DNA of 64,000 bases from an uncultured Opitutia bacterium (GTDB lineage Bacteria; Verrucomicrobiota; Verrucomicrobiia; Opitutales; Opitutaceae), in contig CAIRCN010000082.1 of the NCBI GenBank assembly GCA_903877135.1, forward strand, positions 1 to 64,000, in the 5' to 3' direction. Made by a program: the position numbers and the translations under genes. Position 1 is the stretch's first letter; every line of letters starts with the position of its first letter. Of the stretch, positions 1 through 64,000 are shown piece after piece. Below the pieces are notes generated by a model. The model saw only the letters and a list, made by a program, of their open reading frames with translations, made no database searches and was not told where the DNA came from.

Positions 1-121
1 AAAAACCCCTTCACGGTGGCTTCAACTACGCGCTCTGCGTCAAACCCCGCGCTCATCCTGCGCGAGCAAAGCGGGAATAGGCTGCGAAATTGGGAGAATG
101 CATTATTCAAAGTGCCCTTAA

Positions 122-1237
122 GAAAATAGTCATCAACTCATTCATAATATCATACTGCATAATTTTCGAAACACTCATTATGGCCACCGTTATTACAGCC
201 CCAGCCTGGGCCGTTTCGTCAACCGCGACCCCATCGAGGAGTCGGGCGGGCTGAATCTCTACGGGTTCTGCGGCAACAATGGCGTCAATAGTTACGATTA
301 TCTCGGCATGGAGGATCCGGCGGCCATCTACCTCAACGCCGGCTGGATGAACGGCGGCAATTACGAAATGTATGGCAATGAATTGGGCAACCTGACCGAA
401 AACAGCCAGCACGATGCCATGATGCATAGGCTAATGAATGTCGAGGGGGTGGAGCCAACAGCTGGCTCAGACTGGTCGGCGAAATTTGATTCCAAAGATA
501 TTGCAGTCAACGGGCACAATTACACGGTCTACGGGGACGGAACTTGGGTTCGTCACACCGGAACAGAATTTGGCGATGTAACTTTCACGCCCGGCGGCGA
601 TGGCCTTTATGGCGTAAGCCTCGGCACACAGGTCGGCGGCTGTTCAATCGCAGCGACAGCCACCTTGGATGCAACTAACAGAACGATCAACTATGGCCGG
701 ATTAACTCCAGTTTCTATAACTCTTTCTCCGAAGCCCCAGACAGTGGACTCGATAAGGGAACACTCGCGGCAGCGCTTTATGGTGAGCCACTGTTGGCGT
801 CTAATGGGGCTTTGGCGGGTGGAGGCCAAACCTCTGTGACTCAGAAGATGCTGGTCACGGCATACGCTGATAAGGGGCCAGGAAGTGACTGGGCTTACTA
901 CAAGGGCAAGGGGGCAAACGGCGGCCCCGGAAGTGTAGGACCTGGCACAATAGCGGTAGCCAATGCCGAGCCCGAAGAATGGCTTCCGACCAGTCCCGCT
1001 TCCCCATGGTATCCGTATGGGTCAGAAGTCGCTGTCTTCGATAACAACGGGAGGCTCGTTTATTCCGGAACAGTGCATGACACAGGCTCAGGGTGGGATT
1101 CGGCTCCGGGTCATCATAATGTCGATCCCGCAACGTGGATTGATATCTGGCTCCCAACGCGTGCCGAAGCGAAGAAGTTTGGCACCCCAACGTTGACCGT
1201 TAAAATCATCTATCCTTCCGGCAAAGGTCCCCAATGA
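122..1237 (+). CDS. Rhs-core tip fused to 3D-domain C-terminus (5' truncated)
   Basis: The frame is open from a stop at 119-121 and has no start codon until ATG 308. Between about 172 and 310 it encodes the hallmark end of an Rhs core ([39 protein letters not shown]). The 309 residues from ATG 308 form a variable C-terminus. Its last part (about 180-302) resembles a 3D domain, the fold of MltA/YuiC-type peptidoglycan lytic enzymes: TAY, GTIAV, HDTG with Asp258 and WIDIW with Asp279. The usual first Asp after GTIAV is not obvious. Known: Rhs C-termini are often toxins released from the core. Inferred: a peptidoglycan-targeting Rhs-CT cassette that has lost its long N-terminus, as an orphan tip or the end of a rearranged rhs gene. 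It overlaps the next gene by 4 bp. Confidence 0.7.
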
Positions 1238-1752
1238 AAACCTTCGTGAAGCTGCTCGTCATCGCCTTGACTGCGCTGGCTGGATTGAGTGTCGAAGCGA
1301 CTGAAACCGATGGGGCGCAGTTCCCGGGAAATGGAACGGCGCTACGCTCACCCAGTGCGAAATACGAGGTCTACTGCGTGGATGCAGAGTCATCTGCTGA
1401 CGCCAAACGTCTCGGTGATAATCACGCTCTTTTTTTGAAAAGTGTCGGCACCGGAGCGGATACGAAAGTTATCACGTTCGGCCGACATGTGGCTGTGACA
1501 TGGGCTCCTACGAGTGAAGTCTTCTTCGTTAACGACCATTACGGCAGCGGACAGGTAAGGTGCCGAGTCTTCGCGTGCGGTTCTGGTGAGCCTCGTGAAT
1601 TATTCCATCGGTTTTCGGCTGTTGATTGTGAGGCGGTGGCTTGGGTAAACAGCAGTGCGCTCAAGGTTGTTGTTCGAGACTCGGCAGGTGAACGAGAAGA
1701 GCTTTCGCCCATTGAGCCGAGCAACGCACGCCCTGAGCCGCCAAAGAAGTGA
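1234..1752 (+). CDS. Small secreted protein, candidate immunity partner of the 3D-domain cassette
   Basis: This gene encodes 172 aa. It starts at the ATG of an ATGA overlap with the stop of the upstream Rhs-tip gene, so the two are translationally coupled. The N-terminus is a clean signal peptide ([22 protein letters not shown]), which predicts export to the periplasm. The mature part has several aromatic and beta-type stretches ([17 protein letters not shown]) and a proline-rich tail, and no family I recognise. Immunity proteins usually sit directly downstream of an Rhs toxin tip, and a periplasmic location would fit protection of peptidoglycan. That function is inferred from position, coupling and signal peptide only. 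Alternatively it is a bystander secreted protein. Confidence 0.6.
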
Positions 1753-2100
1753 GGTCGTCTGCACGTTTCGATGCACGTTCGACAAACGACCGATCGAACG
1801 GGTGGTTGAGGCGGTGTCCCGAGAAGATCGTCTGCACGGAAGAGCGGCTCAACAGCCGGCGGGATTTTCCCAAAATCCTGCGTCTCATCAAGGCGATCGC
1901 TTTCCTGCGGCAGATGCAGAAAGAGGTGAAGCAGGGCGACGGCTTCAAGGGGAGGCCGACCAGCCTGCGGTCGTGATCCGGGACCTGACGCCCGATTCCC
2001 TGCACCTTCCGCGCCTATTCCAAACGGAGGAACCGGACAAGTCCCAGGTTGCCAACGCCTAACCCTCGGGTGTTCCAAAATTCCGCTATTCCGCATCACG
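1753..2100 (+). other. No intact gene; decayed coding remnants
   Basis: About 350 bases without a convincing gene. A short stretch around 1800-1940, in the frame of an ATG at 1749, reads like former protein (RRDFPKILRLIKAIAFLRQ) but is cut off by stops and frame changes. I cannot assign a family with confidence. It fits the picture of a rearranged island in which several older genes survive as fragments. Confidence 0.4.
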
Positions 2101-2540
2101 ATGAACCGGTCCGCCCATCGTTTTGATGCCGCCGCCTCAGCCTGGATTGAATCGCAGCAGACCCAGCATCGCAGCCCGAACTCCCTCTCCACCTACCTCT
2201 GTGCGCTCGCCAATGCTCCGGGTGCTGGCAGGGATCAGCGGCGATTCACCGCGGGCCGAGCGGGACCGGGCCATGATGGAGGTGCTGTATGGGGCCGGCC
2301 TGCGGCGACGCGAGCTGGCCGAACTTACCCTGACTTCAATCGACCTCGATGGCGGGATGGTCCGGGTTTTCGGCAAGGGCCGGGTACGGATCGTCCCCTT
2401 GACCAAGGCAGCCGTCCTGACGGTCAGACGCTACCTTGATGATGGGCGGCGGCAACTGCTGGGCGGCCGCTCGGGCCAAAGACTGTGGATCAGCGAAAAC
2501 ACCTGCCAGGCGCTGACCACGGACTACATCGATAACCCGG
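2101..2540 (+). pseudogene. Tyrosine recombinase remnant (N-terminal and mid-catalytic parts, frameshifted)
   Basis: The frame from ATG 2101 encodes an integrase-like N-terminal arm (WIESQQTQHRSPNSLSTYLC). It then loses register, and the neighbouring frame carries XerC/D-like catalytic sequence: RDRAMMEVLYGAGLRRREL with the first catalytic Arg, and GKGRVRIVPL with the catalytic Lys region. Reading stops making sense after DYIDN at about 2535, before any HxxR box or catalytic Tyr. The protein is therefore both frameshifted and truncated and should be inactive. A C-terminal recombinase fragment lies 1 kb downstream at about 3575-3732, with a vapBC module and an Rhs-core remnant between. This suggests an interrupted recombinase gene, though two separate remnants are possible. 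Confidence 0.65.
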
Positions 2541-2562
2541 CCCCAGCAACCCCCAGGTTTTC

Positions 2563-2603
2563 TTGCTTGCCTTGTGGCGGGTAGGATATACGGTGTAGAT
2601 ACA
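2563..2603 (+). promoter_or_regulatory. Candidate vapBC promoter and operator
   Basis: TTGCTT (2563-2568) and TATACG (2587-2592), 18 bp apart, form a plausible sigma-70 type promoter. A short palindrome TGTAGATACA (2594-2603) directly abuts the vapB ATG at 2604 and could be the autoregulatory operator bound by the AbrB-type antitoxin. Both are pattern matches only. Confidence 0.35.
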
Positions 2604-2870
2604 ATGAAATCATCCATCATGAGCCCGAAGTCTAAGCGCGTGGGATCTGCGGCATCAGACCGCTTACCCATGGGCAAGGTATTTAAGTCGGGAAATTCTG
2701 CGGCATTGCGTTTGCCTGCTGGGTTGCAGGTGCCGCTAGGCAAGACTTTTGCGCTCACGGCGACAGCTTCCGGCTTCGTTGCGATCGATCCGACCGATCA
2801 GGCAAAGCGGCGCAAAGCGATGGCCGCGCTCTTCGGCTCAGCGTCGGACTTCCCAATACGAGAATCCTGA
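2604..2870 (+). CDS. vapB: VapB-type antitoxin (AbrB/MazE-like)
   Basis: This gene encodes 88 aa from ATG 2604; an in-frame GTG at 2574 would add ten residues. The core GKVFKSGNSAALRLP is the SpoVT/AbrB swapped-hairpin DNA-binding motif of VapB and MazE antitoxins, here starting about 30 residues in. The C-terminal third should bind and neutralise the toxin. It stops 12 bp before a PIN-domain toxin gene, the normal antitoxin-first order of vapBC. The N-terminus is somewhat longer than usual (Lys/Ser/Arg-rich), so a later ATG at 2670 (MGKVFKSGN) is also possible. The product likely represses its own promoter together with VapC. Confidence 0.8.
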   Translation: MKSSIMSPKSKRVGSAASDRLPMGKVFKSGNSAALRLPAGLQVPLGKTFALTATASGFVAIDPTDQAKRRKAMAALFGSASDFPIRES

Positions 2871-2882
2871 GCGCCGATCACC

Positions 2883-3290
2883 GTGCTCTACCTGCCCGAC
2901 ACGAATGTCTTCTCCCGATTCTTCAGGGGTGGAGAGGGGAATGAGTCCCTTCGCGACCGGTTGCTCGCAGAGTTGTCGTTCTGCCGTATCTCCGCGATCG
3001 TCCTGAGCGAACTCGAATATGGCGCAGCCAAGTCAGGGAATCCCGCGCATCGGGAGCGCATCGCCCAGCTTCGCAAAATTCTACCCGACGTAGCACCATT
3101 CGACGCGGACGCGGCGGCTTACGCCGGCAACGTCCGAGCCTATCTGGCAACCCTCAAGCCCAACGCGCAGCCTATCGGGGCCTACGATGCTCTATTGGCT
3201 GGCCAGGCACTTGCGCTGGGGGCCTGCGTGGTCACTGGCAACACCGGCGAGTTTCGCCGAGTGCCAGGATTGATTGTAGAAGACTGGTAA
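2883..3290 (+). CDS. vapC: VapC-type PIN-domain ribonuclease toxin
   Basis: This gene encodes 135 aa from GTG 2883, the usual length for VapC. All PIN landmarks are present: Asp6 in LPDTNVFSRF, Glu43 in LSELEYG, Asp102 in GAYDALLAGQA, and the C-terminal VVTGNTGEFRRVPGL signature. VapC toxins are Mg-dependent RNases that cleave tRNA or rRNA and stop translation, and they are held inactive by VapB. The gene appears intact and forms a two-gene operon with the antitoxin gene 12 bp upstream. The pair sits between two tyrosine recombinase fragments, which suggests arrival by insertion. Confidence 0.85.
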   Translation: MLYLPDTNVFSRFFRGGEGNESLRDRLLAELSFCRISAIVLSELEYGAAKSGNPAHRERIAQLRKILPDVAPFDADAAAYAGNVRAYLATLKPNAQPIGAYDALLAGQALALGACVVTGNTGEFRRVPGLIVEDW

Positions 3291-3319
3291 CGGTCAGCAC
3301 CGCCCGTCGCGTTCCTCCG

Positions 3320-3574
3320 ATGTTAATCGAGCCAAAGTATGCAGTGGGGGTTACTTCGCCTGAACTCTCAAAAACGCAGTTCCCCGGTGCTCGCACTGCA
3401 ATATCTGGCCACCGTTATTACAGCCCGAGTATGGGCCGGTTCATCAACCGTGACCCCATCGAGGAGAAGGGCGGGCTCAACCTCTACGCCTTCTGCGGCA
3501 ACAGCGGCGTCAACGCGTGGGATTATTTGGGGAATTCGTTCTCGATGGCTCCTGTTTATGCCGATGGCGGCACC
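3320..3574 (+). pseudogene. Rhs core-tip remnant (second copy)
   Basis: The frame from ATG 3320 encodes [28 protein letters not shown] and GNSGVNAWDYLG, the conserved end of an Rhs core and nearly the same as at 172-310. No recognisable toxin C-terminus follows. By about 3575 the sequence has become recombinase-derived, so the tip is orphaned and truncated on both sides. Upstream bases 3358-3408 match a third decayed copy at 5536-5588. A functional short protein seems unlikely. Confidence 0.65.
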
Positions 3575-3732
3575 CGGGGTATCGAGCAGGACGTGGGTAT
3601 GTCATCTACCACGTCAAGGAACTGCTGGGGCATGAGAGTCTGGAGACGCTGCAACCCTACACGAAGCTCACCATCATCGATCTCAAGCAGACGCACGCTC
3701 GGTGCCATCCCCGCGAGCGTGATCGGTCATGA
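3575..3732 (+). pseudogene. Tyrosine recombinase C-terminal remnant
   Basis: In the frame ending at the stop near 3732 the sequence reads YHVKELLGHESLETLQPYTK followed by LTIIDLKQTHARCHPRERD. This is the C-terminal end of a XerC/D-like recombinase: the LLGH box (His/Trp position) and the catalytic Tyr in QPYTKL. The preceding HxxR box is absent or out of frame. No start codon belongs to it. It could be the lost 3' half of the remnant at 2101-2540. Confidence 0.6.
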
Positions 3733-3904
3733 AACCGCTGTTGTCGTCCGGTATTGGCGCATGGCCCGGTGATGGGACCGCGGGCTTGGAGCGTTGCCCG
3801 CTCATTTTTCTCTCGCAGGAGCGAACGAGGCTCATCGTAGGCAATAACTACCGGTATCTGATTCCACCGCGCTACGTCAAACCGCGGCAACCCGTCCGGG
3901 CGGA

Positions 3905-4228
3905 TCAACTCGCGATCAAGACCTCAGGATGACGGCGGGCAATATCCAGCAGGCGCAGGGCGGCCCCGGTCGGCTTGCGCCGGCCGCGCTCCCAACTGGC
4001 CGCCGTGATCGAAGGGATATTCATCATCGCGGCAAAAACGGGCTGACTGACGTTGAGCTGCTTGCGGATCGCCCGCACCTGGGCGGGCTTCATCGGCTTC
4101 ACCCGCGCTGGCAGGGACACGGTCTTGGTGCGCAGGGTGATCTTGCTCCTGCCGGCAAGGTGATCGGCCAAGGCCTCCACGCTGCCCACAAGGTCCTCGG
4201 CGTTGAATTCAATGTCCTTAGTTTTCAT
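3905..4228 (-). CDS. higA: HigA-like helix-turn-helix antitoxin
   Basis: This gene encodes 107 aa. The C-terminal half is an XRE-type helix-turn-helix (KPAQVRAIRKQLNVSQPVFA, ASWERGRRKPTGAALRLLDI), typical of HigA/NadS-type antitoxins, and the N-terminal 50 residues form a basic linker. The gene lies downstream of, and overlaps by 11 bp, a RelE/HigB-like toxin gene on the same strand. Toxin-first order is normal for higBA. The antitoxin should bind the toxin and repress the shared promoter. It appears intact although its toxin partner carries an early stop. Base 3904 and beyond holds no other gene up to 3733. Confidence 0.8.
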   Translation of the reverse strand: MKTKDIEFNAEDLVGSVEALADHLAGRSKITLRTKTVSLPARVKPMKPAQVRAIRKQLNVSQPVFAAMMNIPSITAASWERGRRKPTGAALRLLDIARRHPEVLIAS

Positions 4229-4559
4229 GTCTAAATTCCTGTTTGATGGTTGCGACCGCGGCCCGGAGCCGGCGCTCTTGGTCCGGGGTCAGGTTCTCTG
4301 ATTTGGCCTTGGTGTAGATGTAGAAGTAGATGACGGTGTGATGTTGCGGAAGGTAGAGGTAGATGACCCGGGCCCCGCCGGAGCGGCCCTTGCCGGCGAG
4401 CGCCATGCGCACCTTGCGCAGTCCATGCAGGCGCGGGATCAGGTTGCCCTTATCCGGGGTTTTCAGCAGGTCGTTTTGCAGTAGGCGGAAGTGATGGTCA
4501 TCGGTGATCTGCGTGACGAGGCTGGTAAACAGCGGCAGTTCGACGAAGGTGCGTCACAT
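4218..4559 (-). pseudogene. higB: HigB/RelE-like toxin with a stop at codon 2
   Basis: On the minus strand ATG (4557-4559) is followed at once by TGA (4554-4556). The same frame then runs open to 4218 with a full RelE-fold toxin: RTFVELPLFTSLVTQ, LIPRLHGLRKVRMALAGKG, SGGARVIYLYLP, and a C-terminal basic helix. One base change (TGG to TGA) would explain the stop, giving an original start MWRTFVELP. The longest normal-start product would begin at GTG 4412 and lack the first half. Known: HigB toxins are ribosome-dependent mRNA interferases. Inferred: toxin disarmed by a nonsense mutation while the antitoxin is kept. A CTG start downstream or readthrough cannot be excluded. Confidence 0.65.
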
Positions 4560-4730
4560 TGGCCCTTACAGAGTGAGGGAGATAAAAACCGCCAAGTCAA
4601 AGTGAAAAACAGCTCGGTAAAAAATCCAGGGTGAGAGCCAGGGATGGAGCGGTAATTCGGTTGCTGGCTTCTTGTCCGGCTATCACTTTTAGAGCAAATC
4701 GCCACTTCCCTTTCCTGGGGTTGATGAACG

Positions 4731-4767
4731 AAATCCGCTTGACTCTGAAGTTTCTACAATGTTTACA
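4731..4767 (+). promoter_or_regulatory. Candidate mazEF promoter
   Basis: Two overlapping sigma-70 type options precede mazE: TTGATG (4731-4736) with TACAAT (4755-4760), 18 bp apart, and TTGACT (4739-4744) with TTTACA (4762-4767), 17 bp apart. The second would place the start of transcription almost at the ATG (4776). From 4560 to 4730 I see nothing else. Confidence 0.35.
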
Positions 4768-4775
4768 CACTACAG

Positions 4776-5021
4776 ATGAAAATAACCGCTCAACTCTGGG
4801 GTAACAGTCTCGGGTTTCGCATTCCCGCACCGATCGCCCGGGACACGAAACTGACGCATGGCTCTGAGGTCGATTTGCAGGTCGAGGCTGGGCGCATCGT
4901 GCTGACGCCCATGCGCCAGATAAAACACTATGAGCTGAAGTCGCTGCTCGCGAAAGTTACCGCCACCAACATCCCTTCCGGGGATTTTTGGGGCGCGCCT
5001 GTCGGCAAGGAGGTCTGGTGA
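4776..5021 (+). CDS. mazE: MazE-type antitoxin (AbrB fold)
   Basis: This gene encodes 81 aa. The N-terminus MKITAQLWGNSLGFRIP is the classic MazE/AbrB swapped-hairpin start (WGNSLGxRIP), which binds the operator. The C-terminal part (about 50-81) should wrap around the toxin. The last codons overlap the toxin start in a GTGA arrangement, with AAGGAGG inside the end of this gene acting as ribosome binding site for the toxin, so the two are translationally coupled. Length and order are standard for mazEF. It is the third toxin-antitoxin pair within 2.8 kb. Confidence 0.85.
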   Translation: MKITAQLWGNSLGFRIPAPIARDTKLTHGSEVDLQVEAGRIVLTPMRQIKHYELKSLLAKVTATNIPSGDFWGAPVGKEVW

Positions 5022-5359
5022 GCGCACCTCAGGCCCCCCGCCGCGGCGACTTGGTCTGGCTCGATTTCACACCGCAGGCCGGACACGAGCAGGCTGGCCG
5101 GCGACCCGCTCTCATCCTCTCGCCGGAAAACTACAACCGGAAGACAGGGCTGGCGATTGCTTGCCCGATAATCAATCAGGCCAAGGGATACCCATTCGAG
5201 GTTTTGCTATCGGCGGGCCTTCCGGTCACGGGCGTCGTGCTCTCGGATCATGTCAGGAGCATTGACTGGCGCGCCCGCCGCGCCGAACGAGCTGGGCATG
5301 CCGGCGACGATACCCTCAGCGAGGTATGCGGCAAGTTGACCGCACTCCTCACTGAGTAG
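5018..5359 (+). CDS. mazF: MazF-type mRNA interferase toxin
   Basis: This gene encodes 113 aa from GTG 5018. I chose this start because AAGGAGG lies at 5007-5013 and the GTG overlaps the mazE stop by 4 bp. The PemK/MazF core is complete: RRGDLVWLDFTPQAGHEQAG, RRPALILSPENYN, ACPIINQAKGYPFEV, and GVVLSDHVRSIDWRAR. MazF cleaves mRNA at short specific sequences, stopping growth when MazE is degraded. The gene looks intact and probably active. An in-frame ATG or GTG further upstream lies inside mazE and lacks support. Confidence 0.85.
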   Translation: MSAPQAPRRGDLVWLDFTPQAGHEQAGRRPALILSPENYNRKTGLAIACPIINQAKGYPFEVLLSAGLPVTGVVLSDHVRSIDWRARRAERAGHAGDDTLSEVCGKLTALLTE

Positions 5360-5767
5360 CGGAACTAACCCAGCGTGGTTGGTTAAAAAACGAGTGACTA
5401 AACCGTCATAATCCCCTCGACCAAATACCCGAATTCAGACGGTCGACCTACGAAGGTTATCACTCCAAGTAGAGCAGCCAAACGAGTTCCCCTTATCGTG
5501 ATTCTGAATCAGAAATACGCCGCAGTGGCGAGCGGGCCTGAACCCGAAAAAAACGCAGTTCCCCGGCGTTCACAGTGCAATATCTGGCTATAGACCCTAA
5601 ATGACTATGAGTCTGGACAGCCGGGATGGTTAAAACCACAAGGCCGCGCCGGATGTGGCGACGGTGAGTGCCCCGCAGGTAGGTTCGCGCAAGGTTCGCG
5701 GCGCGCTACGACCATTGAGAGCGTGCGCGACTATGCCGTGTGATCAATCCCAGAGGTGTCAGGCGGC
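5360..5767. other. Gene-free stretch with an Rhs relic
   Basis: About 400 bases between the mazF stop and the porin stop. The only recognisable content is the Rhs-derived relic at 5536-5588. No promoter, RNA gene or ORF of note was seen. Confidence 0.5.
5536..5588 (+). repeat. Rhs-derived repeat, third copy
   Basis: About 53 bases closely match 3358-3408 (shared AACGCAGTTCCCCGG and GCAATATCTGGC). In the 3358 copy the match runs on into the conserved Rhs core end; here it breaks off after CTGGC. It is a decayed relic of an Rhs core junction, marking repeated recombination at this point. Confidence 0.6.
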
Positions 5768-6994
5768 TCAGTAGGAAGCCTTGAACCGGAGGAGAAACGC
5801 GATGGCATCACTGGGCCCTGCGCATCCGCCAGGATGGCGGATGTATTGCAGATCTGGCGTCAGGGTCAGGTGTGCTGATAGAACGACGGTATAGCCCGCC
5901 TCGATGACCTGTTCAAAATCTGGGGCGGGCAGCGAGGGATCCCTGGCGCGAGTGTTGGCCGCGAAGTCAGAACTGAATGCGGCATGGGCAACGCCCAAAG
6001 TGGCAATATCAGCCGGGCGACCCGGCAGCAGACCTGTGGCGGCGATGCCAGTATCGAGGGCCCAACCAATGGTGTTGCGGTCCGAAGGTGCGAAGCCAAG
6101 GCGGAGGAATGCGGTCGCGTAGCCCGCCTCCCCGGATTTACCTCGGAGCGTGCGTTCACCGATGACATAGGTGCCGTAGTTCGACGGATGCTCACGCGGT
6201 GCCGCCCCAGTAATCGCAAAGGGGCACCCGGAGGCGTCGTCCCGCACATCAGCGAAATTGGCCGTGTGCAACCACACTCCGGCTGCAAAGCGGTTCGCGC
6301 TCGCGGCGGGAGCCCAGGTAACTTCATTGACGACGAACCAGCCTTGGGCGCCGCCGAGTTCATAGTGCCAGCCATAGCGGTTGATCTGGGGATCTCCCGT
6401 GCATGAATCGAAGCTGTCTCCGTCGTAGACGCCGAGTCTCCACGCCGTCGCCTCACCGAACCGCCGCTCCAGGCGCAAACCGAGGGCGGCAATACAGTAA
6501 GCAGGTCCGGTGTTTTTGGTGTTAGCGGAGATGCCCGCCGGCCAACCGAAAGCGCTGTTGAGAAAATACCCACCCCCTTCAGTGGTGGCGAATTCCTCGT
6601 CAGCGAGCAATGCGCCACCGCGGAGCGACCAATCGTCTCTGCGCACCTCGAACCACCAGGCATACAGCCGGGTGCTGTTGAATCCCTCCATATTGCTGGC
6701 CCCAAGAAAATCGCCGAGGAAGCGCTTGGTCGGCCCATGTCCCTCAAGTGCGAGCACGCTGGCATAAGCCCGCCAGTGCCACCTGCTGTTGGCCGTAGCG
6801 GCTTCCTCCCAGGAGACGTGACCCAAGACAAGGCCTAGGAACGCGTCTCCACGCTGGGCGGCGCCCTGGAGGGCGCCTGCGGCTTCCACCGTAAAATCAA
6901 TTCCCCCGTTCCATCCGGCATCCGCCGCAACCGCACTGAGTGCCGGGACAAGTCCAAGCGCCAGCAACAAGTGGTTAAGGCGAACGTAATACAT
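5768..6994 (-). CDS. OprB-family carbohydrate-selective porin
   Basis: This gene encodes 408 aa. The first ~24 residues are a signal peptide ending AVAADAGW. The mature protein carries the aromatic-rich beta-strand pattern of OprB porins (FNSTRLYAWWFE, WSLRGGALLADEEF, GYFLNSAFGWP, WRLGVYDGD, AAGVWLHTANF) and ends in FKASY with an aromatic last residue, as expected for an outer-membrane barrel. OprB-type porins pass sugars across the outer membrane. The gene stands alone between the accessory island and the divergent cheW. Its start at 6994 precedes a standard signal peptide. Substrate is unknown, and another porin family of similar fold is possible. Confidence 0.75.
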   Translation of the reverse strand: MYYVRLNHLLLALGLVPALSAVAADAGWNGGIDFTVEAAGALQGAAQRGDAFLGLVLGHVSWEEAATANSRWHWRAYASVLALEGHGPTKRFLGDFLGASNMEGFNSTRLYAWWFEVRRDDWSLRGGALLADEEFATTEGGGYFLNSAFGWPAGISANTKNTGPAYCIAALGLRLERRFGEATAWRLGVYDGDSFDSCTGDPQINRYGWHYELGGAQGWFVVNEVTWAPAASANRFAAGVWLHTANFADVRDDASGCPFAITGAAPREHPSNYGTYVIGERTLRGKSGEAGYATAFLRLGFAPSDRNTIGWALDTGIAATGLLPGRPADIATLGVAHAAFSSDFAANTRARDPSLPAPDFEQVIEAGYTVVLSAHLTLTPDLQYIRHPGGCAGPSDAIAFLLRFKASY

Positions 6995-7201
6995 AACGTG
7001 TCAGGTTTCGGTCACGACGCAGTCGGCCCGCGATGAAACTACGGCTGCGTGGATTCCGTTGTTTATTTCGTCACGCGAGGGTCAGATTGAAGCAGGAAAG
7101 ATAGGAATCTCAGCCAATGGAGTGAAATAGCGGCGAGATTCGAGTGCCCTGACAGAGGCAGGATGCTTGTCAGGTTTTTGGCCCTCCAAAGTGATTTTCA
7201 T

Positions 7202-7228
7202 TACAGGACTCCTTCAGTGTGCCGAAAT
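7202..7228 (+). promoter_or_regulatory. Weak sigma-28-like promoter before cheW
   Basis: TACAGGAC, 11 bases, GCCGAAAT resembles the FliA consensus TAAAGTTT-N11-GCCGATAA (3 of 4 in the core -35, 6 of 8 in the -10). It lies 128 bp before the cheW ATG. The rest of 6995-7355 shows no gene. Support comes mainly from better sites elsewhere in the window. Confidence 0.3.
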
Positions 7229-7355
7229 AGGAGAAAGCTGTGCTTCTCGCTCAGAGAGGAACGGTTCCACTTCAACCACACCTTACCGCATAACTGGCTG
7301 CTCGCGGCCCACCTTGTCCTCCGTGCGCCCGCGACTCCCGAACCCCCGCACTACC

Positions 7356-7856
7356 ATGTCCCAAGCTCCTGCCGTCGCCTCTGCCAGCACTGTTTCCCTC
7401 GCCGCCTCGCTCGCGGGCAAATACCTCACCGTCCTCATCGGCCGCGAATCCTACGGGATCGCCGTCACGAAAGTTCGCGAAATCATGCGCCTGCAACCGA
7501 TCACCATGGTGCCGCAGATGCCCGCCTGCATCAAGGGCGTGATCAACCTCCGCGGACGCATCGTCCCAGTCCTCGATCTGCGCCTTAAACTCAACGTCGC
7601 CGAGGTCGTGGACACCGAGCGCACTTGCATTGTGGTCACCCAGGTCAAGCGGTCCAACGGCGCGGACTGCCCGATGGGTCTGATTGTCGACGGCGTCGAA
7701 GAGGTAGCCAACCTCACCGCCGCCGACATCGCCGAGACCCCTGATTTTGGCACCACGGTGGACACTGCCTACATCCTCGGTATGGCCCACGTGAAGGGCG
7801 TCGTGAAAACCCTGCTCGACCTCGACCGCGTCGCTGGTGTCGAGCAGTTCGCCTGA
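7356..7856 (+). CDS. cheW: Chemotaxis coupling protein CheW
   Basis: This gene encodes 166 aa from ATG 7356; the longer open frame back to 7167 has no CheW homology. The CheW fold is complete: YLTVLIGRESYGIAV, VREIMRLQPITMVPQMP, IKGVINLRGRIVPVLDLR, and VDGVEEVANL. CheW links chemoreceptors to the kinase CheA at the inner membrane. The gene is followed after 49 bp by a chemoreceptor gene on the same strand, so receptor and coupler are probably co-transcribed. The N-terminal ~20 residues (Ala/Ser-rich) precede the domain and are probably disordered. Confidence 0.92.
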   Translation: MSQAPAVASASTVSLAASLAGKYLTVLIGRESYGIAVTKVREIMRLQPITMVPQMPACIKGVINLRGRIVPVLDLRLKLNVAEVVDTERTCIVVTQVKRSNGADCPMGLIVDGVEEVANLTAADIAETPDFGTTVDTAYILGMAHVKGVVKTLLDLDRVAGVEQFA

Positions 7857-7905
7857 GCATATCCCATTTTCCGGGTAATTTTATTCGTAATCCAGAATCG
7901 CAGTC

Positions 7906-9912
7906 ATGAAAAAACTCAAACTCAGCTATAGAATCGCGTTGGGCTTTGGCGCCTTGATCGCCATCGCCCTTCTCCTCGGCGGCTACGCCACGTTGCAGAT
8001 GAACAGCACCACCCGCAGCGCCAGGGTGCTCGCCAACGACAAGGTCCCGGAGGTCTCGGTCGCGAACAGCGTCGAACGCTCCGCCCTGCTCACCATGTTT
8101 GAAATCCGCGGCTTCGGTCTCACGGGCGAGGACAAATACCTCACGCCCGGACTGAAGAACCTGGAAGACGTGAAAACCCATCTCAAGGAGGCAAAGGAAC
8201 TTGCCGCCAAGACCGCTGGTCTCGAACAACTGAAGGCCGCCGCCGACAAGGCCGAGACCAAAGTTTTGGAATACGAGCAATTAATCAAAGAGACCATTGC
8301 GAACGACAAGGAGATGGATGCAAACCGCTCCGCGATGGATACCAACGCCAAGGCTTTCATGATGGCCTGCTCTGACTTCCTCGCTAACCAAACCAAGAAA
8401 TTTGACGAAGAGGTGAAAGCGAACGCCGGGGCAGAGAAACTCCTGGAGCGAAACAAAAAACTTACCCTCGTTAATGATATTATCGACGCCGGCAACGCCG
8501 CGCGCCTCGCAGCTTGGAGAGCCCAGGCCGAGCGCGACCCCGCCGTCATCGAAAAAGGGCAGAAGAACTTCGACACCATCAAAGCCAAGCTGCAGGAGCT
8601 GCGCCCGATCACACATGATGCGGTTAATATCCAACAAATCGCCGACTGCCAGGCAGCCGCTGACGGCTATCAAGCGCAGATGAAAGATTTGGCGGGCAAT
8701 ATGCATGACGTCGTGACCCTCGGTGCCAAGCGCACCGAGGTGGCCAATGCCGTCCTCGCCGAAGCGCAGAACACGGCGGCGCTAGGATTGAAGGATACCG
8801 GCGGCGCCGCGACCGAGTCAGCCCAGTCGCTGTCCACTACCTCCACCATCCTGATGATCGGCCTGCTCCTCGCCACCATTGCGGGCAGTGCCATCGCCTT
8901 CTTCATGACCGGCTCGATCACCAGGCCGATTCAGTCGGTCGCCACGGCCCTTGCCGCTGGGTCGGAACAGACCTCCGCTGCCGCCGGGCAAGTCTCCTCC
9001 ACCAGCCAGTCGCTTGCGGAAGGTGCCAGCCAGCAGGCCGCCTCGCTTGAGGAGACCAGCTCCTCCCTGGAAGAGCTAGCCAGCATGACCAAGCGCAACA
9101 CCGAGAACGCCGAGAAGATGAACAACCTCGCCAAGCAGACCCGCACGGCTGCCGACACCGGCGCTGGCGACATGCAGCAGATGACCACGGCGATGGACGC
9201 CATCAAGGTCTCCAGTGACGAAATTGCAAAGATCATCAAGACCATCGACGAAATCGCATTCCAGACCAACATCCTTGCGCTCAACGCGGCCGTCGAGGCC
9301 GCCCGGGCCGGCGAGGCCGGCATGGGCTTCGCGGTCGTCGCCGAGGAAGTGCGCGCCCTCGCTCAGCGCAGCGCCCAAGCCTCGAAGGAAACTTCCGCCA
9401 AGATCGACGGCGCCATCGCCAACACCCAGCGTGGCGTGCAGATAAGCGCCAAAGTCGCCACCTCGCTGAATGAGATTGTCACCAAGGCCCGCGAAGTGGA
9501 CGAGCTGGCCGCCGAGGTGGCCAACGCCTCCAAGGAGCAGAGTCAGGGTATCGAGCAGATCAACAAGGCGGTCGGCGAGATGGACAAGGTCACCCAGGCC
9601 AACGCCGCCGGAGCCGAGGAGAGCGCTAGCGCCTCCGAGGAGCTGAGCTCGCAGGCCGAAGCACTGAAGGAAGCCGTGGCCGAGTTGCAGCGCCTAGTCG
9701 ACGGCGCCTCGCACATCGCGACGCAGCCCGCCCACAAGGCCCCCGCGCCCAAGACCGACAGGAAGATCGCCGCCGCGAAGCCGCACGCCAAAATCGAGTT
9801 TGCGAGCACCAAGCACGTCAACGGCGACAACGGCCACAGCCAGCCGCATATCCAAACTCCTTCGCGCTTGGTCGCCAGCGCCGGCGACAGCGACTTCTTC
9901 AAGAGTACCTGA
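7906..9912 (+). CDS. Methyl-accepting chemotaxis protein
   Basis: This gene encodes 668 aa. TM1 is at about 9-29, followed by a mainly helical periplasmic sensor region (30-305), TM2 at about 308-332 ([18 protein letters not shown]), then directly a long signalling coiled coil. The hairpin tip that contacts CheA/CheW is intact ([20 protein letters not shown] and [16 protein letters not shown]). Flanking Ser/Glu/Gln-rich helices ([32 protein letters not shown]) supply methylation sites for CheR/CheB. A canonical HAMP domain is very short or absent after TM2. No C-terminal CheR-tethering pentapeptide is seen. The ligand cannot be predicted. It sits 49 bp downstream of cheW. Confidence 0.92.
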
Positions 9913-9923
9913 ACGCAGTCCCC

Positions 9924-9941
9924 GCGCCGCACCAGCGGCGC
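9924..9941 (+). terminator. Hairpin after the chemoreceptor gene
   Basis: A perfect 7-bp stem GCGCCGC / GCGGCGC with loop ACCA starts 12 bp after the stop codon; only a short T run follows. It is a plausible terminator closing the cheW-receptor operon. Confidence 0.45.
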
Positions 9942-10183
9942 CGCGGCTTTGTGAGTGTGTGAGACGAGTGGAGCCCGCTCGTTTCACATTGCGTTTATGG
10001 TGGCAGCGGTGCCCGCAGCAGGCCGGATCATCCGGCAACTGCCGCCGAACTTTCGCCAACATATGCGTTGAGGAACACTCTGCGATATACTATGCTTACC
10101 ATCATTGGTCAGGCATTTTTAGCCCGCGCGATACCCCGGCAACCCCGCCGGAAACGACGGAATGTGTGACCCAGCGTGCAAAG

Positions 10184-13100
10184 ATGTCCCGTCCGAATTC
10201 CCACCCCACTCCTGGTGCGCTGGCGCTGGCCGTCGTGGTCTTTTTCGCCACGCTCGCCACGGTAACCGGCGTGATCTGGCGTTTGGAAGAATTTCGCCGG
10301 CGGGAGGACCGTGCCCAGCTCGAAATTCAGGTCCGGCTGCAAGGCCATGAGAGCGAGGATGAATTTGATCGGGCCGTGTCCGCGAGCTCCACATTGGCGG
10401 CCATGATCCATCGCGAAAGCGGCACTATCCCGGATTTTGACAACATCGCCCGGCGTATCTTGCTGAACCACCCAGGGGCGGTCGCCTTGGCCTTGGAGCA
10501 TCATGGCGTGGTGCAGCAGATGAAAGGGCCCGAGGGAACGGAGATGGCCGTCGCGCTCGCGTTGCTCGCTGCGATGGACCATAGCAAGGAATCCGGTTTC
10601 ATCCCAAAAGTTGCCGGACCCACTTTCGTCGGGCCGTTTGAATTGTCAAAAGGCCGGCTGGTGGGGGTGGCCGAGGTGCCGGTGATGATGGCTCGTCCCG
10701 ATGGCAGCCCACTGGTCTGGGGCCGCGCCCTTGCGCTGATCGACATGGCAAAAGCACTCGACACAAATCAGCTGTTCACGCTGACCGAAAAGGGAACCAA
10801 CTACGAACTTTGGCGCATTCAGCCGGATACCGGGCGTAAACAGGTTATTGCTGCGTCATCCGATAGCGGGCTAAGCGAGCCGGTGCAGCATGAGTTAAAT
10901 ATGCCCAACGGCATTTGGATCCTGAGCGCGGCGCCTGTCCGCGGCTGGGACGACCCGTTCGGCATCTGGCTCAAGGCAGCCTTCGGTCTGTTGTTCAGCT
11001 CACTGCTGGCTTCCATGGTGAAATTGATGGTTGAGCTGCGGGTGCACCGAAAAAACCTCGAATTCCTAGTTTCCGAGCAGACGGCAGAACTCCGGGTCCG
11101 CAAGGCCGAGCTGACGCTGGCGCAGGCCATCGCGCATGTCGGCAGTTGGATGGTCGAGTTCAAGCACACTGCGTCCAGCCCGGCGCGACAGGTCTCTTTG
11201 TCCGCCGAAGCTTATCGCATCCACGGTTTCCCTGAAGGCCCCCCGCCTGTCATTGAAGATATTCTGAAGCAGACCCACCCCGACGACCGCGCCGCCGCCG
11301 CCCAGACGTGGTCCGCGGCGCTCAGCGGAAAGCCAGCGGAGGTTGAAATCCGGATCGTGCGTGAGGGCAAAATCCGCTGGGTGCAGATCCGGGCGGAACC
11401 TGAATTCGCCCCCGACGGAACGTTGGTGCGGCTGCATGGAACGACGGCGGATATCACGGAGCGCCGTAACGCCGAGGAGGCGATGCGCGAGAGCGAAGAG
11501 CGTTTTCGCTCGGTGGTCGAAGGGGCGAACATCGCGGCCTTTTTAAGTTTGGACATGAAGTTCGCTTACCTCAATCCGGCGGCGTTGCGGCTGTTTGGGG
11601 CGGAGAAACCTGAGCAACTGCTCGGCCAGCCGGTGCTCTCCCGCATCCACCCAAGTTGCCACGAAAGCATTCAAAAGCGCGCCGCGAAGGTGATCCAAGG
11701 CCAGAAGGGGGTCGCTCCGTCGCAGGCGGAAATCTATCTCCGGCTCGATGGCACCGAGGTGCCGGTGGAAGCGACCGCCTCGCCGATCTTCTACCAAGGG
11801 CAGCCCGCGGCGGTCGTGTTTGTGCAAGATGTCACCGAGCGACGGCAGGCCGAGGCGGCGTTGCGGGAAAAAGAGCAGGACTACCGCATCCTGTTCGAGA
11901 GCATGTTGGACGCCTTCGCCGTGCATGAGATTGTGTGCGATGCTGAGGGCCGGCCGGTGGATTACCGGTTCCTCGCCGTCAATCCGGCTTTCGAGCGCCT
12001 GACCGGGCTGCACGCCGCCAACGTGGTCGGCCAAACAGTGTCGGACCTGATGCCGGCGGTCGAGTCAGGGTGGGGCCAACGTTATGGTCGAGTCGCGTTG
12101 AGCGGCGAGCCGGAGCATTTCGAAGATTACAGTGCCGGATTGAACCGGTATCTCGAGGTGATTGCTTTCCGTCCGAAGCCCGGCCAGTTAGCGACAGTTT
12201 TTTCCGACATCACCGATAGGCGGCGGTCGGCCGAGTCCCTGCGCCAAAGCGAAGAGAAATTCTTCCGGCTTTTCCAGCACGCGCCTGTGATCACATTCCT
12301 CAGCGCCTACGACGAGGAGGCCGGCTCATTTCTTGATGTTAACAAAGCCTTCTTGGATACCTTCCTTTTCAGCCGCGACCAAGTCCTAGGACGCACGGCG
12401 GTCGAACTGGGGCTGATGACTGCGGCCGAACATTCGCGGCTGTTGCAGGTCCTCCGCAGTCAGGGAGAGATCGCCGCCGAGGAACTGGTGCTCCATGCCA
12501 GCGGCGGTCGCGAGATCCGCTGCCTCTTCAACACCGAAATCGTGGTCATCGGCGGCCAACGCCGGCTGCTTTCCACGGCATTGGATATTTCTGTACTTCG
12601 CGCCCATGAGGAGGCGTTGCAACAAAGCGAATCCAAGATGCGCAGCATCTTCCATGCGACGCCAGTGGGAATCGGTATGTTCGTCAACCGCGTCTTGATG
12701 GAGGCCAACGATTACCTGTGCACCCTCACTGGCTATTCCCGCGAGGAATTGCTGGGAAAAAGTGCGCGAATTCTGTATCCCACCCAGGCGGAGTTTCTCC
12801 GGGTCGGCCTGGACATCTATCACAAGGAAGGCTTGGGGTCGTTGGAAACGCAGTTATTCCGTAAGGACGGCAAAATCATCGACGTGCGGATGGGTTTCAG
12901 CCTGCTCAATCCGGCCGATCCGTTGCAGGGCAAAATCGTATCGGTCATGGACATCACCGAGCGCAAGTCGGCCGACCAGCGCTTGCGTCTGGTGAACGGG
13001 GCGCTTGAGGCGGCGGCCAACGCCATCGTCATCACCAGCCGCGACGGCATGATCGAGTGGGCCAACCCCGCCTTCACTGAGGGCAGCGGCTACAGCACCG

Positions 13101-14497
13101 CGGAAGCCATCGGCCGGACGCCGGGACAACTGCTTAAATCGGGCCAACATGAGCCGGCGTTCTACCAAGGGATGTGGACCACAATCGTCGCGGGCAAAGT
13201 CTGGCGCGGGGAGATCACCAACCGACGCAAGGACGGCAGCCTCTTCACCGAGGATATTACCATCACGCCGATGAAAACGGAGACCGGCGTAATCACGCAT
13301 TTTCTCGCCGTGAAACAGGATATTACGAGGCGAAAGGTTTTGGAAGCGCAGCTCCTCCAGGCGCAGAAGATGGAGGCGATCGGCCTGCTGACAGGCGGCA
13401 TCGCGCACGATTTCAACAACATCCTCGCCGCTGTCCTGATGTATCTGGGTCTGCTGGAGGATGAGCACGCCTTGGACCGTGGGACGCTTGTTTCGCTAAA
13501 GGATCTGGAAAAAGAGGTGCGGCGCGGGGCCACGCTGACGCGGCAGTTGCTGATGTTCAGCCGGCAGGAAGCCATGACGCCGGCGTTGCTGGACCTGAAC
13601 ACCTTGGTGGACGGGTTGACCAAGATGTTGCGCCGGCTGCTAGGCGAGAACATCAAGATCTCCTACCAACGCCACAAAACCGCGCTGTGCGTCGAGGCCG
13701 ATGCGGGCATGTTGGAGCAGGTGGTCATCAACCTGTGCATCAACGCCCGCGACGCGATGCCCCACGGCGGGCAACTGCTGCTTTCCACCGAGGCCATCGT
13801 CATCACGGCCGAGACCGCCTCCACGAATAGCGAGGCCCGGCCGGGGCGTTTCGTTCGCCTCACCGTCTCGGATACGGGGTGCGGCATGGACGACGCAACG
13901 CTACAGCGGATTTTCGAACCCTTTTTCACCACCAAAGCAGTGGGCAAAGGCACCGGGCTCGGCCTTGCCACCGTCCACGGCATCGTCAAGCAGCATAACG
14001 GCTGGATTGTAGTGAAAAGCGTGCTCGGCCAGGGCACGAGCTTCCGGGTTTATCTGCCCGAATGCGAAATTCCCCTGCCGATCGGCGCGAAGGGCGAAGT
14101 CAGGCCTAATGTCTCACCGGGCCAGGGGGAAACCATTTTGGTGGTCGAGGATGAAAACAGCCTGCGTAACATGGTCTGCATGGCGCTACGGCGTCACGGC
14201 TACATCGTGGTGGAGGCGGTCAGTGGAACGGAAGGCCTGGTGCGGTGGCGCGAGCAGGGCGACAAAATCGACCTGCTGCTCACGGACATGATCATGCCGG
14301 GGGGAATGGATGGATATGAACTGGCAGCGCAAATTCACCAGTATCGCCCCAACTTGAACGTCATTGTGTGCACCGGCTACACCCAAACCGCCGATCTCAC
14401 CCGACTTGAGGCCGACCCCCGGTTCGCCCTGCTGCGCAAGCCTTTTGATATCCCGGTGCTAATGGCCAAAATCCGCCAGTCTCTATCGAGGAGCTAA
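10184..14497 (+). CDS. Multi-PAS hybrid histidine kinase with CHASE-like sensor
   Basis: This gene encodes 1437 aa from ATG 10184 (MSRPNSHPTPG, just before the first membrane helix); the frame upstream to 9800 overlaps the receptor gene and lacks homology. Order: TM1 about 12-32; CHASE-like extracytoplasmic domain 35-255; TM2 near 265-285; about six PAS domains (for example SEERFRSVVEGANIAAFLSL, VNGALEAAANAIVITSRDG); HisKA with His1075 in GGIAHDFNN; HATPase with INLCINARDAMP and [14 protein letters not shown]-terminal receiver with acceptor Asp1368 in LLLTDMIMPG. The protein should sense an external signal and internal cues, then autophosphorylate and pass phosphate to its own receiver. The output partner is unknown. 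It lies between chemotaxis and HDOD genes. Confidence 0.9.
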   Translation: MSRPNSHPTPGALALAVVVFFATLATVTGVIWRLEEFRRREDRAQLEIQVRLQGHESEDEFDRAVSASSTLAAMIHRESGTIPDFDNIARRILLNHPGAVALALEHHGVVQQMKGPEGTEMAVALALLAAMDHSKESGFIPKVAGPTFVGPFELSKGRLVGVAEVPVMMARPDGSPLVWGRALALIDMAKALDTNQLFTLTEKGTNYELWRIQPDTGRKQVIAASSDSGLSEPVQHELNMPNGIWILSAAPVRGWDDPFGIWLKAAFGLLFSSLLASMVKLMVELRVHRKNLEFLVSEQTAELRVRKAELTLAQAIAHVGSWMVEFKHTASSPARQVSLSAEAYRIHGFPEGPPPVIEDILKQTHPDDRAAAAQTWSAALSGKPAEVEIRIVREGKIRWVQIRAEPEFAPDGTLVRLHGTTADITERRNAEEAMRESEERFRSVVEGANIAAFLSLDMKFAYLNPAALRLFGAEKPEQLLGQPVLSRIHPSCHESIQKRAAKVIQGQKGVAPSQAEIYLRLDGTEVPVEATASPIFYQGQPAAVVFVQDVTERRQAEAALREKEQDYRILFESMLDAFAVHEIVCDAEGRPVDYRFLAVNPAFERLTGLHAANVVGQTVSDLMPAVESGWGQRYGRVALSGEPEHFEDYSAGLNRYLEVIAFRPKPGQLATVFSDITDRRRSAESLRQSEEKFFRLFQHAPVITFLSAYDEEAGSFLDVNKAFLDTFLFSRDQVLGRTAVELGLMTAAEHSRLLQVLRSQGEIAAEELVLHASGGREIRCLFNTEIVVIGGQRRLLSTALDISVLRAHEEALQQSESKMRSIFHATPVGIGMFVNRVLMEANDYLCTLTGYSREELLGKSARILYPTQAEFLRVGLDIYHKEGLGSLETQLFRKDGKIIDVRMGFSLLNPADPLQGKIVSVMDITERKSADQRLRLVNGALEAAANAIVITSRDGMIEWANPAFTEGSGYSTAEAIGRTPGQLLKSGQHEPAFYQGMWTTIVAGKVWRGEITNRRKDGSLFTEDITITPMKTETGVITHFLAVKQDITRRKVLEAQLLQAQKMEAIGLLTGGIAHDFNNILAAVLMYLGLLEDEHALDRGTLVSLKDLEKEVRRGATLTRQLLMFSRQEAMTPALLDLNTLVDGLTKMLRRLLGENIKISYQRHKTALCVEADAGMLEQVVINLCINARDAMPHGGQLLLSTEAIVITAETASTNSEARPGRFVRLTVSDTGCGMDDATLQRIFEPFFTTKAVGKGTGLGLATVHGIVKQHNGWIVVKSVLGQGTSFRVYLPECEIPLPIGAKGEVRPNVSPGQGETILVVEDENSLRNMVCMALRRHGYIVVEAVSGTEGLVRWREQGDKIDLLLTDMIMPGGMDGYELAAQIHQYRPNLNVIVCTGYTQTADLTRLEADPRFALLRKPFDIPVLMAKIRQSLSRS

Positions 14498-14705
14498 GCG
14501 CTTGCCCATGCCTGTGCCCCCCTGGGCGTTCTGCTGCTCGATGATCAGCAGATCTGTCGCACCGGGCTGCGGTTGATTTTGTTTGGTATAACTTGGAGCC
14601 GCGCTGTCCTTGCGCGGAGCGGTAGTTAAAAAACAGCGAGCGCGCCGCAGCCCCATGAGACCCAGGAAAACGATGGGATTGTAGAGCCGGTGGTAAATTT
14701 TGTGC

Positions 14706-14733
14706 GAAAGTCGCGCCCTATTCGCGCCGATAA
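14706..14733 (+). promoter_or_regulatory. Sigma-28 (FliA)-type promoter of HDOD gene 1
   Basis: GAAAGTCG, 12 bases, GCCGATAA: the -10 is an exact match to the FliA consensus and the -35 core AAAGT is present. It lies 14 bp before the ATG at 14748, giving a predicted leader of about 8 nt. The 250-bp gap from 14498 holds no gene. Confidence 0.6.
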
Positions 14734-14747
14734 CCTCTGTCGGAACC

Positions 14748-15674
14748 ATGAGTCCCGACTCCGCAGTGCTCCCGCCTAGTTTGCAGACGCCGCACGATCT
14801 TGTGCGAGATCTGAAGCATCTGCCGTCTGCGCCCAAGGTGCTGCCCCGGTTGAAACAACTGCTTTCGGACGGAAATTCCTCCATGTATGAAATTGTGGCG
14901 CTCGTGCGGCTGGATCCGGCGATTGCCGCGCGCGTCTTACAGATGGGCAATAGCGCCTTTTTCAGCAATGGCACGCGCTGTTTCACGGTGGAGGAGGCGG
15001 TCAACCGCGTGGGCTACACCCAGGTTTACGACATGGTTTCCTATGCGGTGGCCTCGCAGGTGCTGGTGCGCCCGCTCGAAGTCTATGGCCTCGAGGCCGA
15101 CGACCTGTGGAAACTATCCGTGGCATGTGCGCTGGCCGCGGAGATCCTCGCGGTGCGCACCGGCCAAGATCGCGATGTGGCTTACACGGTCGGATTGCTC
15201 CATTCGATAGGCATGGTCGTGATCGATGAATGGGCCCTGCGGCAACAACGCCATCTGGTTTTTCCGAGTATGGGTTTCCCACGCGAAACGATCGAGGCGG
15301 AGCGCGCATTGCTGGGCTTCACCCAAGCCGACGCCGGCTCGGCGCTGCTGCAACACTGGGGATTTCCCCGCCTGATGTGTGAACCGGTGCGCTGGCAATA
15401 TGCGCCGCGCGCCAGCGCAGCCCAAGCCCGGATGGCCTGCCTGCTCCATTGCGCCAAGTGGCTGCGCTCGGTGGCTTGCGCGGACGGAACCGCCGAGCGT
15501 CCGCCGCTGCCTCACGAATCCGTGCTGCAGCTAATACCGTTGGGCAAAGGTGAACTCCCGTCGCTGGTCGGCGAGGTCCAGCGGCGCTTGCAGGACGTGA
15601 GTTCACTGTTGGAGACCGGTCAGACCGAGCGGGGCGTCCGGTCGCATCGTTTCCCCGTCAAACCCACCCATTGA
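14748..15674 (+). CDS. HDOD domain protein 1
   Basis: This gene encodes 308 aa from ATG 14748, chosen because the FliA-type -10 ends at 14733 and an earlier TTG/ATG at 14700 would lie inside the promoter. The HDOD fold is clear: LPSAPKVLPRLKQLL, IVALVRLDPAIAARVLQMGN, RVGYTQVYDMVSYAVASQVL, and YTVGLLHSIGMVVIDEW. HDOD proteins are HD-related domains without proven enzyme activity, often acting as scaffolds in signalling and affecting motility or biofilms. This is one of four HDOD genes in the window, three of them with FliA-type promoter candidates, which suggests a role in flagellar or chemotactic control. Confidence 0.85.
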   Translation: MSPDSAVLPPSLQTPHDLVRDLKHLPSAPKVLPRLKQLLSDGNSSMYEIVALVRLDPAIAARVLQMGNSAFFSNGTRCFTVEEAVNRVGYTQVYDMVSYAVASQVLVRPLEVYGLEADDLWKLSVACALAAEILAVRTGQDRDVAYTVGLLHSIGMVVIDEWALRQQRHLVFPSMGFPRETIEAERALLGFTQADAGSALLQHWGFPRLMCEPVRWQYAPRASAAQARMACLLHCAKWLRSVACADGTAERPPLPHESVLQLIPLGKGELPSLVGEVQRRLQDVSSLLETGQTERGVRSHRFPVKPTH

Positions 15675-15758
15675 TCCATGGACGCCGGGATCCCAGTTCG
15701 GCACTCATTGAGCCGGGCGGCTACCCGCGCAGAGAAACCTGGCCGGGTGCTCCAGCAC

Positions 15759-16136
15759 TCAACTGCAGCGGGCGTAGATTTTCTGCAGGAGCGACGGTGA
15801 GGGGCCGGTCGTCGGCGTGGCGGGCCGAGCTCCGGCAAGGCTGAAACGGAGCAGCAGTTGTTCGTTTTCCTTGTCGAGTTCGAGAATCTGAAGAATGCGA
15901 CTGCGCGTGCGCTCCAGTTGGTTATCGGTCGCGGAATCGCGGGCGCGACCGGCGGGGACGATGCGCAAAGCTGCCAGAGACTCGTCCAGCCGGACGAGCA
16001 GAGCGCGCTTCTGTTCCGTCATGGCGGCGTCTAGCGGGCGCTGGTGCTGGCGGAGGAAGCGGTTTTCCGCCAGTGCGCACTGGTAGAGTTCGTCACAGAG
16101 TTGGTGATGCTGCTGGAGGGTTTCCGTTGGGGTCAT
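15759..16136 (-). CDS. FlgN-like small helical protein
   Basis: This gene encodes 125 aa from ATG 16136, overlapping the end of the upstream TPR gene by 44 bp. It is entirely helical with a heptad pattern (HHQLCDELYQCALAEN, QKRALLVRLDESLAAL, RILQILELDKENEQLLLR). FlgN chaperones, which hold hook-associated proteins FlgK/FlgL before export, share this size, the early Glu-rich helix and the late LDxENxxLL helix. The assignment is by pattern and context and is not certain; another flagellar coiled-coil chaperone is possible. It is the last gene of a three-gene minus-strand unit. Confidence 0.5.
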   Translation of the reverse strand: MTPTETLQQHHQLCDELYQCALAENRFLRQHQRPLDAAMTEQKRALLVRLDESLAALRIVPAGRARDSATDNQLERTRSRILQILELDKENEQLLLRFSLAGARPATPTTGPSPSLLQKIYARCS

Positions 16137-17403
16137 GAGATGGAGCAGGCTTGGCCACAGTTGGAGTGCGGCCGGTGGTCGTGTCAAAGAGGGAGGTGAA
16201 CTGGCGGCTAACGCCTTCCTTCCAATCCAAGTGGGTCAGGCGCGAAGCGGCCATGCGGGCAATGTCACCCAGGTCGGGGGTCGCGGGCTTAGGCCCCACA
16301 TTTTCGATAATCGCCCGATAGGTGGCAACGGCGCGATCAAGGTCTCCTAGCCGTTCCTGGCAGAGCGCAATCTGGTAACTGATCGGCAAACGCCAGCCGG
16401 GGTCGTCGCCCAGCAGGCCGAGTCCCTTATAAATTACGAGCGCGTTGCGGGTGTCGCCGTTTTGGAAAAAATCGTTCGCGAGCTGGTTGCCGGTGCGGCG
16501 CTGCCAGTAGGCCCAGAGTTTCGGATTGGCGGCAGTGCGGGACTTCTCAACCCGGAGCAGTTCAATGGTGGCGGTGAGCGCCTCCTGCGGACGTTTGAGC
16601 GTCCGGAGGCTGACCGAGAGCAAATAGCGGGCCTCGGGACCGTTCTCATCGTCCGGCCATTGCTCCAAATAGGAACGCAGCGTGGTGACCGTGCCGTCGA
16701 GATCGCCGGCCAGATAGAGGGCGTAGGCAGACTTGAAGTGGGCGCGCGCCCGGTCAGCAGGGGCAAGATCGAGCATGCGGAGCCGGGAGAAAAATTTGCT
16801 CGATTCGACATAGTTGCCGCATTGGAAATGGGTTTCCGCAATTTCAAACTGGGCGGTTTTGGCGAGCAACTGATAGTGCCCGAGGCTCTCGCTGGTGGGG
16901 AGCTTTAGGGTTGAGTTGATGACGTTGTAAAACCGTGCGAGGGCAAGCTGGGGCGCTCCCATCGCGCGCAGGGTGCGTCCGAGGTCGAGGAGGACATCGG
17001 GCACGCGGTCGTCGTTGGGGTATTCCTTGAGGAATTTTTCGTAGATGGCGGCAGCTTTAATGAGGGAACCCTGCTTGCGATGCATGCGGGCCAGACCCAG
17101 CAGGGCAGGTTTGGTGAGTTCGTCGGGAGCGTTTTTAGTGAAGACCTGACGATAGGCGATTTCTGCCGCTGCATAGTCACCACGATCGGTTAGGCTGGCC
17201 CCGAGATTGAGGAGACCCTGAAATTCCCGGTCGGCCGGTGCGCCGGCCGGCTTGGCGGGGACCGCTACGGCGGCCTTGGCCGCCGGAGCCGGGCTCGGTG
17301 CTTCGACCGGCGCCGCCGCGGCCAAGCCGAGCAGTGCGAGCAGGGTCAGCGCGTGTTTAGGTGAAACCAAGGTTCCGGCGCCGGGTGGACGAGGGGTAGT
17401 CAT
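16093..17403 (-). CDS. Exported TPR-repeat protein
   Basis: This gene encodes 436 aa. The N-terminus holds a hydrophobic signal segment (ALTLLALLGLAAAAPVEA) and an Ala/Pro linker, followed by TPR-type repeats from about residue 60 onward (LGASLTDRGDYAAAEIAYRQ, AAAIYEKFLKEYPNDDRVP, ALYLAGDLDGTVTTLRSYL, CQERLGDLDRAVATYRAI). TPR arrays bind other proteins, so this is likely a periplasmic scaffold. Its start overlaps the stop of the preceding gene by 4 bp (ATGA) and its end overlaps a FlgN-like gene, so the three genes form one operon. A role in flagellar assembly or the cell envelope is inferred from that. Confidence 0.7.
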   Translation of the reverse strand: MTTPRPPGAGTLVSPKHALTLLALLGLAAAAPVEAPSPAPAAKAAVAVPAKPAGAPADREFQGLLNLGASLTDRGDYAAAEIAYRQVFTKNAPDELTKPALLGLARMHRKQGSLIKAAAIYEKFLKEYPNDDRVPDVLLDLGRTLRAMGAPQLALARFYNVINSTLKLPTSESLGHYQLLAKTAQFEIAETHFQCGNYVESSKFFSRLRMLDLAPADRARAHFKSAYALYLAGDLDGTVTTLRSYLEQWPDDENGPEARYLLSVSLRTLKRPQEALTATIELLRVEKSRTAANPKLWAYWQRRTGNQLANDFFQNGDTRNALVIYKGLGLLGDDPGWRLPISYQIALCQERLGDLDRAVATYRAIIENVGPKPATPDLGDIARMAASRLTHLDWKEGVSRQFTSLFDTTTGRTPTVAKPAPSHDPNGNPPAASPTL

Positions 17404-17969
17404 TTCTGTGTATAGTTCGCGGTGCTGGCCGGCAACTTGCCGGGCGCCGGGGCACCGGCCGCCACCTCACCAATCGGCAGTGACGCGCCGGGCAGTTGGA
17501 AGTAGGGCAGGAAGTCCTCCGGTCGGGTGTTGGGCCTCATTTCGTCAGACAAAATTGAAGGCGGCGGTGGTGGCGCCACAGGTGGCTGCGCCGTTAATGA
17601 CGTGGCCGGGTTGGGTCTTGGGCGGAAAGTGGCTATGGATGGAGTGGGCGGGGCCGAGTCCGATGCCGTTACGGTGACCGCTTTGGCAGAAGCGGAATCG
17701 CGATGGTCCGGCAGGACAGCGGAACGCAGTGATAGTTCGGTTGGGTGCCCAGCGGCTAGGTCCGGCGGTGGAAGTGCTTCCTGGAATCGCAGCGGCAGAG
17801 CCCCTACGACCGCGAGATAAGATAGCGGCGAGGGTGTGAGCGATTCCAAGGCGAAGTGAACTTCCGAGCCGGCGCGCGTGGCACCCAGGACAGAGAGGAG
17901 CAGCAGCACTGTGTATTGCAGTGCCCGCCCCACGCCGCCCGGCGCGGGCAACGGTTCGCGATGATTCAT
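17400..17969 (-). CDS. Pro-rich membrane-anchored or secreted protein, unknown
   Basis: This gene encodes 189 aa. One hydrophobic segment near the N-terminus (about 17-34, LQYTVLLLLSVLGATRAG) is a signal peptide or anchor. The rest is Pro/Ala-rich and low in complexity (APPTPSIATFRPRPNPAT, QPPVAPPPPPSIL), so mostly extended and probably spanning the periplasm. I recognise no family. It overlaps the TPR gene by 4 bp and heads that operon. A FliA-type -10 element lies upstream at 18021-18028. It may work with the TPR protein in the envelope. Confidence 0.6.
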   Translation of the reverse strand: MNHREPLPAPGGVGRALQYTVLLLLSVLGATRAGSEVHFALESLTPSPLSYLAVVGALPLRFQEALPPPDLAAGHPTELSLRSAVLPDHRDSASAKAVTVTASDSAPPTPSIATFRPRPNPATSLTAQPPVAPPPPPSILSDEMRPNTRPEDFLPYFQLPGASLPIGEVAAGAPAPGKLPASTANYTQK

Positions 17970-18020
17970 GGAAGTGATGACAGTCCATTTTGTGGATAGT
18001 CCCGATGCAGCCCGGCTTTC

Positions 18021-18047
18021 CTATCGGCCCGAGCGAGGCACTACTGA
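18021..18047 (-). promoter_or_regulatory. Possible sigma-28 promoter of the TPR/FlgN-like operon
   Basis: On the minus strand the -10 GCCGATAG (7 of 8) is strong, but the -35 region (TCAGTAGT) matches poorly. It lies about 50 bp before the ATG at 17969. Weak evidence, kept because other -10 elements in the window look the same. Confidence 0.3.
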
Positions 18048-18077
18048 AGCGAATTCCGCGTGCGCTGTGCGCAAACC

Positions 18078-20009
18078 TCAGGCCGGGCTGGTAACCGCGG
18101 CGTCGAGCAGGATGCGCAGGCGGCGTCCCACTTCGTCGAGTCGGTAGGGTTTTTGCACGAAATCCCGCTGGCTGAGCAGTTGAAATTCCGCGCGGGTCTC
18201 CGGCGAGATATGGCCGCTGATGATGAGCACTGGCAACTGGGGCCGGGCCGCCCGAATCACCCGAAGCACCTCGATGCCGTTGGCTCCAGGCATGTTGAGG
18301 TCGAGGAGCGCGGCGGCGATGGCACGCGTAGTGTCGGCGATGATTTCGATGGCCTCCAGACCGGTGGCGGCTGAGGTGACGCGGTAACCCTTGCGGGTAA
18401 AGGCGGTCGTCAGCAGGGTGCGCAGCGGGCCTTCATCATCGACGACGAGGAGCGGCTCGGTGCCGCCGGGAAAATCCACAATGTTGGCGGCCGACACCGC
18501 AACGCGCGCGTCAGTGGCGAGGGGCAGGTGCACATGGAAGGTGCTACCGACGCCGGGCGTGCTGTCCACGTCGATGAAGCCGTTGTGACTTGCGGCGATA
18601 CCGTAAACGACCGCCAGGCCTAGGCCGGTGCCTTTGCTTTCCTGTTTGGTGGTGAAAAACGGTTCGAAGATGCGGGCGCGCACTTCTGGCGTCATGCCCG
18701 TGCCCGTGTCCGAGACGTCGAAACTAGCGTAGCGGCGGGTGGGTTCGGCCTTGGGGTGCTGGCGCAGTTCTGTGCCGAAATGCACCCCGGTTGTGACGTT
18801 GATGACGCCGCCCTGGGGCATGGCATCGCGGGCGTTGACGCAGAGGTTGAGCACGATCTGCTGGAGCTGGTTTTGATCGGCCAGCAGCGGCGGGAGCTTG
18901 TCGGCGAGCGCGAGTTGGAAGGTGACGGTGCGGGGAAACGTCTCCGCCATCAGAGCCACGAGGTCGCGGGTGAGCTGGTTCAGGTCAACCGGAGTGAAGC
19001 GAACCTCGGCCTTGCGGCTGAAAGTGAGGATTTGCTTCACGAGGCCGCTGGCGCGCTGTGCGGCGTGGTTGATCTCGCGCAGGCTTTTTTGCAACATGGC
19101 GGGCTCGACCACGCCGTCGAGGCAGAGTTCGGAGTAGCCGTGGATGATGGCGAGCAGGTTGTTGAAATCGTGGGCGATGCCGCCTGCGAGGGTGCCGAGG
19201 CTTTCCATCTTGTGGGCCTGGCGCAACTCGCTCTCGAGCGCCTTACGGCTGGTGATGTCCTCGCGCAGGCAGAGGAAATTGGTGATCTCGCCGGCGGGGC
19301 TGCGCAGGCAGGCGACCTTGGCGGACTCCCAGATGGTGGAGCCGTCGGCCCGGCGGGTGGAGAATTCGCCGCGCCACTCGTTGCCGGCGCGCACGGTGGC
19401 CCAGAATTGCTGGTAGGATTCCTCGCTGGCATGCCCGTCGCGCAGCACGGGGAGGTTGCGCTCGAGGATTTCCTCGAGGGTGCGGCCGCTGACCTCGGTG
19501 AACTTGGGGTTCACGTATTGGGCGTGCCCGGCGGGGTCGGTGATGACGATGGCGACCGGGGACTGCTCGACGGCGCGCGAAAGCCGGTAGAACTGTTCCT
19601 CGGCGAGGCGCTGGCGGGTGATGTCGCGACCGACGGCACGAATGGCGACGACAGCGCCGGTAGCGTCGGGCAGCGCAGTTTTTTCCCAGGCGAACCAGCG
19701 CACGCCCTGGGGGGTCAAGCAGCGCTGCTCACAGGTGGCGCGATAGGGCGGGTGGGTGAGTTCCTTCTCAATCGCGGCCATGGCAGGACGGTCTTCAGGA
19801 TAAATGAGCTGCTGCATTTCCATCCCGGGCAAGGCGGCCAACGCCTGCCCAAATTTGCGCGCAAAAGACAGATTGGCGGAGAGCAGCCGGCCAAGCAGGT
19901 CGCGACAGTAAACGGGATCGGCGCTGGTGGCCCAAGGGCCGAGCCAAGCATCGGGTGGCGACACCGTATCGGTGGTGCCCGCTTCGGGTTCATTCATCAC
20001 AGCAGACAT
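18078..20009 (-). CDS. Cytoplasmic hybrid histidine kinase (PAS-PAS-HisKA-HATPase-REC)
   Basis: This gene encodes 643 aa with no membrane segment. Two PAS domains (about 25-130 and 140-255, the second with [19 protein letters not shown]), a HisKA box with His280 in [11 protein letters not shown], HATPase motifs [14 protein letters not shown] and [11 protein letters not shown], and a C-terminal receiver with acceptor Asp near residue 566 ([11 protein letters not shown]). The protein should read a soluble or redox cue and phosphorylate its own receiver; no dedicated response regulator lies beside it. It shares the kinase-core type of the large kinase at 10184-14497. It is flanked by the HDOD gene upstream on the same strand, and a FliA-like promoter candidate lies just before its start. 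Confidence 0.9.
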
Positions 20010-20024
20010 GGGTGCACTCCCTCG

Positions 20025-20051
20025 TTATCGGTTAGGTGGCCGGTGGATTGA
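20025..20051 (-). promoter_or_regulatory. Candidate sigma-28 promoter of the PAS hybrid kinase
   Basis: On the minus strand: TCAATCCA, 11 bases, ACCGATAA. The -10 matches FliA at 7 of 8 and the core -35 TCAA at 3 of 4, with exact spacing. It occupies the 55-bp gap between two genes, 15 bp before the ATG at 20009. Confidence 0.4.
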
Positions 20052-20064
20052 GCCTCAACGGATG

Positions 20065-20994
20065 TCACAGTAGGCCTTGCAACATCGAAGGCAGCCGCTG
20101 GACGCAGTTGGCCAAAGCGGCGCGGGCGAGCATGGACTCACTTCCGTCGGCTCCGTAGAGCATTTCCCAACCGTCGAGCTGCAGCCAGGAGTCCGGGGTG
20201 ATCGGATCGATGTTCTCGAATCCGCCGGTGATGCCGGCGTGGCGGACGATGTAGTCGGCCACTTGCACAGCGGCGGCGAATAGGCGATGGCGGGGGGCTC
20301 TTGCCGGATCGTTGTGATAGAGGACGGCGAGGGTGATTTCTTCAGGAATTTGATGCCGGCCGAGATAATGCGCACCGATGCGGGCGTGGTCCCAGCCGAT
20401 TAGTTCGCGCTCGCAATGGCAGACTTCCTGCGGATTGGCCGTCTTGGTCTCCATCAGCGTCATCAGTTCCTCTGGAAACGAGTAGGCCATCACCGCCTTG
20501 CCGACATTGTGCAGAAGTCCGACGAGATAGTCGGTGTCGTCGTCAATGTGCAGGGGTGTGGAAGCAAGGATCTCGCGGGTGAGTATGGCCGTGCTGATGC
20601 TGTGGCTCCAGAGGTCTTTCCACGGCAGATTTCCAGCGGTGTTCTGCTGTATCTTCTCAAGATCCTCAATTACAGGCGTGGCCATCGACAGCTCGCGAAT
20701 CTGGCGCAGCCCGAGAAAAAAGACCGCCTCCTCAATGTTGTTCACCCGAGTCGAAAGGCCGAAATACACTGAGTTGACCATCCGCAACAGCCGGGCCGTG
20801 AGCGACGGATCGCGCCGGATGACTTCGGCGATCTGGGAATTCAGGCTCTGGTCGCAGTTGACCAACTGGGTGAGGGCGCGATTGATACTCTGTAGCGACG
20901 CAAGTTTCGGACAGGCGTCTATCCGATTCTGGATGACTTCATCGGTGGAGGGAAGATGGCCGCTGACGGCCTCTGGATTGGCAGAGCTGATCAT
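20065..20994 (-). CDS. HDOD domain protein 2
   Basis: This gene encodes 309 aa from ATG 20994 (MISSANPEAV); the frame upstream to 21054 is open but adds only basic residues without similarity. The HDOD core is complete: CPKLASLQSINRALTQLV, IAEVIRRDPSLTARLLRMVN, EAVFFLGLRQIRELSMATPV, and YLVGLLHNVGKAVMAYSFPE, which keeps Asn-Val-Gly-Lys where true HD enzymes have His-Asp-x-Gly-Lys. The protein is thus a likely scaffold, not a hydrolase. It is transcribed divergently from HDOD gene 3, and the hybrid kinase follows on the same strand, so it may be co-expressed with that kinase. Confidence 0.85.
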   Translation of the reverse strand: MISSANPEAVSGHLPSTDEVIQNRIDACPKLASLQSINRALTQLVNCDQSLNSQIAEVIRRDPSLTARLLRMVNSVYFGLSTRVNNIEEAVFFLGLRQIRELSMATPVIEDLEKIQQNTAGNLPWKDLWSHSISTAILTREILASTPLHIDDDTDYLVGLLHNVGKAVMAYSFPEELMTLMETKTANPQEVCHCERELIGWDHARIGAHYLGRHQIPEEITLAVLYHNDPARAPRHRLFAAAVQVADYIVRHAGITGGFENIDPITPDSWLQLDGWEMLYGADGSESMLARAALANCVQRLPSMLQGLL

Positions 20995-21141
20995 CGTGGT
21001 GAAAACAAAGTGGGCCAGTTTCCTGCGCGAGGTTGTGGCCTTGCCCTCCTTCAATCGGTCAACCCAGCTTGCACTTGAGCTCGATTCCAGCGCGGTTCAC
21101 CGTGTCTGGCCGGTGGTGGGTGTCGGCATACCTGATTGGAT

Positions 21142-21168
21142 TAAACTTACAGAGAATTGAGCCGAAAG
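21142..21168 (+). promoter_or_regulatory. Sigma-28 (FliA)-type promoter of HDOD gene 3
   Basis: TAAACTTA, 11 bases, GCCGAAAG: exact TAAA, exact spacing and six of eight -10 bases. Expected transcription start is near 21175, only about 3 nt before the ATG at 21178, and there is no ribosome binding site between. This decides the start over the TTG at 21157, which lies inside the promoter. Confidence 0.65.
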
Positions 21169-21177
21169 ACAGTATCC

Positions 21178-22020
21178 ATGATCGCAACTGCAATCCCGCG
21201 CGAGATGCTGCTGCATGTCGTCAAGACCCTGCCGGCCGCACCGCGGATTCTGGCCGAACTCGGCCACATGCTGCTGGACGTGAACGCGGATTTGCAGGCC
21301 GTGGCGAATCTGCTCCGGTGCGACACTTCACTCACAACTCGGATCATTCGGATCAGTAACAGCGTGTTTTACAATCCGGGGCAGCCGCACGGTTCGATTG
21401 AGGAGGCCTTGGCGCGCATCGGCTTTGGCGAGGTTTACCGGGTTGCGGGGCTGGCGGCTACCGTGCAGTTTATCGACCAGGATTTTCCGCTCTACGGGAT
21501 CACCGGTCTGCAGATGCGTGAGAACTCCGTGCTCACCGCGCTTGTCATGGAGGCTGCGGCCAGCCAAACCGGCTCCGATCCACGTTTGGCCTACACTGTG
21601 GGTCTGCTCCGCTCGGTTGGCAAGGTCGCCCTCAGTCGCCTCACACGCAGTGCGGTCTATGCCGGGGGGCATCCTTCAGTCGTGAGCGGCGGACTGGCCG
21701 AAATGGAAACTGGCCTCATTGGACTCACGAATTGTGAGGCGGCCGCTGTGATTTTGACCGAGTGGCGTTTCCCGCGGACGATGATCGAGGCGATCAAGGA
21801 TCATTATGCCCCTGACACCCGGGTCTCGACTCTGGCGACGGTGCTTAATCTGGCCGCGGGCGCCGCGGAGCGTGGTGGACACGGTCTCACAGGTGAAACG
21901 GCCTACTGGTTGACCACGCCCGAGATCTTTGCCGCAGCGGGAATCGAACCAGAGCAGATGGAAGACATTCTGCGGCAGGCCCTCGAGATTTTCGGCCAGA
22001 TCAGGCCTACACTCGGGTAA
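21178..22020 (+). CDS. HDOD domain protein 3
   Basis: This gene encodes 280 aa from ATG 21178. The HDOD pattern is clear: LPAAPRILAELGHMLLD, VANLLRCDTSLTTRIIRISN, EALARIGFGEVYRVAGLAA, and YTVGLLRSVGKVALSRL (Arg-Ser-Val-Gly-Lys in place of a metal-binding His-Asp). It resembles HDOD 1 and HDOD 4 in length and layout, which suggests paralogues. A FliA-type promoter directly abuts its start codon, so it should be made together with late flagellar and chemotaxis genes. No partner is evident; its convergent neighbour belongs to the flagellin-modification block. Confidence 0.85.
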   Translation: MIATAIPREMLLHVVKTLPAAPRILAELGHMLLDVNADLQAVANLLRCDTSLTTRIIRISNSVFYNPGQPHGSIEEALARIGFGEVYRVAGLAATVQFIDQDFPLYGITGLQMRENSVLTALVMEAAASQTGSDPRLAYTVGLLRSVGKVALSRLTRSAVYAGGHPSVVSGGLAEMETGLIGLTNCEAAAVILTEWRFPRTMIEAIKDHYAPDTRVSTLATVLNLAAGAAERGGHGLTGETAYWLTTPEIFAAAGIEPEQMEDILRQALEIFGQIRPTLG

Positions 22021-22024
22021 ACGA

Positions 22025-22095
22025 CACGGCGGGTGTTTCGGATGGATGATACCGGCACGGCGCGTTCGGTATGGCAGACCAATATACCCGCCGTG
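22025..22095. repeat. Inverted repeat between convergent genes
   Basis: CACGGCGGGT (22025-22034) and ACCCGCCGTG (22086-22095) are perfect 10-bp inverted copies 51 bp apart, with a smaller ATACCG / CGGTAT pair nested between them. It fills the gap between two converging genes and may act as a bidirectional terminator structure, although no long T run follows. Confidence 0.4.
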
Positions 22096-22099
22096 GGCG

Positions 22100-23182
22100 T
22101 CAGAGGCCGGAGAAATTATTTTCGGCCAAATCCAGAATCGTTCGCCGCGTGGTTTCGCCAACGGTCGGAGCCTGCCCATTGAGGGCGCTCTGCACCTGGA
22201 GGCGGGTCTTTTCGACGAAGTGAGGATCGGTCGGCGGTATGGGAGGATGCAGCTTAAACATATCGCAGATTGCCTCCACCTTAGGCGTGTTACTGGGGAA
22301 AGCCACAACCGGTGTTCCGAGGGCGGCGGCGGCGATCGTATGGTGAAAGCGCGCCGAGATGACACAACTGGCGTGGGCCATGGTCTCAAGCCACATTTTC
22401 ATGCTGGTGGCATCAACCAACTCCAGCTCCGGGATGACCTCAAGCATGAGCGCGAAAGTGGCCGCGTCTTCCTGCGCCGGGCTGCTCTTGGCGCCGGTGA
22501 GAAAACAGATGCGCCGCCCGCTGCCGCCGGTCCCGGTGACCGCTTGCGCGATGGCCCTGGCCGTTTCGCGGGTGAGATTGACGCCGCCCGACAGCACGAG
22601 CGGACCGGCTGGCGTGGTGGCCGGCGGAACTGAGTGCCGCGTGATGAAACGCGGCAGGCAGTCGAAGCCCTGCTCGACTTTGAGACCGAGCCGCCGGATC
22701 ACTGCGGCCGAGGCGGTCTCGCGCGGCACCACGCGCGTCAGCATCGCCGCGACGCCGCGGTAGAGCGGGTCGACCTTTTCGTTAGGCTGCTCATCGCCGG
22801 AAGGGAAAAACGAGTGGTTGATCAGGTGCACAGGTTTGCCGAGAAACTTTCTCGCGGCATACATGAGGAAGAGCAAATTGGTCGGCCCGGTGTGCAAGCG
22901 GTGCAGGGTGCCCTCGCCGTTCACCACCACCACGTCGGCCTGGCTCAGGGCGTGGTAGACGGGCTTGTTGGCGTCAAAAAAACGTCGGACAAACTTGGCG
23001 TCGTCGAAATCCTGAGTTGTCGCCGGGGTCGGCGCCAGCGAATGCGTCGTGCGCACATCAAGCCAGTTGACCAGATAGCCGCGGTCGACAAGCGAGAGGT
23101 AGATCTCGGAGGCTGTGCCGTAGCAACCCCAGTGGTAGGTGTTGGCGGTGAAATTGAGGATGAGGGCGTTTTTTTTGTCCAT
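22100..23182 (-). CDS. Polysaccharide pyruvyl transferase family protein
   Basis: This gene encodes 360 aa from ATG 23182 (MDKKNALILNFTANTYHWG). The fold of CsaB/WcaK-type enzymes is visible: N-terminal NFTANTYHWGCYGTAS, the VVVNGEGTLHR motif, and C-terminal SARFHHTIAAAALGTPVVAF with the conserved Arg-His-His. These enzymes add a pyruvate ketal to sugars or share their GT-B fold to modify glycans. The gene starts 11 bp after a Maf gene and is third in a minus-strand row of two Maf genes behind two flagellin genes. Its likely job is glycan modification of flagellin, though an envelope polysaccharide role is possible. Confidence 0.8.
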   Translation of the reverse strand: MDKKNALILNFTANTYHWGCYGTASEIYLSLVDRGYLVNWLDVRTTHSLAPTPATTQDFDDAKFVRRFFDANKPVYHALSQADVVVVNGEGTLHRLHTGPTNLLFLMYAARKFLGKPVHLINHSFFPSGDEQPNEKVDPLYRGVAAMLTRVVPRETASAAVIRRLGLKVEQGFDCLPRFITRHSVPPATTPAGPLVLSGGVNLTRETARAIAQAVTGTGGSGRRICFLTGAKSSPAQEDAATFALMLEVIPELELVDATSMKMWLETMAHASCVISARFHHTIAAAALGTPVVAFPSNTPKVEAICDMFKLHPPIPPTDPHFVEKTRLQVQSALNGQAPTVGETTRRTILDLAENNFSGL

Positions 23183-23193
23183 GGAAGACGCGG

Positions 23194-24696
23194 TTAGTCG
23201 GGATTGATGCTGGCCGCAGTCTGGGCGAGCACGGCGAACTCCTCGATGAGGGAGTGCCATAACGAAGCGTCGTCCTCCACAGGAGGCAGCAGGTGGGGCA
23301 TGAGTTTGAATGAAAAGGCGCCGAGGATGCGGCCCACGTCCGGGTCGCCGAAAAAATGGCGAAACAGCTTGGCGGCGGCCGGGGGTCCGGCGGCGCCCAA
23401 GCTCGCGCGCAACGGCTCTATCAGACGGGTGGCGCGGCGGCCGGTGTCGCGCATGACCGCGAGGGTGGCGGTGGCATTCCCCAGCCTGGCCGGCGTCGCG
23501 AGCCGGGCCAGGGCGGCAGACTTTTCGCCCGCGGATGTGGCGAGTACGAAATGCTCCGGACGCACGAGGGTCGTGTTGGATAAGCGCGCGCCGCGGTCGG
23601 TGACGTTGAACACGAGGCCGGCGGGCCAGCCTGCGATGCGGGTGCTGAGGGCGCGCCAGTCGCCGGGTGCAAAGGTAGGCACGCTCGCGGCATAATTTCC
23701 CGGCACGATGGGAAGGTGTTGGTCGGGATTGTAGCCCGAGTCGCGGTAGAGCGCGGCGTCGGCGTCGGCTGCGTGGCGTTGGGCAGGCCGGGCGGCGTCG
23801 ACCGCGAGGTCAATGCCGAAAACATAGATGGGCGCGCAGCCTAGGAAGCGCGCCAGTTCGAGGGCGGTGGCGCCGCAGTTTTCCTGGGCACAGATGGCGG
23901 TGCGGGCCACGCCCTGCGCATCGAGCCAGTCCTCGGTGAGTTGGTTGCCCGACACGAACCATCCCGTCTCCGGCGGCAGCGCGTCGCGCCACTCGGGCGG
24001 GCTGGTGTTCGCCAGAATTACGCGGGTGGGCGGCGCGCCGGGTGGAAGGCATTTGGCGGGCAGCTTGGCGGCGTCGATTGAGACGGCAAAGTCCGCCGCC
24101 ACGCCGTGGCGCGCGAGCGTCCGCAGTGCCGAATCGGCGGCGAAAACGATGCCGCAACCAGCGGCGGCGGCGAGCCGCGGGGCGGAAACATCGAGCGAAG
24201 GGCCCGCGCCGCAAACGAAGGCGGGCAGGCCGGTGAGCGCACCTTTCCAAGCGGCCGGCAGTCGCTGCTGCGCGTAGGCGATTACGTTTTGGAAAAGGTG
24301 CCGTTGCCAGATGAAACCGTCTTTCTGCCGCGTCTCCCGGGCCTGATGCTGTTCTTGGAGGATGGCGTGGATTTTTTCGATGGCGCCCTCGAAGGCGGAT
24401 TGGGAGCGTTCAAGCACGGTCCGCGTCACATAGAGCGACGGCAGATGCCGCGGGTCCTTGCCTATGAATCGCGCCAGTAGGGAGGCGAAATCTGGTGCAG
24501 GCGAGGCATCCACGATGATATGCTGAGTGGCCGCGGAACTGAGGCTGGCAGAGTCGGCGCGGGCGCCCTCGGCGTCGGTGAACCAAAGCGCGTGGCGATA
24601 GTGACGGAGGTCGGCACTGACATCGGCTCCGGGCTCTCCGATCAGGATGCAGCTGGTTGCGCCGGGAAAAAGGTTCCGCAGGAGCAATTCGTTCAT
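23194..24696 (-). CDS. Maf/DUF115 flagellin-glycosylation protein 1
   Basis: This gene encodes 500 aa. The central MAF_flag10 / 6-hydroxymethylpterin pyrophosphokinase MptE-like domain (about 160-300) is plain: GLPAFVCGAGPSLDVSAPRL, GIVFAADSALRTLARHG, DFAVSIDA, PIYVFGIDLAVD. Maf proteins transfer nonulosonic acids (pseudaminic or legionaminic type) to flagellin Ser/Thr in the cytoplasm before export. Two such genes follow the flagellin genes here on the same strand and are paralogous to each other. It lies 69 bp downstream of Maf 2 and 11 bp before the pyruvyl transferase gene. No sugar-biosynthesis genes are in the window, so the donor must be made elsewhere. Confidence 0.85.
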   Translation of the reverse strand: MNELLLRNLFPGATSCILIGEPGADVSADLRHYRHALWFTDAEGARADSASLSSAATQHIIVDASPAPDFASLLARFIGKDPRHLPSLYVTRTVLERSQSAFEGAIEKIHAILQEQHQARETRQKDGFIWQRHLFQNVIAYAQQRLPAAWKGALTGLPAFVCGAGPSLDVSAPRLAAAAGCGIVFAADSALRTLARHGVAADFAVSIDAAKLPAKCLPPGAPPTRVILANTSPPEWRDALPPETGWFVSGNQLTEDWLDAQGVARTAICAQENCGATALELARFLGCAPIYVFGIDLAVDAARPAQRHAADADAALYRDSGYNPDQHLPIVPGNYAASVPTFAPGDWRALSTRIAGWPAGLVFNVTDRGARLSNTTLVRPEHFVLATSAGEKSAALARLATPARLGNATATLAVMRDTGRRATRLIEPLRASLGAAGPPAAAKLFRHFFGDPDVGRILGAFSFKLMPHLLPPVEDDASLWHSLIEEFAVLAQTAASINPD

Positions 24697-24765
24697 GCGC
24701 GGAAAAACCTCGGGGGTATCGACCGTGGACTGCTCATGAGCCGGGAGCGGGTGGCGCGGAGTTCG

Positions 24766-26379
24766 TCAGCGCAGGTTCTTTGCCAGGGCGCACAGCACGC
24801 GGCACTCGTCGAAGAGCCGCGGCCAGAGGCTGGAATGAACCTCGGCCGAGTGCAGGAGCGGCGGTCGTATCCTGAGGAAATAGTTGCCGAAAAGGACGTG
24901 AAATTGGGTGTCGCGGAAGAGGTCAAACAGGATCTCGAATCCTCGCCGCTTGCGGCCGCGGCCGAGTTCAAGTTGGGCGTCGGCGATCGTTTTCTCCGCC
25001 TTGCGCGCAAGGCGGGTGAAGACTTCGCGGAGCCTTTCCCATGCCCGTTCGTCAATCGGCTCGGCCACCGCCAACTGGGCTAGCCGTGCGGCTTTTCCCG
25101 ACCAGGCCGGATCGACGGCGAAGGCATCGGGATGCACGATGGTGGTGTTGCGAAAGCGGGCGCCGCGGTCGATGACGTTGTGCACGAGGCCGGCGGGCAG
25201 GAAAGTGCAGCGTTTGTCCAGATAGCTCCATTCGTGGAAAAGCGCGGTAGCGATCTCGTCCTGATAATTACCGGGCACCTTTGCGTAGTTCCGGTTCTTC
25301 GTCTCCTTCAGATTCTTTTTGTGTTCTTCTTGGAGGTTCGTGGCGAGGTCGAGAGTATGGCGGCGAGTGGGATCCTTGGTGTCAACGGCGTGGTCCATGC
25401 CGAAGAGGTAGATTGGCTGGCAGCCAAGGTGCACGGCGAGTTCGAAAGCCGTGATGCCGCAGTTTTCCTTGGTCTCAATCGCTGTCTGGCGAAAGCCGAA
25501 TTTTTCCAGCTCATCTTCGGTCAACTGGCAGCTCGAGAGAAAATATACGCGCTCAGGCGGCATGGCCTCTATCCAGGCCGGCGGCGCGGAGTTCGCCAAG
25601 ATCACCCTGTCCGGCAGGCGTGTGCCAGGCGGCAGACAGTTTTCCGGCGATTTACGCGAATCGACGGTGACAGAGAAGTCGACCGTGATGCCGCGCTTGC
25701 TCAGGGCGCGGACGGCTGAATCGGCGGCGAACACCACGCCGTGTGGGGCGCATTCCGCCAGTTTCGCGGCAGAGGCGTCGAGCGATGGTCCCGCGCCACA
25801 AATGAAGGCGGGCACGCCCTTGAGCGCGCCGGCCCAGGTGCGCGGCACACGGTGGCGCACATATGCAGAGAGGTTGGCGAGGACGTTTCTTTGGTAGATG
25901 AAGCCCAGTTGTTCGCGGAATTCGCGGCCGCGGTGGTGCATTTCGCATTGCGCGAAGATGGTCTCGATGGTGTTCAGGTAGACCGGGGCGGATTCGCCGA
26001 CGATCTCGTCGGTCAGAAAGATCGAGGGCAGGCGGATGGCGTCGAGTTCGATGAACTGGGTGAGGGCGGACGACAGGCGGGGGAGGTCGACACTGCCGGG
26101 CGGCACAATGAGGAGCTTCCTGCGGTCGATGCGGAAGCGGGCGGGCATCGCCCGATCGCGACTGAACCACATGACGTTAGGGTAGACACCGAGGTCGAGG
26201 CCCTCCACGTCGTCGAGGCTCCCGACGACGATGCAGGTCCGGGAGCCGGGGCAGACCTGGGCGGAGGCGAGGCCGCGCCGCTGGGGTTGCGTAGTGGGCG
26301 CGGGGGCAGCTGGAGGGGCGGAAGTTTCCGAAACACGCTCAGGATTGGGCTCGAGGGAAACGACGCCGTCGGTATTCAT
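24766..26379 (-). CDS. Maf/DUF115 flagellin-glycosylation protein 2
   Basis: This gene encodes 537 aa. The first ~45 residues are Pro/Ala-rich and low in complexity. The MAF_flag10 domain follows (about 170-330): GVPAFICGAGPSLDASAAKL, VVFAADSAVRALSKRG, DFSVTVDSRKS, PIYLFGMDHAVDTKDP. It aligns throughout with Maf 1, but its N-terminal tail is longer. Its start is 264 bp downstream of the flagellin 1 stop, with two hairpins between, so it probably has partial or separate transcription. Two Maf proteins beside two flagellins may mean different sugars or sites. The function as glycosyltransferase follows from the family and context. Confidence 0.85.
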   Translation of the reverse strand: MNTDGVVSLEPNPERVSETSAPPAAPAPTTQPQRRGLASAQVCPGSRTCIVVGSLDDVEGLDLGVYPNVMWFSRDRAMPARFRIDRRKLLIVPPGSVDLPRLSSALTQFIELDAIRLPSIFLTDEIVGESAPVYLNTIETIFAQCEMHHRGREFREQLGFIYQRNVLANLSAYVRHRVPRTWAGALKGVPAFICGAGPSLDASAAKLAECAPHGVVFAADSAVRALSKRGITVDFSVTVDSRKSPENCLPPGTRLPDRVILANSAPPAWIEAMPPERVYFLSSCQLTEDELEKFGFRQTAIETKENCGITAFELAVHLGCQPIYLFGMDHAVDTKDPTRRHTLDLATNLQEEHKKNLKETKNRNYAKVPGNYQDEIATALFHEWSYLDKRCTFLPAGLVHNVIDRGARFRNTTIVHPDAFAVDPAWSGKAARLAQLAVAEPIDERAWERLREVFTRLARKAEKTIADAQLELGRGRKRRGFEILFDLFRDTQFHVLFGNYFLRIRPPLLHSAEVHSSLWPRLFDECRVLCALAKNLR

Positions 26380-26474
26380 GCGGGAGGATTGGAGTGGTTA
26401 CCACCCTTGTATCGTCGCCCGGCGGAAAACCTTTAGGGCTGTGTTGACTGGCCCGGCCAATTCGGGAAAAGGCG

Positions 26475-26501
26475 AAGGCCCCGGCAAAGAGCCGGGGCCT
26501 T
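26475..26501 (-). terminator. Hairpin between flagellin 1 and Maf 2
   Basis: An 11-bp perfect stem (AAGGCCCCGGC / GCCGGGGCCTT) with a 5-nt loop; on the minus strand it is followed by CGCCTTTTCC. It is likely the main intrinsic terminator of the flagellin 1 transcript. Confidence 0.6.
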
Positions 26502-26578
26502 GAGCGCACACCCCAAACCAACACGACAGGGTTCGTGGCCGGGGCCTCCGCAGGGAGTTTGCCGGTGGTCCGCTTAGC

Positions 26579-26606
26579 CCCGGCCGCCACACGAATAGCG
26601 GCCGGG
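26579..26606 (-). terminator. First hairpin after flagellin 1
   Basis: A 9-bp perfect stem (CCCGGCCGC / GCGGCCGGG) with a 10-nt loop, 38 bp downstream of the flagellin 1 stop. It could stabilise the 3' end of an abundant mRNA or act with the second hairpin at 26475-26501. Confidence 0.5.
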
Positions 26607-26643
26607 ACATGGGCGAATCAGGACAATCCCTGTGCAGGGTTCC

Positions 26644-27426
26644 TTACTGGAGCAGTTTGAGTGCGCTCTGGGCACTCTGGTTGGCCTGTGCCAGCATGGC
26701 GGTGCCCGCTTGCACGAGCACGTTCCAGCGAGCGAGCTGGGTCGATTCCGAGGCAACATCCACATCGGTGATGCGGCTGTTGGCGGCCTCGAGGTTGGTC
26801 TTGTTGACTGCCAGCACCTCGCTGGCAAACCCGAGGACGCTTTGGCCAGCGCCGTTGGAGGCGCGGGCCTTGGCGACATCAGTGATCGCCGTCTTGATGT
26901 CGTCGATCGTCGCGGTGCCGAGGCTCGCGAGACTGGTGACATTGGTGCTCAGGTCAACACTGGCCAGGGACACGGTGCCCGCGCCACCCTCAGTGGTATT
27001 CACGCTGATGGTGGACATCAGGGCGATATCATTGAATTTTTGGCTGGAGAGACTGGAGATTTCAGTCTGGAGCTGGCCGTATTCCGTCTGGTAGTTGATC
27101 TTATCGTTGCTGTTTTTGGTGGAATCCGAGTAGAGCGTCGCGAGCTGGCTCATGCGGTCCAACATCTTGCCAACGGTCTTCAACACGCCGTCCTGCGTCT
27201 GGAGAAACGAGACGGCATTGCCGATGTTGGAAGCCGTTGCCCCGGAACGATTGGCGGCGGCAGATAGCGTCATGGACACGGCGAGACCACCGGCGTCGTC
27301 CGACGGGTTGACGATCTTAGATCCGCTCGAGAGCCGGTTGAGACTCTTCTGCAGGTTGGCGCTGGAAGCGGCGAGGTTGTCTGAGGCAACCGTTGCCGCG
27401 TAGTTTGTGTTAATCACGACTGACAT
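26644..27426 (-). CDS. fliC: Flagellin 1 (short, D0-D1 only)
   Basis: This gene encodes 260 aa from ATG 27426; the frame extends further upstream but flagellins begin MSVVINTN. The N-terminal D0/D1 signature is intact (SLNRLSSGSKIVNPSDDAGG, SNIGNAVSFLQTQDG), as is the C-terminal one (ANSRITDVDVASESTQLARW, ending NQSAQSALKLLQ). Only about 100 residues separate the two, so the surface D2/D3 domains are missing. Flagellin polymerises into the filament after export by the flagellar type III system, here probably glycosylated by the neighbouring Maf proteins. It is nearly identical to flagellin 2 in the middle, which points to gene conversion. The leader carries AAGGAA as ribosome binding site. 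Confidence 0.95.
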   Translation of the reverse strand: MSVVINTNYAATVASDNLAASSANLQKSLNRLSSGSKIVNPSDDAGGLAVSMTLSAAANRSGATASNIGNAVSFLQTQDGVLKTVGKMLDRMSQLATLYSDSTKNSNDKINYQTEYGQLQTEISSLSSQKFNDIALMSTISVNTTEGGAGTVSLASVDLSTNVTSLASLGTATIDDIKTAITDVAKARASNGAGQSVLGFASEVLAVNKTNLEAANSRITDVDVASESTQLARWNVLVQAGTAMLAQANQSAQSALKLLQ

Positions 27427-27505
27427 GGTAGTATCTTTCCTTGATAATTGCGACCTTCCGTCGTCGCCACGGGCCCTGATAGTCGGCGCGGGCCGCGCCG
27501 TATGC

Positions 27506-27561
27506 GGCAGATGCCGCAAATGGGTTTGCGTGCCGCAACCGCGCGACGCGCAAAAAACTTA
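27506..27561 (-). promoter_or_regulatory. Flagellin 1 upstream region with degenerate FliA-like site and palindrome
   Basis: On the minus strand TAAGTTTT (27554-27561) occupies the place of a -35, but the matching -10 position is poor. A palindrome TGCGGCA-GA-TGCCGCA (27503-27518) lies 80 nt before the ATG. The flagellin 2 leader has GGCA-TT-TGCC at the same distance. The promoter call is tentative. Confidence 0.3.
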
Positions 27562-27687
27562 TGGGGGATAATCTCTCAATGAACCGCTGACGGGGAGACC
27601 GGTGCCTCCCACTTTCAGCTCCTGACTCTTTCACTCATCACTGGCCTTGGCCCCAGCCCGGGACAGACAACCGCGAGAGCTTGGGCT

Positions 27688-27719
27688 CCGCGCGGCCGGC
27701 AATCACTCCGGCCGCGCGG
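27688..27719 (-). terminator. Terminator of flagellin 2
   Basis: A perfect 12-bp GC stem (CCGCGCGGCCGG / CCGGCCGCGCGG) with an 8-nt loop, 20 bp after the flagellin 2 stop. It has no clear T run on the minus strand, but its strength and place suggest a terminator or 3' stabiliser between the two flagellin genes. Confidence 0.6.
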
Positions 27720-27739
27720 GGTGGGTCTTGGCCGATGAC

Positions 27740-28522
27740 TTATTGCAGCAGCTTGAGCGCGGTCTGGGCGCTCTGGTTGGCCTGGGACAGCATGGCAGTG
27801 CCGGCCTGCACGAGCACGTTCCAGCGGGCGAGCTGGGTCGATTCCGCCGCCACGTCCACATCGCTGATGCGGCTGGTGGCGGCCTCGAGGTTCGTCTTGT
27901 TGATCGCGAGCACGTCAGAGGCAAATCCGAGGACGCTTTGGCCGGCGCCGTTGGACGCGCGGGCCTTGGCGACATCAGTGATCGCCGTCTTGATGTCGTC
28001 GATCGACGCGGTGCCGAGGCTCGCGAGACTGGTGACATTGGTGCTCAGGTCAACACTGGCCAGGGACACGGTGCCCGTGCCACCCTCAGTGGTATTCACG
28101 CTGATGGTGGACATCAGGGCGATATCATTGAATTTTTGGCTGGAGAGACTGGAGATTTCAGTCTGGAGCTGGCCGTATTCCGTCTGGTAGTTGACCTTAT
28201 CGTTGCTGTTTTTGGTCGAATCCGCGTAGAGCGTCGCGAGCTGGCCCATGCGATCTAACATCTTGCCGACCGTTTTCAGCACGCCATCCTGCGTCTGGAG
28301 AAACGAGACGGCATTGCCAATGTTGGTCGCGGCGGCCCCCGAGCGACTGGCGGCGGCCGAGAGAGTCATGGACACGGCGAGGCCACCGGCGTCATCCGAC
28401 GGGTTTACGATCTTCGAGCCACTGGAGAGCCGGTTCAGGCTCTTCTGCAAATTCTGATTTGAGGTGGCGAGGTTGTCCGCGGCAACGATGGCAGCGGAAT
28501 TCGTGTTAATTACAACAGACAT
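27740..28522 (-). CDS. fliC: Flagellin 2 (short, D0-D1 only)
   Basis: This gene encodes 260 aa, the same length as flagellin 1 without any gap. It begins MSVVINTNSAAIVAADNLA, has the conserved SLNRLSSGSKIVNPSDDAGG, and ends TALKLLQ. Both termini form the D0/D1 coiled coils; variable outer domains are lacking. In contrast to flagellin 1 it has a good FliA-type promoter (28624-28651), so it is probably the main filament subunit. The leader is about 95 nt, with AAGGAA before the ATG and a GGCA-TT-TGCC palindrome (28601-28610). It is divergent from fliD, so filament subunit and filament cap are controlled from one intergenic region. Confidence 0.95.
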   Translation of the reverse strand: MSVVINTNSAAIVAADNLATSNQNLQKSLNRLSSGSKIVNPSDDAGGLAVSMTLSAAASRSGAAATNIGNAVSFLQTQDGVLKTVGKMLDRMGQLATLYADSTKNSNDKVNYQTEYGQLQTEISSLSSQKFNDIALMSTISVNTTEGGTGTVSLASVDLSTNVTSLASLGTASIDDIKTAITDVAKARASNGAGQSVLGFASDVLAINKTNLEAATSRISDVDVAAESTQLARWNVLVQAGTAMLSQANQSAQTALKLLQ

Positions 28523-28623
28523 GGGATCTTCCTTGATTCTGATTGCGACGTCCGTGTCGCGGTCGGATTCGGGAGAGCGGCTCCGAATCGCGCCGGTCTT
28601 GGCATTTGCCTCAACGGGTGGAG

Positions 28624-28651
28624 CTATCGGCGCGGTTTGAGGAAATCTTTA
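28624..28651 (-). promoter_or_regulatory. Sigma-28 promoter of flagellin 2
   Basis: On the minus strand: TAAAGATT, 12 bases, GCCGATAG. Seven of eight match in each box of the FliA consensus; the spacer is one base longer than the ideal 11. Flagellin genes are the classic FliA target. Confidence 0.75.
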
Positions 28652-28693
28652 TGCCAACTCCAAATTAATTTTCGTTTCGTGTGCAGATTTCGC

Positions 28694-28735
28694 TAAAGCA
28701 ATCAGTCCTCAAGCCGACCCCGCGCGTGCCGATAT
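28694..28735 (+). promoter_or_regulatory. Sigma-28 promoter region of fliD
   Basis: Two overlapping candidates: TAAAGCAA, 11 bases, GCCGACCC (28694-28720) with an exact core -35, and TCAAGCCG, 11 bases, GCCGATAT (28709-28735) with a near-perfect -10. The second lies 36 bp before the fliD ATG and is the better fit for leader length. Confidence 0.5.
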
Positions 28736-28771
28736 TAGGGGAAGGGTCATCATGCCCGCCACCCAGCCACC

Positions 28772-30742
28772 ATGTCAGGCATTCAAATTTCCGGACTGCT
28801 CTCCAACGCGGCCTTCGATTGGAAATCGATCGTCGATCAATTGATCGCCGCCGACAGCATACCCGTCACGACGCTCCAGACCAGCAAGACCTCCAATACC
28901 AACCAATCCACTGCGCTTGTGGCCATCCAGACCTCGCTGCAAAACTTGCAGGATTCGCTTCAATCCATGCGGTCGGGCGATATCTTTACCTCGCGCAACG
29001 TCTCGTCGGACTTGGCCAACACGACATGGCAGTGCAGTTCCGTGACCGGCGCTGCAATTGGTAACTACAAATTTGCGGTCACGCAGTTGGCCACGGCCGC
29101 GCAAATCACCGGTGCCGGAAATATCGGAGCTAATCTGAGTGGCAGTTCCGATGTCAGCAGCCTCACACTCGCCACCCTGCGCACGGCCACCGCCGTGACC
29201 GCCGGCACCTTCAGTGTCAACGGCCAAAAAGTGACCATCGCCCCCACCGATTCGCTGCAGGACGCCCTTGGCGCGATTTCCACGGCCACCGGCGGACATG
29301 TGACGGCGAGTTACCATCCGAATGCCGATATCAGCCATGGCATTCTCGCTGACGGCATTACGCTCACGTGTGACAACGGCCCCATCGTGCTCGGTGCGGC
29401 CAACGACACCAGTAACTTTCTTGCCGTGATGAAGCTGGCCAACAACGGCACCGCGGCAAAGGTGTCGAGTTCCGCCTTGCTGGGCACCGTCGCCACGACT
29501 GCGACACTCGCAAACTCCGGCTTGACTGGCGATTTCTCCAGTGGCGGGTCATTCCTGATTAACGGCGTCACATTCAACTACACCACTACCGACACGCTCG
29601 GCGCCATTCTGAATCGCATCAACCAATCAGCCGCGGGGGTCACCGCTTCCTACGATTCGGCGAATGACCGCGTGATGCTCGTCAACAAGACAACGGGCGA
29701 CGTTGGCATCGGAGCCAGCGATACTACAGGCGGCCTGCTTGCAGCGCTCGGGCTCACTTCCGCCACCGGTGGGGCGCTTGTGCACGGCAAGAATGCGTTG
29801 TTCACGGTCAACGGTGGCCCGACCCTCTCAAGCACGACAAACACCCTCGACGCTTCTGTTCACGGCATCACTGGTCTAAGCGTGACCGTCAACAGCGAGA
29901 CGACCCAGACATTGCAGGTCCAGAGCGACACGGCCACGATGCAGACGGCTATCCAGGGATTTATTACCAACTTCAACGCGACCCAGGACTTGATTGAAAA
30001 CGATACCAAAATCGACACGACAAGCGGCACCGTAACGGCCGCGGTGCTCTCCAACAACCGCGATGTCCAAAGTTGGGCAAGCCAGCTGCAATCGCTCGCG
30101 TTTGAAGCCGTTAGCGGCGCCACGGGCTCCGTGAAAAGTCTCAGTGACCTTGGCATCGACTTTGATGGCATCACCGGCCACCTCGCGATCAAGAACAGCA
30201 GTCAGCTTGCCACCGCTCTCACCGACCACCCGGATGATGTCACCAATTATTTCCTGAATGGCAGCACTGCCTTTGTGCCCAAGTTGTATAGCTATTTGAG
30301 CAACGCCATGGCGACTGATACCTCGCAGCAAAGCAGCCTTACGAAGAGCAACACAGACCTCGACGCTCAGATCGCCACGCTCCAGAGCCGCCTCGCCGAC
30401 GAGCGCACCTCTCTAACAGATGCATTTACTGCGATGCTCGACGCGCAATCCGCAGCACAGAACCAACAAACATATATGAACAATACGTTTTTCAAGAGCT
30501 ACGATCCCAATGGCGGCATGTGCTGGGTGGCTCGCGTAGTTTACGGCGCGCAAAATCCGCGTTGGCTAGTGTTCCGCCACTGGCTGCTCCATCGCGCACC
30601 GGTCTGGTTTCGTGCGCTCTATCTCCGGCACGGCGAGAGTTTCGCTGGCTGGCTCGCCGACAAACCTCGCCTGCAGGCGGTCATTCGGGGATGGATGGAT
30701 GCACGGATCACCAGCCTCGCGTTGGCACGGAGCGTTCGCTGA
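28772..30742 (+). CDS. fliD: Flagellar cap protein FliD with extra C-terminal CFI-box-like domain
   Basis: This gene encodes 656 aa. The N-terminal ISGLLSNAAFDWKSIVDQLI is typical FliD, followed by the D2/D3-like middle (GTFSVNGQKVTI repeats) and the C-terminal coiled coil up to about 575 (LQSRLADERTSLTDAFTAML, YMNNTFFKSYDPNG). FliD caps the filament and guides flagellin assembly outside the cell. Then comes an unusual 73-residue addition (584-656): CWVARVVYGAQNPRW, VFRHWLL, APVWFRALYLRHG and WMDARI. This resembles the short Cys-initiated CFI-box/CWVAR-type domain found at the ends of unrelated proteins. No frameshift is needed to read through. The stop overlaps the next gene's ATG (TGATG). 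Confidence 0.88.
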   Translation: MSGIQISGLLSNAAFDWKSIVDQLIAADSIPVTTLQTSKTSNTNQSTALVAIQTSLQNLQDSLQSMRSGDIFTSRNVSSDLANTTWQCSSVTGAAIGNYKFAVTQLATAAQITGAGNIGANLSGSSDVSSLTLATLRTATAVTAGTFSVNGQKVTIAPTDSLQDALGAISTATGGHVTASYHPNADISHGILADGITLTCDNGPIVLGAANDTSNFLAVMKLANNGTAAKVSSSALLGTVATTATLANSGLTGDFSSGGSFLINGVTFNYTTTDTLGAILNRINQSAAGVTASYDSANDRVMLVNKTTGDVGIGASDTTGGLLAALGLTSATGGALVHGKNALFTVNGGPTLSSTTNTLDASVHGITGLSVTVNSETTQTLQVQSDTATMQTAIQGFITNFNATQDLIENDTKIDTTSGTVTAAVLSNNRDVQSWASQLQSLAFEAVSGATGSVKSLSDLGIDFDGITGHLAIKNSSQLATALTDHPDDVTNYFLNGSTAFVPKLYSYLSNAMATDTSQQSSLTKSNTDLDAQIATLQSRLADERTSLTDAFTAMLDAQSAAQNQQTYMNNTFFKSYDPNGGMCWVARVVYGAQNPRWLVFRHWLLHRAPVWFRALYLRHGESFAGWLADKPRLQAVIRGWMDARITSLALARSVR

Positions 30743-31458
30743 TGCATAACCCAACGCCGTTTGCCCACCAGCTCCTCGCACTCGCGCTTCTTACTTTCGC
30801 CGCTGGTTGCGAGACGCCAGCGATCACCGATCAGGCTCGGACGGGCCCGTTTTTCGTGCCCATTAACCATGTCGCCGATCCCAGTCTTGGCGGGATGCGT
30901 CGTATCGTGCTCCTGCCATTAAGCGGCGGCTTGATCGCCCCACCGGAAAGCGCCGCGGCGCTCGATCCGGTATTCGCGACAGAGCTGCAGAAACAGAACC
31001 GCTTCGAGGTGGTGGCCCTGACGCGGCAGGAATTTCGCCGCCAGTTCGGGGTCGAGGAAATATCCTCCACGACCGCACTGCCGCGCGATTTCCTGACGGT
31101 GCTACGGCGCGAATATGCGGTCGACGGCGTGTTGTTCATCGATATCACCGCCTATCAAGCCTACCAGCCGTTGATTCTCGGTGTTCGAGCCAAACTTGCG
31201 ACCATTGGTGATGTTCGGTTAGTGTGGTCCTTCGACAATGTCTTTGCGGCGGACAATCCCGCGGTGGTCAACAGTGCCCGGCACCATTTCCTGAATTCCG
31301 AGCGCAGCAGCGGTGTGCCGGCTGACTTGACGCCCATCGTGCAGCAATCGCCCACGCGCTTCGCCACCTATGCAGCGGCCGCGACATTTGCTACCCTGCC
31401 GCCAGTGCGGGCCGTCCAGACGGATCAGCGGGGAAAATCAAATTCCGCTGGCCGCTAA
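30742..31458 (+). CDS. Predicted lipoprotein downstream of fliD
   Basis: This gene encodes 238 aa from ATG 30742, whose A is the last base of the fliD stop, so the two genes are coupled; the longer frame from 30520 lies inside fliD. The N-terminus is a lipoprotein signal with lipobox FAAGC (LLALALLTFAAGC). The mature part resembles CsgG/FlgO-like alpha-beta domains in outline (RRIVLLPLSGG, FATELQKQNRFEVVAL, REYAVDGVLFIDITAY), but I cannot name the family. Its place after fliD suggests an outer-membrane role in flagellum anchoring or passage. The stop codon is part of the next FliA promoter. Confidence 0.65.
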   Translation: MHNPTPFAHQLLALALLTFAAGCETPAITDQARTGPFFVPINHVADPSLGGMRRIVLLPLSGGLIAPPESAAALDPVFATELQKQNRFEVVALTRQEFRRQFGVEEISSTTALPRDFLTVLRREYAVDGVLFIDITAYQAYQPLILGVRAKLATIGDVRLVWSFDNVFAADNPAVVNSARHHFLNSERSSGVPADLTPIVQQSPTRFATYAAAATFATLPPVRAVQTDQRGKSNSAGR

Positions 31459-31482
31459 AGTTTTTGCCTCTCTTGTCGATAT
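31456..31482 (+). promoter_or_regulatory. Sigma-28 promoter of the flgM-like/fliS/fliT-like operon
   Basis: TAAAGTTT, 11 bases, GTCGATAT. The -35 is an exact FliA consensus and shares its TAA with the stop codon of the lipoprotein gene; the -10 matches 6 of 8; spacing is exact. It lies 75 bp before the ATG at 31558. Confidence 0.7.
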
Positions 31483-31557
31483 TCTCCTTGTTCAACAAAC
31501 CAACGGCGTTCCCTGTAACAGTCCATCAGTGGCTGACCGTTCCGTAATCCGAAGCCA

Positions 31558-31842
31558 ATGATTTCCTCCACATCATCTTCAGACCGGACCAGTCGTCTCG
31601 ACGCACTGGCCGGCCTAGGTCAATTGACTCCGCCGCTTGCTGCGCCCCGCGCCGACCAACTCTCCACAGAGCATGCCGCCCAGCTGCGTGCGGCCTTGGC
31701 GAACCAGCCGGCCATCCGGCCCGAAGTGGTCGCCCGGGCGCGGGCGCTGGCTGCCGATCCGAGCTATCCCTCCATGTCGGTGCTCAAGAGCGTGGGGCAG
31801 ATGATTCTCGCCGCCCCCGATTTGAGCGAAGACCAGTCCTAG
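31558..31842 (+). CDS. flgM: FlgM-like anti-sigma-28 candidate
   Basis: This gene encodes 94 aa. The N-terminal half is low in complexity and probably disordered, as in FlgM. The C-terminal half (IRPEVVARARALAADPSYPS, VLKSVGQMIL) matches the helical, sigma-binding part of FlgM-type proteins, where a V-x-x-A-R-x-L...DP-x-YP pattern is common. FlgM binds FliA until the hook is finished and is then exported. The gene is first in a FliA-promoted operon with fliS (6 bp downstream) and a FliT-like gene; feedback control by its own target sigma factor is normal for flgM. The assignment rests on short similarity plus context. Confidence 0.5.
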   Translation: MISSTSSSDRTSRLDALAGLGQLTPPLAAPRADQLSTEHAAQLRAALANQPAIRPEVVARARALAADPSYPSMSVLKSVGQMILAAPDLSEDQS

Positions 31843-31848
31843 TCCGCC

Positions 31849-32274
31849 ATGCTTGCCAGTGGTTATGTGCGGGCCTACCGCACAAACACAATCCTTACCG
31901 CGAGCCCGGGGCAGTTGGTTCTTATGCTGTATGACGGGGCGTTGAAGGCGTTGCGGCTTGCCCGTGAAGGGTTTGCCCGACCGGAGGATGATTTTCGGCG
32001 CATCGAGGTGATCAACCAAGAGCTGCAGAAGGCCCAGCTCATCATCAACGAGCTGCAGAGCGGCCTCAATTTCGAGGCCGGCGGAGAAATGGCGCAGTCG
32101 CTGAACCGCCTTTACGACTATCACAACCGCCGCCTACTTGAGGCCAATCTGCGCAAGCAGGTCGCGCCGGTCATCGAGGTCGAGGGCTTGCTGCGCGAGC
32201 TGCGCGACGCCTGGGCCGAGATGCTCATGAAACAGGAGTCGGACGCTCGCGACTGTCTGCACGGAGTGGCCTGA
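31849..32274 (+). CDS. fliS: Flagellin export chaperone FliS
   Basis: This gene encodes 141 aa. The four-helix FliS fold is plain: YVRAYRTNTILTASPGQLV, LMLYDGALKALRLARE, INQELQKAQLIINELQSGLN and YDYHNRRLLEANLRKQ. FliS binds the C-terminal helix of flagellin in the cytoplasm, prevents early polymerisation and delivers it to FlhA. The gene lies 6 bp after the FlgM-like gene and 2 bp before the FliT-like gene, so all three are one transcript under the sigma-28 promoter at 31456. Confidence 0.93.
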   Translation: MLASGYVRAYRTNTILTASPGQLVLMLYDGALKALRLAREGFARPEDDFRRIEVINQELQKAQLIINELQSGLNFEAGGEMAQSLNRLYDYHNRRLLEANLRKQVAPVIEVEGLLRELRDAWAEMLMKQESDARDCLHGVA

Positions 32275-32276
32275 CC

Positions 32277-32642
32277 ATGGAAAGTCCAGCACGCAGGTTT
32301 ACGCGATTGCTCACCGCGCTCGAGGATGTGGTTGAACAGGAGGAGGCCACATTGCAGGCTCGCGACTTTTCCGCTGTGAGCGAAGTGCAGCGCCGCGCTG
32401 CGCCCCTGGTCTCTGGCCTCGGAGCGCTGAGTCTGGCCGTGGTCGATGGTCCGGCGCTCGCTCGCATTGCCGCCCTGTTGGCCCGGCGGCAACACAGCAT
32501 GGAATGGCTGGAATCGCAGTTAGCGGTCACCCGGACCGAACTGGCAGCTGTGCAGCACAGCCTGGCGCAGGTTACCCGCATCGCTCCTGCCTACCGCGGT
32601 GTGAGTAGCGATCAGATTTCGCGGTTCAACGCTGTCGGTTGA
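32277..32642 (+). CDS. FliT/FlgN-like small chaperone
   Basis: This gene encodes 121 aa and is all-helical with few aromatics (RFTRLLTALEDVVEQEEATL, ARIAALLARRQHSMEWLESQ, TRTELAAVQHSLAQV). Size, helical layout and place directly after fliS fit FliT (FliD chaperone) or FlgN. Sequence similarity alone is too weak to choose. It is the last gene of the operon; after it come about 190 bases without a gene. Confidence 0.5.
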   Translation: MESPARRFTRLLTALEDVVEQEEATLQARDFSAVSEVQRRAAPLVSGLGALSLAVVDGPALARIAALLARRQHSMEWLESQLAVTRTELAAVQHSLAQVTRIAPAYRGVSSDQISRFNAVG

Positions 32643-32837
32643 CACCAGTTAAAAGCGCTTGATAGGAAAGTAAGTGTCAGCCGCCGGGCGAATTTTTCGC
32701 GGCCGGACCGGCCTCAGGCTGGCCCCATACATTAATGAGGGATGCACTGACGTAAGCAGGCTGGATCCTCGACTGCATCGGCGAGTTTGTTCAGCGGTAG
32801 CGCCGGCTATTCTCGAACGAGCGTCCCCCATTCTTCG

Positions 32838-34070
32838 TTATTGCAGCAAACCGGCAAGGTGCGGGCGGACCATCTCCACCCACTGCCCGGCGTGACCGAT
32901 TCCGGTAGGGAGCAGCCGTGGATTTCGCAGCACGCGCGCAAGCACCCATATCCTCATGAACCTTTCGCGAAAACGCACCCGGCTCCCTTGCTTTTCGAGC
33001 ACCGCCAGTGTGCCCTTGAGAAAGGGTTTGATCGCCTGGTCTGAGGACTGGTGCGTTTTTAATCCGGCCAATTCTAGGAATGCAGTGCCGAAAACGTCAG
33101 CTTCGCCCTCGCAAAGCGCGAGGGCGAATAGCATCCGCCGCTGATTCGGCGTGGCGTTTCCAACAACGCGTTCACCCGAGCGCGCCACCTCCGCCATCAG
33201 CGTAACGACGGCCGCGCGCAGCTCCGTCAACCCGAGAGGGCCTGGCGCTGAGCGCGCCCACAAATGATACGCGAGTTGCTGGAGGTCGTTGGGGTTGTCT
33301 CCAGCGAGCGAGAAAATGGCCTCCATTACGCCGTCATCCAGGCCCCGGCCACCCGACAGGAATTGACTGTCAAGAAATCGCGTCATGGCGTCGCGCGGCA
33401 AAGGCCCGACCTCCAGGATGCGGGCGGATTGATAGAAGGGGCTTGGCGAAGCGGTGAAGATTTCCGTCAGCGACTCCTTGGCGCTTCCGGCGAAAATGTA
33501 GGCAATGCGGCTATGGCGCTGCATCTCGCCACGCAAGACCCCAAGAAGGTGTGGGGCGGCCTTTTCATCGAGCCGGTCGGCTATTTCCTGGAATTCATCG
33601 AAAAATACCGTGAGCGGCTTCCATTCATTGACGCGCGCGAGGAGGCTCATGACCTGCATGACGGTCGATGCCTTTACCGGTTTCGCTTCGACCTGGACGA
33701 AGGGTAAGTCGATGCGGAGCGACGACACCATCGACAGGGCCTCCTTCATGTCCGGCGGCAGGTGTTTGGTCAGCGCGCGCTTGCTCGACAATGTCGCTTC
33801 CAGCCGCGCAAGAACGCGATCCATGAAATCCTCAACCGAGGCCAACCCGAGCAGGTCGATTGACACCAATAAGCCGTCTCCCTCGGCGAGCGTGTGCTCC
33901 ACCAGGCTTGTCTTTCCAACTCGCCGGTCGCCCTGCAGCACAAGGCGTTGCCGGTTTTCAACCGTTTCGCGAATGCTCCGCGCGAGTTGCGGTCGCGGAC
34001 AAAAGGGGGCGCCAGGACCAATCACCTGACCGAAGACAAAGGGATTTGCCGGTTCATGCTTCATGTCCAA
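32838..34070 (-). CDS. Orphan P-loop ATPase (archaeal-ATPase-like)
   Basis: This gene encodes 410 aa. Walker A QGDRRVGKTS at 46-55 and Walker B LTVFFDEFQE at 153-162 are intact, followed by a sensor-type GSAKESLTEIF segment and a C-terminal winged-helix-like part (TPNQRRMLFALALCEGE). The layout matches the AAA family sometimes called archaeal-type ATPases, widespread as orphan genes with unknown targets and often linked to mobile DNA or defence. It stands alone between flagellar genes, points the other way and is preceded by two tandem 22-bp repeats, so it looks like an insertion into the flagellar region. No partner gene is seen. Confidence 0.8.
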   Translation of the reverse strand: MDMKHEPANPFVFGQVIGPGAPFCPRPQLARSIRETVENRQRLVLQGDRRVGKTSLVEHTLAEGDGLLVSIDLLGLASVEDFMDRVLARLEATLSSKRALTKHLPPDMKEALSMVSSLRIDLPFVQVEAKPVKASTVMQVMSLLARVNEWKPLTVFFDEFQEIADRLDEKAAPHLLGVLRGEMQRHSRIAYIFAGSAKESLTEIFTASPSPFYQSARILEVGPLPRDAMTRFLDSQFLSGGRGLDDGVMEAIFSLAGDNPNDLQQLAYHLWARSAPGPLGLTELRAAVVTLMAEVARSGERVVGNATPNQRRMLFALALCEGEADVFGTAFLELAGLKTHQSSDQAIKPFLKGTLAVLEKQGSRVRFRERFMRIWVLARVLRNPRLLPTGIGHAGQWVEMVRPHLAGLLQ

Positions 34071-34071
34071 T

Positions 34072-34117
34072 ATGCAAGATAGTTATTGCATTTAGGCAAG
34101 AGAGTTATTGCATATTG
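34072..34117 (-). repeat. Tandem 22-bp operator-like repeats before the ATPase gene
   Basis: Two direct copies with a 22-bp period (GCAAGATAGTTATTGCAT and GCAAGAGAGTTATTGCAT) sit immediately before the ATPase start. The first copy is itself an imperfect palindrome, ATGCAA / TTGCAT. The place and spacing (two helix turns) suggest binding sites for a repressor or for the ATPase's own regulator. From 34118 to 34232 nothing else is seen. Confidence 0.6.
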
Positions 34118-34232
34118 CCAATCCGCCAGCCCTCGAATAATCGCCGCTATCCAGCGTTGCGGCTATGCGATCCCGGAAGGCGGTTAGGCAATGTCGCGGT
34201 CGCTTACGTCAAGTTGGCATAGCCCTTCAACA

Positions 34233-34628
34233 TCAACCGGTGGCAGCGAGGCGGGAATATTCCTCACCAGCTCCGGTTGCGGTTAGAGCTTCTGCGGGCG
34301 GGCCAGCCAGCCACTCCGTGGCAATGCGGGAGGCCTCAAGTTTCCAATTTAAAGTAGGCACTTCATATACCGATAGAGTGCGGCCCGTTCCGCTGCCCTG
34401 CCACTGCAACTGCGCCTTCAGGCAGAATGAACCATCGGCCAGGCAATAGCGCTGCACCAAAATCACCCCCCGCGGCAATCCCAGATCCGCCTCACAGGTC
34501 AGCGTGAGTCGCGCGAGTCCGTTGTGAAAATTGACCATGCGGCTTGTTCCCCAAGGGGAACTGTCCGTGGCATTGGCTTCGAGCAGGAGAGCCTGCTCAA
34601 TCTCGGTTAGAAAAGAAAGGAGTCGCAT
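34233..34628 (-). CDS. Unknown protein under a sigma-28-type promoter
   Basis: This gene encodes 131 aa from ATG 34628 (MRLLSFLTEIEQALL); the frame goes back to 34673 but that would overlap the promoter. It has no signal peptide and no recognised domain. The first 20 residues form an amphipathic helix, and a beta-rich middle follows (VNFHNGLARLTLTCEADLG, GVILVQRYCLADGSFCL, QLQWQGSGTGRTLSVYEVP), with an Ala/Gly-rich end. Its FliA-type promoter (34664-34690) lies back-to-back with that of a CheY-like gene. This suggests a late flagellar or chemotaxis accessory protein, function unknown. Confidence 0.6.
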   Translation of the reverse strand: MRLLSFLTEIEQALLLEANATDSSPWGTSRMVNFHNGLARLTLTCEADLGLPRGVILVQRYCLADGSFCLKAQLQWQGSGTGRTLSVYEVPTLNWKLEASRIATEWLAGPPAEALTATGAGEEYSRLAATG

Positions 34629-34663
34629 GGAGGTGTGGAATGGAGGCAGTGCGTCTGCTCGGG

Positions 34664-34690
34664 ATATCGGCACAATGCGAAAAAATCTTA
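34664..34690 (-). promoter_or_regulatory. Sigma-28 promoter of the unknown gene 34233-34628
   Basis: On the minus strand: TAAGATTT, 11 bases, GCCGATAT. The -10 matches 7 of 8, spacing is exact. Its -35 is only 9 bp from the -35 of the opposite promoter at 34700. Confidence 0.65.
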
Positions 34691-34699
34691 AGAATTTGG

Positions 34700-34726
34700 T
34701 AAAGTTTTAGTCCAATTCGCCGAAGC
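34700..34726 (+). promoter_or_regulatory. Sigma-28 promoter of the CheY-like gene
   Basis: TAAAGTTT, 11 bases, GCCGAAGC. The -35 is an exact FliA consensus with exact spacing; the -10 keeps GCCGA. Predicted transcription start is about 34733, four bases before the ATG. Confidence 0.65.
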
Positions 34727-34736
34727 ACAGCGAATC

Positions 34737-35177
34737 ATGCCCTCAACTTTGCACATGTATGCCCCGGTTGTCTCAGGCGGCGCGCGGGGACCGACTTTGG
34801 GTGGAAACCCTGGCATGGTGCTCTTCGTTGAGGACGAACCGACTCTGGCGGTTCTGATGGGGCATCTGCTGGCCCGGCTCACGCAGTCCGTCTTGCACGC
34901 TGCTGATGGGACTGCTGCACTTCATCTGTTCGCCGAGTATCGCGACGAGATCGCCTTGGTGATTGTCGATTGCCAACTGCCCGACATGCCCGGCTTTGAA
35001 CTTTGCCAGTTGCTGCGCACGCTGGTGCCAGGGGTGCCGCTGATACTGACCAGCGGCCGCGACCAGCGGCCACTAGTTGCCGCACTCTCCACTGGCGGGC
35101 CGACGGAATTTTTACCCAAACCTTATCTTCCGGGTGAAGTCGTTCGCCGTGTAGGGGCGCTCTTGGCGCAAGGGTGA
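34737..35177 (+). CDS. CheY-like single-domain response regulator
   Basis: This gene encodes 146 aa from ATG 34737; an internal ATG at 34815 (GMVLFVEDEP) would begin right at the receiver domain. Receiver motifs: VLFVEDEPTLAVL, acceptor Asp in ALVIVDCQLPDMPG, Thr in LILTSGRDQ, Lys in FLPKPYLPGEV. No output domain follows, so it acts by protein contact, like CheY at the motor switch FliM, or as a phosphate sink. The FliA-type promoter ends 11 bp before ATG 34737, so the mRNA would have hardly any leader. It lies 109 bp before the sigma-54 activator gene. Confidence 0.85.
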   Translation: MPSTLHMYAPVVSGGARGPTLGGNPGMVLFVEDEPTLAVLMGHLLARLTQSVLHAADGTAALHLFAEYRDEIALVIVDCQLPDMPGFELCQLLRTLVPGVPLILTSGRDQRPLVAALSTGGPTEFLPKPYLPGEVVRRVGALLAQG

Positions 35178-35286
35178 ACCAGGGTCGCAGAACATTTGTT
35201 TGAATTGCGGCAGACACGTGTCTTAGTCGGAGGCATCCCTCTCTGCGCGTCGGTGCGTAGCTGGGCTTTTTACCTACCCGTACGGC

Positions 35287-36768
<1,482 letters not shown>

Positions 36769-36872
36769 ACCGGCGGCCGCCGACGGCGGGCGCGGATAGA
36801 GACGTTGAGGAGGAAGCCTCCGCTCAGAATGGCCCGTTTCGAGCGAAATCGGCGACAACGTGCATTTCTTGC

Positions 36873-36899
36873 TAAATCATTTGGTGCCCGCGCCGATAC
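36873..36899 (+). promoter_or_regulatory. Sigma-28 promoter of cheX
   Basis: TAAATCAT, 11 bases, GCCGATAC. Exact core TAAA, exact spacing, and 7 of 8 in the -10. It lies 38 bp before the cheX ATG and supports the start at 36937 instead of an in-frame codon at 36805. Confidence 0.7.
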
Positions 36900-36936
36900 A
36901 ATCTCGAACACCGGCTCTGCCATCATTCCCTCCACC

Positions 36937-37467
36937 ATGCCTGCCACCGAGCAAATCACAGAATCCCTGATCCGGGATAACATTTCCCGCGCCGTGAAGC
37001 ATGTCTTTATGACTATGCTCGGTCGCGAGCCCACGCTCACGACGGCGGCGTCCTCGCCTAAAGAGGTCGCGCCAACTCCCTCGGCGTTGCCGGATGGAGC
37101 CCGCCCTCATGTGGTCGGCACGGTCGGTTTCCTCGGCGATGTCAACGGCCTGATCTATCTCTACATCGACCTCGATTTTGCTCGGCTCTGCACCTGCCAT
37201 TTGCTGGGCATGACTTCAGACGAACTTTCGGAGGCCGGTGACGAGGTAATCAACGATGCCATCGGCGAACTCACCAACATGACAGTGGGGAGTTTTAAGA
37301 ACGGACTAAACGACTCCGGCTACGCCTGCATGCTCACCATCCCCTCGATCCTGCGCGGGAGTAATTTCACCATCGAGCCGATTGGCGCGGCCTCCCGCTT
37401 CACTTACCACTTCGATTGCTCCAATCACCGGCTTGCCGCGGACATCCTGCTGAAACTCGAAGATTAA
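36937..37467 (+). CDS. cheX: CheX-like CheY-P phosphatase
   Basis: This gene encodes 176 aa from ATG 36937. The CheC/CheX/FliY phosphatase helix is present as DAIGELTNMTVGSFKNGLN, with the catalytic Glu and Asn at the expected E-x-x-N spacing, and the second half shows the CheX beta sheet. CheX removes phosphate from CheY-P and ends the motor signal. It leads a probable operon with the REC-REC-STAS gene (21 bp later). No CheZ or CheC is seen in the window, so this is the most likely signal-terminating phosphatase. Confidence 0.85.
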   Translation: MPATEQITESLIRDNISRAVKHVFMTMLGREPTLTTAASSPKEVAPTPSALPDGARPHVVGTVGFLGDVNGLIYLYIDLDFARLCTCHLLGMTSDELSEAGDEVINDAIGELTNMTVGSFKNGLNDSGYACMLTIPSILRGSNFTIEPIGAASRFTYHFDCSNHRLAADILLKLED

Positions 37468-37488
37468 ACCTCACCCTCCTTATTTCCC

Positions 37489-38643
37489 ATGCGCTATAAA
37501 GTTCTCACCGTGGATGACTCGAAGACTGTCCGCATCATCGTGCGAAAAGCCTTCAAGGGCTATGATTGCGAAATTCTCGAAGCGGCCAATGGCGTCGAAG
37601 GCCTTGCCATGGCCGCCAAGGAATCTCCCGACCTAATTCTCCTCGACGTGACCATGCCGGTCATGGATGGCGTCGAGATGCTGACCAAGATCAAGTCCGA
37701 CCCAGCGCTCAAGGGCATCCCCGTGATGATGCTCACCGCCGAGGGCGGGCGCGACAATGTGCTCAAAATCGCCAAAATCGGCGTGCGCGACTACCTCGTG
37801 AAACCCTTCAAGGAGGAGGTGCTCATTGAGAAGGCCGGCCGCATCATCGATCTGAAGCCGCTCAGCGAAACCCCCACGCGGATCAAGTCCATCTTCGATC
37901 CCGCCACCATTCTAGTCGTCGAGGACAAGCCCGCGATTGTGCTGCAGATTCAGGAAGGACTGAAGCACACCCCTTGGAAGGTGCAAGGCGTCAGTCATCA
38001 GGGTGAGGCGATCGACTTCTGCGCGCGCACCCCTCCCGATCTCATCATCGTTAGCCTCTCGCTTCCGGAGGACACCGCTTTCACCCTGTTTCGCCTCGTG
38101 CGGACCAACGTGAAAACAAAATACACCCCGGTGTTCGCACTCGTCGTCAAGACTGAGACCGTGCAGCAGCAACAGGCCCAGACTCTTGGCTTCGGCGCCA
38201 TCATCACCAAGCCCATTGATCTGAGTGAGCTCGAAACCAAGATCGCTAAGGCGATGAATCTGGACATGTCCCAGCGCTACTACGCCGTCGAGGGCGACTG
38301 CATGATCATGCGCCTGCCGGAGAACTGCTCGCCCGGGATCCTCGCCGAAGCCGGCAACTACATGAAACCCAAGTTTGCCGCGGCCGTTGATGCCGGCATC
38401 AACAAGGTGGTCATCGACATCCACCAGGTTCGCTCGCTGCACATGGGGGTGATCAAGTTGCTCTTCCAGGCGATGCAAACTTCACGCGACCTGGCCCTGC
38501 AGTTTGCGCTCGTTGCCAACGCGCAGATCATCACCGAATGCAAAGGCTTTGAGGACACCCGCGGCTGGACCTTCTTCGACTCGCTCGAGGAGGCGAAGGC
38601 TAACGTCGGCAAGGCACCGGTCCAGCAGCTGGCAGCCGTCTAG
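37489..38643 (+). CDS. REC-pseudoREC-STAS-like regulator
   Basis: This gene encodes 384 aa in three parts. REC1 (1-122) is complete: VDDSKTVRII, acceptor Asp53 in LILLDVTMPVMDG, Lys105 in YLVKPF. REC2 (140-255) keeps VVEDKPAI and ITKP (Lys241), but the acceptor Asp is Ser189 (LIIVSLSLPED), so it cannot be phosphorylated there. The third part (265-370) looks like a STAS domain (VVIDIHQVRSLHMGVIKLLF, ECKGFEDTRGWTFFDSLEEA) with the usual Asp-Ser acceptor missing. It lies 21 bp after cheX and upstream of cheA. A CheA-linked switch or phosphate sink with a protein-binding output is likely; the exact role is unknown. Confidence 0.8.
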   Translation: MRYKVLTVDDSKTVRIIVRKAFKGYDCEILEAANGVEGLAMAAKESPDLILLDVTMPVMDGVEMLTKIKSDPALKGIPVMMLTAEGGRDNVLKIAKIGVRDYLVKPFKEEVLIEKAGRIIDLKPLSETPTRIKSIFDPATILVVEDKPAIVLQIQEGLKHTPWKVQGVSHQGEAIDFCARTPPDLIIVSLSLPEDTAFTLFRLVRTNVKTKYTPVFALVVKTETVQQQQAQTLGFGAIITKPIDLSELETKIAKAMNLDMSQRYYAVEGDCMIMRLPENCSPGILAEAGNYMKPKFAAAVDAGINKVVIDIHQVRSLHMGVIKLLFQAMQTSRDLALQFALVANAQIITECKGFEDTRGWTFFDSLEEAKANVGKAPVQQLAAV

Positions 38644-38745
38644 CCTACTATTTCAGGGGGTAATAAAAAAATGACTGGCGGGTGGCGGGCCTTCCCGCCG
38701 CCCGTCAACAGTTTTACCAATAATAGGCCGCCTGAGCTAGGGGCG

Positions 38746-38985
38746 TCGATGCGACGCTGCATTTGTTGGCGCAGACGAAGCCGCACGGCCTCATGCTCCC
38801 ACGGACTTTGGTTGACGAACTGCTGGAGCGCTTGGTCATCGCCACCGACCCGGACGGCCAGCGGCTCAATCGACTTGCGTTCGCCCTCGCGGAGCAAGCC
38901 CTCCAGATACCACTGGCGGGCGGAGTCGGGGCACAAGGGAAATGCGACTTTTCGCGGCTCCGAGGCGGAAATCGTTCAAGCCCCG
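38746..38985 (-). pseudogene. IS701-family transposase fragment
   Basis: On the minus strand an open stretch reads SARQWYLEGLLREGERKSIE and DDQALQQFVNQSPWEHEAVR, the N-terminal part of IS701-type DDE transposases. It begins without a start and breaks off near RRIDAP (about 38746); downstream down to 38644 the frame is unrelated. It is a short relic inside the gap before cheA. The FliA-like promoter candidate of cheA overlaps its 5' end. Confidence 0.6.
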
Positions 38986-38994
38986 GGCCGATCG
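38968..38994 (+). promoter_or_regulatory. Possible sigma-28 promoter of cheA
   Basis: GAAATCGT, 11 bases, GCCGATCG. The -10 keeps six of eight, and the -35 core is GAAA. It lies 34 bp before the cheA ATG and overlaps the transposase relic. Moderate support only. Confidence 0.35.
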
Positions 38995-39028
38995 TTCCGA
39001 ATGAGTAATTAACGAATTCGCCCGCCCG

Positions 39029-41155
39029 ATGTCCATTTCATCCGACCAGTTTGCTCCGATTGAGGAGACACTCAACCGCCTCGCCACCGAATCGATCATC
39101 GCGCAGCCCGGACGAGATGAAGGCATGGTGCCAGCCTACAGCCTGCTCGGCGATCTGCAGGAACTCTGCTCCCTTGAGGAGGCATTGCGCGAGCCCATCG
39201 CGGCCGTGCACCGCGAACTTGAGCGCTACCTGGATGCGGCCCAGGCGTTCGACGAAGCGCTGCTCCAACGGCTGCGGGACCTGATCGAGTGGGTGCCCGA
39301 GGCCATGGAATGCCTCAGGACTAGTCAATTGGTGACGCCATTTGAACGGGCGGAAACGCCTGCTGCGTCGAGCGTCGCCGCGACTCCCGTCGCCCTGACT
39401 GACGACAAGCACGGGCCGGCCGACGTCATGCTCGATCTCCACTTGGAGGAAAACCGGGAACTGCTGGGGGAATTTTATAGCGAAGCAGTGGAGCATCTTC
39501 AGCAGATCGAGGCCGCTTTGCTGGCGCTCGACCAGCAACCCGGCGATCCGGAAGCGTTGAACTCCATCTTCCGCTCCTTTCACACTATCAAGGGCAACGC
39601 GGGTTTCCTCGGTCTGATGCCGATGCACACCCTGGCGCACGAGGTCGAGTCGTTGCTCGATCTCGCCCGCAACCGGAAACTGCGCCTCAATGCAGTGATC
39701 ATCACGGAAATTCTCCGCAGTCGCGATGCCCTCCAGGCGCTCACGCAACAAGTGGCCCTGGCACTTGAAAAGGGACGGTTGCCCGAGCAGATCATCCCGG
39801 TAGGGCACCTGATCGCCGCAGTGAAAAAGCTCGCCATAGCGGCCCCGACAGACCTGCCGGTCGTGGCCGTTGCTCCGACCCCGTCGCCAGTGCCCGAAGC
39901 CGCGGCGGTCGATGTGGCGCCGGTGACGGAAACTGAGGTGCCGGCTGCGGCTGGCGCGCCGGGCAGCCAGACGGGCGGCGTCCTAAAGGTCGCTGCCGGA
40001 GCCACCGTGCGAGTCAACACCGAGAAACTCGACTCGCTGATGGATGTCGTGGGCGAACTCGTGATCGTGCAGAGCCAACTCCTTGAGACGGCGCGGCAGC
40101 AGGGGGCGAACACGGGCACTCTGCTCCAGCGCAATGTCGCCCAGCTCTCGCGGATCACCAAGGAACTGCAGCACACCTCCATGTCGCTGCGTATGATTCC
40201 GATCAAGCCGACCTTCCAGAAAATGGAGCGACTGGCCCGCGACCTAGCCCGCGATTTCGGGAAAAAAGTGCATTTTGCTACGAGTGGTGACGACACCGAG
40301 CTCGACCGCACTGTGGTGGAGGAGATTGGTGACCCGATGGTGCATATGGTGCGCAACGCGCTCGATCATGGCCTCGAACCGCCAGCTGATCGCCTCGCGA
40401 AGGGCAAAGCCGAGACTGGCACGCTGCATCTCAAAGCCTATCATCAGGGCAGCAACATCGTCATCGAACTCCAGGACGACGGCCGGGGCATCGACCCGGA
40501 CCGGATTTACCGTAAAGCCGTCGAAAAAGGCGTGGTGGCTGCGGGCACGGTTTTGAATCGCGAGGAGATTTACGCGCTTCTGTTTGCCCCTGGATTTTCA
40601 ACGGCCGAAAAAGTCACCGCGGTCTCCGGTCGCGGCGTCGGCATGGATGTGGTGAAGCGCAACATCGATAAATTGCGCGGAAAAATCGAGATCGAGTCGG
40701 CGGTCGGCCAGGGGTCGACCTTCAAAATCAAGCTGCCGCTGACTATGGCGATCATCGATGGCCTCGTCGTGCGCGTGGGGGAAGACCGTTTCATTCTGCC
40801 GACGACGTCGGTGAAAATGGCGCTGCGTCCCAGCCGCGAGAGCATCTCTACGGTGCATGGCCGGGGCGAAGTGCTCGACCTGCGGGGTCGGCTCGTGCCG
40901 ATTCATCGGTTGCACCAGCGCTTTGGCATCCCGGCTCTGGCGCAGAATCCGTGGGACGGCATTCTCGTTATCGTCGAAAACGCCGGAAAGATTTCGGCCT
41001 TGCTGGTGGATGAGATGGTCAGCAAGCAGGAAGTCGTGATCAAGAACCTCGGGGCGCTCATGCAAAATCTGCCCGGTGTCGCGGGCGGCGCCATTCTCGG
41101 CGATGGCAATATCGCGCTTATCCTCGATCCCGGCACGTTGTTGCAAGCGGCCTAG
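39029..41155 (+). CDS. cheA: Chemotaxis histidine kinase CheA
   Basis: This gene encodes 708 aa. There is a ~130-residue N-terminal extension of helical type, then the HPt domain with phosphoacceptor His185 in SIFRSFHTIKGNAGF, a Pro/Ala-rich linker (about 265-325), the dimerisation and HATPase domains (VRNALDHGLEPP, DDGRGIDP, GRGVGMDVVKRNI), and a C-terminal CheW-like domain (VLDLRGRLVPIHRLHQ). CheA autophosphorylates under receptor control and passes phosphate to CheY and CheB. The usual P2 docking domain is not obvious. The position between the REC-REC-STAS gene and HDOD gene 4, with cheD, cheB and cheR opposite, makes this the main chemotaxis locus. Confidence 0.95.
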   Translation: MSISSDQFAPIEETLNRLATESIIAQPGRDEGMVPAYSLLGDLQELCSLEEALREPIAAVHRELERYLDAAQAFDEALLQRLRDLIEWVPEAMECLRTSQLVTPFERAETPAASSVAATPVALTDDKHGPADVMLDLHLEENRELLGEFYSEAVEHLQQIEAALLALDQQPGDPEALNSIFRSFHTIKGNAGFLGLMPMHTLAHEVESLLDLARNRKLRLNAVIITEILRSRDALQALTQQVALALEKGRLPEQIIPVGHLIAAVKKLAIAAPTDLPVVAVAPTPSPVPEAAAVDVAPVTETEVPAAAGAPGSQTGGVLKVAAGATVRVNTEKLDSLMDVVGELVIVQSQLLETARQQGANTGTLLQRNVAQLSRITKELQHTSMSLRMIPIKPTFQKMERLARDLARDFGKKVHFATSGDDTELDRTVVEEIGDPMVHMVRNALDHGLEPPADRLAKGKAETGTLHLKAYHQGSNIVIELQDDGRGIDPDRIYRKAVEKGVVAAGTVLNREEIYALLFAPGFSTAEKVTAVSGRGVGMDVVKRNIDKLRGKIEIESAVGQGSTFKIKLPLTMAIIDGLVVRVGEDRFILPTTSVKMALRPSRESISTVHGRGEVLDLRGRLVPIHRLHQRFGIPALAQNPWDGILVIVENAGKISALLVDEMVSKQEVVIKNLGALMQNLPGVAGGAILGDGNIALILDPGTLLQAA

Positions 41156-41182
41156 GCCTGCGCTCTCACGACTGTGACCCCA

Positions 41183-42046
41183 ATGCCCCCGCCCACCATC
41201 GACCAGGTCTGCCAATTGGCGCTGAGCCTGCCGTGTTCGCCCGTGCTGCTGCCCCGGCTCATTGCTGCCCTGCAAGCCAGCGAAAGCAGCGCGGATGAGA
41301 TCGCCGGCATTATCAAGGTGGATCCAGGTCTGGCCGCCGCCACTCTGCGGCTGGCGAACTCGGCCTATTTCGCGTCGGGCAGCCCCGTGGAAAACGTCTC
41401 AGAGGCGGTAATGCGCCTAGGTCAGCGCGAACTCTACCGGCTGGCGGCGCTCGCCTTAGTGGGCCGCTGGGAATCAAGTGTCGGCCGCGGGGAGGCGGGC
41501 GATTTCTGTCGGCACGCCCTTTGCACTGCGATTGCGGCCGAGGTGCTGGCGGAGAAGTTGCAGCGCGTCGATTCACAGACGGCTTACACCGCGGGGCTGA
41601 TTTGCGACATTGGCAAACTAGCGGTTGCCCATGCCTGCGAGGACTTTCGCTCCGCCATCCGTGCGCATAGCGCGCAGCATCAATGTGCGTGGACGGCCGC
41701 TGAGGAAGCGATGCTCGGCTACAACTACATTCAGGTTGGGGCGAAATTGCTCCGGATGTGGAATTTCCCCCCTGTGCTGGCCGCCGTGGCGGAACATTTT
41801 CTCAATCCCGCGCAAGCCCCGGTGGAGGCCCTGCCGTTGATTATGCACGTGCAGGCGGCAAAGTATGTGGCCACATCCTTCGGCCCGGGAGTGGGGGAGG
41901 AAGGCTTTATGTTCTCTCTTAACGAGGATCTCCTGCTCGAGTGGGGTTTCACGCCCGAGTTGCTGCTGGAGACGATGCCTATCGTGCACGAGCGCGCGTC
42001 GGCCCGGCTCCGCGAAAAACTCACGCACGGCGCAGTTTCCATTTAA
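41183..42046 (+). CDS. HDOD domain protein 4
   Basis: This gene encodes 287 aa from ATG 41183; a GTG at 41174 in frame would add three residues. The HDOD pattern is evident: LPCSPVLLPRLIAALQ, EIAGIIKVDPGLAAATLRLAN, AVMRLGQRELYRLAALALV, and YTAGLICDIGKLAVAHACED, which here retains Cys-Asp-Ile-Gly-Lys. The gene lies 27 bp after cheA and is followed by a strong terminator, so it is co-transcribed with the kinase. That directly links an HDOD protein with the chemotaxis core and supports a signalling role for the other three. Confidence 0.85.
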   Translation: MPPPTIDQVCQLALSLPCSPVLLPRLIAALQASESSADEIAGIIKVDPGLAAATLRLANSAYFASGSPVENVSEAVMRLGQRELYRLAALALVGRWESSVGRGEAGDFCRHALCTAIAAEVLAEKLQRVDSQTAYTAGLICDIGKLAVAHACEDFRSAIRAHSAQHQCAWTAAEEAMLGYNYIQVGAKLLRMWNFPPVLAAVAEHFLNPAQAPVEALPLIMHVQAAKYVATSFGPGVGEEGFMFSLNEDLLLEWGFTPELLLETMPIVHERASARLREKLTHGAVSI

Positions 42047-42103
42047 GAAGCCGCCGTGGCGCGCCGTAGGCCCCCGTGTTTTGGTTTGTTGGGTGTTTTG
42101 TCG

Positions 42104-42135
42104 CCGGTCTGCCCGCCGCGGGTGGACCGGTTTTT
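42104..42135 (+). terminator. Intrinsic terminator of the cheA-HDOD operon
   Basis: A stem CCGGTC / GACCGG with an inner CCCG / CGGG stem and a 3-nt loop is followed directly by TTTTT. It sits 58 bp after the HDOD stop in the convergent gap before cheD. It is the clearest intrinsic terminator in the window. Confidence 0.8.
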
Positions 42136-42162
42136 ATTGCTGCGTGCGGAACTGCCAGCCAC

Positions 42163-42684
42163 TCAGGCGGCGAGAGAGAACCCGCCGTTACCCTCGGGCG
42201 TCTTCAACGTCATGTTACCGTTAGCGACCTCGAGATGCACAGTGCGGTTAGTCGCACCGCCGGTGATGACTTGGCGGGGGCGAAATCCGTTGCGCGACAG
42301 AAAATCGAGCGTGGCCTTGGTGTTGCGCTCCCCAATCCGGAACGAGTCGTGCGAGGTGAGCACGCAGGCCCCGCCGGTCACAATCAGCCGCAGGCGCGAC
42401 CGCTCTGCTTTCATTCCGCTGAGGGCGCGGAAGAATAGCGGCAGCCCGGTGTCAGCAAACATCGCCGGTTGCGACACGGCCTTGTCAGGCGAAATGGATG
42501 AGTCGGGCAGCATCAGATGAAGGATGCCGCCAACGTAGGCTACTGGATCATAAGCCACCACGCCAATGCACGAGCCCAGCGCATAGGTGCTGAGCGTGAC
42601 GTTGGCGTTGTTTGACACCGCCATATCGCCCACGCCGACGACTACCCGCTGGCCGAAAATGGATGAAATGCCCGGGGAACCCAT
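42163..42684 (-). CDS. cheD: Chemoreceptor glutamine deamidase CheD
   Basis: This gene encodes 173 aa from ATG 42684. The CheD active-site pattern is intact: STYALGSCIGVVAYD with the catalytic Cys, and GGILHLMLPDSS with the catalytic His. Further downstream KAERSRLRLIVTGGA and NGFRPRQVITGGATNR are typical of the family. CheD deamidates receptor glutamines and, in organisms with CheC/CheX-type phosphatases, can join adaptation feedback. It follows the cheR-cheB-REC/HD gene row on the minus strand but has its own promoter candidate in the gap (42771-42797). Confidence 0.9.
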   Translation of the reverse strand: MGSPGISSIFGQRVVVGVGDMAVSNNANVTLSTYALGSCIGVVAYDPVAYVGGILHLMLPDSSISPDKAVSQPAMFADTGLPLFFRALSGMKAERSRLRLIVTGGACVLTSHDSFRIGERNTKATLDFLSRNGFRPRQVITGGATNRTVHLEVANGNMTLKTPEGNGGFSLAA

Positions 42685-42770
42685 AGGTTAAGCCGAAGGG
42701 CAGGACTGCCGGAGATGAAGTAGGAGCGGAGGAAATGGAAACATGAAAAATAAGGCGCGTGGTGCCTTCA

Positions 42771-42797
42771 ACTACGGCTCCGCTCTGGTAAACTTGA
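42771..42797 (-). promoter_or_regulatory. Candidate sigma-28 promoter of cheD
   Basis: On the minus strand: TCAAGTTT, 11 bases, GCCGTAGT. The -35 matches FliA 7 of 8 with exact spacing; the -10 keeps GCCG only. It lies about 87 bp before the cheD ATG in a 138-bp gap. Confidence 0.45.
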
Positions 42798-42822
42798 GCG
42801 CAAGCGAACCGAACTGGCCGGG

Positions 42823-44094
42823 CTAAACGCGCACAAGTAACCGCTGGCTGATGGGCGTGACCTGATTGTGGCTCCGGATCTTGGCGATCGTGCCCGGGCT
42901 CAGATGCTGATTTTCGCCGACGAGCAGCAGCCCGTGCGGACTGTAGATGCCGCTGGCGAGCACCATGCCGGGTTCCAACTCGTTAAGCGTGATCTCGCGC
43001 ACCTGCTGAGGGAGGTTCACCAAGTGAGTGACCTTGAGGAATAGGCGCACAGACTCAGGATCGTAGGCCTTGCCCGACTCGGCCAGAATGGCGTCGATCG
43101 CGGCAGACTTCGCGAGGCCGGATTCCACAAAACCGACTGCCACCGCCAGGCACCGTGCCGGCCAGGGAATCGCCTCGCCTGCCAGGCTGTCGGGATAGCC
43201 GCGACCGTCGAAGCGTTCGTGGTGAGCGCGGATGATTTCGCCGATCTCAGCGCGGTTGTCGACCAGCGCGGCGAGTGTTTGGCTGTAGATCGGGTGGTGG
43301 TGCAGCATCGCGAGTTCGCGCTCGGTGAGCTGGCCTGGTTTAGTGCGGAATGCGCGCAGCATCTCGCGTGGCACGCCGATCAGCCCGAGGTCGCACAGCC
43401 AAGCGGCGGCCCGCAGGGCGTGGCGCTCGCGGTCGTTGAAAAGATCGGTCTCGCTCATCTTGGTGGCGAACTCGAGCAGGGTGCGGGCCTGGCCGCCGAG
43501 AATAGGATCGAAGGTTGTGAGTATGCGGCGGCAGAGTTCGAGCGAGTTTTCGTAGCTGGCGGCCAGGTCGCGGTTGGCGGTATCAAGCTTCTGGCGCTGC
43601 TCCTCCAGGTCGCGCACCTTGAGTTCCAAGGAAGTGTTGGCCGACGTCAGCTCGTTGTTGAGTCGCATCGTCTCGGCCTGCAGCGCCTCGTTCTGTGTCA
43701 CAAGTTCGTGGCGCTGCACCGCGTTGCGCACGGTGGCGAGCAGTTCCTCGCGCAGCCACGGTTTGGCGACAAAACGAAAAATCTCACCCTTGTTGATTGC
43801 GTCGACAATAGTCGCCAGTGACAGCACCGCGGTGATCAAAATGCGCGAGCTCTGCGGCCGGATGCGACGGCACTCGATCAGGAAATCCAACCCAAGCATC
43901 TCCGGCATGCGCTGATCGGAGATGATGACGGCAAATTCGCGTTCGGTTACGAGGGCGAGTGCCTTCAGGGGGCTCGAACACGCCACAACGTGAAACTGGT
44001 TGCGTTCCAAGGTCTGCTGCAGGGCGGTCAGTACGACTGGTTCGTCGTCGACGACGAGAATCGTGGGCGGCGTGGACTTTTCGGGGTCGGTCAT
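42823..44094 (-). CDS. REC-coiled coil-degenerate HD-GYP response regulator
   Basis: This gene encodes 423 aa. REC with Asp60 (AVIISDQRMPE) is followed by a coiled coil (about 125-180) and an HD-GYP-like domain (185-360). The HD-GYP signature HHERFDGRGYP at 291-301 is intact, but the metal-binding HDIGK is CDLGL at 234-238, and the later catalytic Asp pair in the DxxDAL segment is lost (GFVESGLAKS). RpfG-type enzymes hydrolyse cyclic di-GMP; this one is probably inactive as an enzyme and may work as a binding scaffold. It overlaps cheB by 4 bp (ATGA), so it is part of the cheR-cheB operon. Confidence 0.8.
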   Translation of the reverse strand: MTDPEKSTPPTILVVDDEPVVLTALQQTLERNQFHVVACSSPLKALALVTEREFAVIISDQRMPEMLGLDFLIECRRIRPQSSRILITAVLSLATIVDAINKGEIFRFVAKPWLREELLATVRNAVQRHELVTQNEALQAETMRLNNELTSANTSLELKVRDLEEQRQKLDTANRDLAASYENSLELCRRILTTFDPILGGQARTLLEFATKMSETDLFNDRERHALRAAAWLCDLGLIGVPREMLRAFRTKPGQLTERELAMLHHHPIYSQTLAALVDNRAEIGEIIRAHHERFDGRGYPDSLAGEAIPWPARCLAVAVGFVESGLAKSAAIDAILAESGKAYDPESVRLFLKVTHLVNLPQQVREITLNELEPGMVLASGIYSPHGLLLVGENQHLSPGTIAKIRSHNQVTPISQRLLVRV

Positions 44095-45179
44095 ATAGAG
44101 GCGGTAGCGCAGACAGTGGTAGCTGAAACGAAAGCGGATGGGCGGACGATAAAATTCGCGATTTTCCCGAGCGGGAGCTGCTTTTGGGCGGCGCCGTTTT
44201 CCCAGGCCGCGCGCGGCATGCCATAGACGACGCTGCTGGCCTCATCTTGGGCGAACGTGGTTGCGCCCAACTGGCGGAGACGGAGCAGACCCTCGGCCCC
44301 GTCCTTGCCCATGCCGGTGAGGATGCCGGCTATGGCGTGCGGGGCGGCGCCGCAATCGGCGGCGGATTTGAACAGGATATCAACCGCGGGACGTTGATGC
44401 CAAACTTGAGGTCCGGTGCCGACACGCACGCGATAATGGTCCACACTCCACTGGAGCATCAGGTGGAAATTCCCCGGGGCGACCAGCGCGAGGCCGGGAG
44501 TCAACCGGTCGCCGTCAACCGCTTCGCGCACCTCAAAGGCGCAGAGGCTGTTAAGGCGCTCGGCGAAAGCTTTGGAAAAGACAGGCGGAATGTGCTGCAC
44601 GATCGCGATGCCCGGCAGGCCGGCCGGGAGGCCGGTCAGGACTTCGCGCAGCGCCTCAGTGCCTCCGGTGGAGGCGCCCAGGAGTATAACCTGGCGGCTC
44701 AATATTACACCCTGGCGGAGTGCTGGGCGTGGGGGCGGAGTAACCGGCGACGCCGCCGGCGCGAGGCGCGGTCGGTTGAGCCGGGCGCTGGCGGCGGCCT
44801 TGATGCAGGCCGCGAGCTTGGGGCCGAGGTCACCGAACGAGTATGAGCCCGCCGGTTTCGCAAGCACGTCGCAGGCCCCGAGGCGGAGGGCTTCGAGCGC
44901 ATATTCCGAGCCGCGTTGCGAAAGCGAACTCAGGATCACCACTGGCAGAGGATGCTGCTCCATCAGGAGGCGCAGAAACGTCAGGCCATCCATGCGCGGC
45001 ATCTCAAGGTCGAGCGTGAGAACATCGGGGTTGAGCTCCTTGATTTTGTCGCGCGCAATGTAGGGGTCGAGCGCCGTGCCGACGACCTCGATGGCGGAAT
45101 CGTTGCGCAGGGCGTCAGTGACAAGTTTTCGGACGACGGCGGAGTCGTCGATCACGAGCACGCGGATGGGAGAGGGCAT
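44091..45179 (-). CDS. cheB: Chemotaxis methylesterase/deamidase CheB
   Basis: This gene encodes 362 aa. Receiver (1-120) with Asp57 in LTLDLEMPRMDG, a Pro/Ala-rich linker (about 135-155), and the methylesterase domain with catalytic Ser170 in LLGASTGG, His196 in VQHIPPVF and Asp in TGMGKDGAEG. CheB removes methyl groups from receptors after phosphorylation by CheA and works against CheR. It starts 7 bp after cheR and overlaps the REC/HD-GYP gene by 4 bp. The protein appears complete. Confidence 0.95.
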   Translation of the reverse strand: MPSPIRVLVIDDSAVVRKLVTDALRNDSAIEVVGTALDPYIARDKIKELNPDVLTLDLEMPRMDGLTFLRLLMEQHPLPVVILSSLSQRGSEYALEALRLGACDVLAKPAGSYSFGDLGPKLAACIKAAASARLNRPRLAPAASPVTPPPRPALRQGVILSRQVILLGASTGGTEALREVLTGLPAGLPGIAIVQHIPPVFSKAFAERLNSLCAFEVREAVDGDRLTPGLALVAPGNFHLMLQWSVDHYRVRVGTGPQVWHQRPAVDILFKSAADCGAAPHAIAGILTGMGKDGAEGLLRLRQLGATTFAQDEASSVVYGMPRAAWENGAAQKQLPLGKIANFIVRPSAFVSATTVCATASI

Positions 45180-45186
45180 GACTGGA

Positions 45187-46005
45187 TCAGGATTGCACGG
45201 ACCGTCGGTAGATGGCGGGTTTCACCGACTTAAGCGGATGGCGGATGGACGACAAACTTTCAGCATGGCCGACGAATAGGTAACCGCCCGGGACGAGCCG
45301 GCGCGCCAGCCGGTTGACCAACTCGGTCTGCGTGGCGTTGTCGAAATAGATCATAACGTTGCGGCAAAAGATTACTTGGAACGGCTCGGTGAACGGCGGT
45401 TCGCCGTCCAAGAGATTTAGCTGCTGGAAATTTATGTGATCGCGCAGCGTGGCTTTGACGCGGTAGTTGCCTTCTTGCGGACCGAAACCGCGCTGAAAAT
45501 GCATGCGCAGGAAGTCTGCCGGCAGCCGGCTGACCGTCTCGTTGCGGTAGATGCCGGCTACGGCCTTGGTGAGCACGCGGTGCGAGATGTCGGTGGACTC
45601 GATATGCCAAGATGAGTCGGCCAGACAGCCGGCAAGTGTCATCGCAATCGAGTAGGGCTCTTCACCTGAGGAGCAGGCGGCGCTCCACACCCGGAATTTT
45701 CCCCGGCGCGCTGCTACGGCCGGGGCCAGTTCAGGCACGGCGGTCTGGCGGAGAAAATCAAAATGCGCGTTTTCACGAAAAAAAAACGTGTGGTTCGTCG
45801 AGATCGCGTCGATGAGGTGGGCGAGTTCCTCCTCCGCACCTGGCGAGCGCAACAGGTCGCAGTAGTCGCTGACCGAACTGAGGTTGGTCGCGCGCAACCG
45901 TTTGCCCAAACGGGCTGAGACCAGTTCGCGCTTATCGGTGCCGAGATTAATGCGGCTACGCTCGTAAACAAGGCTGCGGATGTATTCAAACTCTTGTTCT
46001 CTCAT
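45187..46005 (-). CDS. cheR: Chemoreceptor methyltransferase CheR
   Basis: This gene encodes 272 aa from ATG 46005 (MREQEFEYIRSLVYERS); a start nine codons upstream is less typical. N-terminal CheR domain (1-75) is followed by the SAM-binding methyltransferase core: VWSAACSSGEEPYSIAM, TDISHRVLTKAVAG, and VIFCRNVMIYFDNAT. It methylates receptor glutamates for adaptation. First gene of the minus-strand cheR-cheB-REC/HD row, and divergent from flgB; no clear promoter of its own was found in the shared gap. Confidence 0.95.
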   Translation of the reverse strand: MREQEFEYIRSLVYERSRINLGTDKRELVSARLGKRLRATNLSSVSDYCDLLRSPGAEEELAHLIDAISTNHTFFFRENAHFDFLRQTAVPELAPAVAARRGKFRVWSAACSSGEEPYSIAMTLAGCLADSSWHIESTDISHRVLTKAVAGIYRNETVSRLPADFLRMHFQRGFGPQEGNYRVKATLRDHINFQQLNLLDGEPPFTEPFQVIFCRNVMIYFDNATQTELVNRLARRLVPGGYLFVGHAESLSSIRHPLKSVKPAIYRRSVQS

Positions 46006-46079
46006 GAAACGGTAGGTCCTAAATCGTCGCAACCAGGCAAAAATGAAGGCTCACTTGCGCGGTATTGACCAAGGGCCGT

Positions 46080-46094
46080 CGGCAAATTTTGCCG
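46080..46094 (+). promoter_or_regulatory. Palindromic upstream element of the flgB promoter (candidate enhancer)
   Basis: CGGCAAATTTTGCCG, a 15-bp near-perfect palindrome centred 129 bp before the predicted flgB transcription start. The identical 15-mer occurs once more, before the flhB sigma-54 promoter (60825-60839). Upstream activators of the NtrC class bind such sites at this distance. Confidence 0.65.
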
Positions 46095-46189
46095 GCTCAG
46101 CATCCTGCGCCTGCGCCAGTTGACCTATTTTGACTCAGGGAAATTATATTGCGTTGTTTAACATCATTATATGGGTTCTTACAAGATGC

Positions 46190-46205
46190 TGGCACCGGCT
46201 TTGCT
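46190..46205 (+). promoter_or_regulatory. Sigma-54 promoter of the flgB operon
   Basis: TGGCACCGGCTTTGCT fits the sigma-54 consensus TGGCACR-N4-TTGCW at all defined positions except R. The -12 GC at 46203-46204 sets the expected start near 46216, one base before the ATG at 46217. Confidence 0.8.
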
Positions 46206-46216
46206 AACCGATGCTC

Positions 46217-46606
46217 ATGGTTGATCCCATCTTCCAATGTGATACCTATCAATTGGCCCGAAAACTCCTCGACGCTACCGCACTGCGCCAGGAGGCAATC
46301 GCTTCCAACATCGCGAATGCGGAGACGCCCGGTTACCAACGGCTCGATGTCGCGCCGGATTTCGCCCAGCAGCTGAAAGCTCAGTTGGCCTCGGGCGACC
46401 TTGCCACCAGCTCCGGTGGTCCGCAACCCCATCTCACCGTCGATACCACCGCCCGCAGCTCGCGTCCTGACGGCAACACCGTGGAGATCGAGCACGAACT
46501 GCTCGCGATGAACCGCAACGCTGTCGAACACGAATATTTGTCCGATGTGGTCTCGGCAAATCTCAAACAGCTCCGGGTTGCGATTACCGGGCGCAGCGCG
46601 CCGTAA
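46217..46606 (+). CDS. flgB: Flagellar basal-body rod protein FlgB
   Basis: This gene encodes 129 aa from ATG 46217 (MVDPIFQ); an ATG at 46211 lies upstream of the predicted sigma-54 start, so it should not be used. The N-terminal signature ALRQEAIASNIANAETPGYQ is the classic FlgB/rod motif, and the C-terminal helix (AVEHEYLSDVVSANLKQLR) is conserved. FlgB forms the proximal rod in the periplasm. First gene of the ~14.6 kb flagellar operon. There is no ribosome binding site before the ATG, so translation of a leaderless message is expected. Confidence 0.93.
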   Translation: MVDPIFQCDTYQLARKLLDATALRQEAIASNIANAETPGYQRLDVAPDFAQQLKAQLASGDLATSSGGPQPHLTVDTTARSSRPDGNTVEIEHELLAMNRNAVEHEYLSDVVSANLKQLRVAITGRSAP

Positions 46607-46626
46607 GCCCACTGGGTTAACCAGCC

Positions 46627-47046
46627 ATGAATCTTATCTCCGGCATCGACATCACCGCCAGCGCCTTGAACGCTCAGAAAACACGACTCGACATCGTCGC
46701 CCAGAACATTGCCAACGCCCAGACTACTCGCACACCCAACGGGGGCCCGTATCAGCGGCAGGTCGTGTCGTTCGAAAGCGAGCTCCTCAAGCACGAGGGC
46801 AAAAGCGGCGCTTCGTTGCAGAGCGTGAAGGTCGCCCAGGTGACGACCGACCACACGCCTGGCCAGCAGGTTTACAACCCCCAGCATCCGGATGCCGGTC
46901 CCGACGGCCTAGTGACGATGCCCAATGTTAACCTCTCCTACGAAATGGTCGATCTCATCACCGCGTCGCGCGCCTTCGAGGCCAACCTTTCCGTCGCCAA
47001 AAACGCCCGCCAGATGGCCATGAAAACTCTCGAGATTGGCAAATAA
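46627..47046 (+). CDS. flgC: Flagellar basal-body rod protein FlgC
   Basis: This gene encodes 139 aa. SALNAQKTRLDIVAQNIANA at the N-terminus and MVDLITASRAFEANLSVAKN near the C-terminus are the paired coiled-coil signatures of rod proteins, and DAGPDGLVTMPNVNLSYEM is specific to FlgC. Rod subunit acting with FlgB and FliE. It lies 20 bp after flgB and 12 bp before fliE in the conserved flgB-flgC-fliE order. Confidence 0.95.
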   Translation: MNLISGIDITASALNAQKTRLDIVAQNIANAQTTRTPNGGPYQRQVVSFESELLKHEGKSGASLQSVKVAQVTTDHTPGQQVYNPQHPDAGPDGLVTMPNVNLSYEMVDLITASRAFEANLSVAKNARQMAMKTLEIGK

Positions 47047-47058
47047 CTCGCCCTCCCC

Positions 47059-47397
47059 ATGTCCCCCATCGGTTCTGTCAGCCCGCTAAATTCCTCCTTA
47101 CTCAACCGAATCGACGCGCCGTTACCCAAGGTCGCTCTTACGTTGTCCCCCGGCCCGGGTGCTGCCGCGCCGGTAGGTGGTGGCTTCGGTTCGATGCTCG
47201 ACAACCTCGTCGCTTCCGTGGACGCCAAGCAGGGTGCCGCCCAGTCGCTCACCAACCAAGTGCTGCTCGGTCAGTCTGACCAGTTGCACCAAAGTGTCAT
47301 TGCGATGCAGGAGGCCTCGGTCGCGTTTTCCCTGATGGTCGAAGTCCGCAACAAACTGGTCGATTCCTATCAGGAGCTCATGCGCATGCAAGTATGA
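47059..47397 (+). CDS. fliE: Hook-basal body protein FliE
   Basis: This gene encodes 112 aa. The C-terminal half is FliE: LHQSVIAMQEASVAFSLMVE, VRNKLVDSYQELMRMQV. FliE joins the MS ring to the rod and is the first protein exported by the flagellar type III system. The N-terminal half is Pro/Gly-rich and variable as usual. It is between flgC (12 bp) and fliF (34 bp). Confidence 0.93.
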   Translation: MSPIGSVSPLNSSLLNRIDAPLPKVALTLSPGPGAAAPVGGGFGSMLDNLVASVDAKQGAAQSLTNQVLLGQSDQLHQSVIAMQEASVAFSLMVEVRNKLVDSYQELMRMQV

Positions 47398-47431
47398 GCA
47401 CTGATCGCTTCAATTCCCAAAACTCAGTGCA

Positions 47432-49039
47432 ATGAAAAATTTCGCCTCCTCCTTGCTCGCCCTTTGGCAGCAGCTCGGTCTCAACCAGCGTGTCTCGCTG
47501 ATCGTCGCCGCGCTGGCGGTCACCGGTGGGCTTGTCGGGGTGGTGCTCTGGTCGCAACGACCCGACTACCAGCTGCTTTATGCCCGGCTCAGCGAAAAAG
47601 ACGCCACGGCCATCATTGGCCAGCTCGAGACGCAAAACATCGCGCACCAGGTCTCCGCTGGTGGCACCGCCGTGTCGGTGCCCTCCGACCAGGTCTACAA
47701 ACTCCGCATGGACCTTGCGTCGAAGGGCCTGCCTAGCGGCGACGGCGTGGGGTTCGAGATCTTCGACAAGGGCCAATTCGGTTTATCCGACTTTGTGCAA
47801 CGCACCAATTACCTCCGCGCGATCCAAGGCGAGCTGGCCCGCACCATAATGCAGCTGCAGGGAGTGCATGCCGCGCGCGTCATGATCGTGCAGCCAGAAA
47901 ACCGCCTCCTGCTCACCGATCAGGGCGTCAAACCCACTGCGTCCGTCTTTGTCGACGTGGGCGGCGGCAGGCTCGAGATCGATCAGGTCAATGCGATCCG
48001 CCACCTCGTCGCCAACGCCGTGCAGGGTCTCGTCCCCGACCAGGTCGCGGTGATCGACAACCGCGGCCGCACGCTCTCCGAGGAGCTCAAGCAGGACCCC
48101 ACTCTCGGCAGTGCTTCCAGCCAGATGCGCTACCGCCAGCAGGTAGAGGATTATTTTTCGAAAAAGGTCGAGAGCATGCTCGCTTCCGTCATCGGCCCGG
48201 GCAACGCCGTCGTCCGCGTCTCCGCGGAAATCGACACTGAGGCCACGACGCTCACCTCGGAGAAATACGACCCCGAGGGCCAGGTTGTGCGCTCCCAGAC
48301 CATGGTCGAAGACACCTCCACCTCGGCCGAGACGCGCACCTCCGGCGGCGCGGTCGGCGTTAGTGCCAACGTTCCGGAAAAGAGCGCTGGCAATGAGACC
48401 GCCCGCCCGGTCTCGAACAGCGAGCAGAACCGCAAGAACCGCACGACCACCTACGAGATCAACCACAGCACGACTAATGTAACCCGCAACCCAGGCACCG
48501 TGAAGAGCCTGACGGCCGCCGTTTTCATCGCCCCGCGCTACGCGCCCGTGGCCCCCGCGGCAAAGGGCGCGCCCGCCCCCGAGCCTCAGGCGCAAAAGCG
48601 CTCCCCCGAGGAACTGAACGCCCTCCGCCAGCTTGTGATCAACGCCCTCGGGCTTAAGCCCGTTGCCGGGCAGACGCCCGACTCCCTGGTGTCTTTGCAG
48701 GAAATGCCCTTTCAGACGATCGACCGACTCCCCGCGCAGATCGAGGCTCTCCAGACCGAAAATCGCTGGATGGGATGGGTCGAAGCTGCGAGCCGCTGGG
48801 CGGCCGTCATCGGCGCCGGCGCGGTTTTGCTGATCTTTGCACGCATGCTTTCCCGCCAGAAACCCGAGGCTGTGCCCGTCGAGGTGCTATCTCTCTCTCC
48901 CGATGCGGCCCAACGCGCTTTACCTTCATCGTCCAACGGCATCACCCCTGACTTGCTGAACGAACTCATTAAACAAAAGCCTGCCAACGTCGGTGTCGCA
49001 TTGCGCGACTGGGTGGCCGCAGGCTCGACGAAGAATTGA
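47432..49039 (+). CDS. fliF: MS-ring protein FliF
   Basis: This gene encodes 535 aa. TM1 is at about 20-40 (VSLIVAALAVTGGLVGVVLW), ring-building motifs follow (YQLLYARLSEKDATAI, RAIQGELARTIMQLQGVHAA), a long periplasmic loop with a Ser/Thr/Asn-rich hinge comes next, and TM2 is at about 450-472, then a short cytoplasmic tail that binds FliG. FliF forms the MS ring and export-gate housing. Its length matches the family. The stop overlaps a possible TTG start of fliG, but ATG 49051 is preferred for the latter. Confidence 0.95.
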   Translation: MKNFASSLLALWQQLGLNQRVSLIVAALAVTGGLVGVVLWSQRPDYQLLYARLSEKDATAIIGQLETQNIAHQVSAGGTAVSVPSDQVYKLRMDLASKGLPSGDGVGFEIFDKGQFGLSDFVQRTNYLRAIQGELARTIMQLQGVHAARVMIVQPENRLLLTDQGVKPTASVFVDVGGGRLEIDQVNAIRHLVANAVQGLVPDQVAVIDNRGRTLSEELKQDPTLGSASSQMRYRQQVEDYFSKKVESMLASVIGPGNAVVRVSAEIDTEATTLTSEKYDPEGQVVRSQTMVEDTSTSAETRTSGGAVGVSANVPEKSAGNETARPVSNSEQNRKNRTTTYEINHSTTNVTRNPGTVKSLTAAVFIAPRYAPVAPAAKGAPAPEPQAQKRSPEELNALRQLVINALGLKPVAGQTPDSLVSLQEMPFQTIDRLPAQIEALQTENRWMGWVEAASRWAAVIGAGAVLLIFARMLSRQKPEAVPVEVLSLSPDAAQRALPSSSNGITPDLLNELIKQKPANVGVALRDWVAAGSTKN

Positions 49040-49050
49040 GGAACGCCGCC

Positions 49051-50073
49051 ATGTCGTCCGACCTCGATTTCGCCAAACTCAACCGTCAGCAGAAGCTCGC
49101 GGTGTTCCTGGTCGTGATTGGCCCTGAGGCGGCCGCTAACGTGCTCAAGCAGTTTGGCGACCCCGAAATCGAGGTGCTCTGCCGCGAGATGTCCACGCTC
49201 ACCATCGTTTCCGAGGCCGTGCAAAAATTGGCGATTGATGAATTTGCCTCCGTTGTCGCGCAGAGTGCCAACTCCGCTCTCGGCGGCCTCGCATACGCCC
49301 AGCGTACGCTAGAAATCGCCAAGGGTGACTACAAGGCCTCGGCCATCATTGGCCGCGTGGGCCCGGTGGGCACCTCAATCGATGTGATCAAGGACATAAG
49401 CGAGATGGAGGGCCGGCAGATATTCAATCTGATCAAGAACGAACAGCCGCAGACGATCTCGTTTGTCCTCTCCTATCTCGACGGCGCCAAGTCCGCCGAG
49501 GTCTTCGCTTTGCTCGGCCCCGAACTGCGCGAGGAAGTCGTCGAGCGACTTGGCACTATCGAGTCCACTTCACTCGAACTAGTGGGGAAGATCGCCCGCA
49601 ACCTAGGCAAACATTTTGATACGAAGGTGCGGCCGGCATTCCACCGCAGCGGCGGCGTCCGCGCCGTGGCCGACCTACTCAACCAGCTCGACAAGGATAT
49701 GAGCAAGAACCTGCTGGCGCGCCTCGAGGAGCGCAATGCCCAGCTTGGTGCCGCCATTCGCAAGAAACTGTTCAGCTTCGAGGATCTCGGCCGCCTCCAG
49801 CCGGCGGATCTGCAGCGCGTGCTGCGCGAAGTTGATTCTTCGAATCTCGCGGTCGCCATGAAGTCCGCCAGCGAAACGCTCCGCGCCAAATTTTACGCCG
49901 CTATCTCGAAACGCGCTGCCGAAAGTCTCAAGGAGGAGATCGAACTCCTTGGGCCGGTCCGCCTCAAAGACGTCGAGGTCGCGCAGGACGCCATCATCCA
50001 GGTCGTGCGTCGCCTTGAGGAGGAGGGGCAAATCAGCCTCGAATCCGATTCCGCTCAGAGTCTTGTAGCCTGA
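49051..50073 (+). CDS. fliG: Motor switch protein FliG
   Basis: This gene encodes 340 aa from ATG 49051 (MSSDLDFAKLNRQQ). All three FliG domains are present: N-terminal FliF-binding (KLAVFLVVIGPEAAANVLKQ), middle FliM-binding with the EHPQ-equivalent NEQPQTISFVLS, and the C-terminal charged torque helix (LFSFEDLGRLQPADLQRVLR). FliG sits on the MS ring and turns the motor with MotA. It starts 11 bp after fliF and is followed after 11 bp by fliH. Confidence 0.95.
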   Translation: MSSDLDFAKLNRQQKLAVFLVVIGPEAAANVLKQFGDPEIEVLCREMSTLTIVSEAVQKLAIDEFASVVAQSANSALGGLAYAQRTLEIAKGDYKASAIIGRVGPVGTSIDVIKDISEMEGRQIFNLIKNEQPQTISFVLSYLDGAKSAEVFALLGPELREEVVERLGTIESTSLELVGKIARNLGKHFDTKVRPAFHRSGGVRAVADLLNQLDKDMSKNLLARLEERNAQLGAAIRKKLFSFEDLGRLQPADLQRVLREVDSSNLAVAMKSASETLRAKFYAAISKRAAESLKEEIELLGPVRLKDVEVAQDAIIQVVRRLEEEGQISLESDSAQSLVA

Positions 50074-50084
50074 AAGCCCCTGCC

Positions 50085-50666
50085 ATGGCCTTTGCCGAGC
50101 TCATCTCCTTCGACCGGCCGCTCAAGGCGGTGGCAACGCATGACCAACGCGGTCGCACCTACTCGGAGGCCGAGTTGTCCGTGCAGACCGAGCAGGCCTA
50201 CAATAGTGGGGTAGACGCCGCCCGGGCCGCCGCCGACCAACAGATGGTAGAGCTACGCACGGAAATTGAGCAGCTGAGCGATGGTGTGCTGCGTAAGCTA
50301 TCTGACCTCGAAACTGCGCTCCTTGCGCAGCTGCGCGATGCGCTACCCGGCCTCGCGGTCGAAATTTCCCGACGACTTCTGGCTGGCTACGAGCCTTCGG
50401 CAGACATCGTGTCGAATCTTTGCGAAGAGGCGCTCGCCGAGCTTTTCCCGGAACGCGACAACCTTGAGTTGGCGGTCAGCCCGCGCGATGCCGCACTGCT
50501 CGAACAACTCAAACCCGGTTGGATGGAGCGCTATCCCGCCCTGCGCATCCGGGTCGACCATGGCCTCGGGCCTGGCGATTGCCAGGTCCGCAGCCGCTTC
50601 GGCCTCACCGATGCACGCCTGCAGACCAAACTAACCGCGATGTCACAAAGTCTGGTTCACGCATGA
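50085..50666 (+). CDS. fliH: Flagellar export ATPase regulator FliH
   Basis: This gene encodes 193 aa. A long helical N-terminal part (YSEAELSVQTEQAYNSGV, MVELRTEIEQLSDGVLRKL) and a C-terminal V/A-ATPase E-subunit-like part (ALPGLAVEISRRLLAGYEP, GPGDCQVRSRFGLTDARL) match FliH. It regulates FliI and links it to the C ring. The position between fliG and fliI agrees. The N-terminal SFDRPL motif could be the FliN-binding start. Confidence 0.88.
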   Translation: MAFAELISFDRPLKAVATHDQRGRTYSEAELSVQTEQAYNSGVDAARAAADQQMVELRTEIEQLSDGVLRKLSDLETALLAQLRDALPGLAVEISRRLLAGYEPSADIVSNLCEEALAELFPERDNLELAVSPRDAALLEQLKPGWMERYPALRIRVDHGLGPGDCQVRSRFGLTDARLQTKLTAMSQSLVHA

Positions 50667-50715
50667 CCTCACTTCGTCCAGTCGACGCCCGCCACGCGGC
50701 CCTCGGAGGAGCAGG

Positions 50716-52044
50716 ATGAACACCGGATCCAACGTTGCTCCGCTGGTGGAGCTACTTCGCACCCAGATCCGCCACCTGCCGCCGGTGCAGCGTGTTGGCG
50801 CGGTAACGGGCGTTGCCGGTCTTATTATCGAATCTGACGGCCCCAACGTCGGACTCGGCGAACTCTGCCTCATCCGCTCGTCGCGTTTTGATTTCCAAGT
50901 GCGCGCCGAGGTCGTAGGTTTCCGCGAACACCGTGTGCTTCTCATGCCGTTGGGCGACGCTGCTGGTCTGCACGTCGGCTGCGAGGTCGCCGCCTGCGAC
51001 CGCCCGGCGCTCCCGCAACCTGGCCCGAAAATGCTGGGCCGGGTTTTCGACGCCCTCGGTCGCCCGTTCGATGGGCTCGGCCCCATGCCGTCCAGTCGCA
51101 ACCTCGGGCAAAACGCCGCGCCGCCGCATCCGCTGCGCCGCCAGCGCATCAAGCACACCTTCGCGACGGGGGTTCGCGCGATCGATGCCTTCGTCCCGTT
51201 TGGCCGCGGCCAGCGCCTTGGCCTCTTCGCCGGTTCCGGTGTCGGCAAATCTACCCTTATGGGCATGATTGCCCGCGGCTCGGAGGCCGATGTCGTGGTC
51301 GTCGCGCTGGTGGGCGAGCGCGGCCGCGAAGTCCGCGAGTTCATCGAGAAAGACCTCGGCCCGGAGGGCATGAAGCGCGCAGTCGTTGTTGTGGCGACAT
51401 CCGACACTCCCGCGCCTCTGCGCCTGCGCGCCGCTTTCACCGCCACGGCGATTGCCGAAGCGTGGCGCGACGCCGGCAAAAACGTCCTATTTATGATGGA
51501 CTCGGTCACGCGCTTTGCGATGGCCCAGCGCGAAATTGGCCTCGCCATCGGCGAGCCGCCCGCCACTCGCGGCTACACTCCCTCGGTCTTCGCCATGCTG
51601 CCGCGCTTGCTGGAGCGCACCGGTGCCGGCGAGCAGGGGGCCATCACCGCGCTCTACACCGTGCTCGTCGAGGGCGATGACATGAACGAGCCCGTGGCGG
51701 ACACTGTCCGCGGCATCCTCGACGGCCACATCGTCCTCTCGCGCCAGCTGGCGCATTTCAACCATTACCCGGCGATCGACATCCTCGAAAGCGTGAGCCG
51801 GCTCAACCGCGATGTCTGCACTGCGGAGGAGGTCGCGCTCGCGGGCCGGGGCCGTGAGCAGCTCGCGCTCTACCGCAAGAACGAGGACCTCGTCTCCATC
51901 GGCGCCTATCAGAAGGGCGCGAATGCCGCGCTCGACCGCGCCATCGCGCTGCACGAGACGCTGGGCCAGTTCCTGCGCCAGGGCGTGCTGGAGCACACGG
52001 CCCGCGCCCAGAGTTTTCTTAACCTCCAAAAAATCCTCGCATGA
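50716..52044 (+). CDS. fliI: Flagellum-specific ATPase FliI
   Basis: This gene encodes 442 aa. Walker A FAGSGVGKSTLMG lies near residues 172-184, followed by VVVALVGERGREVREFIE and the Walker B segment LFMMDSVTRFAMAQREI, with ATRGYTPSVFAMLPRLLER. FliI hexamers power unfolding and delivery of export substrates. The end overlaps fliJ by 4 bp (ATGA). The protein looks complete. Confidence 0.96.
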   Translation: MNTGSNVAPLVELLRTQIRHLPPVQRVGAVTGVAGLIIESDGPNVGLGELCLIRSSRFDFQVRAEVVGFREHRVLLMPLGDAAGLHVGCEVAACDRPALPQPGPKMLGRVFDALGRPFDGLGPMPSSRNLGQNAAPPHPLRRQRIKHTFATGVRAIDAFVPFGRGQRLGLFAGSGVGKSTLMGMIARGSEADVVVVALVGERGREVREFIEKDLGPEGMKRAVVVVATSDTPAPLRLRAAFTATAIAEAWRDAGKNVLFMMDSVTRFAMAQREIGLAIGEPPATRGYTPSVFAMLPRLLERTGAGEQGAITALYTVLVEGDDMNEPVADTVRGILDGHIVLSRQLAHFNHYPAIDILESVSRLNRDVCTAEEVALAGRGREQLALYRKNEDLVSIGAYQKGANAALDRAIALHETLGQFLRQGVLEHTARAQSFLNLQKILA

Positions 52045-52496
52045 AACGTTTCCGTTTTCCCCTCCAGCCGGTAGGAGTCTTGCGCGCCCACCGGGAACTT
52101 CACGCTAAGGAACGGTTCGCCGCCGCCGTCCAGGTCTTCGTCCAGGCCGAAGCGGATCTTGCGGCCACCCTGGCGCGGCAGCATGCCCTGGAATTGACGC
52201 TGTTTGCCAGCCGCAAAACCACCTATCGCGCGGCGGAGGCGGCGCAGTTGCTGGCCGATTACCGCCGCGAGTGCACCGCCGAGGCCGCGGCCGAGCGCCG
52301 CGGCGCCGCCGCGCGCGTTGAGATTCAAAAGTGCCGGGAAGCCTATCTCGAGGCCCATCGTAATCTTGAGATTGTCAACCGCCTTGAGGTCAAAGCACGC
52401 GCCACCCACCGGCGGGCGACGGACCGCGAAGAGCAGGCCGAATTCGACGACCGCGCCGGCAGCCGACACCTCAAACCCGAATTCTCCAGCCCATGA
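52041..52496 (+). CDS. fliJ: Flagellar export protein FliJ
   Basis: This gene encodes 151 aa. It begins MKRFRFPLQPVGVLRAHRE, as typical FliJ proteins do, and continues as one long antiparallel coiled coil (FAAAVQVFVQAEADLAAT, EAYLEAHRNLEIVNRLEV). FliJ escorts chaperones and activates the FliI ring and the FlhA gate. It overlaps fliI and the next gene by 4 bp each, which indicates tight translational coupling. Confidence 0.88.
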   Translation: MKRFRFPLQPVGVLRAHRELHAKERFAAAVQVFVQAEADLAATLARQHALELTLFASRKTTYRAAEAAQLLADYRRECTAEAAAERRGAAARVEIQKCREAYLEAHRNLEIVNRLEVKARATHRRATDREEQAEFDDRAGSRHLKPEFSSP

Positions 52497-53110
52497 CCGC
52501 TCTGCTTCGTAATCCTCTTGTCACCGCCCCCGTCGCGCTCGTGCTGGCGCTCGCCGTGGGGTTCGCCTCGTTCTGGCGCGCCGCCGCGCCGCTTCTGGAG
52601 CAGGCCTTGCTGGCCCGCGCCAAGGCCGCCGCCACGACCAAGCCCAAGAAGGAAAAAGGGTGGGACTTCTGGACCATCGAGATCGAAAATCTATCCAACG
52701 AACTCAAGGACGAGCGGGCCCGGGTGCGCAAGCAATCCGACCTGCTCGACCAACGCGAGGTGCGCATTGCCGCGGAGCGCAAGGAACTCGAGGCCATGCG
52801 CAACGAACTCGATGGTCTGCGCCACGACCTAGCCGACAAGGTCGTCTCCATCCGCGCCGACGAGGCGAAAAACCTGCGCGGCCTCTCGCAGACCTACACC
52901 AATCTCACCCCGCGCGCCGCCGTCGCGATCATCCGCGAACTCGACGATGCGACCGTCGTGAAGATCCTTTTTCTAATGAAGCCCGATGTCGTCGGCCCCA
53001 TTTTTGAGGAGATGAGCCGCACGGCGGGCAGTGACGGCACTCTCGCGCGCCGGGTCGCCATTCTCTCCGAGAAACTCCGCGTCATGAACGGCAGCAAACC
53101 CGCGGGCTGA
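52493..53110 (+). CDS. MotE-like membrane coiled-coil protein (MgtE-N type)
   Basis: This gene encodes 205 aa. One N-terminal membrane helix (about 10-32, VTAPVALVLALAVGFASFW), a coiled coil (55-115), and a C-terminal MgtE N-domain-like part (TNLTPRAAVAIIRELDDATV, LFLMKPDVVGPIFEEM) make up the MotE layout, a flagellar stator-associated protein described in other bacteria as a MotC chaperone. It overlaps fliJ by 4 bp and precedes fliK. Its placement in the switch/export operon agrees, but the function here is inferred. Confidence 0.75.
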   Translation: MTALLRNPLVTAPVALVLALAVGFASFWRAAAPLLEQALLARAKAAATTKPKKEKGWDFWTIEIENLSNELKDERARVRKQSDLLDQREVRIAAERKELEAMRNELDGLRHDLADKVVSIRADEAKNLRGLSQTYTNLTPRAAVAIIRELDDATVVKILFLMKPDVVGPIFEEMSRTAGSDGTLARRVAILSEKLRVMNGSKPAG

Positions 53111-53175
53111 CCGGGACGATTCCATCCCGCCCCATGGAAGGAGCGGTTGCGAGCCACGGAGGGTTCGGGCTTACC

Positions 53176-55308
53176 ATGCAACTCTCCGCCTCCATTTTTC
53201 CTCTCGATCCCGCCACCGCAATGGCGACTCCGCCCACGGTGACTGGAGCGTCCACCGCCGCTCCCGCGCCCAGTCTCTTTGGGGAACTGCTCCTGGCTCA
53301 GTCGGGCGAAATTGCGGGTCCATTCTCCAACGCGCCGCTTTGCCTGCACAGCGGCCCGGCTCCTGTGCCTTCGGACCGCGCCGCGACGATTTCGAATGCC
53401 GCTGTCCTCGGAAACGCGGTGGCCGGCTGGCTTTCGCCTGCGCAGGCCAATTTGGCGCCACCAATTCCGGTGCCCGCGGGTAGTGAGGTTCTTGGCTCGG
53501 GCGATCTCGCTTCAACCGAATCGACTTCCGCGACCGCCGCCAAGGTAGAATCTATGGGCGGTAGTTTCTTTGGCATCATGCCGACGAGTTTCATGCGTGG
53601 CGGCTGCGGCCGCGTTCCCCTCGACCAAAATGCGTCGAACGATGAAGCAACGGGGCGAAACCCGTCACCGGCGCCTGTGTCAGCAGGGCAAGTCTGCGCC
53701 GCCCCGGTTGCCCCAGTGGAATTGTCCAGCACTGCCAGCGCCGCGACGGATTTTCTGTCGGCGAAGAGCGCCGGTGGAGCTGACACCACGGCAAGCCGCT
53801 GCGCCAGCAAGGCTCCCGCCCGGTGCACATCGATGGGTGACGGCAAGAACCCGAGCTCCACTGGAGTGACGGTGTCGCGAGCCAAGGCAGGACGCGAGGC
53901 TCAAGGCGGTCTGGCCGCTAGCGATTTGTCCAGCCCGACGCTGACCGATCTCCTGCCCGTTGGCCCACAGCCGGCCAACCCCGAGACCGCTGCGGCAATT
54001 TCGGATCATGCTTCGGTCTTCCAGTGTGATCCGACAGTGACCACTGCAGTCGCAGGCGGTCCCGTTTGCATGGAGAAAAAACGCCCGCAGGCTGGCTCGG
54101 TTGCTCTCGCCGCAGCGGGCTTCGCTCCGGTCACGCCTTGGGCTCAAACGGTCTTGGCGGAGCAAAATGCGTCAGCCACCGCCGCAACCCGGCCCACGCT
54201 CGACCAAGCGCCGCTGCTGGCTTCGTTGCCGGCTCTGAACTCGCTACGGGCACCGCTTGTCACAAGTGGAGTCGCAGCGCCATCGCCTGCGGGTATGCCT
54301 TTGATCGGGACGACGGGCGAGGCCGCGGTTCCAGTCGGCGCCGACCTCGCTACCCCCTCGGCACCGCGGGATTACTCGACAGTCGCTTCGCCGCGCCTTG
54401 CCGCCGCTGCACCCGCTTCTCGCGATTTTTCAGCCTCATCACTTACGCTCGGCGATGTCGCCGCTCCGCTAGTGAGCGACGCCGTGCGCTCGAACGAAAC
54501 CACTGTTTCCCCTCCGCGAATTGCGTCCGTGCTCACAGATGTGTCCCGCGTCCTGACCCCCCCGCTCGCCGCCGCGGCAAATTCTGCCGCCGTCGTCGGT
54601 GCAGCGACGAATTCGGGGCGCATCGAGGCAAACTGTGGAGAAAAAAAGATACTATCAACTAACGCGCAGGTAGATGCGGAGAGTACGATCGGCCTTGGCA
54701 CCAACGTTGCTAAAACAAAAGTCTCCATGCCAGCAACACTCAACCCCCATTCACCTGCCGCGGAGTCCGGTGCGACGCGCAGTGTGTCGGTGCCGCAGAC
54801 CTTCGAGGCATTGGTCAGGGAGACGTCGCAGCTTGACGCGCCCGAACCGGTGCAGACTGCCCAGCAGGCTGTTGATCGGGTGCTCACAGTCACGGATCGG
54901 GTTGCCTCAGGGGATCACCGTGCGGTGGAACTCCAGTTCAAGATTTCGGGCGTCGATCTTGCGGTGCATGTCGCCCTGCGCGGCGACACTATCCACACCA
55001 CGTTTCGCACCGACTCGCCAGAACTGCGCTCGGCGCTTGCCCAAGAGTGGCAGACCGTGAACGCCCAGCCTGCCGCGCGCGCGCAACGGCTCGCCGAGCC
55101 GGTTTTCACCGCCTCCTCATCAGGTTCGCAGACAGCATTGCAGGCCGACACCGGCGGCACGCCGCAGCGCGACGCCGGCGCTCGGCCGGAAGCACCTCAG
55201 CCGTTCAACGCGTTGCGCCCAACCTCAGCGGAAGCCTCCAGCACCGCTCCCACAGTTGCAGCGACTCCGTTGGCCGATTCCACCCGACTCCTTCACGCCT
55301 TCGCCTAA
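53176..55308 (+). CDS. fliK: Hook-length control protein FliK
   Basis: This gene encodes 710 aa from ATG 53176 (MQLSASIFPLDPA), which GGAGGG precedes; an in-frame ATG at 53134 is possible. The first ~560 residues are low-complexity Ala/Ser/Thr/Pro sequence, consistent with a flexible molecular ruler. The C-terminal FliK domain (about 570-655) includes RAVELQFKISGVDLAVHVA and TTFRTDSPELRSALAQEW. FliK measures the hook and switches FlhB specificity. The position before flgD/flgE is standard. Length is above average for FliK. Confidence 0.85.
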   Translation: MQLSASIFPLDPATAMATPPTVTGASTAAPAPSLFGELLLAQSGEIAGPFSNAPLCLHSGPAPVPSDRAATISNAAVLGNAVAGWLSPAQANLAPPIPVPAGSEVLGSGDLASTESTSATAAKVESMGGSFFGIMPTSFMRGGCGRVPLDQNASNDEATGRNPSPAPVSAGQVCAAPVAPVELSSTASAATDFLSAKSAGGADTTASRCASKAPARCTSMGDGKNPSSTGVTVSRAKAGREAQGGLAASDLSSPTLTDLLPVGPQPANPETAAAISDHASVFQCDPTVTTAVAGGPVCMEKKRPQAGSVALAAAGFAPVTPWAQTVLAEQNASATAATRPTLDQAPLLASLPALNSLRAPLVTSGVAAPSPAGMPLIGTTGEAAVPVGADLATPSAPRDYSTVASPRLAAAAPASRDFSASSLTLGDVAAPLVSDAVRSNETTVSPPRIASVLTDVSRVLTPPLAAAANSAAVVGAATNSGRIEANCGEKKILSTNAQVDAESTIGLGTNVAKTKVSMPATLNPHSPAAESGATRSVSVPQTFEALVRETSQLDAPEPVQTAQQAVDRVLTVTDRVASGDHRAVELQFKISGVDLAVHVALRGDTIHTTFRTDSPELRSALAQEWQTVNAQPAARAQRLAEPVFTASSSGSQTALQADTGGTPQRDAGARPEAPQPFNALRPTSAEASSTAPTVAATPLADSTRLLHAFA

Positions 55309-55314
55309 AATACC

Positions 55315-55788
55315 ATGCAAGTCACCCCAGTTACTTCACCGACCATTACTGCCGCGACCGCGGCTACCAATCCCACCGCGCCCACGGCCACACCGACCAA
55401 GAGCAGCCTAGGCCAGGCCGATTTTCTGAAACTGCTCTCCCAGCAGTTCCAGCAGCAAGATCCAATGAAACCGATGGATGACACGGCCTTCATCGCCCAA
55501 ATGGCCCAGTTCACCGCTCTCGATCAGTCCACCTCGCTCCTTGCGCAGGTCACGGCGATGAACGCCAAGCAAGATGCGGTGACCGCTAATAGCTACATCG
55601 GTCGTAATGTCACCGTCAACGACGGCAACGGCGGCACGGCCGTCGGCCCAGTGACCGGCGTCGATATGAGCAGTGGTGCCCCGTGCCTCGTTATCGGTGC
55701 CAGCACCTATGCGGTTTCCTCCGTTGTGCGTGTCGAACCGGCCACTCCGGCCGCCGGGACACCGGCGGCGGGCGCCCCAACTCCTTAA
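55315..55788 (+). CDS. flgD: Hook-cap protein FlgD
   Basis: This gene encodes 157 aa. The FlgD signature is present: SLGQADFLKLLSQQFQQQDP and DDTAFIAQMAQFTALDQST. A short beta part (YIGRNVTVNDGNGG) follows, and an Ala/Pro tail ends the protein. It is shorter than the ~220 aa of enteric FlgD, missing most of the Ig-like domain. It forms the scaffold for hook polymerisation. It lies 6 bp after fliK and 40 bp before flgE. Confidence 0.9.
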   Translation: MQVTPVTSPTITAATAATNPTAPTATPTKSSLGQADFLKLLSQQFQQQDPMKPMDDTAFIAQMAQFTALDQSTSLLAQVTAMNAKQDAVTANSYIGRNVTVNDGNGGTAVGPVTGVDMSSGAPCLVIGASTYAVSSVVRVEPATPAAGTPAAGAPTP

Positions 55789-55828
55789 CTTTCCCAATCC
55801 GTCCCTAACCTCAAACCCACTAACACTC

Positions 55829-56629
55829 ATGGCACTCATCGGCACACTCACCTCGGGCGTCAGCGCGCTGCGCACCTTCAGCAAGGGCCTCGAACTCATC
55901 GGCAACAACATCGCCAACATTGACACGACGGCCTACAAGTCCTCCTCGGCAAGCTACACCGACTCGTTCAGCAACACGCTTCGCGCTGCTTCTGCAGCCG
56001 GCGGCGATGCTGCCGTTCAGGTCGGCACTGGCGTGCAGGTTTCGGGCATCAACACCAATTTCACTCAGGGCTCGCTCTCCAGCACGGGCGTCATTACGGA
56101 CCTTGGGGTCTCCGGCCAAGGCTACTTTGTCGTGCAGGATGGCAACGGGGTCAACTATGCAACGCGCGACGGCTCGTTCAATTTAGATTCGGGCGGCAAT
56201 CTGGTGAACGCCAAGGGCTACAACGTGCTGGATTCCACCGGCACGAAGATCACGGTCGCCAATTATAGTCAGGCAGCCTCCGTCAGCATCAGCAGCGATG
56301 GCACGGTGACGGCATTCGATTCCAGTGGCAAGGCCACGGCCACGCAGAAAGTCGGTCTACTCACGATTCCGGACGAGACGAAGCTGATGAAGCAAGGTGG
56401 CAGCCTCTACGATTTCTCGGCCACAGGAGCAGTGGTCACCGATATTTCTACGGCTAGCACTGGTGGCCATGGCACAATCCAGTCTGGCACGCTTGAACTC
56501 TCCAATGTCGACTTAACTGAGCAGTTTTCCAACCTGATTACCACGCAACGCAGCTTTCAGGCCGGCTCCCGCCTGATCACGGTTTCCGACACCGTGCTCG
56601 AAGATGTCGTCAACCTGAAGCGCAGCTGA
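55829..56629 (+). CDS. flgE: Flagellar hook protein FlgE (short form)
   Basis: This gene encodes 266 aa from ATG 55829; the frame upstream to 55673 overlaps flgD and is not used. N-terminal TSGVSALRTFSKGLELIGNN and NIANIDTTAYKSS and C-terminal SNVDLTEQFSNLITTQRSFQ are classical hook/rod signatures, with VSGQGYFVVQDGNG between. FlgE forms the hook; at 266 aa it is short, near FlgF/FlgG size. The flgD-flgE order favours the hook assignment, but a FlgF-like subunit cannot be excluded. Confidence 0.82.
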   Translation: MALIGTLTSGVSALRTFSKGLELIGNNIANIDTTAYKSSSASYTDSFSNTLRAASAAGGDAAVQVGTGVQVSGINTNFTQGSLSSTGVITDLGVSGQGYFVVQDGNGVNYATRDGSFNLDSGGNLVNAKGYNVLDSTGTKITVANYSQAASVSISSDGTVTAFDSSGKATATQKVGLLTIPDETKLMKQGGSLYDFSATGAVVTDISTASTGGHGTIQSGTLELSNVDLTEQFSNLITTQRSFQAGSRLITVSDTVLEDVVNLKRS

Positions 56630-56639
56630 GGATTTCGCC

Positions 56640-57251
56640 ATGGCCGCCACCAAACCCTCCACTCCGGCTGCAACGACCACAGCACCCGCGGCGGCTGCTT
56701 CCGCCTCCGGTTCTGCGAGCTCACCGGCACCTGCACCCGTTGCCGTGGGCGGAGGACTTAAGTCTTGGATCCCGACGATCCTTGCCTTGGTGCTGGCTCC
56801 TGTTTGCACCTGGGCCGTGGGAGAGTTCGTGCTCATCCCACGCCTGCAGAAAAAACTGTCGGCACCGACGGTCGCAGATGCCACCGTTAGCCCGGCCGAA
56901 GGCGCTTCCGAAAAAGAGAGCAAGGAAGGCAAGGGAGGCAAGGAGGGTGCGCCCAACTACGAGTTCCAGAACGTCGTCGTCAATCTCGCCGGCACGATGG
57001 GCACGCGTTATCTCAAGACCAGCTTCCTGGTGACCGGTGCGACCGAGGCCAATATCAAATCTGTCTTCGAGGCCAACAAGCCGCGACTGACCGATGTCAC
57101 CCTCAACGTCCTCTCGTCGCTGTCGCTGGCTGACTTGGAGGAGCCCGGAGCGAAGAATGTGCTGCGAGAAAAACTCGTTACGGCCTACAATCAGGCCCTA
57201 GGGCACAAGGTCGCCGAGCAGGTCTATTTCTCCGACTTCGTGGTGCAGTGA
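56640..57251 (+). CDS. fliL: Basal body-associated protein FliL
   Basis: This gene encodes 203 aa. A low-complexity Ala/Pro/Ser N-terminus precedes one membrane helix at about 41-62 (WIPTILALVLAPVCTWAVG), then a charged linker (Glu/Lys/Gly) and the periplasmic FliL domain (NVVVNLAGTMGTRYLKTSFL, LREKLVTAYNQALGHKVAEQ). FliL surrounds the stator and supports torque. Its stop overlaps the fliM start by one base. Confidence 0.88.
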   Translation: MAATKPSTPAATTTAPAAAASASGSASSPAPAPVAVGGGLKSWIPTILALVLAPVCTWAVGEFVLIPRLQKKLSAPTVADATVSPAEGASEKESKEGKGGKEGAPNYEFQNVVVNLAGTMGTRYLKTSFLVTGATEANIKSVFEANKPRLTDVTLNVLSSLSLADLEEPGAKNVLREKLVTAYNQALGHKVAEQVYFSDFVVQ

Positions 57252-58309
57252 TGGCCGACGACACCTCCATCATTGCGGGCAGCATTCTCGATCAATCCGA
57301 GATCGATCGGCTGTTGGCGCAGGAGACGGCGGCCCCGGTTGCCAAGCAGTTCTTGATCCGCCCCGAGGGCTCCCGAACCTCGTCCTCTGGCGATGCCAAG
57401 GTCGAGGCCTTCGACTTCCGCAACCCGGCGTTTCTGTCCGAGGTCGAGTTGCGCCGGCTACGCCTGTTGCACGAAGATTTTATCCGCTATCTCTCGGCGC
57501 GGCTGTCGCTCTATCTGCGCATGGAGTTCGGTCTGAAAATGGCCCGGCTTACCACCTCCACCTATTCAAAGTTCACAGAGTCGCTGCCGAATCCCACCCA
57601 CCTCTGCCTGTTCAAGGTGGAGCCGCTCGTCGGCGCCGGCATCCTCGACGTTAATCCGCGCCTAGCGCTCACCATCGCCGACCGCCTGCTGGGTGGCCGT
57701 GGCCACTCGGTCAAGGCCGAGCGCTACCTGACGGAAATCGAAATTGCCCTGCTTGAAGACGTGATTCACATCGTGCTCGAGGAGTGGTGCGGACAGTGGA
57801 AAAGCGATCAAGAGCTGCGACCCTTCATCATCGGCCACGAGAACAACGGCCGCTTCCTCCAGACTTCACCCAAAGACGCGATCGTCCTCATCCTCACGCT
57901 CGAGGCGAATTTCGGCGACTGCTCCGAACAGCTCCAGATTGGGGTGCCCTACTATACAATCGAGCCGGTGGTGAAGAAAATGCAGGTGCGCCGCCAGAAG
58001 GACACCGCCTCGTCCCACACCGAAAAGCGCGCCGCCTGGCATCCGGCCTACGAGCGGATCAAGGTGCCAGTGCGTGCAGAGTGGAACGTCTTCGACCTCA
58101 CCGTGCGCGAGATCACCAGTCTGCGCGTGGGCGACGTGGTCGAACTGCCCGCCTCAATCTTTCAGGAAACCCACGTGCTGCTAAACGGCACACCCAAATT
58201 CGCCGGCACCGTTGGGCTCGATTCCGACCGTGTCGCCGTGCAACTCACCCGCCGCCTTCCCGCCGAGGAAACGGCCCAAGCCAAATCCGATGGAAGAAAA
58301 AACCCTTGA
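57251..58309 (+). CDS. fliM: Motor switch protein FliM
   Basis: This gene encodes 352 aa from ATG 57251, which overlaps the fliL stop (TGATG). The N-terminal CheY-P binding peptide is intact (SILDQSEIDRLLAQE, residues 11-25). The middle CheC-like domain binds FliG (LRLLHEDFIRYLSARLSLYL, GGRGHSVKAERYLTEIE), and the C-terminal SpoA domain pairs with FliN (VRAEWNVFDLTVREITSLRV). It changes motor direction on CheY-P binding. The end overlaps fliN by 20 bp. Confidence 0.95.
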   Translation: MADDTSIIAGSILDQSEIDRLLAQETAAPVAKQFLIRPEGSRTSSSGDAKVEAFDFRNPAFLSEVELRRLRLLHEDFIRYLSARLSLYLRMEFGLKMARLTTSTYSKFTESLPNPTHLCLFKVEPLVGAGILDVNPRLALTIADRLLGGRGHSVKAERYLTEIEIALLEDVIHIVLEEWCGQWKSDQELRPFIIGHENNGRFLQTSPKDAIVLILTLEANFGDCSEQLQIGVPYYTIEPVVKKMQVRRQKDTASSHTEKRAAWHPAYERIKVPVRAEWNVFDLTVREITSLRVGDVVELPASIFQETHVLLNGTPKFAGTVGLDSDRVAVQLTRRLPAEETAQAKSDGRKNP

Positions 58310-58541
58310 TATCGTGCTCGACGTAAAGGTGAAGGTCACCGTGCAGTTGGGCTCCGTCCACCTCCCCATGCGCGAGGTGCTCGAACTCGCCGCCGGTTCG
58401 GTCGTGCAGCTTATGCAGCACGCCAGCGACCCGGTCGGCCTCTACGTCAACGACAAGCTCGTTGCCTACGGTGAAGTCGTCGTAGTGGAGGATAATTTTG
58501 GCATCAAAATCACCGAGCTCGTCGGTAGCGTCAAACCATGA
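58290..58541 (+). CDS. fliN: Motor switch protein FliN
   Basis: This gene encodes 83 aa from ATG 58290, overlapping fliM by 20 bp. Almost the whole protein is the SpoA domain: TLDIVLDVKVKVTVQLGSVH, REVLELAAGSVVQLMQHASD, YGEVVVVEDNFGIKITEL. FliN forms the bottom of the C ring and helps dock export complexes. It is a short, single-domain form, lacking a CheC extension. It overlaps fliO by 4 bp. Confidence 0.94.
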   Translation: MEEKTLDIVLDVKVKVTVQLGSVHLPMREVLELAAGSVVQLMQHASDPVGLYVNDKLVAYGEVVVVEDNFGIKITELVGSVKP

Positions 58542-58951
58542 GCTGGGGCGCCCGCATTCGCTGGCTAACTGCGACGCTGGCTGCGGTCCTGTTCACTCTG
58601 GCCGCCGTGGCCGGTCCGACCACCGAGAGCCAGATTATCGTCCCAGTGCACACGGTGAAATCCGCCGCACCCGCGGGTGGTGGCGATGGCTCGGGGCTGC
58701 TCACCGCGGTGGCGGTGCTCGTGCTGGCCGGCGCCGGTGGCTGGCTGCTGTGGCACCGACGCAGTGGGTTGGGAGTGAGCCGCGCGCCACGACAGCTCGC
58801 CATTGATGAAACCCGCTCGCTCGGCAACCGGCAGTATCTTGTAGTTGCATCCTATCGGGATAAAAAATACCTCCTTGGCGTCTGCCCCGGCCGCATCGAC
58901 TTGCTCGCCCCGCTGCAGGAATCGGGTGCCGCGGAGGAACCGCATCCATGA
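58538..58951 (+). CDS. fliO: Flagellar export assembly protein FliO
   Basis: This gene encodes 137 aa. It has a signal-like N-terminal helix (about 8-24) and one clear membrane helix (about 52-71, LLTAVAVLVLAGAGGWLLW), followed by the FliO cytoplasmic part (LAIDETRSLGNRQYLVVASY, YLLGVCPGRIDLL). FliO stabilises FliP during gate assembly. Identified by the fliN-O-P context and the conserved LGNRQYLVV-type motif. It overlaps fliN and fliP by 4 bp each. Confidence 0.8.
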   Translation: MSWGARIRWLTATLAAVLFTLAAVAGPTTESQIIVPVHTVKSAAPAGGGDGSGLLTAVAVLVLAGAGGWLLWHRRSGLGVSRAPRQLAIDETRSLGNRQYLVVASYRDKKYLLGVCPGRIDLLAPLQESGAAEEPHP

Positions 58952-59760
58952 ACGGTCTTCGGTCACTATGCCGGCTGCTTCCCCTGCTGCTCGTGCTTGC
59001 AGGAAGTTTCGCTCCTGCCGTCTCGGCACGAAATGCCCCGCCGACGGTCGCGCCTGCCCCAGCGGCTGTCCCTGCGACAAAGACCGATCCCTTTCGCCTC
59101 AACATCGGCTTGGAGGGCACAGGCCGCCCCGGCGATGTCAGCGTGGCGGTGCAGATCGTGATTGTGATGACGCTGCTCTCGGTGGCGCCCTCGATCGTGC
59201 TGCTGATGACGAGCTTCACGCGCATCGTGATCGTGCTCGGCTTTGTGCGCACCGCCCTTGGCACCCCCAGCGCGCCCTCAAACCAGATTATCGTAGGACT
59301 CTCGCTGTTTCTGACCTTCTTCCTCATGGGACCGGTGTTTGACCGTGTGCAGAAGGAGGCCCTAAACCCGTATTTGGATGGCAAGCTTACCTCGGCCCAG
59401 GCGCTCGACCAGGCGTCGCTCCCGTTGAAGGATTTCATGCTCAAGCAGGCGCGCACACGTGATCTGGAATATTTCCTCGAACTCGGCGGCTACGGACCGA
59501 CGGCGGTGAAAGACCTGCCGATGCGCGTGGTCATCCCGGCCTTTGTGATCAGCGAACTGCAGACGGCGTTTCAGATGGGCTTCCTCCTTTTTCTGCCGTT
59601 CCTCGTGATCGATTTTCTGGTGTCGTCGGTGTTGATGGCGCTCGGCATGATGATGATGCCGCCGACGGTAGTGGCACTACCGCTCAAGCTGCTGCTGTTC
59701 GTGCTAGTTGATGGCTGGCACCTCGTCGTGAAGTCGCTGGTGCAGAGTTTTGTAACCTGA
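58948..59760 (+). CDS. fliP: Export gate protein FliP
   Basis: This gene encodes 270 aa. A cleavable signal peptide (about 1-26) and a Pro/Ala linker precede the FliP core: VVIVMTLLSVAPSIVLLMTS FTR-type helix, followed by VLGFVRTALGTPSAPSNQII, GLSLFLTFFLMGPVF, and the C-terminal SELQTAFQMGFLLFLPFLVI with MALGMMMMPP. Five FliP subunits form the export gate with FliQ and FliR. The sequence looks complete. Confidence 0.96.
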   Translation: MNGLRSLCRLLPLLLVLAGSFAPAVSARNAPPTVAPAPAAVPATKTDPFRLNIGLEGTGRPGDVSVAVQIVIVMTLLSVAPSIVLLMTSFTRIVIVLGFVRTALGTPSAPSNQIIVGLSLFLTFFLMGPVFDRVQKEALNPYLDGKLTSAQALDQASLPLKDFMLKQARTRDLEYFLELGGYGPTAVKDLPMRVVIPAFVISELQTAFQMGFLLFLPFLVIDFLVSSVLMALGMMMMPPTVVALPLKLLLFVLVDGWHLVVKSLVQSFVT

Positions 59761-59779
59761 ACCCCGCCGGACATTCGCG

Positions 59780-60049
59780 ATGAATCCGGAACTGGCGATT
59801 GATCTCTTTAAGACGACCGTGGTGTTCGCGCTCTACATCGTTGCGCCGTTTCTGGGAGTGATGTTGGTGATCGGCCTGCTCGCGAGCCTGTTTCAGTCCG
59901 TCACGAGCATGCAGGAACAGACGCTGACTTTCGTGCCGAAACTTGTGGCACTGGCCGCGCTGCTACTCGTGCTCACGCCTTGGCTGCTGCGTTCGCTCTC
60001 GGAATTTGCGATCACGATGGTCACGCGCATGGGCACGCTAGGCCACTGA
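59780..60049 (+). CDS. fliQ: Export gate protein FliQ
   Basis: This gene encodes 89 aa, the usual length, with two membrane helices (about 14-38 and 52-74). [20 protein letters not shown] is the FliQ signature between them. It lies 19 bp after fliP and 19 bp before fliR. It forms the outer part of the FliPQR gate. Confidence 0.95.
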
Positions 60050-60068
60050 ACTCCGCCCCGCTGCCGCG

Positions 60069-60821
60069 ATGAGCCTGGCCTACCTGCTAACATGGATGAT
60101 GGTGTTGCTGCGTTCGCTTGGCGTCATCCTGCAACTGCCCGTGGTAGCGGGGCACCCGCTGCCCGTGACGGTGCGCGTTGGCATCTGCGTGTGTCTGGCG
60201 ACGTTGCTGGCGGGCATCGTGCCAGCGGGACCTGTGCCGGCTTCGCTCTGGGCCCTCGCGTTTGCCACGGGTGGGGAAGTCCTGTTGGGACTAGCGATGG
60301 GATTCGTCGCGCGTATGGCGTTTTCAGCGGTCGAAATGGCCGGTCGCATAATGACCTCGGAGATCGGCCTGACGGCCTCTTCGGGCATGGGTGTGCCCGA
60401 GCCTTCGAGCGAGCCGCTCGCTGCGCTGCTGTCCACTTTTGCGATCGTGCTGTTTTTCCTGTTTGGCGGGCACCTGATGATGATCAGCGCCTTGGCCCGG
60501 AGCTTCAGCCTCGCGGCGGCCGGCCAGGCGGCGCTCGGCCCGGGCGCAGGTGATTCCCTGATCCGCGCCACGGGCCATCTCATTGAACTCGGCCTGCGCA
60601 TTGCTGCGCCGTTCATCGCGATGAATTTCCTCATCACGCTCGCCTTCTCCGTACTGGGCCGGGCCGTGCCAAAAATGAGCGTGTTTGTGATTAGCTTTTC
60701 GATGCGCATCATCGCGGGTTTCACCCTATTGGGGGCGTCCGGCGCGCTGATCGCGCGGTATCTTTATTCTGAGTTCGATCAAACTCCGGTGCGCATGCTC
60801 CAGATTATGATCCGGCATTGA
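60069..60821 (+). CDS. fliR: Export gate protein FliR
   Basis: This gene encodes 250 aa with about six membrane helices. FliR landmarks: [60 protein letters not shown]. One FliR subunit completes the gate. It ends the operon that starts at flgB; its stop is 3 bp before the palindromic element of the next promoter. Confidence 0.95.
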
Positions 60822-60824
60822 GAA

Positions 60825-60839
60825 CGGCAAATTTTGCCG
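60825..60839 (+). promoter_or_regulatory. Palindromic upstream element of the flhB promoter (candidate enhancer)
   Basis: The same 15-mer as at 46080-46094 (CGGCAAATTTTGCCG), centred 138 bp before the predicted flhB transcription start, compared with 129 bp at flgB. The 9-bp difference is close to one helix turn, so both sites face the polymerase alike. Confidence 0.65.
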
Positions 60840-60943
60840 CCGCGCGAAGGGGTTTTTGATAATGTTTTAGACAGTCAAGTCCGTGCGGGCTTTAAAAGTT
60901 TAATGCCTTGGTTATTAATGATTAAAAATATGTAAAAGCCCTC

Positions 60944-60959
60944 TGGCATTGGCATTGCT
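60944..60959 (+). promoter_or_regulatory. Sigma-54 promoter of the flhBA operon
   Basis: TGGCATTGGCATTGCT matches the sigma-54 layout with GG and GC at exact spacing (TGGCA and TTGCT). Expected start is near 60970, four bases before ATG 60974. The DNA between it and the upstream palindrome is AT-rich, which would help bending. Confidence 0.8.
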
Positions 60960-60973
60960 TAATAGCCGTGCCC

Positions 60974-62077
60974 ATGGCCGAAACCGACAACGACCAAAAA
61001 ACCGAACAGGCGACGGAGAAGCGTCTATCCGAGGCCATGGAGCGCGGTCAGTTTGCGAAGTCGCCCGAGCTGCAGATTTTATTTTTGCTAGGCGCAGCGC
61101 TCGGTGCGCTGGCGCTGACGACACAGTCAGCCTCGCGTGATGTCGCCGAATATGCGGTGTCGATTTTCAGCCGTTATGCGGTCACGCCCGTTTCTCTGAG
61201 CACGGTGCCGACGGAGCTCTGCGAAATGATGTTTGCGAGTGGCCGGGCGCTCGTGCCGATCCTCCTGGCCTGTGTGGGCGCGGCCTTGCTGGTGGGCGGC
61301 GTTCAAAGCGGCTTCCGTCTTTCGTCCGAGGCCCTCGGGGTGAAGTTTGAAAATCTCGACCTAGCCAAAGGATTTCAGCGGGTATTTTCCAAGGCAGCCT
61401 TGGTGAGGGCGGGACTGGATGGCCTCAAGCTTATCGCTATCGGTAGCGCGCTCTACCTAGGGGCCCGGAGCCTAATGTTCGACCCGCTGTTCAGTGCGCC
61501 GGTGGAGGCGGCTTATCTCGGCGTTTTTCTCGGCAACGCCACGTTCATTTTTCTCACTCGGGTGCTGTTCGCTCTCGGGGTAATCGCTGCGATCGGTTAC
61601 GGTTACGAAAAATTCAAGACTTCGCGCGAACTCATGATGTCCCGTGAGGAAGTGAAGGAGGAGCGCAAGAACGCGGAAGGCAGCGCGCAGGTCAAATCAG
61701 CCCTCCGCCGCATGGCCCGCCGGCTCGTCCTTAAGCAGATGCTCTCGGCGGTCGCCACGGCCGATGTGATCGTGACGAACCCGACGCACTACGCCGTCGC
61801 GCTGAAGTACGAACGCGGCAAGGACAAGGCGCCCGTCGTCCTCGCCAAGGGCGAAAATCGTTTTGCCCAGCGCATCAAGGCCCTTGCCGCTGAGCACGGC
61901 GTGCCCATGGTCGAGAACAAATCCGTCGCCCGGCTCCTATTTGCCATGGGCAAAGTAGGGGAAACGATCCCCGCCGAACTGTATCAGACCGTGGCTGAGA
62001 TCCTCGCTGTGGTCTACCGCACGCACCGCTACTATTTCCACCGGCTGAAGTCGCGCCGGCTCGAATCCGCCGTCTGA
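60974..62077 (+). CDS. flhB: Export switch protein FlhB
   Basis: This gene encodes 367 aa from ATG 60974; a GTG at 60968 lies before the predicted transcription start. The N-terminus has the conserved KTEQATEKRLSEAMERGQ, four membrane helices follow, and the autocleavage site NPTH is at 269-272 (VTNPTHYAVALKYE). FlhB cleaves itself between Asn and Pro and, on a FliK signal, switches export from hook to filament proteins. It is followed after 3 bp by flhA. Confidence 0.96.
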   Translation: MAETDNDQKTEQATEKRLSEAMERGQFAKSPELQILFLLGAALGALALTTQSASRDVAEYAVSIFSRYAVTPVSLSTVPTELCEMMFASGRALVPILLACVGAALLVGGVQSGFRLSSEALGVKFENLDLAKGFQRVFSKAALVRAGLDGLKLIAIGSALYLGARSLMFDPLFSAPVEAAYLGVFLGNATFIFLTRVLFALGVIAAIGYGYEKFKTSRELMMSREEVKEERKNAEGSAQVKSALRRMARRLVLKQMLSAVATADVIVTNPTHYAVALKYERGKDKAPVVLAKGENRFAQRIKALAAEHGVPMVENKSVARLLFAMGKVGETIPAELYQTVAEILAVVYRTHRYYFHRLKSRRLESAV

Positions 62078-62080
62078 TCC

Positions 62081-64000
62081 ATGCATCCGGGTCCCGCCAC
62101 TCCTACTAACCCCGTCACCGCGCTGCTGCAGCGCGCAGACCTCGTCTTTACTGGCGGACTGTTCGTCACGGTTTTACTGCTCATCGTGCCGATTCCACCG
62201 ATGCTGTTGGACACGTTTCTGGCACTGAACATCGGCCTCTCGTTGCTCGTGCTTTTGGCGATCATCTACGTGAAGGATCCGCCAGAGTTCTCCGGTTTCC
62301 CGACCCTGCTGCTCGCGCTCACGCTTTTCCGCCTCGCGCTCAATATCAGTTCCACGCGCCAAATTCTCATCAAGGGCTATGCCGGCCACATTATCGACTC
62401 GTTCGGGCACTTTGTCATCCAGGGCAACTATGTCGTCGGCGCCGTGGTGTTCCTGATTCTCGTCGTCATCAACTTCGTGGTCATCACCAAGGGCGCGGGC
62501 CGCATTGCCGAGGTGAGCGCCCGGTTCACTCTCGACGCGCTGCCAGGCAAACAGATGGCGATCGATGCCGAGCTCAACGCTGGGATCATCGACGAATTGC
62601 AGGCGACCGCGCGCCGCGTGAAAGTCCAGAAAGAGGCCGATTTTTACGGCTCGATGGATGGCGCGTCGAAGTTCGTCCGCGGCGATGCCATTGCCTGCAT
62701 CATCATCACCCTCGTCAACGTCATCGGCGGTTTCGCCATCGGCGTCCTCCAGATGGGCCTCTCGCTGGGTGAGTCGCTCGCTAAGTTCACGCTGCTCTCC
62801 ATCGGCGACGGTCTCGTCTCACAAATTCCCGCGCTTATCCTCTCGGTGGGGGCCGGCCTGCTCGTCACGCGCGCCTCGGAAAACACCAATCTCGGCTCGC
62901 AACTCGCCGGCCAGCTCTTCCGTTATCCGCGCGCCCTGCGCATCGCCTCAGGGATGATGGTCGTTTTTGGCCTGATGCCCGGGATGCCGCTGCTGCCTTT
63001 TGCCATGCTCGCCGGTGTGGCGGGTTTTCTCGGCAAGATGCTGCAGGATCAGGAGACGAGGACAGGACACGCTCACGGGGCCGAGGCCGCGACCGCTGCC
63101 GCCAAGGCCTCTCCGACCAAAGGTGCGGCCAAAACGGCCGGGGCCGACCCGGCGGCAGGCGGGTCCACCGCTGCCGGCACACTCGAGGATGTGCGCAAGC
63201 TCACCGACGTTGACGTCTTTGCAATCGAGATCGGCTACGGGCTGCTCAATTTGGCGAACGCCAAGTCCGGCGGCGATTTGTTGGCCCGAGTTACGAGCGT
63301 GCGCAAGACCTTGGCCCGCGAAAAGGGCATCGTCGTGCCGCCTGTCTCAGTGCGCGACAATCTCGAACTCGAGGCCAACGACTATCGTTTCCTCCTCCGC
63401 GGAAAGGCCATCGCCCGCGGCCAATTGCACCCCGGTCGCTCGCTGGCGATGAATGTCTCAGCCAGCAAGGTGCAGCTTAAGGGCGTTCCCACACGCGAAC
63501 CCGTGTTCAACCTTGACGCCACTTGGATCGGCGAGGCGGAAAAAAAGACCGCCGAGCTCAACGGCTATACCGTGGTCGATCCGGCCTCGGTGCTCATCAC
63601 CCATCTGTCTGAGACGCTGAAAACTAACGCGCACCACCTGCTCGGACGCCAGGAAGTTCAGTCGCTGGTTGATCACCTGAAGCAGACCCAGCCCGCGCTG
63701 GTGGCCGAGTTGCTCCCCGACCTGGTCACCCTCGGCATCATCCAACGCGTATTGCAGAATCTGCTGCGCGAGAACGTCGCGATCCTCAATCTTCCGTTGA
63801 TTCTCGAGGGCATTGCCGACTTCGCGGCGCTGTCGAAAAACCCCGACGACCTTTCCGAGCTCGTGCGTCGGCGGTTGGGGCTCTATTTTGTGCCCGAGTC
63901 AGAAATCCGCCCTGGCATCGTGCGCGCTGTCACGCTGGATCCGCGCCTCGAACAGTGGCTCGGCACCAAGGTGCACCGCTCTCCGACCGAGGTCGGCTTG
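62081..64000 (+). CDS. flhA: Export gate protein FlhA (3' end outside the window)
   Basis: 640 codons are seen from ATG 62081 and the frame is still open at the end of the window; FlhA is usually about 690-700 aa, so roughly the last 50-60 residues are missing. Eight membrane helices occupy the first ~330 residues, with the conserved loop GRIAEVSARFTLDALPGKQM and DAELNAGIIDE (FHIPEP region). A linker rich in Ala/Thr/Lys follows, then the cytoplasmic ring domain (EIGYGLLNLANAKSGGDLL, VSASKVQLKGVPTREPVFN). FlhA binds export chaperones such as FliS. It is co-transcribed with flhB. Confidence 0.96.
   Translation, partial: MHPGPATPTNPVTALLQRADLVFTGGLFVTVLLLIVPIPPMLLDTFLALNIGLSLLVLLAIIYVKDPPEFSGFPTLLLALTLFRLALNISSTRQILIKGYAGHIIDSFGHFVIQGNYVVGAVVFLILVVINFVVITKGAGRIAEVSARFTLDALPGKQMAIDAELNAGIIDELQATARRVKVQKEADFYGSMDGASKFVRGDAIACIIITLVNVIGGFAIGVLQMGLSLGESLAKFTLLSIGDGLVSQIPALILSVGAGLLVTRASENTNLGSQLAGQLFRYPRALRIASGMMVVFGLMPGMPLLPFAMLAGVAGFLGKMLQDQETRTGHAHGAEAATAAAKASPTKGAAKTAGADPAAGGSTAAGTLEDVRKLTDVDVFAIEIGYGLLNLANAKSGGDLLARVTSVRKTLAREKGIVVPPVSVRDNLELEANDYRFLLRGKAIARGQLHPGRSLAMNVSASKVQLKGVPTREPVFNLDATWIGEAEKKTAELNGYTVVDPASVLITHLSETLKTNAHHLLGRQEVQSLVDHLKQTQPALVAELLPDLVTLGIIQRVLQNLLRENVAILNLPLILEGIADFAALSKNPDDLSELVRRRLGLYFVPESEIRPGIVRAVTLDPRLEQWLGTKVHRSPTEVGL

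Follow-up and report, generated by a model that had tools for sequence, protein, structure and literature searches.

Do the flagellar genes of this uncultured Opitutia bacterium share one sigma-54 enhancer, and which genes would it reach? In the window (the whole stretch of DNA analysed, 64,000 nucleotides), the same 15-bp palindrome, CGGCAAATTTTGCCG, lies upstream of both flgB and flhB with 0 mismatches, its centres at 46087 and 60832 being 129 and 138 bp before the predicted starts at 46216 and 60970. As an earlier sequence-only reading of this DNA had proposed, both genes also have near-ideal sigma-54 promoters: TGGCACCGGCTTTGCT (46190, flgB) and TGGCATTGGCATTGCT (60944, flhB) are strict -24/-12 sites, defined as TGGCAY-N5-TTGCW with GG and GC invariant. 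That reading saw no further copy of the palindrome in the window and described a two-site circuit with a narrow target set. It had overlooked CGGCAAATTCTGCCG, with 1 mismatch, at 54575 inside the fliK frame, and the palindrome is paired with a sigma-54 site at four places in the genome, making four modules: flgB, the interior of fliK, flhB, and a flgF-like gene (Table 1). The promoters at 46190, 54696, 60944 and C82:68484 all have 0 mismatches to the strict consensus. The four modules form a repeated, putative flagellar regulatory unit of palindrome and strict sigma-54 promoter, to which three of the four add an A/T-rich box near -51. The flgF module is weaker than the others, with a spacing of -66, two palindrome mismatches and no -51 box.

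Table 1. Predicted features of the four modules and the candidate activator gene. Index and offset are counted from the first T of TGG in the promoter.
Feature	Position	Strand	Remarks
NtrC-type enhancer-binding protein (receiver, AAA+, Fis-type HTH)	35287..36768	+	candidate activator of all four modules
flgB module, candidate enhancer palindrome CGGCAAATTTTGCCG	46080..46094	.	sequence matches
flgB module, A/T-rich box	46139..46156	+	offset -51; consensus GAAAATTTTAATTCATTG; candidate DNA-bending (IHF/HU-like) site
flgB module, strict sigma-54 promoter TGGCACCGGCTTTGCT	46190..46205	+	consensus match
flgB	46217..46606	+	ATG index 27; predicted leader ~0-1 nt
Long fliK-like frame	53134..55308	+	724 codons; host of third module
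fliK module, candidate enhancer palindrome CGGCAAATTCTGCCG	54575..54589	.	one mismatch
fliK module, A/T-rich box	54640..54657	+	offset -56
fliK module, strict sigma-54 promoter TGGCACCAACGTTGCT	54696..54711	+	121 bp past palindrome at 54575
Nested in-frame ORF fliK-C	54727..55308	+	193 aa; putative FliK export-switch domain; ATG index 31
flhB module, candidate enhancer palindrome	60825..60839	.	immediately 3' of fliR stop
flhB module, A/T-rich box	60893..60910	+	offset -51
flhB module, strict sigma-54 promoter TGGCATTGGCATTGCT	60944..60959	+	consensus match
flhB	60974..62077	+	ATG index 30; predicted leader ~3-4 nt
flgF-like gene module, sigma-54 site	C82:68484		same contig, 4.5 kb past window; palindrome CGGCAAAATTTACCC 66 bp upstream, two mismatches

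Two refutation tests proposed with the original observation, on the frequency of the 15-mer in the genome and on its presence in relatives, favour that observation. The 15-mer is rare genome-wide, exact CGGCAAANTTTGCCG occurring only at the two sites first noticed, and in relatives the palindrome recurs together with sigma-54 sites. Allowing up to 3 mismatches, the window holds 14 palindrome matches; shuffled sequences average 3.59, and none of 100 reaches 14. In the genome, 60 places lie within 2 mismatches of CGGCAAANTTTGCCG, compared with 24 for the reversed control. That all 60 are enhancers is not supported: among 15 loci examined from these places, 11 have no sigma-54 site, three have one with 0 mismatches 50-200 bp downstream, and one on the minus strand (L003) has a site with two mismatches. 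Strict sigma-54 strings by themselves are not enriched in the genome (7 versus 6 in the control). Four of the 7 nevertheless lie within 22.6 kb of flagellar DNA, all on the + strand (binomial p 1.8e-9, for a region picked post hoc), and these same four have the palindrome at 0-2 mismatches; for the remaining three, the best palindrome match in the 500 bp searched has at least 4 mismatches.

Across 384 genomes of the class, the composite pattern was found at 25 sites in 21 genomes, versus 8 control matches, and 16 of the 25 sites (named by eye, two from this genome included) directly precede flgB, flgF or flhB. It occurs in 17 of 90 FliF-positive but only 4 of 294 FliF-negative genomes. The flgB upstream regions were drawn from 90 FliF loci in 89 of the 90 FliF-positive genomes (G230 contributes two; G073, with FliF at a contig start, was omitted). 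Of these loci, 24 have no recognisable flgB and 4 more have flgB without a GG/GC sigma-54 site; a further 3 of the 62 flgB sites were dropped from the palindrome count for insufficient upstream DNA. The palindrome is present at up to 2 mismatches in 16 of 59 regions, versus 0.2% of dinucleotide shuffles, and at up to 3 mismatches in 24 of 59, versus 1.2%. It is missing at that threshold from the other 35, and a sigma-54 site with no palindrome at up to 4 mismatches is seen at Opitutales-type loci including L052, L053, L055, L059, L060 and L067; therefore, the enhancer sequence is not class-wide. Many relatives keep palindrome, sigma-54 site and an A/T-rich box near -51, whereas many others keep the sigma-54 site alone. 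Palindrome offsets cluster near -65, -110 and -121, the last two differing by about one helical turn.

The A/T-rich box reached an EM score of 462, compared with 262-303 across 20 mononucleotide shuffles, in 46 sites chosen by hand with close relatives among them; its offset is -51 or -52 in 24 of the 46. We take its consensus to resemble a reversed IHF site, and the genome encodes two PF00216 (HU/IHF family) genes. Downstream, the distance from the first T of the promoter to the start codon is 27-31 nt, and almost leaderless mRNAs are therefore predicted. The flgB start codon is at index 26-33 in 49 of 62 sites across the class, the other 13 having predicted leaders of ~11-20 nt. In this genome, a further in-frame ATG of flgB at index 21 would precede the predicted transcription start. 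Leaderless mRNAs in C. jejuni are reported with sigma-70 promoters in the available text of PMC3847290; transcripts from sigma-54 promoters with almost no leader would be a different case, should they be confirmed.

The product of the gene at 35287 is the best candidate partner of the palindrome. It matches PF00158 (sigma-54 activation AAA+, 1e-69) and PF02954 (Fis-type HTH, 6.2e-15), both above cut-off. The earlier reading had called it the obvious binding partner, and its candidacy is supported by its co-occurrence with flagella and its conserved recognition helix. Orthologs occur in 86 of 90 FliF-positive and 17 of 294 FliF-negative genomes at a cut-off of 1e-116, which was set after inspection of the list and admits some partial matches; at a stricter 7.7e-134 the counts are 73 of 90 and 5 of 294. 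The recognition helix is identical in 24 of 29 aligned orthologs, with one change in the other five. In the receiver, the E/D, phospho-Asp, T and K positions are kept in the window protein and 8 aligned relatives (a filtered subset of 30 loci); the distant ortholog in G361 has VAQEE at the acidic pair. The label FleR/FlrC-like applies only loosely, as the protein falls below the cut-offs of the FlbD equivalog (NF050807; 384.5 bits versus 750) and of FlgR (NF049963; 310.2 bits versus 750), and its neighbours in the window are a receiver-only ORF, CheX, a receiver protein and CheA rather than a PAS-type kinase. Among ten neighbouring proteins scanned in six relatives, one is a PAS/HisKA/HATPase/receiver hybrid kinase, two genes away in G081. 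In many Opitutaceae the activator has CheX and a receiver gene as neighbours, but in most of the more distant genomes examined neither was detected next to it, so a CheA-driven activator is kept only as an idea.

The module inside fliK was compared across 18 fliK frames, some possibly from the same species twice; lack of a flgD motif had excluded 11 of 20 genome stretches and 30 of 39 loci. A sigma-54 site with at most 1 mismatch occurs in 15 of the 18, versus 1 of 18 on the antisense strand and 1 of 18 in reversed letters; it is absent from G058, L031 and L046. Although the search did not demand an ATG, 13 of the 15 sites are followed by an in-frame ATG at exactly index 31, and the other two by an in-frame GTG at index 28. 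The palindrome stands at -121 in the window, in L028 and in five genomes of the same family, and at -124 in L030. No search demanded this palindrome, which was scored apart from the search-required sigma-54 columns, with L030 excluded (palindrome one codon out of register); its third codon positions are conserved at 0.89, versus 0.32 elsewhere, whereas the residues encoded there are conserved at only 0.43. For the A/T-rich box, third positions reach 0.61 versus the same 0.32. A nested-pattern search returned 29 sites, 10 in fliK, 4 before flgB, flgF or flhB, and 15 neither or not assignable; thus, the strict string with its ATG lies inside fliK in 10 of 90 FliF-positive genomes. Three of 14 strict nested loci have no palindrome at up to 3 mismatches. 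The next gene, flgD, begins 6 nt past the fliK stop.

The whole fliK-like frame has no Pfam match at E<=0.001. For FliK-C, 10 of 14 members match PF02120 (FliK C-terminal domain) at E<=1, the best at 1.2e-4; the window member scores 13.3 bits (E 0.075) against a cut-off of 29.8. Its structural model has a mean pLDDT of 60.3, with ten-residue blocks from 41 to 130 at 72-91. With regard to the alpha-beta core fold of PscP-SS / FliK-C, the top two Foldseek matches, with none at E<=0.001, are 5cuk (1.5e-3) and 2rrl (0.011), with VIA Z of 7.4 and 7.0 and rmsd of 3.4 and 8.7 over 88 and 98 residues, respectively.

Overall, the palindromes are quite probably enhancers of one sigma-54 flagellar regulon. 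A dimer of the 35287 enhancer-binding protein would bind the palindrome, an IHF/HU-type protein would bend the DNA at the A/T-rich box, and the AAA+ ring of the activator would open the sigma-54 polymerase complex. The mRNAs would begin 0-6 nt ahead of the start codon, so that translation would start with a minimal leader or none; most flagellar genes of this genome have no Shine-Dalgarno sites. The fliK-internal module would drive flgD, flgE, fliL, fliM, fliO, fliP and onward to fliR. The same mRNA would first of all yield FliK-C, comprising the putative export-switch domain but not the ruler. It is unlikely that the palindrome is instead bound by another regulator, such as a repressor or nucleoid protein, while the sigma-54 activator acts at a different site. 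The link between protein and site is predicted from sequence in a genome with 10 PF00158 matches (6 strong), and many flgB sites in activator-bearing genomes have no palindrome, which would suit such a regulator; however, the distance of the palindrome suits an enhancer, activator and composite motif both track FliF, and the recognition helix is nearly invariant.

Chance or coding constraint, with the fliK pair a by-product of codons and the flhB pair a terminator-like repeat after fliR, is highly improbable. The fliK pair does lie within coding sequence, and the flhB palindrome begins 4 nt past the fliR stop and is followed by a short T run, but in fliK this explanation is disfavoured by both the sense and antisense counts (15 versus 1) and the third-position conservation, and the same kind of palindrome precedes flgB and flgF in relatives. 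A more credible alternative, though with clearly less than an even chance, is that the fliK-internal promoter is real and serves only flgD and later genes, the in-frame ATG lying idle and no FliK-C accumulating. In the available text of PMC4591121, three intragenic sigma-54 promoters of E. coli gave mRNAs in which the next gene sits behind an exceptionally long 5' leader; here flgD follows fliK after a short gap. A leader alone needs no start codon at the internal site, so the regular ATG and GTG there speak against an unused leader, as does their spacing, which matches that of flgB starts. We lean slightly towards the view that fliK in this class of Verrucomicrobiota houses a complete nested sigma-54 gene, with its own enhancer, bend box and promoter as well as an in-frame start, the almost leaderless mRNA of which would give the export-switch domain alone. 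If so, the substrate switch could be tuned by sigma-54 apart from the hook-length ruler, and the export-switch domain would be the first product on the mRNA for hook cap, hook and export gate.

The proposed regulation is a variation on the known sigma-54 flagellar hierarchy. With FleQ/FleR (Pseudomonas), FlrA/FlrC (Vibrio) and FlgSR (Campylobacter) it shares sigma-54 and an enhancer-binding protein for basal-body genes; it seems to differ from FleSR, FlrBC and FlgSR in that the window has no gene for a PAS-type kinase beside the activator, although a relative (G081) has its hybrid PAS kinase nearby. Vibrio and Pseudomonas place these flagellar genes under two regulatory tiers, and here a single activator seems to cover them. 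Flagellin is probably under sigma-28, as its gene has a sigma-28-like site upstream and a FliA-like sigma factor was found. The ftr element of Caulobacter crescentus is a palindrome resembling CGGCAA..TTGCCG, and the recognition helix of FlbD is presumably similar to that of the 35287 protein. FlbD (with FliX) is likewise an NtrC-type activator of repeated elements at flagellar sigma-54 promoters, and in the available portions of the sources its system requires IHF and has no known sensor kinase (PMC3930126, PMC3096577). In addition to falling below the FlbD cut-off, the 35287 protein has a receiver in which the acidic, Asp, T and K positions are all retained, whereas the FlbD receiver is described in the available text as divergent, with some key residues missing (PMC3096577).

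Sigma-54 control of motility in Opitutia has already been predicted, according to the available text of PMC12316311, and the best-matching open-access papers include no experimental work on flagellar regulation in Verrucomicrobiota; the modules would give this phylum a flagellar regulatory code that can be tested. In E. coli, as far as the available text describes it (PMC4591121), sigma-54 promoters likewise lie inside coding sequence and are kept across species. In contrast, fliK holds promoter, enhancer and A/T-rich box plus an in-frame ATG at the predicted start, and therefore the expected outcome is a nested protein and not a long leader. Short C-terminal isoforms of SctQ (SpaO, HrcQ) provide a precedent for separate production of the C-terminal part of an export-apparatus protein in the available texts (PMC12132427, PMC8553256). 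HrcQ uses an internal translation start, whereas FliK-C is proposed to come from a separate promoter and in a length-control gene; if it is made separately, the coupling of ruler and export switch could be approached where the switch seems to be expressed alone.

Sequence search placed both 15-mers and both sigma-54 sites before flgB and flhB as the sequence-only reading had them, and the exact palindrome, CGGCAAANTTTGCCG, was confined to these two sites genome-wide and is thus not common. The sequence-only reading had noticed no further copy in the window, but there is one: with a single mismatch, it lies 121 bp upstream of a strict sigma-54 site in the fliK-like frame. At up to two mismatches the palindrome occurs at 60 places in the 4.23 Mb genome (87 contigs), compared with 24 for a reversed control. 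Strict sigma-54 strings (TGGCAYN5TTGCW) number seven against six for the control, and are therefore not enriched per se. Four of the seven are on one strand within 22.6 kb of flagellar DNA, and exactly these four have the palindrome; the fourth is outside the window, upstream of an FlgE/F/G-type gene named flgF by position. The enhancer idea was right in kind but too small in scale, with four modules (palindrome plus strict sigma-54 site) instead of two sites.

Coordinates of the modules and associated features (C82:n, position n on contig CAIRCN010000082.1; ATG index, nt from the T of TGG in the sigma-54 site)
Feature	Position	Strand	Sigma-54 site	ATG index
Palindrome, flgB	46080-46094		46190	27
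Palindrome, fliK	54575		54696	31
Palindrome, flhB	60825-60839		60944	30
Module, flgF			C82:68484	30
fliK-like frame	53134-55308	+
Nested in-frame ORF (FliK-C, 193 aa)	54727-55308	+
Activator	35287-36768	+
Activator-to-HDOD gene cluster	35287-42043
410-aa protein	32841-34070	-
Sigma-28-like site TAAAGATTTCCTCAAACCGCGCCGATA	28625-28651	-
FliA-like sigma factor	C82:65577
Activator ortholog in G361	L309:6540-7958	-

Flagellar genes of the window include flgB, flgC, fliE, fliF, fliH, fliI, fliJ, the fliK-like frame, flgD, flgE, fliL, fliM, fliO, fliP, fliR, and flhB, of which fliJ and fliL score below curated cut-offs; for fliG and a MotE-like gene the naming rests on position and inspection by eye only. 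Located 3' of flhB are flhA, an flhF-like gene (no match in a Pfam search), the FliA-like sigma factor, motA, and motB, followed by an flgF-like gene, flgG, flgA, flgH, and flgI. The nearest FliI relatives are from Opitutaceae and other Verrucomicrobiota. The modules likely head transcription units for the rod, MS ring, C ring, hook, and export gate. A sigma-28-like site some 100 bp 5' of the flagellin gene fits the FliA-like sigma factor.

The association recurs in relatives, in support of the earlier proposal: the palindrome and sigma-54 pattern at 75-105 bp spacing were found at 25 sites in 21 of 384 class genomes (8 control hits). Sixteen are directly upstream of flgB (7), flgF (6), or flhB (3), with genes at 23 sites named by eye from printed starts and the other two being the own-genome sites. 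FliF-positive genomes make up 90 of the 384, and 17 of them have the composite, versus 4 of 294 FliF-negative genomes. Of 90 FliF loci (89 genomes), 66 have a recognisable flgB and 62 a sigma-54 site, which has no mismatch in 31, one in 28, and two in 3. At flgB, the palindrome is present with up to two mismatches in 16 of 59 testable loci (0.2% of dinucleotide shuffles) and with up to three in 24 (1.2%). It was not found at three or fewer mismatches in the remaining 35, and is thus changed or absent in much of the class; a few flgB loci have symmetric variants, such as CGGAAAATATTTCCG.

In 46 sites selected by hand from four promoter types, the best match to the palindrome mostly falls near -65, -110, or -121 relative to the T of TGG. 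Common to these sites is an A/T-rich box, GAAAATTTTAATTCATTG (EM score 462, versus 262-303 in 20 mononucleotide-shuffled sets); 24 of the 46 have its start at -51 or -52, and the most sites at one offset is 16, versus 3-7 in shuffles. The natural reading is that the DNA separating enhancer from promoter would be bent at this box. The genome has two HU/IHF-family genes.

The fliK module is itself conserved. A search for the sigma-54 string plus ATG had 29 hits across 28 of the 384 genomes (control, 2), 10 of the 29 within fliK; distinct strict nested fliK loci number 14, including four (L028, L030, L047, and L050) recovered without the ATG requirement. When no ATG was demanded, 15 of 18 fliK frames directly 5' of a recognised flgD had a sigma-54 site at up to one mismatch (antisense, 1; reversed letters, 1; background, 0.072 per stretch), and none was found in G058, L031, and L046. 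An in-frame ATG is at exactly index 31 in 13 of these 15, and an in-frame GTG at 28 in the other two (L041 and L045), neither of which has a palindrome match. At seven loci whose palindrome sits at -121, conservation of third codon positions is 0.89 within the palindrome and 0.61 within the A/T box, compared with 0.32 elsewhere, where conservation of residues is 0.13; therefore DNA, not protein, is under conservation. No report of this module was among the top matches listed in the open-access literature.

With the C of TTGC as -12, +1 falls at index 26, and the mRNAs of flgB, FliK-C, flhB, and flgF would be almost leaderless. In-frame start codons are at index 26-33 in 49 of 62 flgB sites and first at 37-46 in the other 13. 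An RpoN motif at -26 of the start is described for Caulobacter spmX (PMC4287350). For 31 of 37 genes examined, the anti-Shine-Dalgarno pairing predicted upstream does not reach the strength of -4 kcal/mol; Shine-Dalgarno matches are mostly missing at flagellar and chemotaxis genes (46217-62081, and to C82:74906), and such scarcity in Verrucomicrobia is already published (PMC10783764). By eye, CC immediately precedes the start codon in 20 of the 37, possibly a start-codon context of this lineage. Index-31 spacing was also seen by eye before type IV pilin-like genes in two relatives (L263 in G282; L265 in G018), so short-leader sigma-54 promoters may reach beyond flagella.

Modest matches suggest that the encoded 193 aa contain the FliK export-switch core. 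Among Pfam families, Flg_hook is hit most often (weakly, in 10 of 14 members), and the AlphaFold core matches PscP-SS first and Salmonella FliK-C second, with modest scores. Because export-deficient Salmonella FliK lacking residues 2-99 is reported to retain considerable switching of export specificity (PMC6972891), a separate FliK-C could, by analogy, be active.

The candidate partner of the palindrome, an NtrC-type activator, has receiver, sigma-54 AAA+, and Fis-type HTH domains, and its relatives (E<=1e-116) are present in 86 of 90 FliF-positive versus 17 of 294 FliF-negative genomes. Its 10-residue recognition helix is identical in 24 of the 29 loci with an alignable helix among the best 30, and a one-residue variant in 5. 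NCBIfam cut-offs rule out FlbD or FlgR equivalog status. In G361, the ortholog's receiver starts IMVAQEE; the acidic pair appears lost, which looks like FlbD-like degeneration inside the activator clade. In the window the activator is followed by genes for CheX, a receiver protein, a small ORF, CheA, and an HDOD protein. The order activator-CheX-receiver is kept in many Opitutaceae, where CheX and a receiver protein are often neighbours and CheA is in some; a CheA-family kinase might phosphorylate the activator. A scan of ten proteins encoded near the activator in six relatives identified one PAS hybrid kinase (G081), so a cognate kinase may exist. Between fliS and the activator is a weakly STAND/AAA-like 410-aa protein, with none at E<=1e-6 in stretches from 20 relatives.

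Sigma-54 control of Opitutia motility has already been predicted (PMC12316311), and the present system is probably a flagellar regulon under sigma-54 that has an activator clade of its own, almost leaderless predicted starts, and a nested fliK module. An export-apparatus checkpoint is described in Campylobacter and Caulobacter (PMC7064773); here, with predicted sigma-54 promoters ahead of the MS-ring and export genes too, it cannot follow the same order unless other promoters exist. In its arrangement, the system would work like the FlbD-ftr-IHF-sigma-54 arrangement of Caulobacter.
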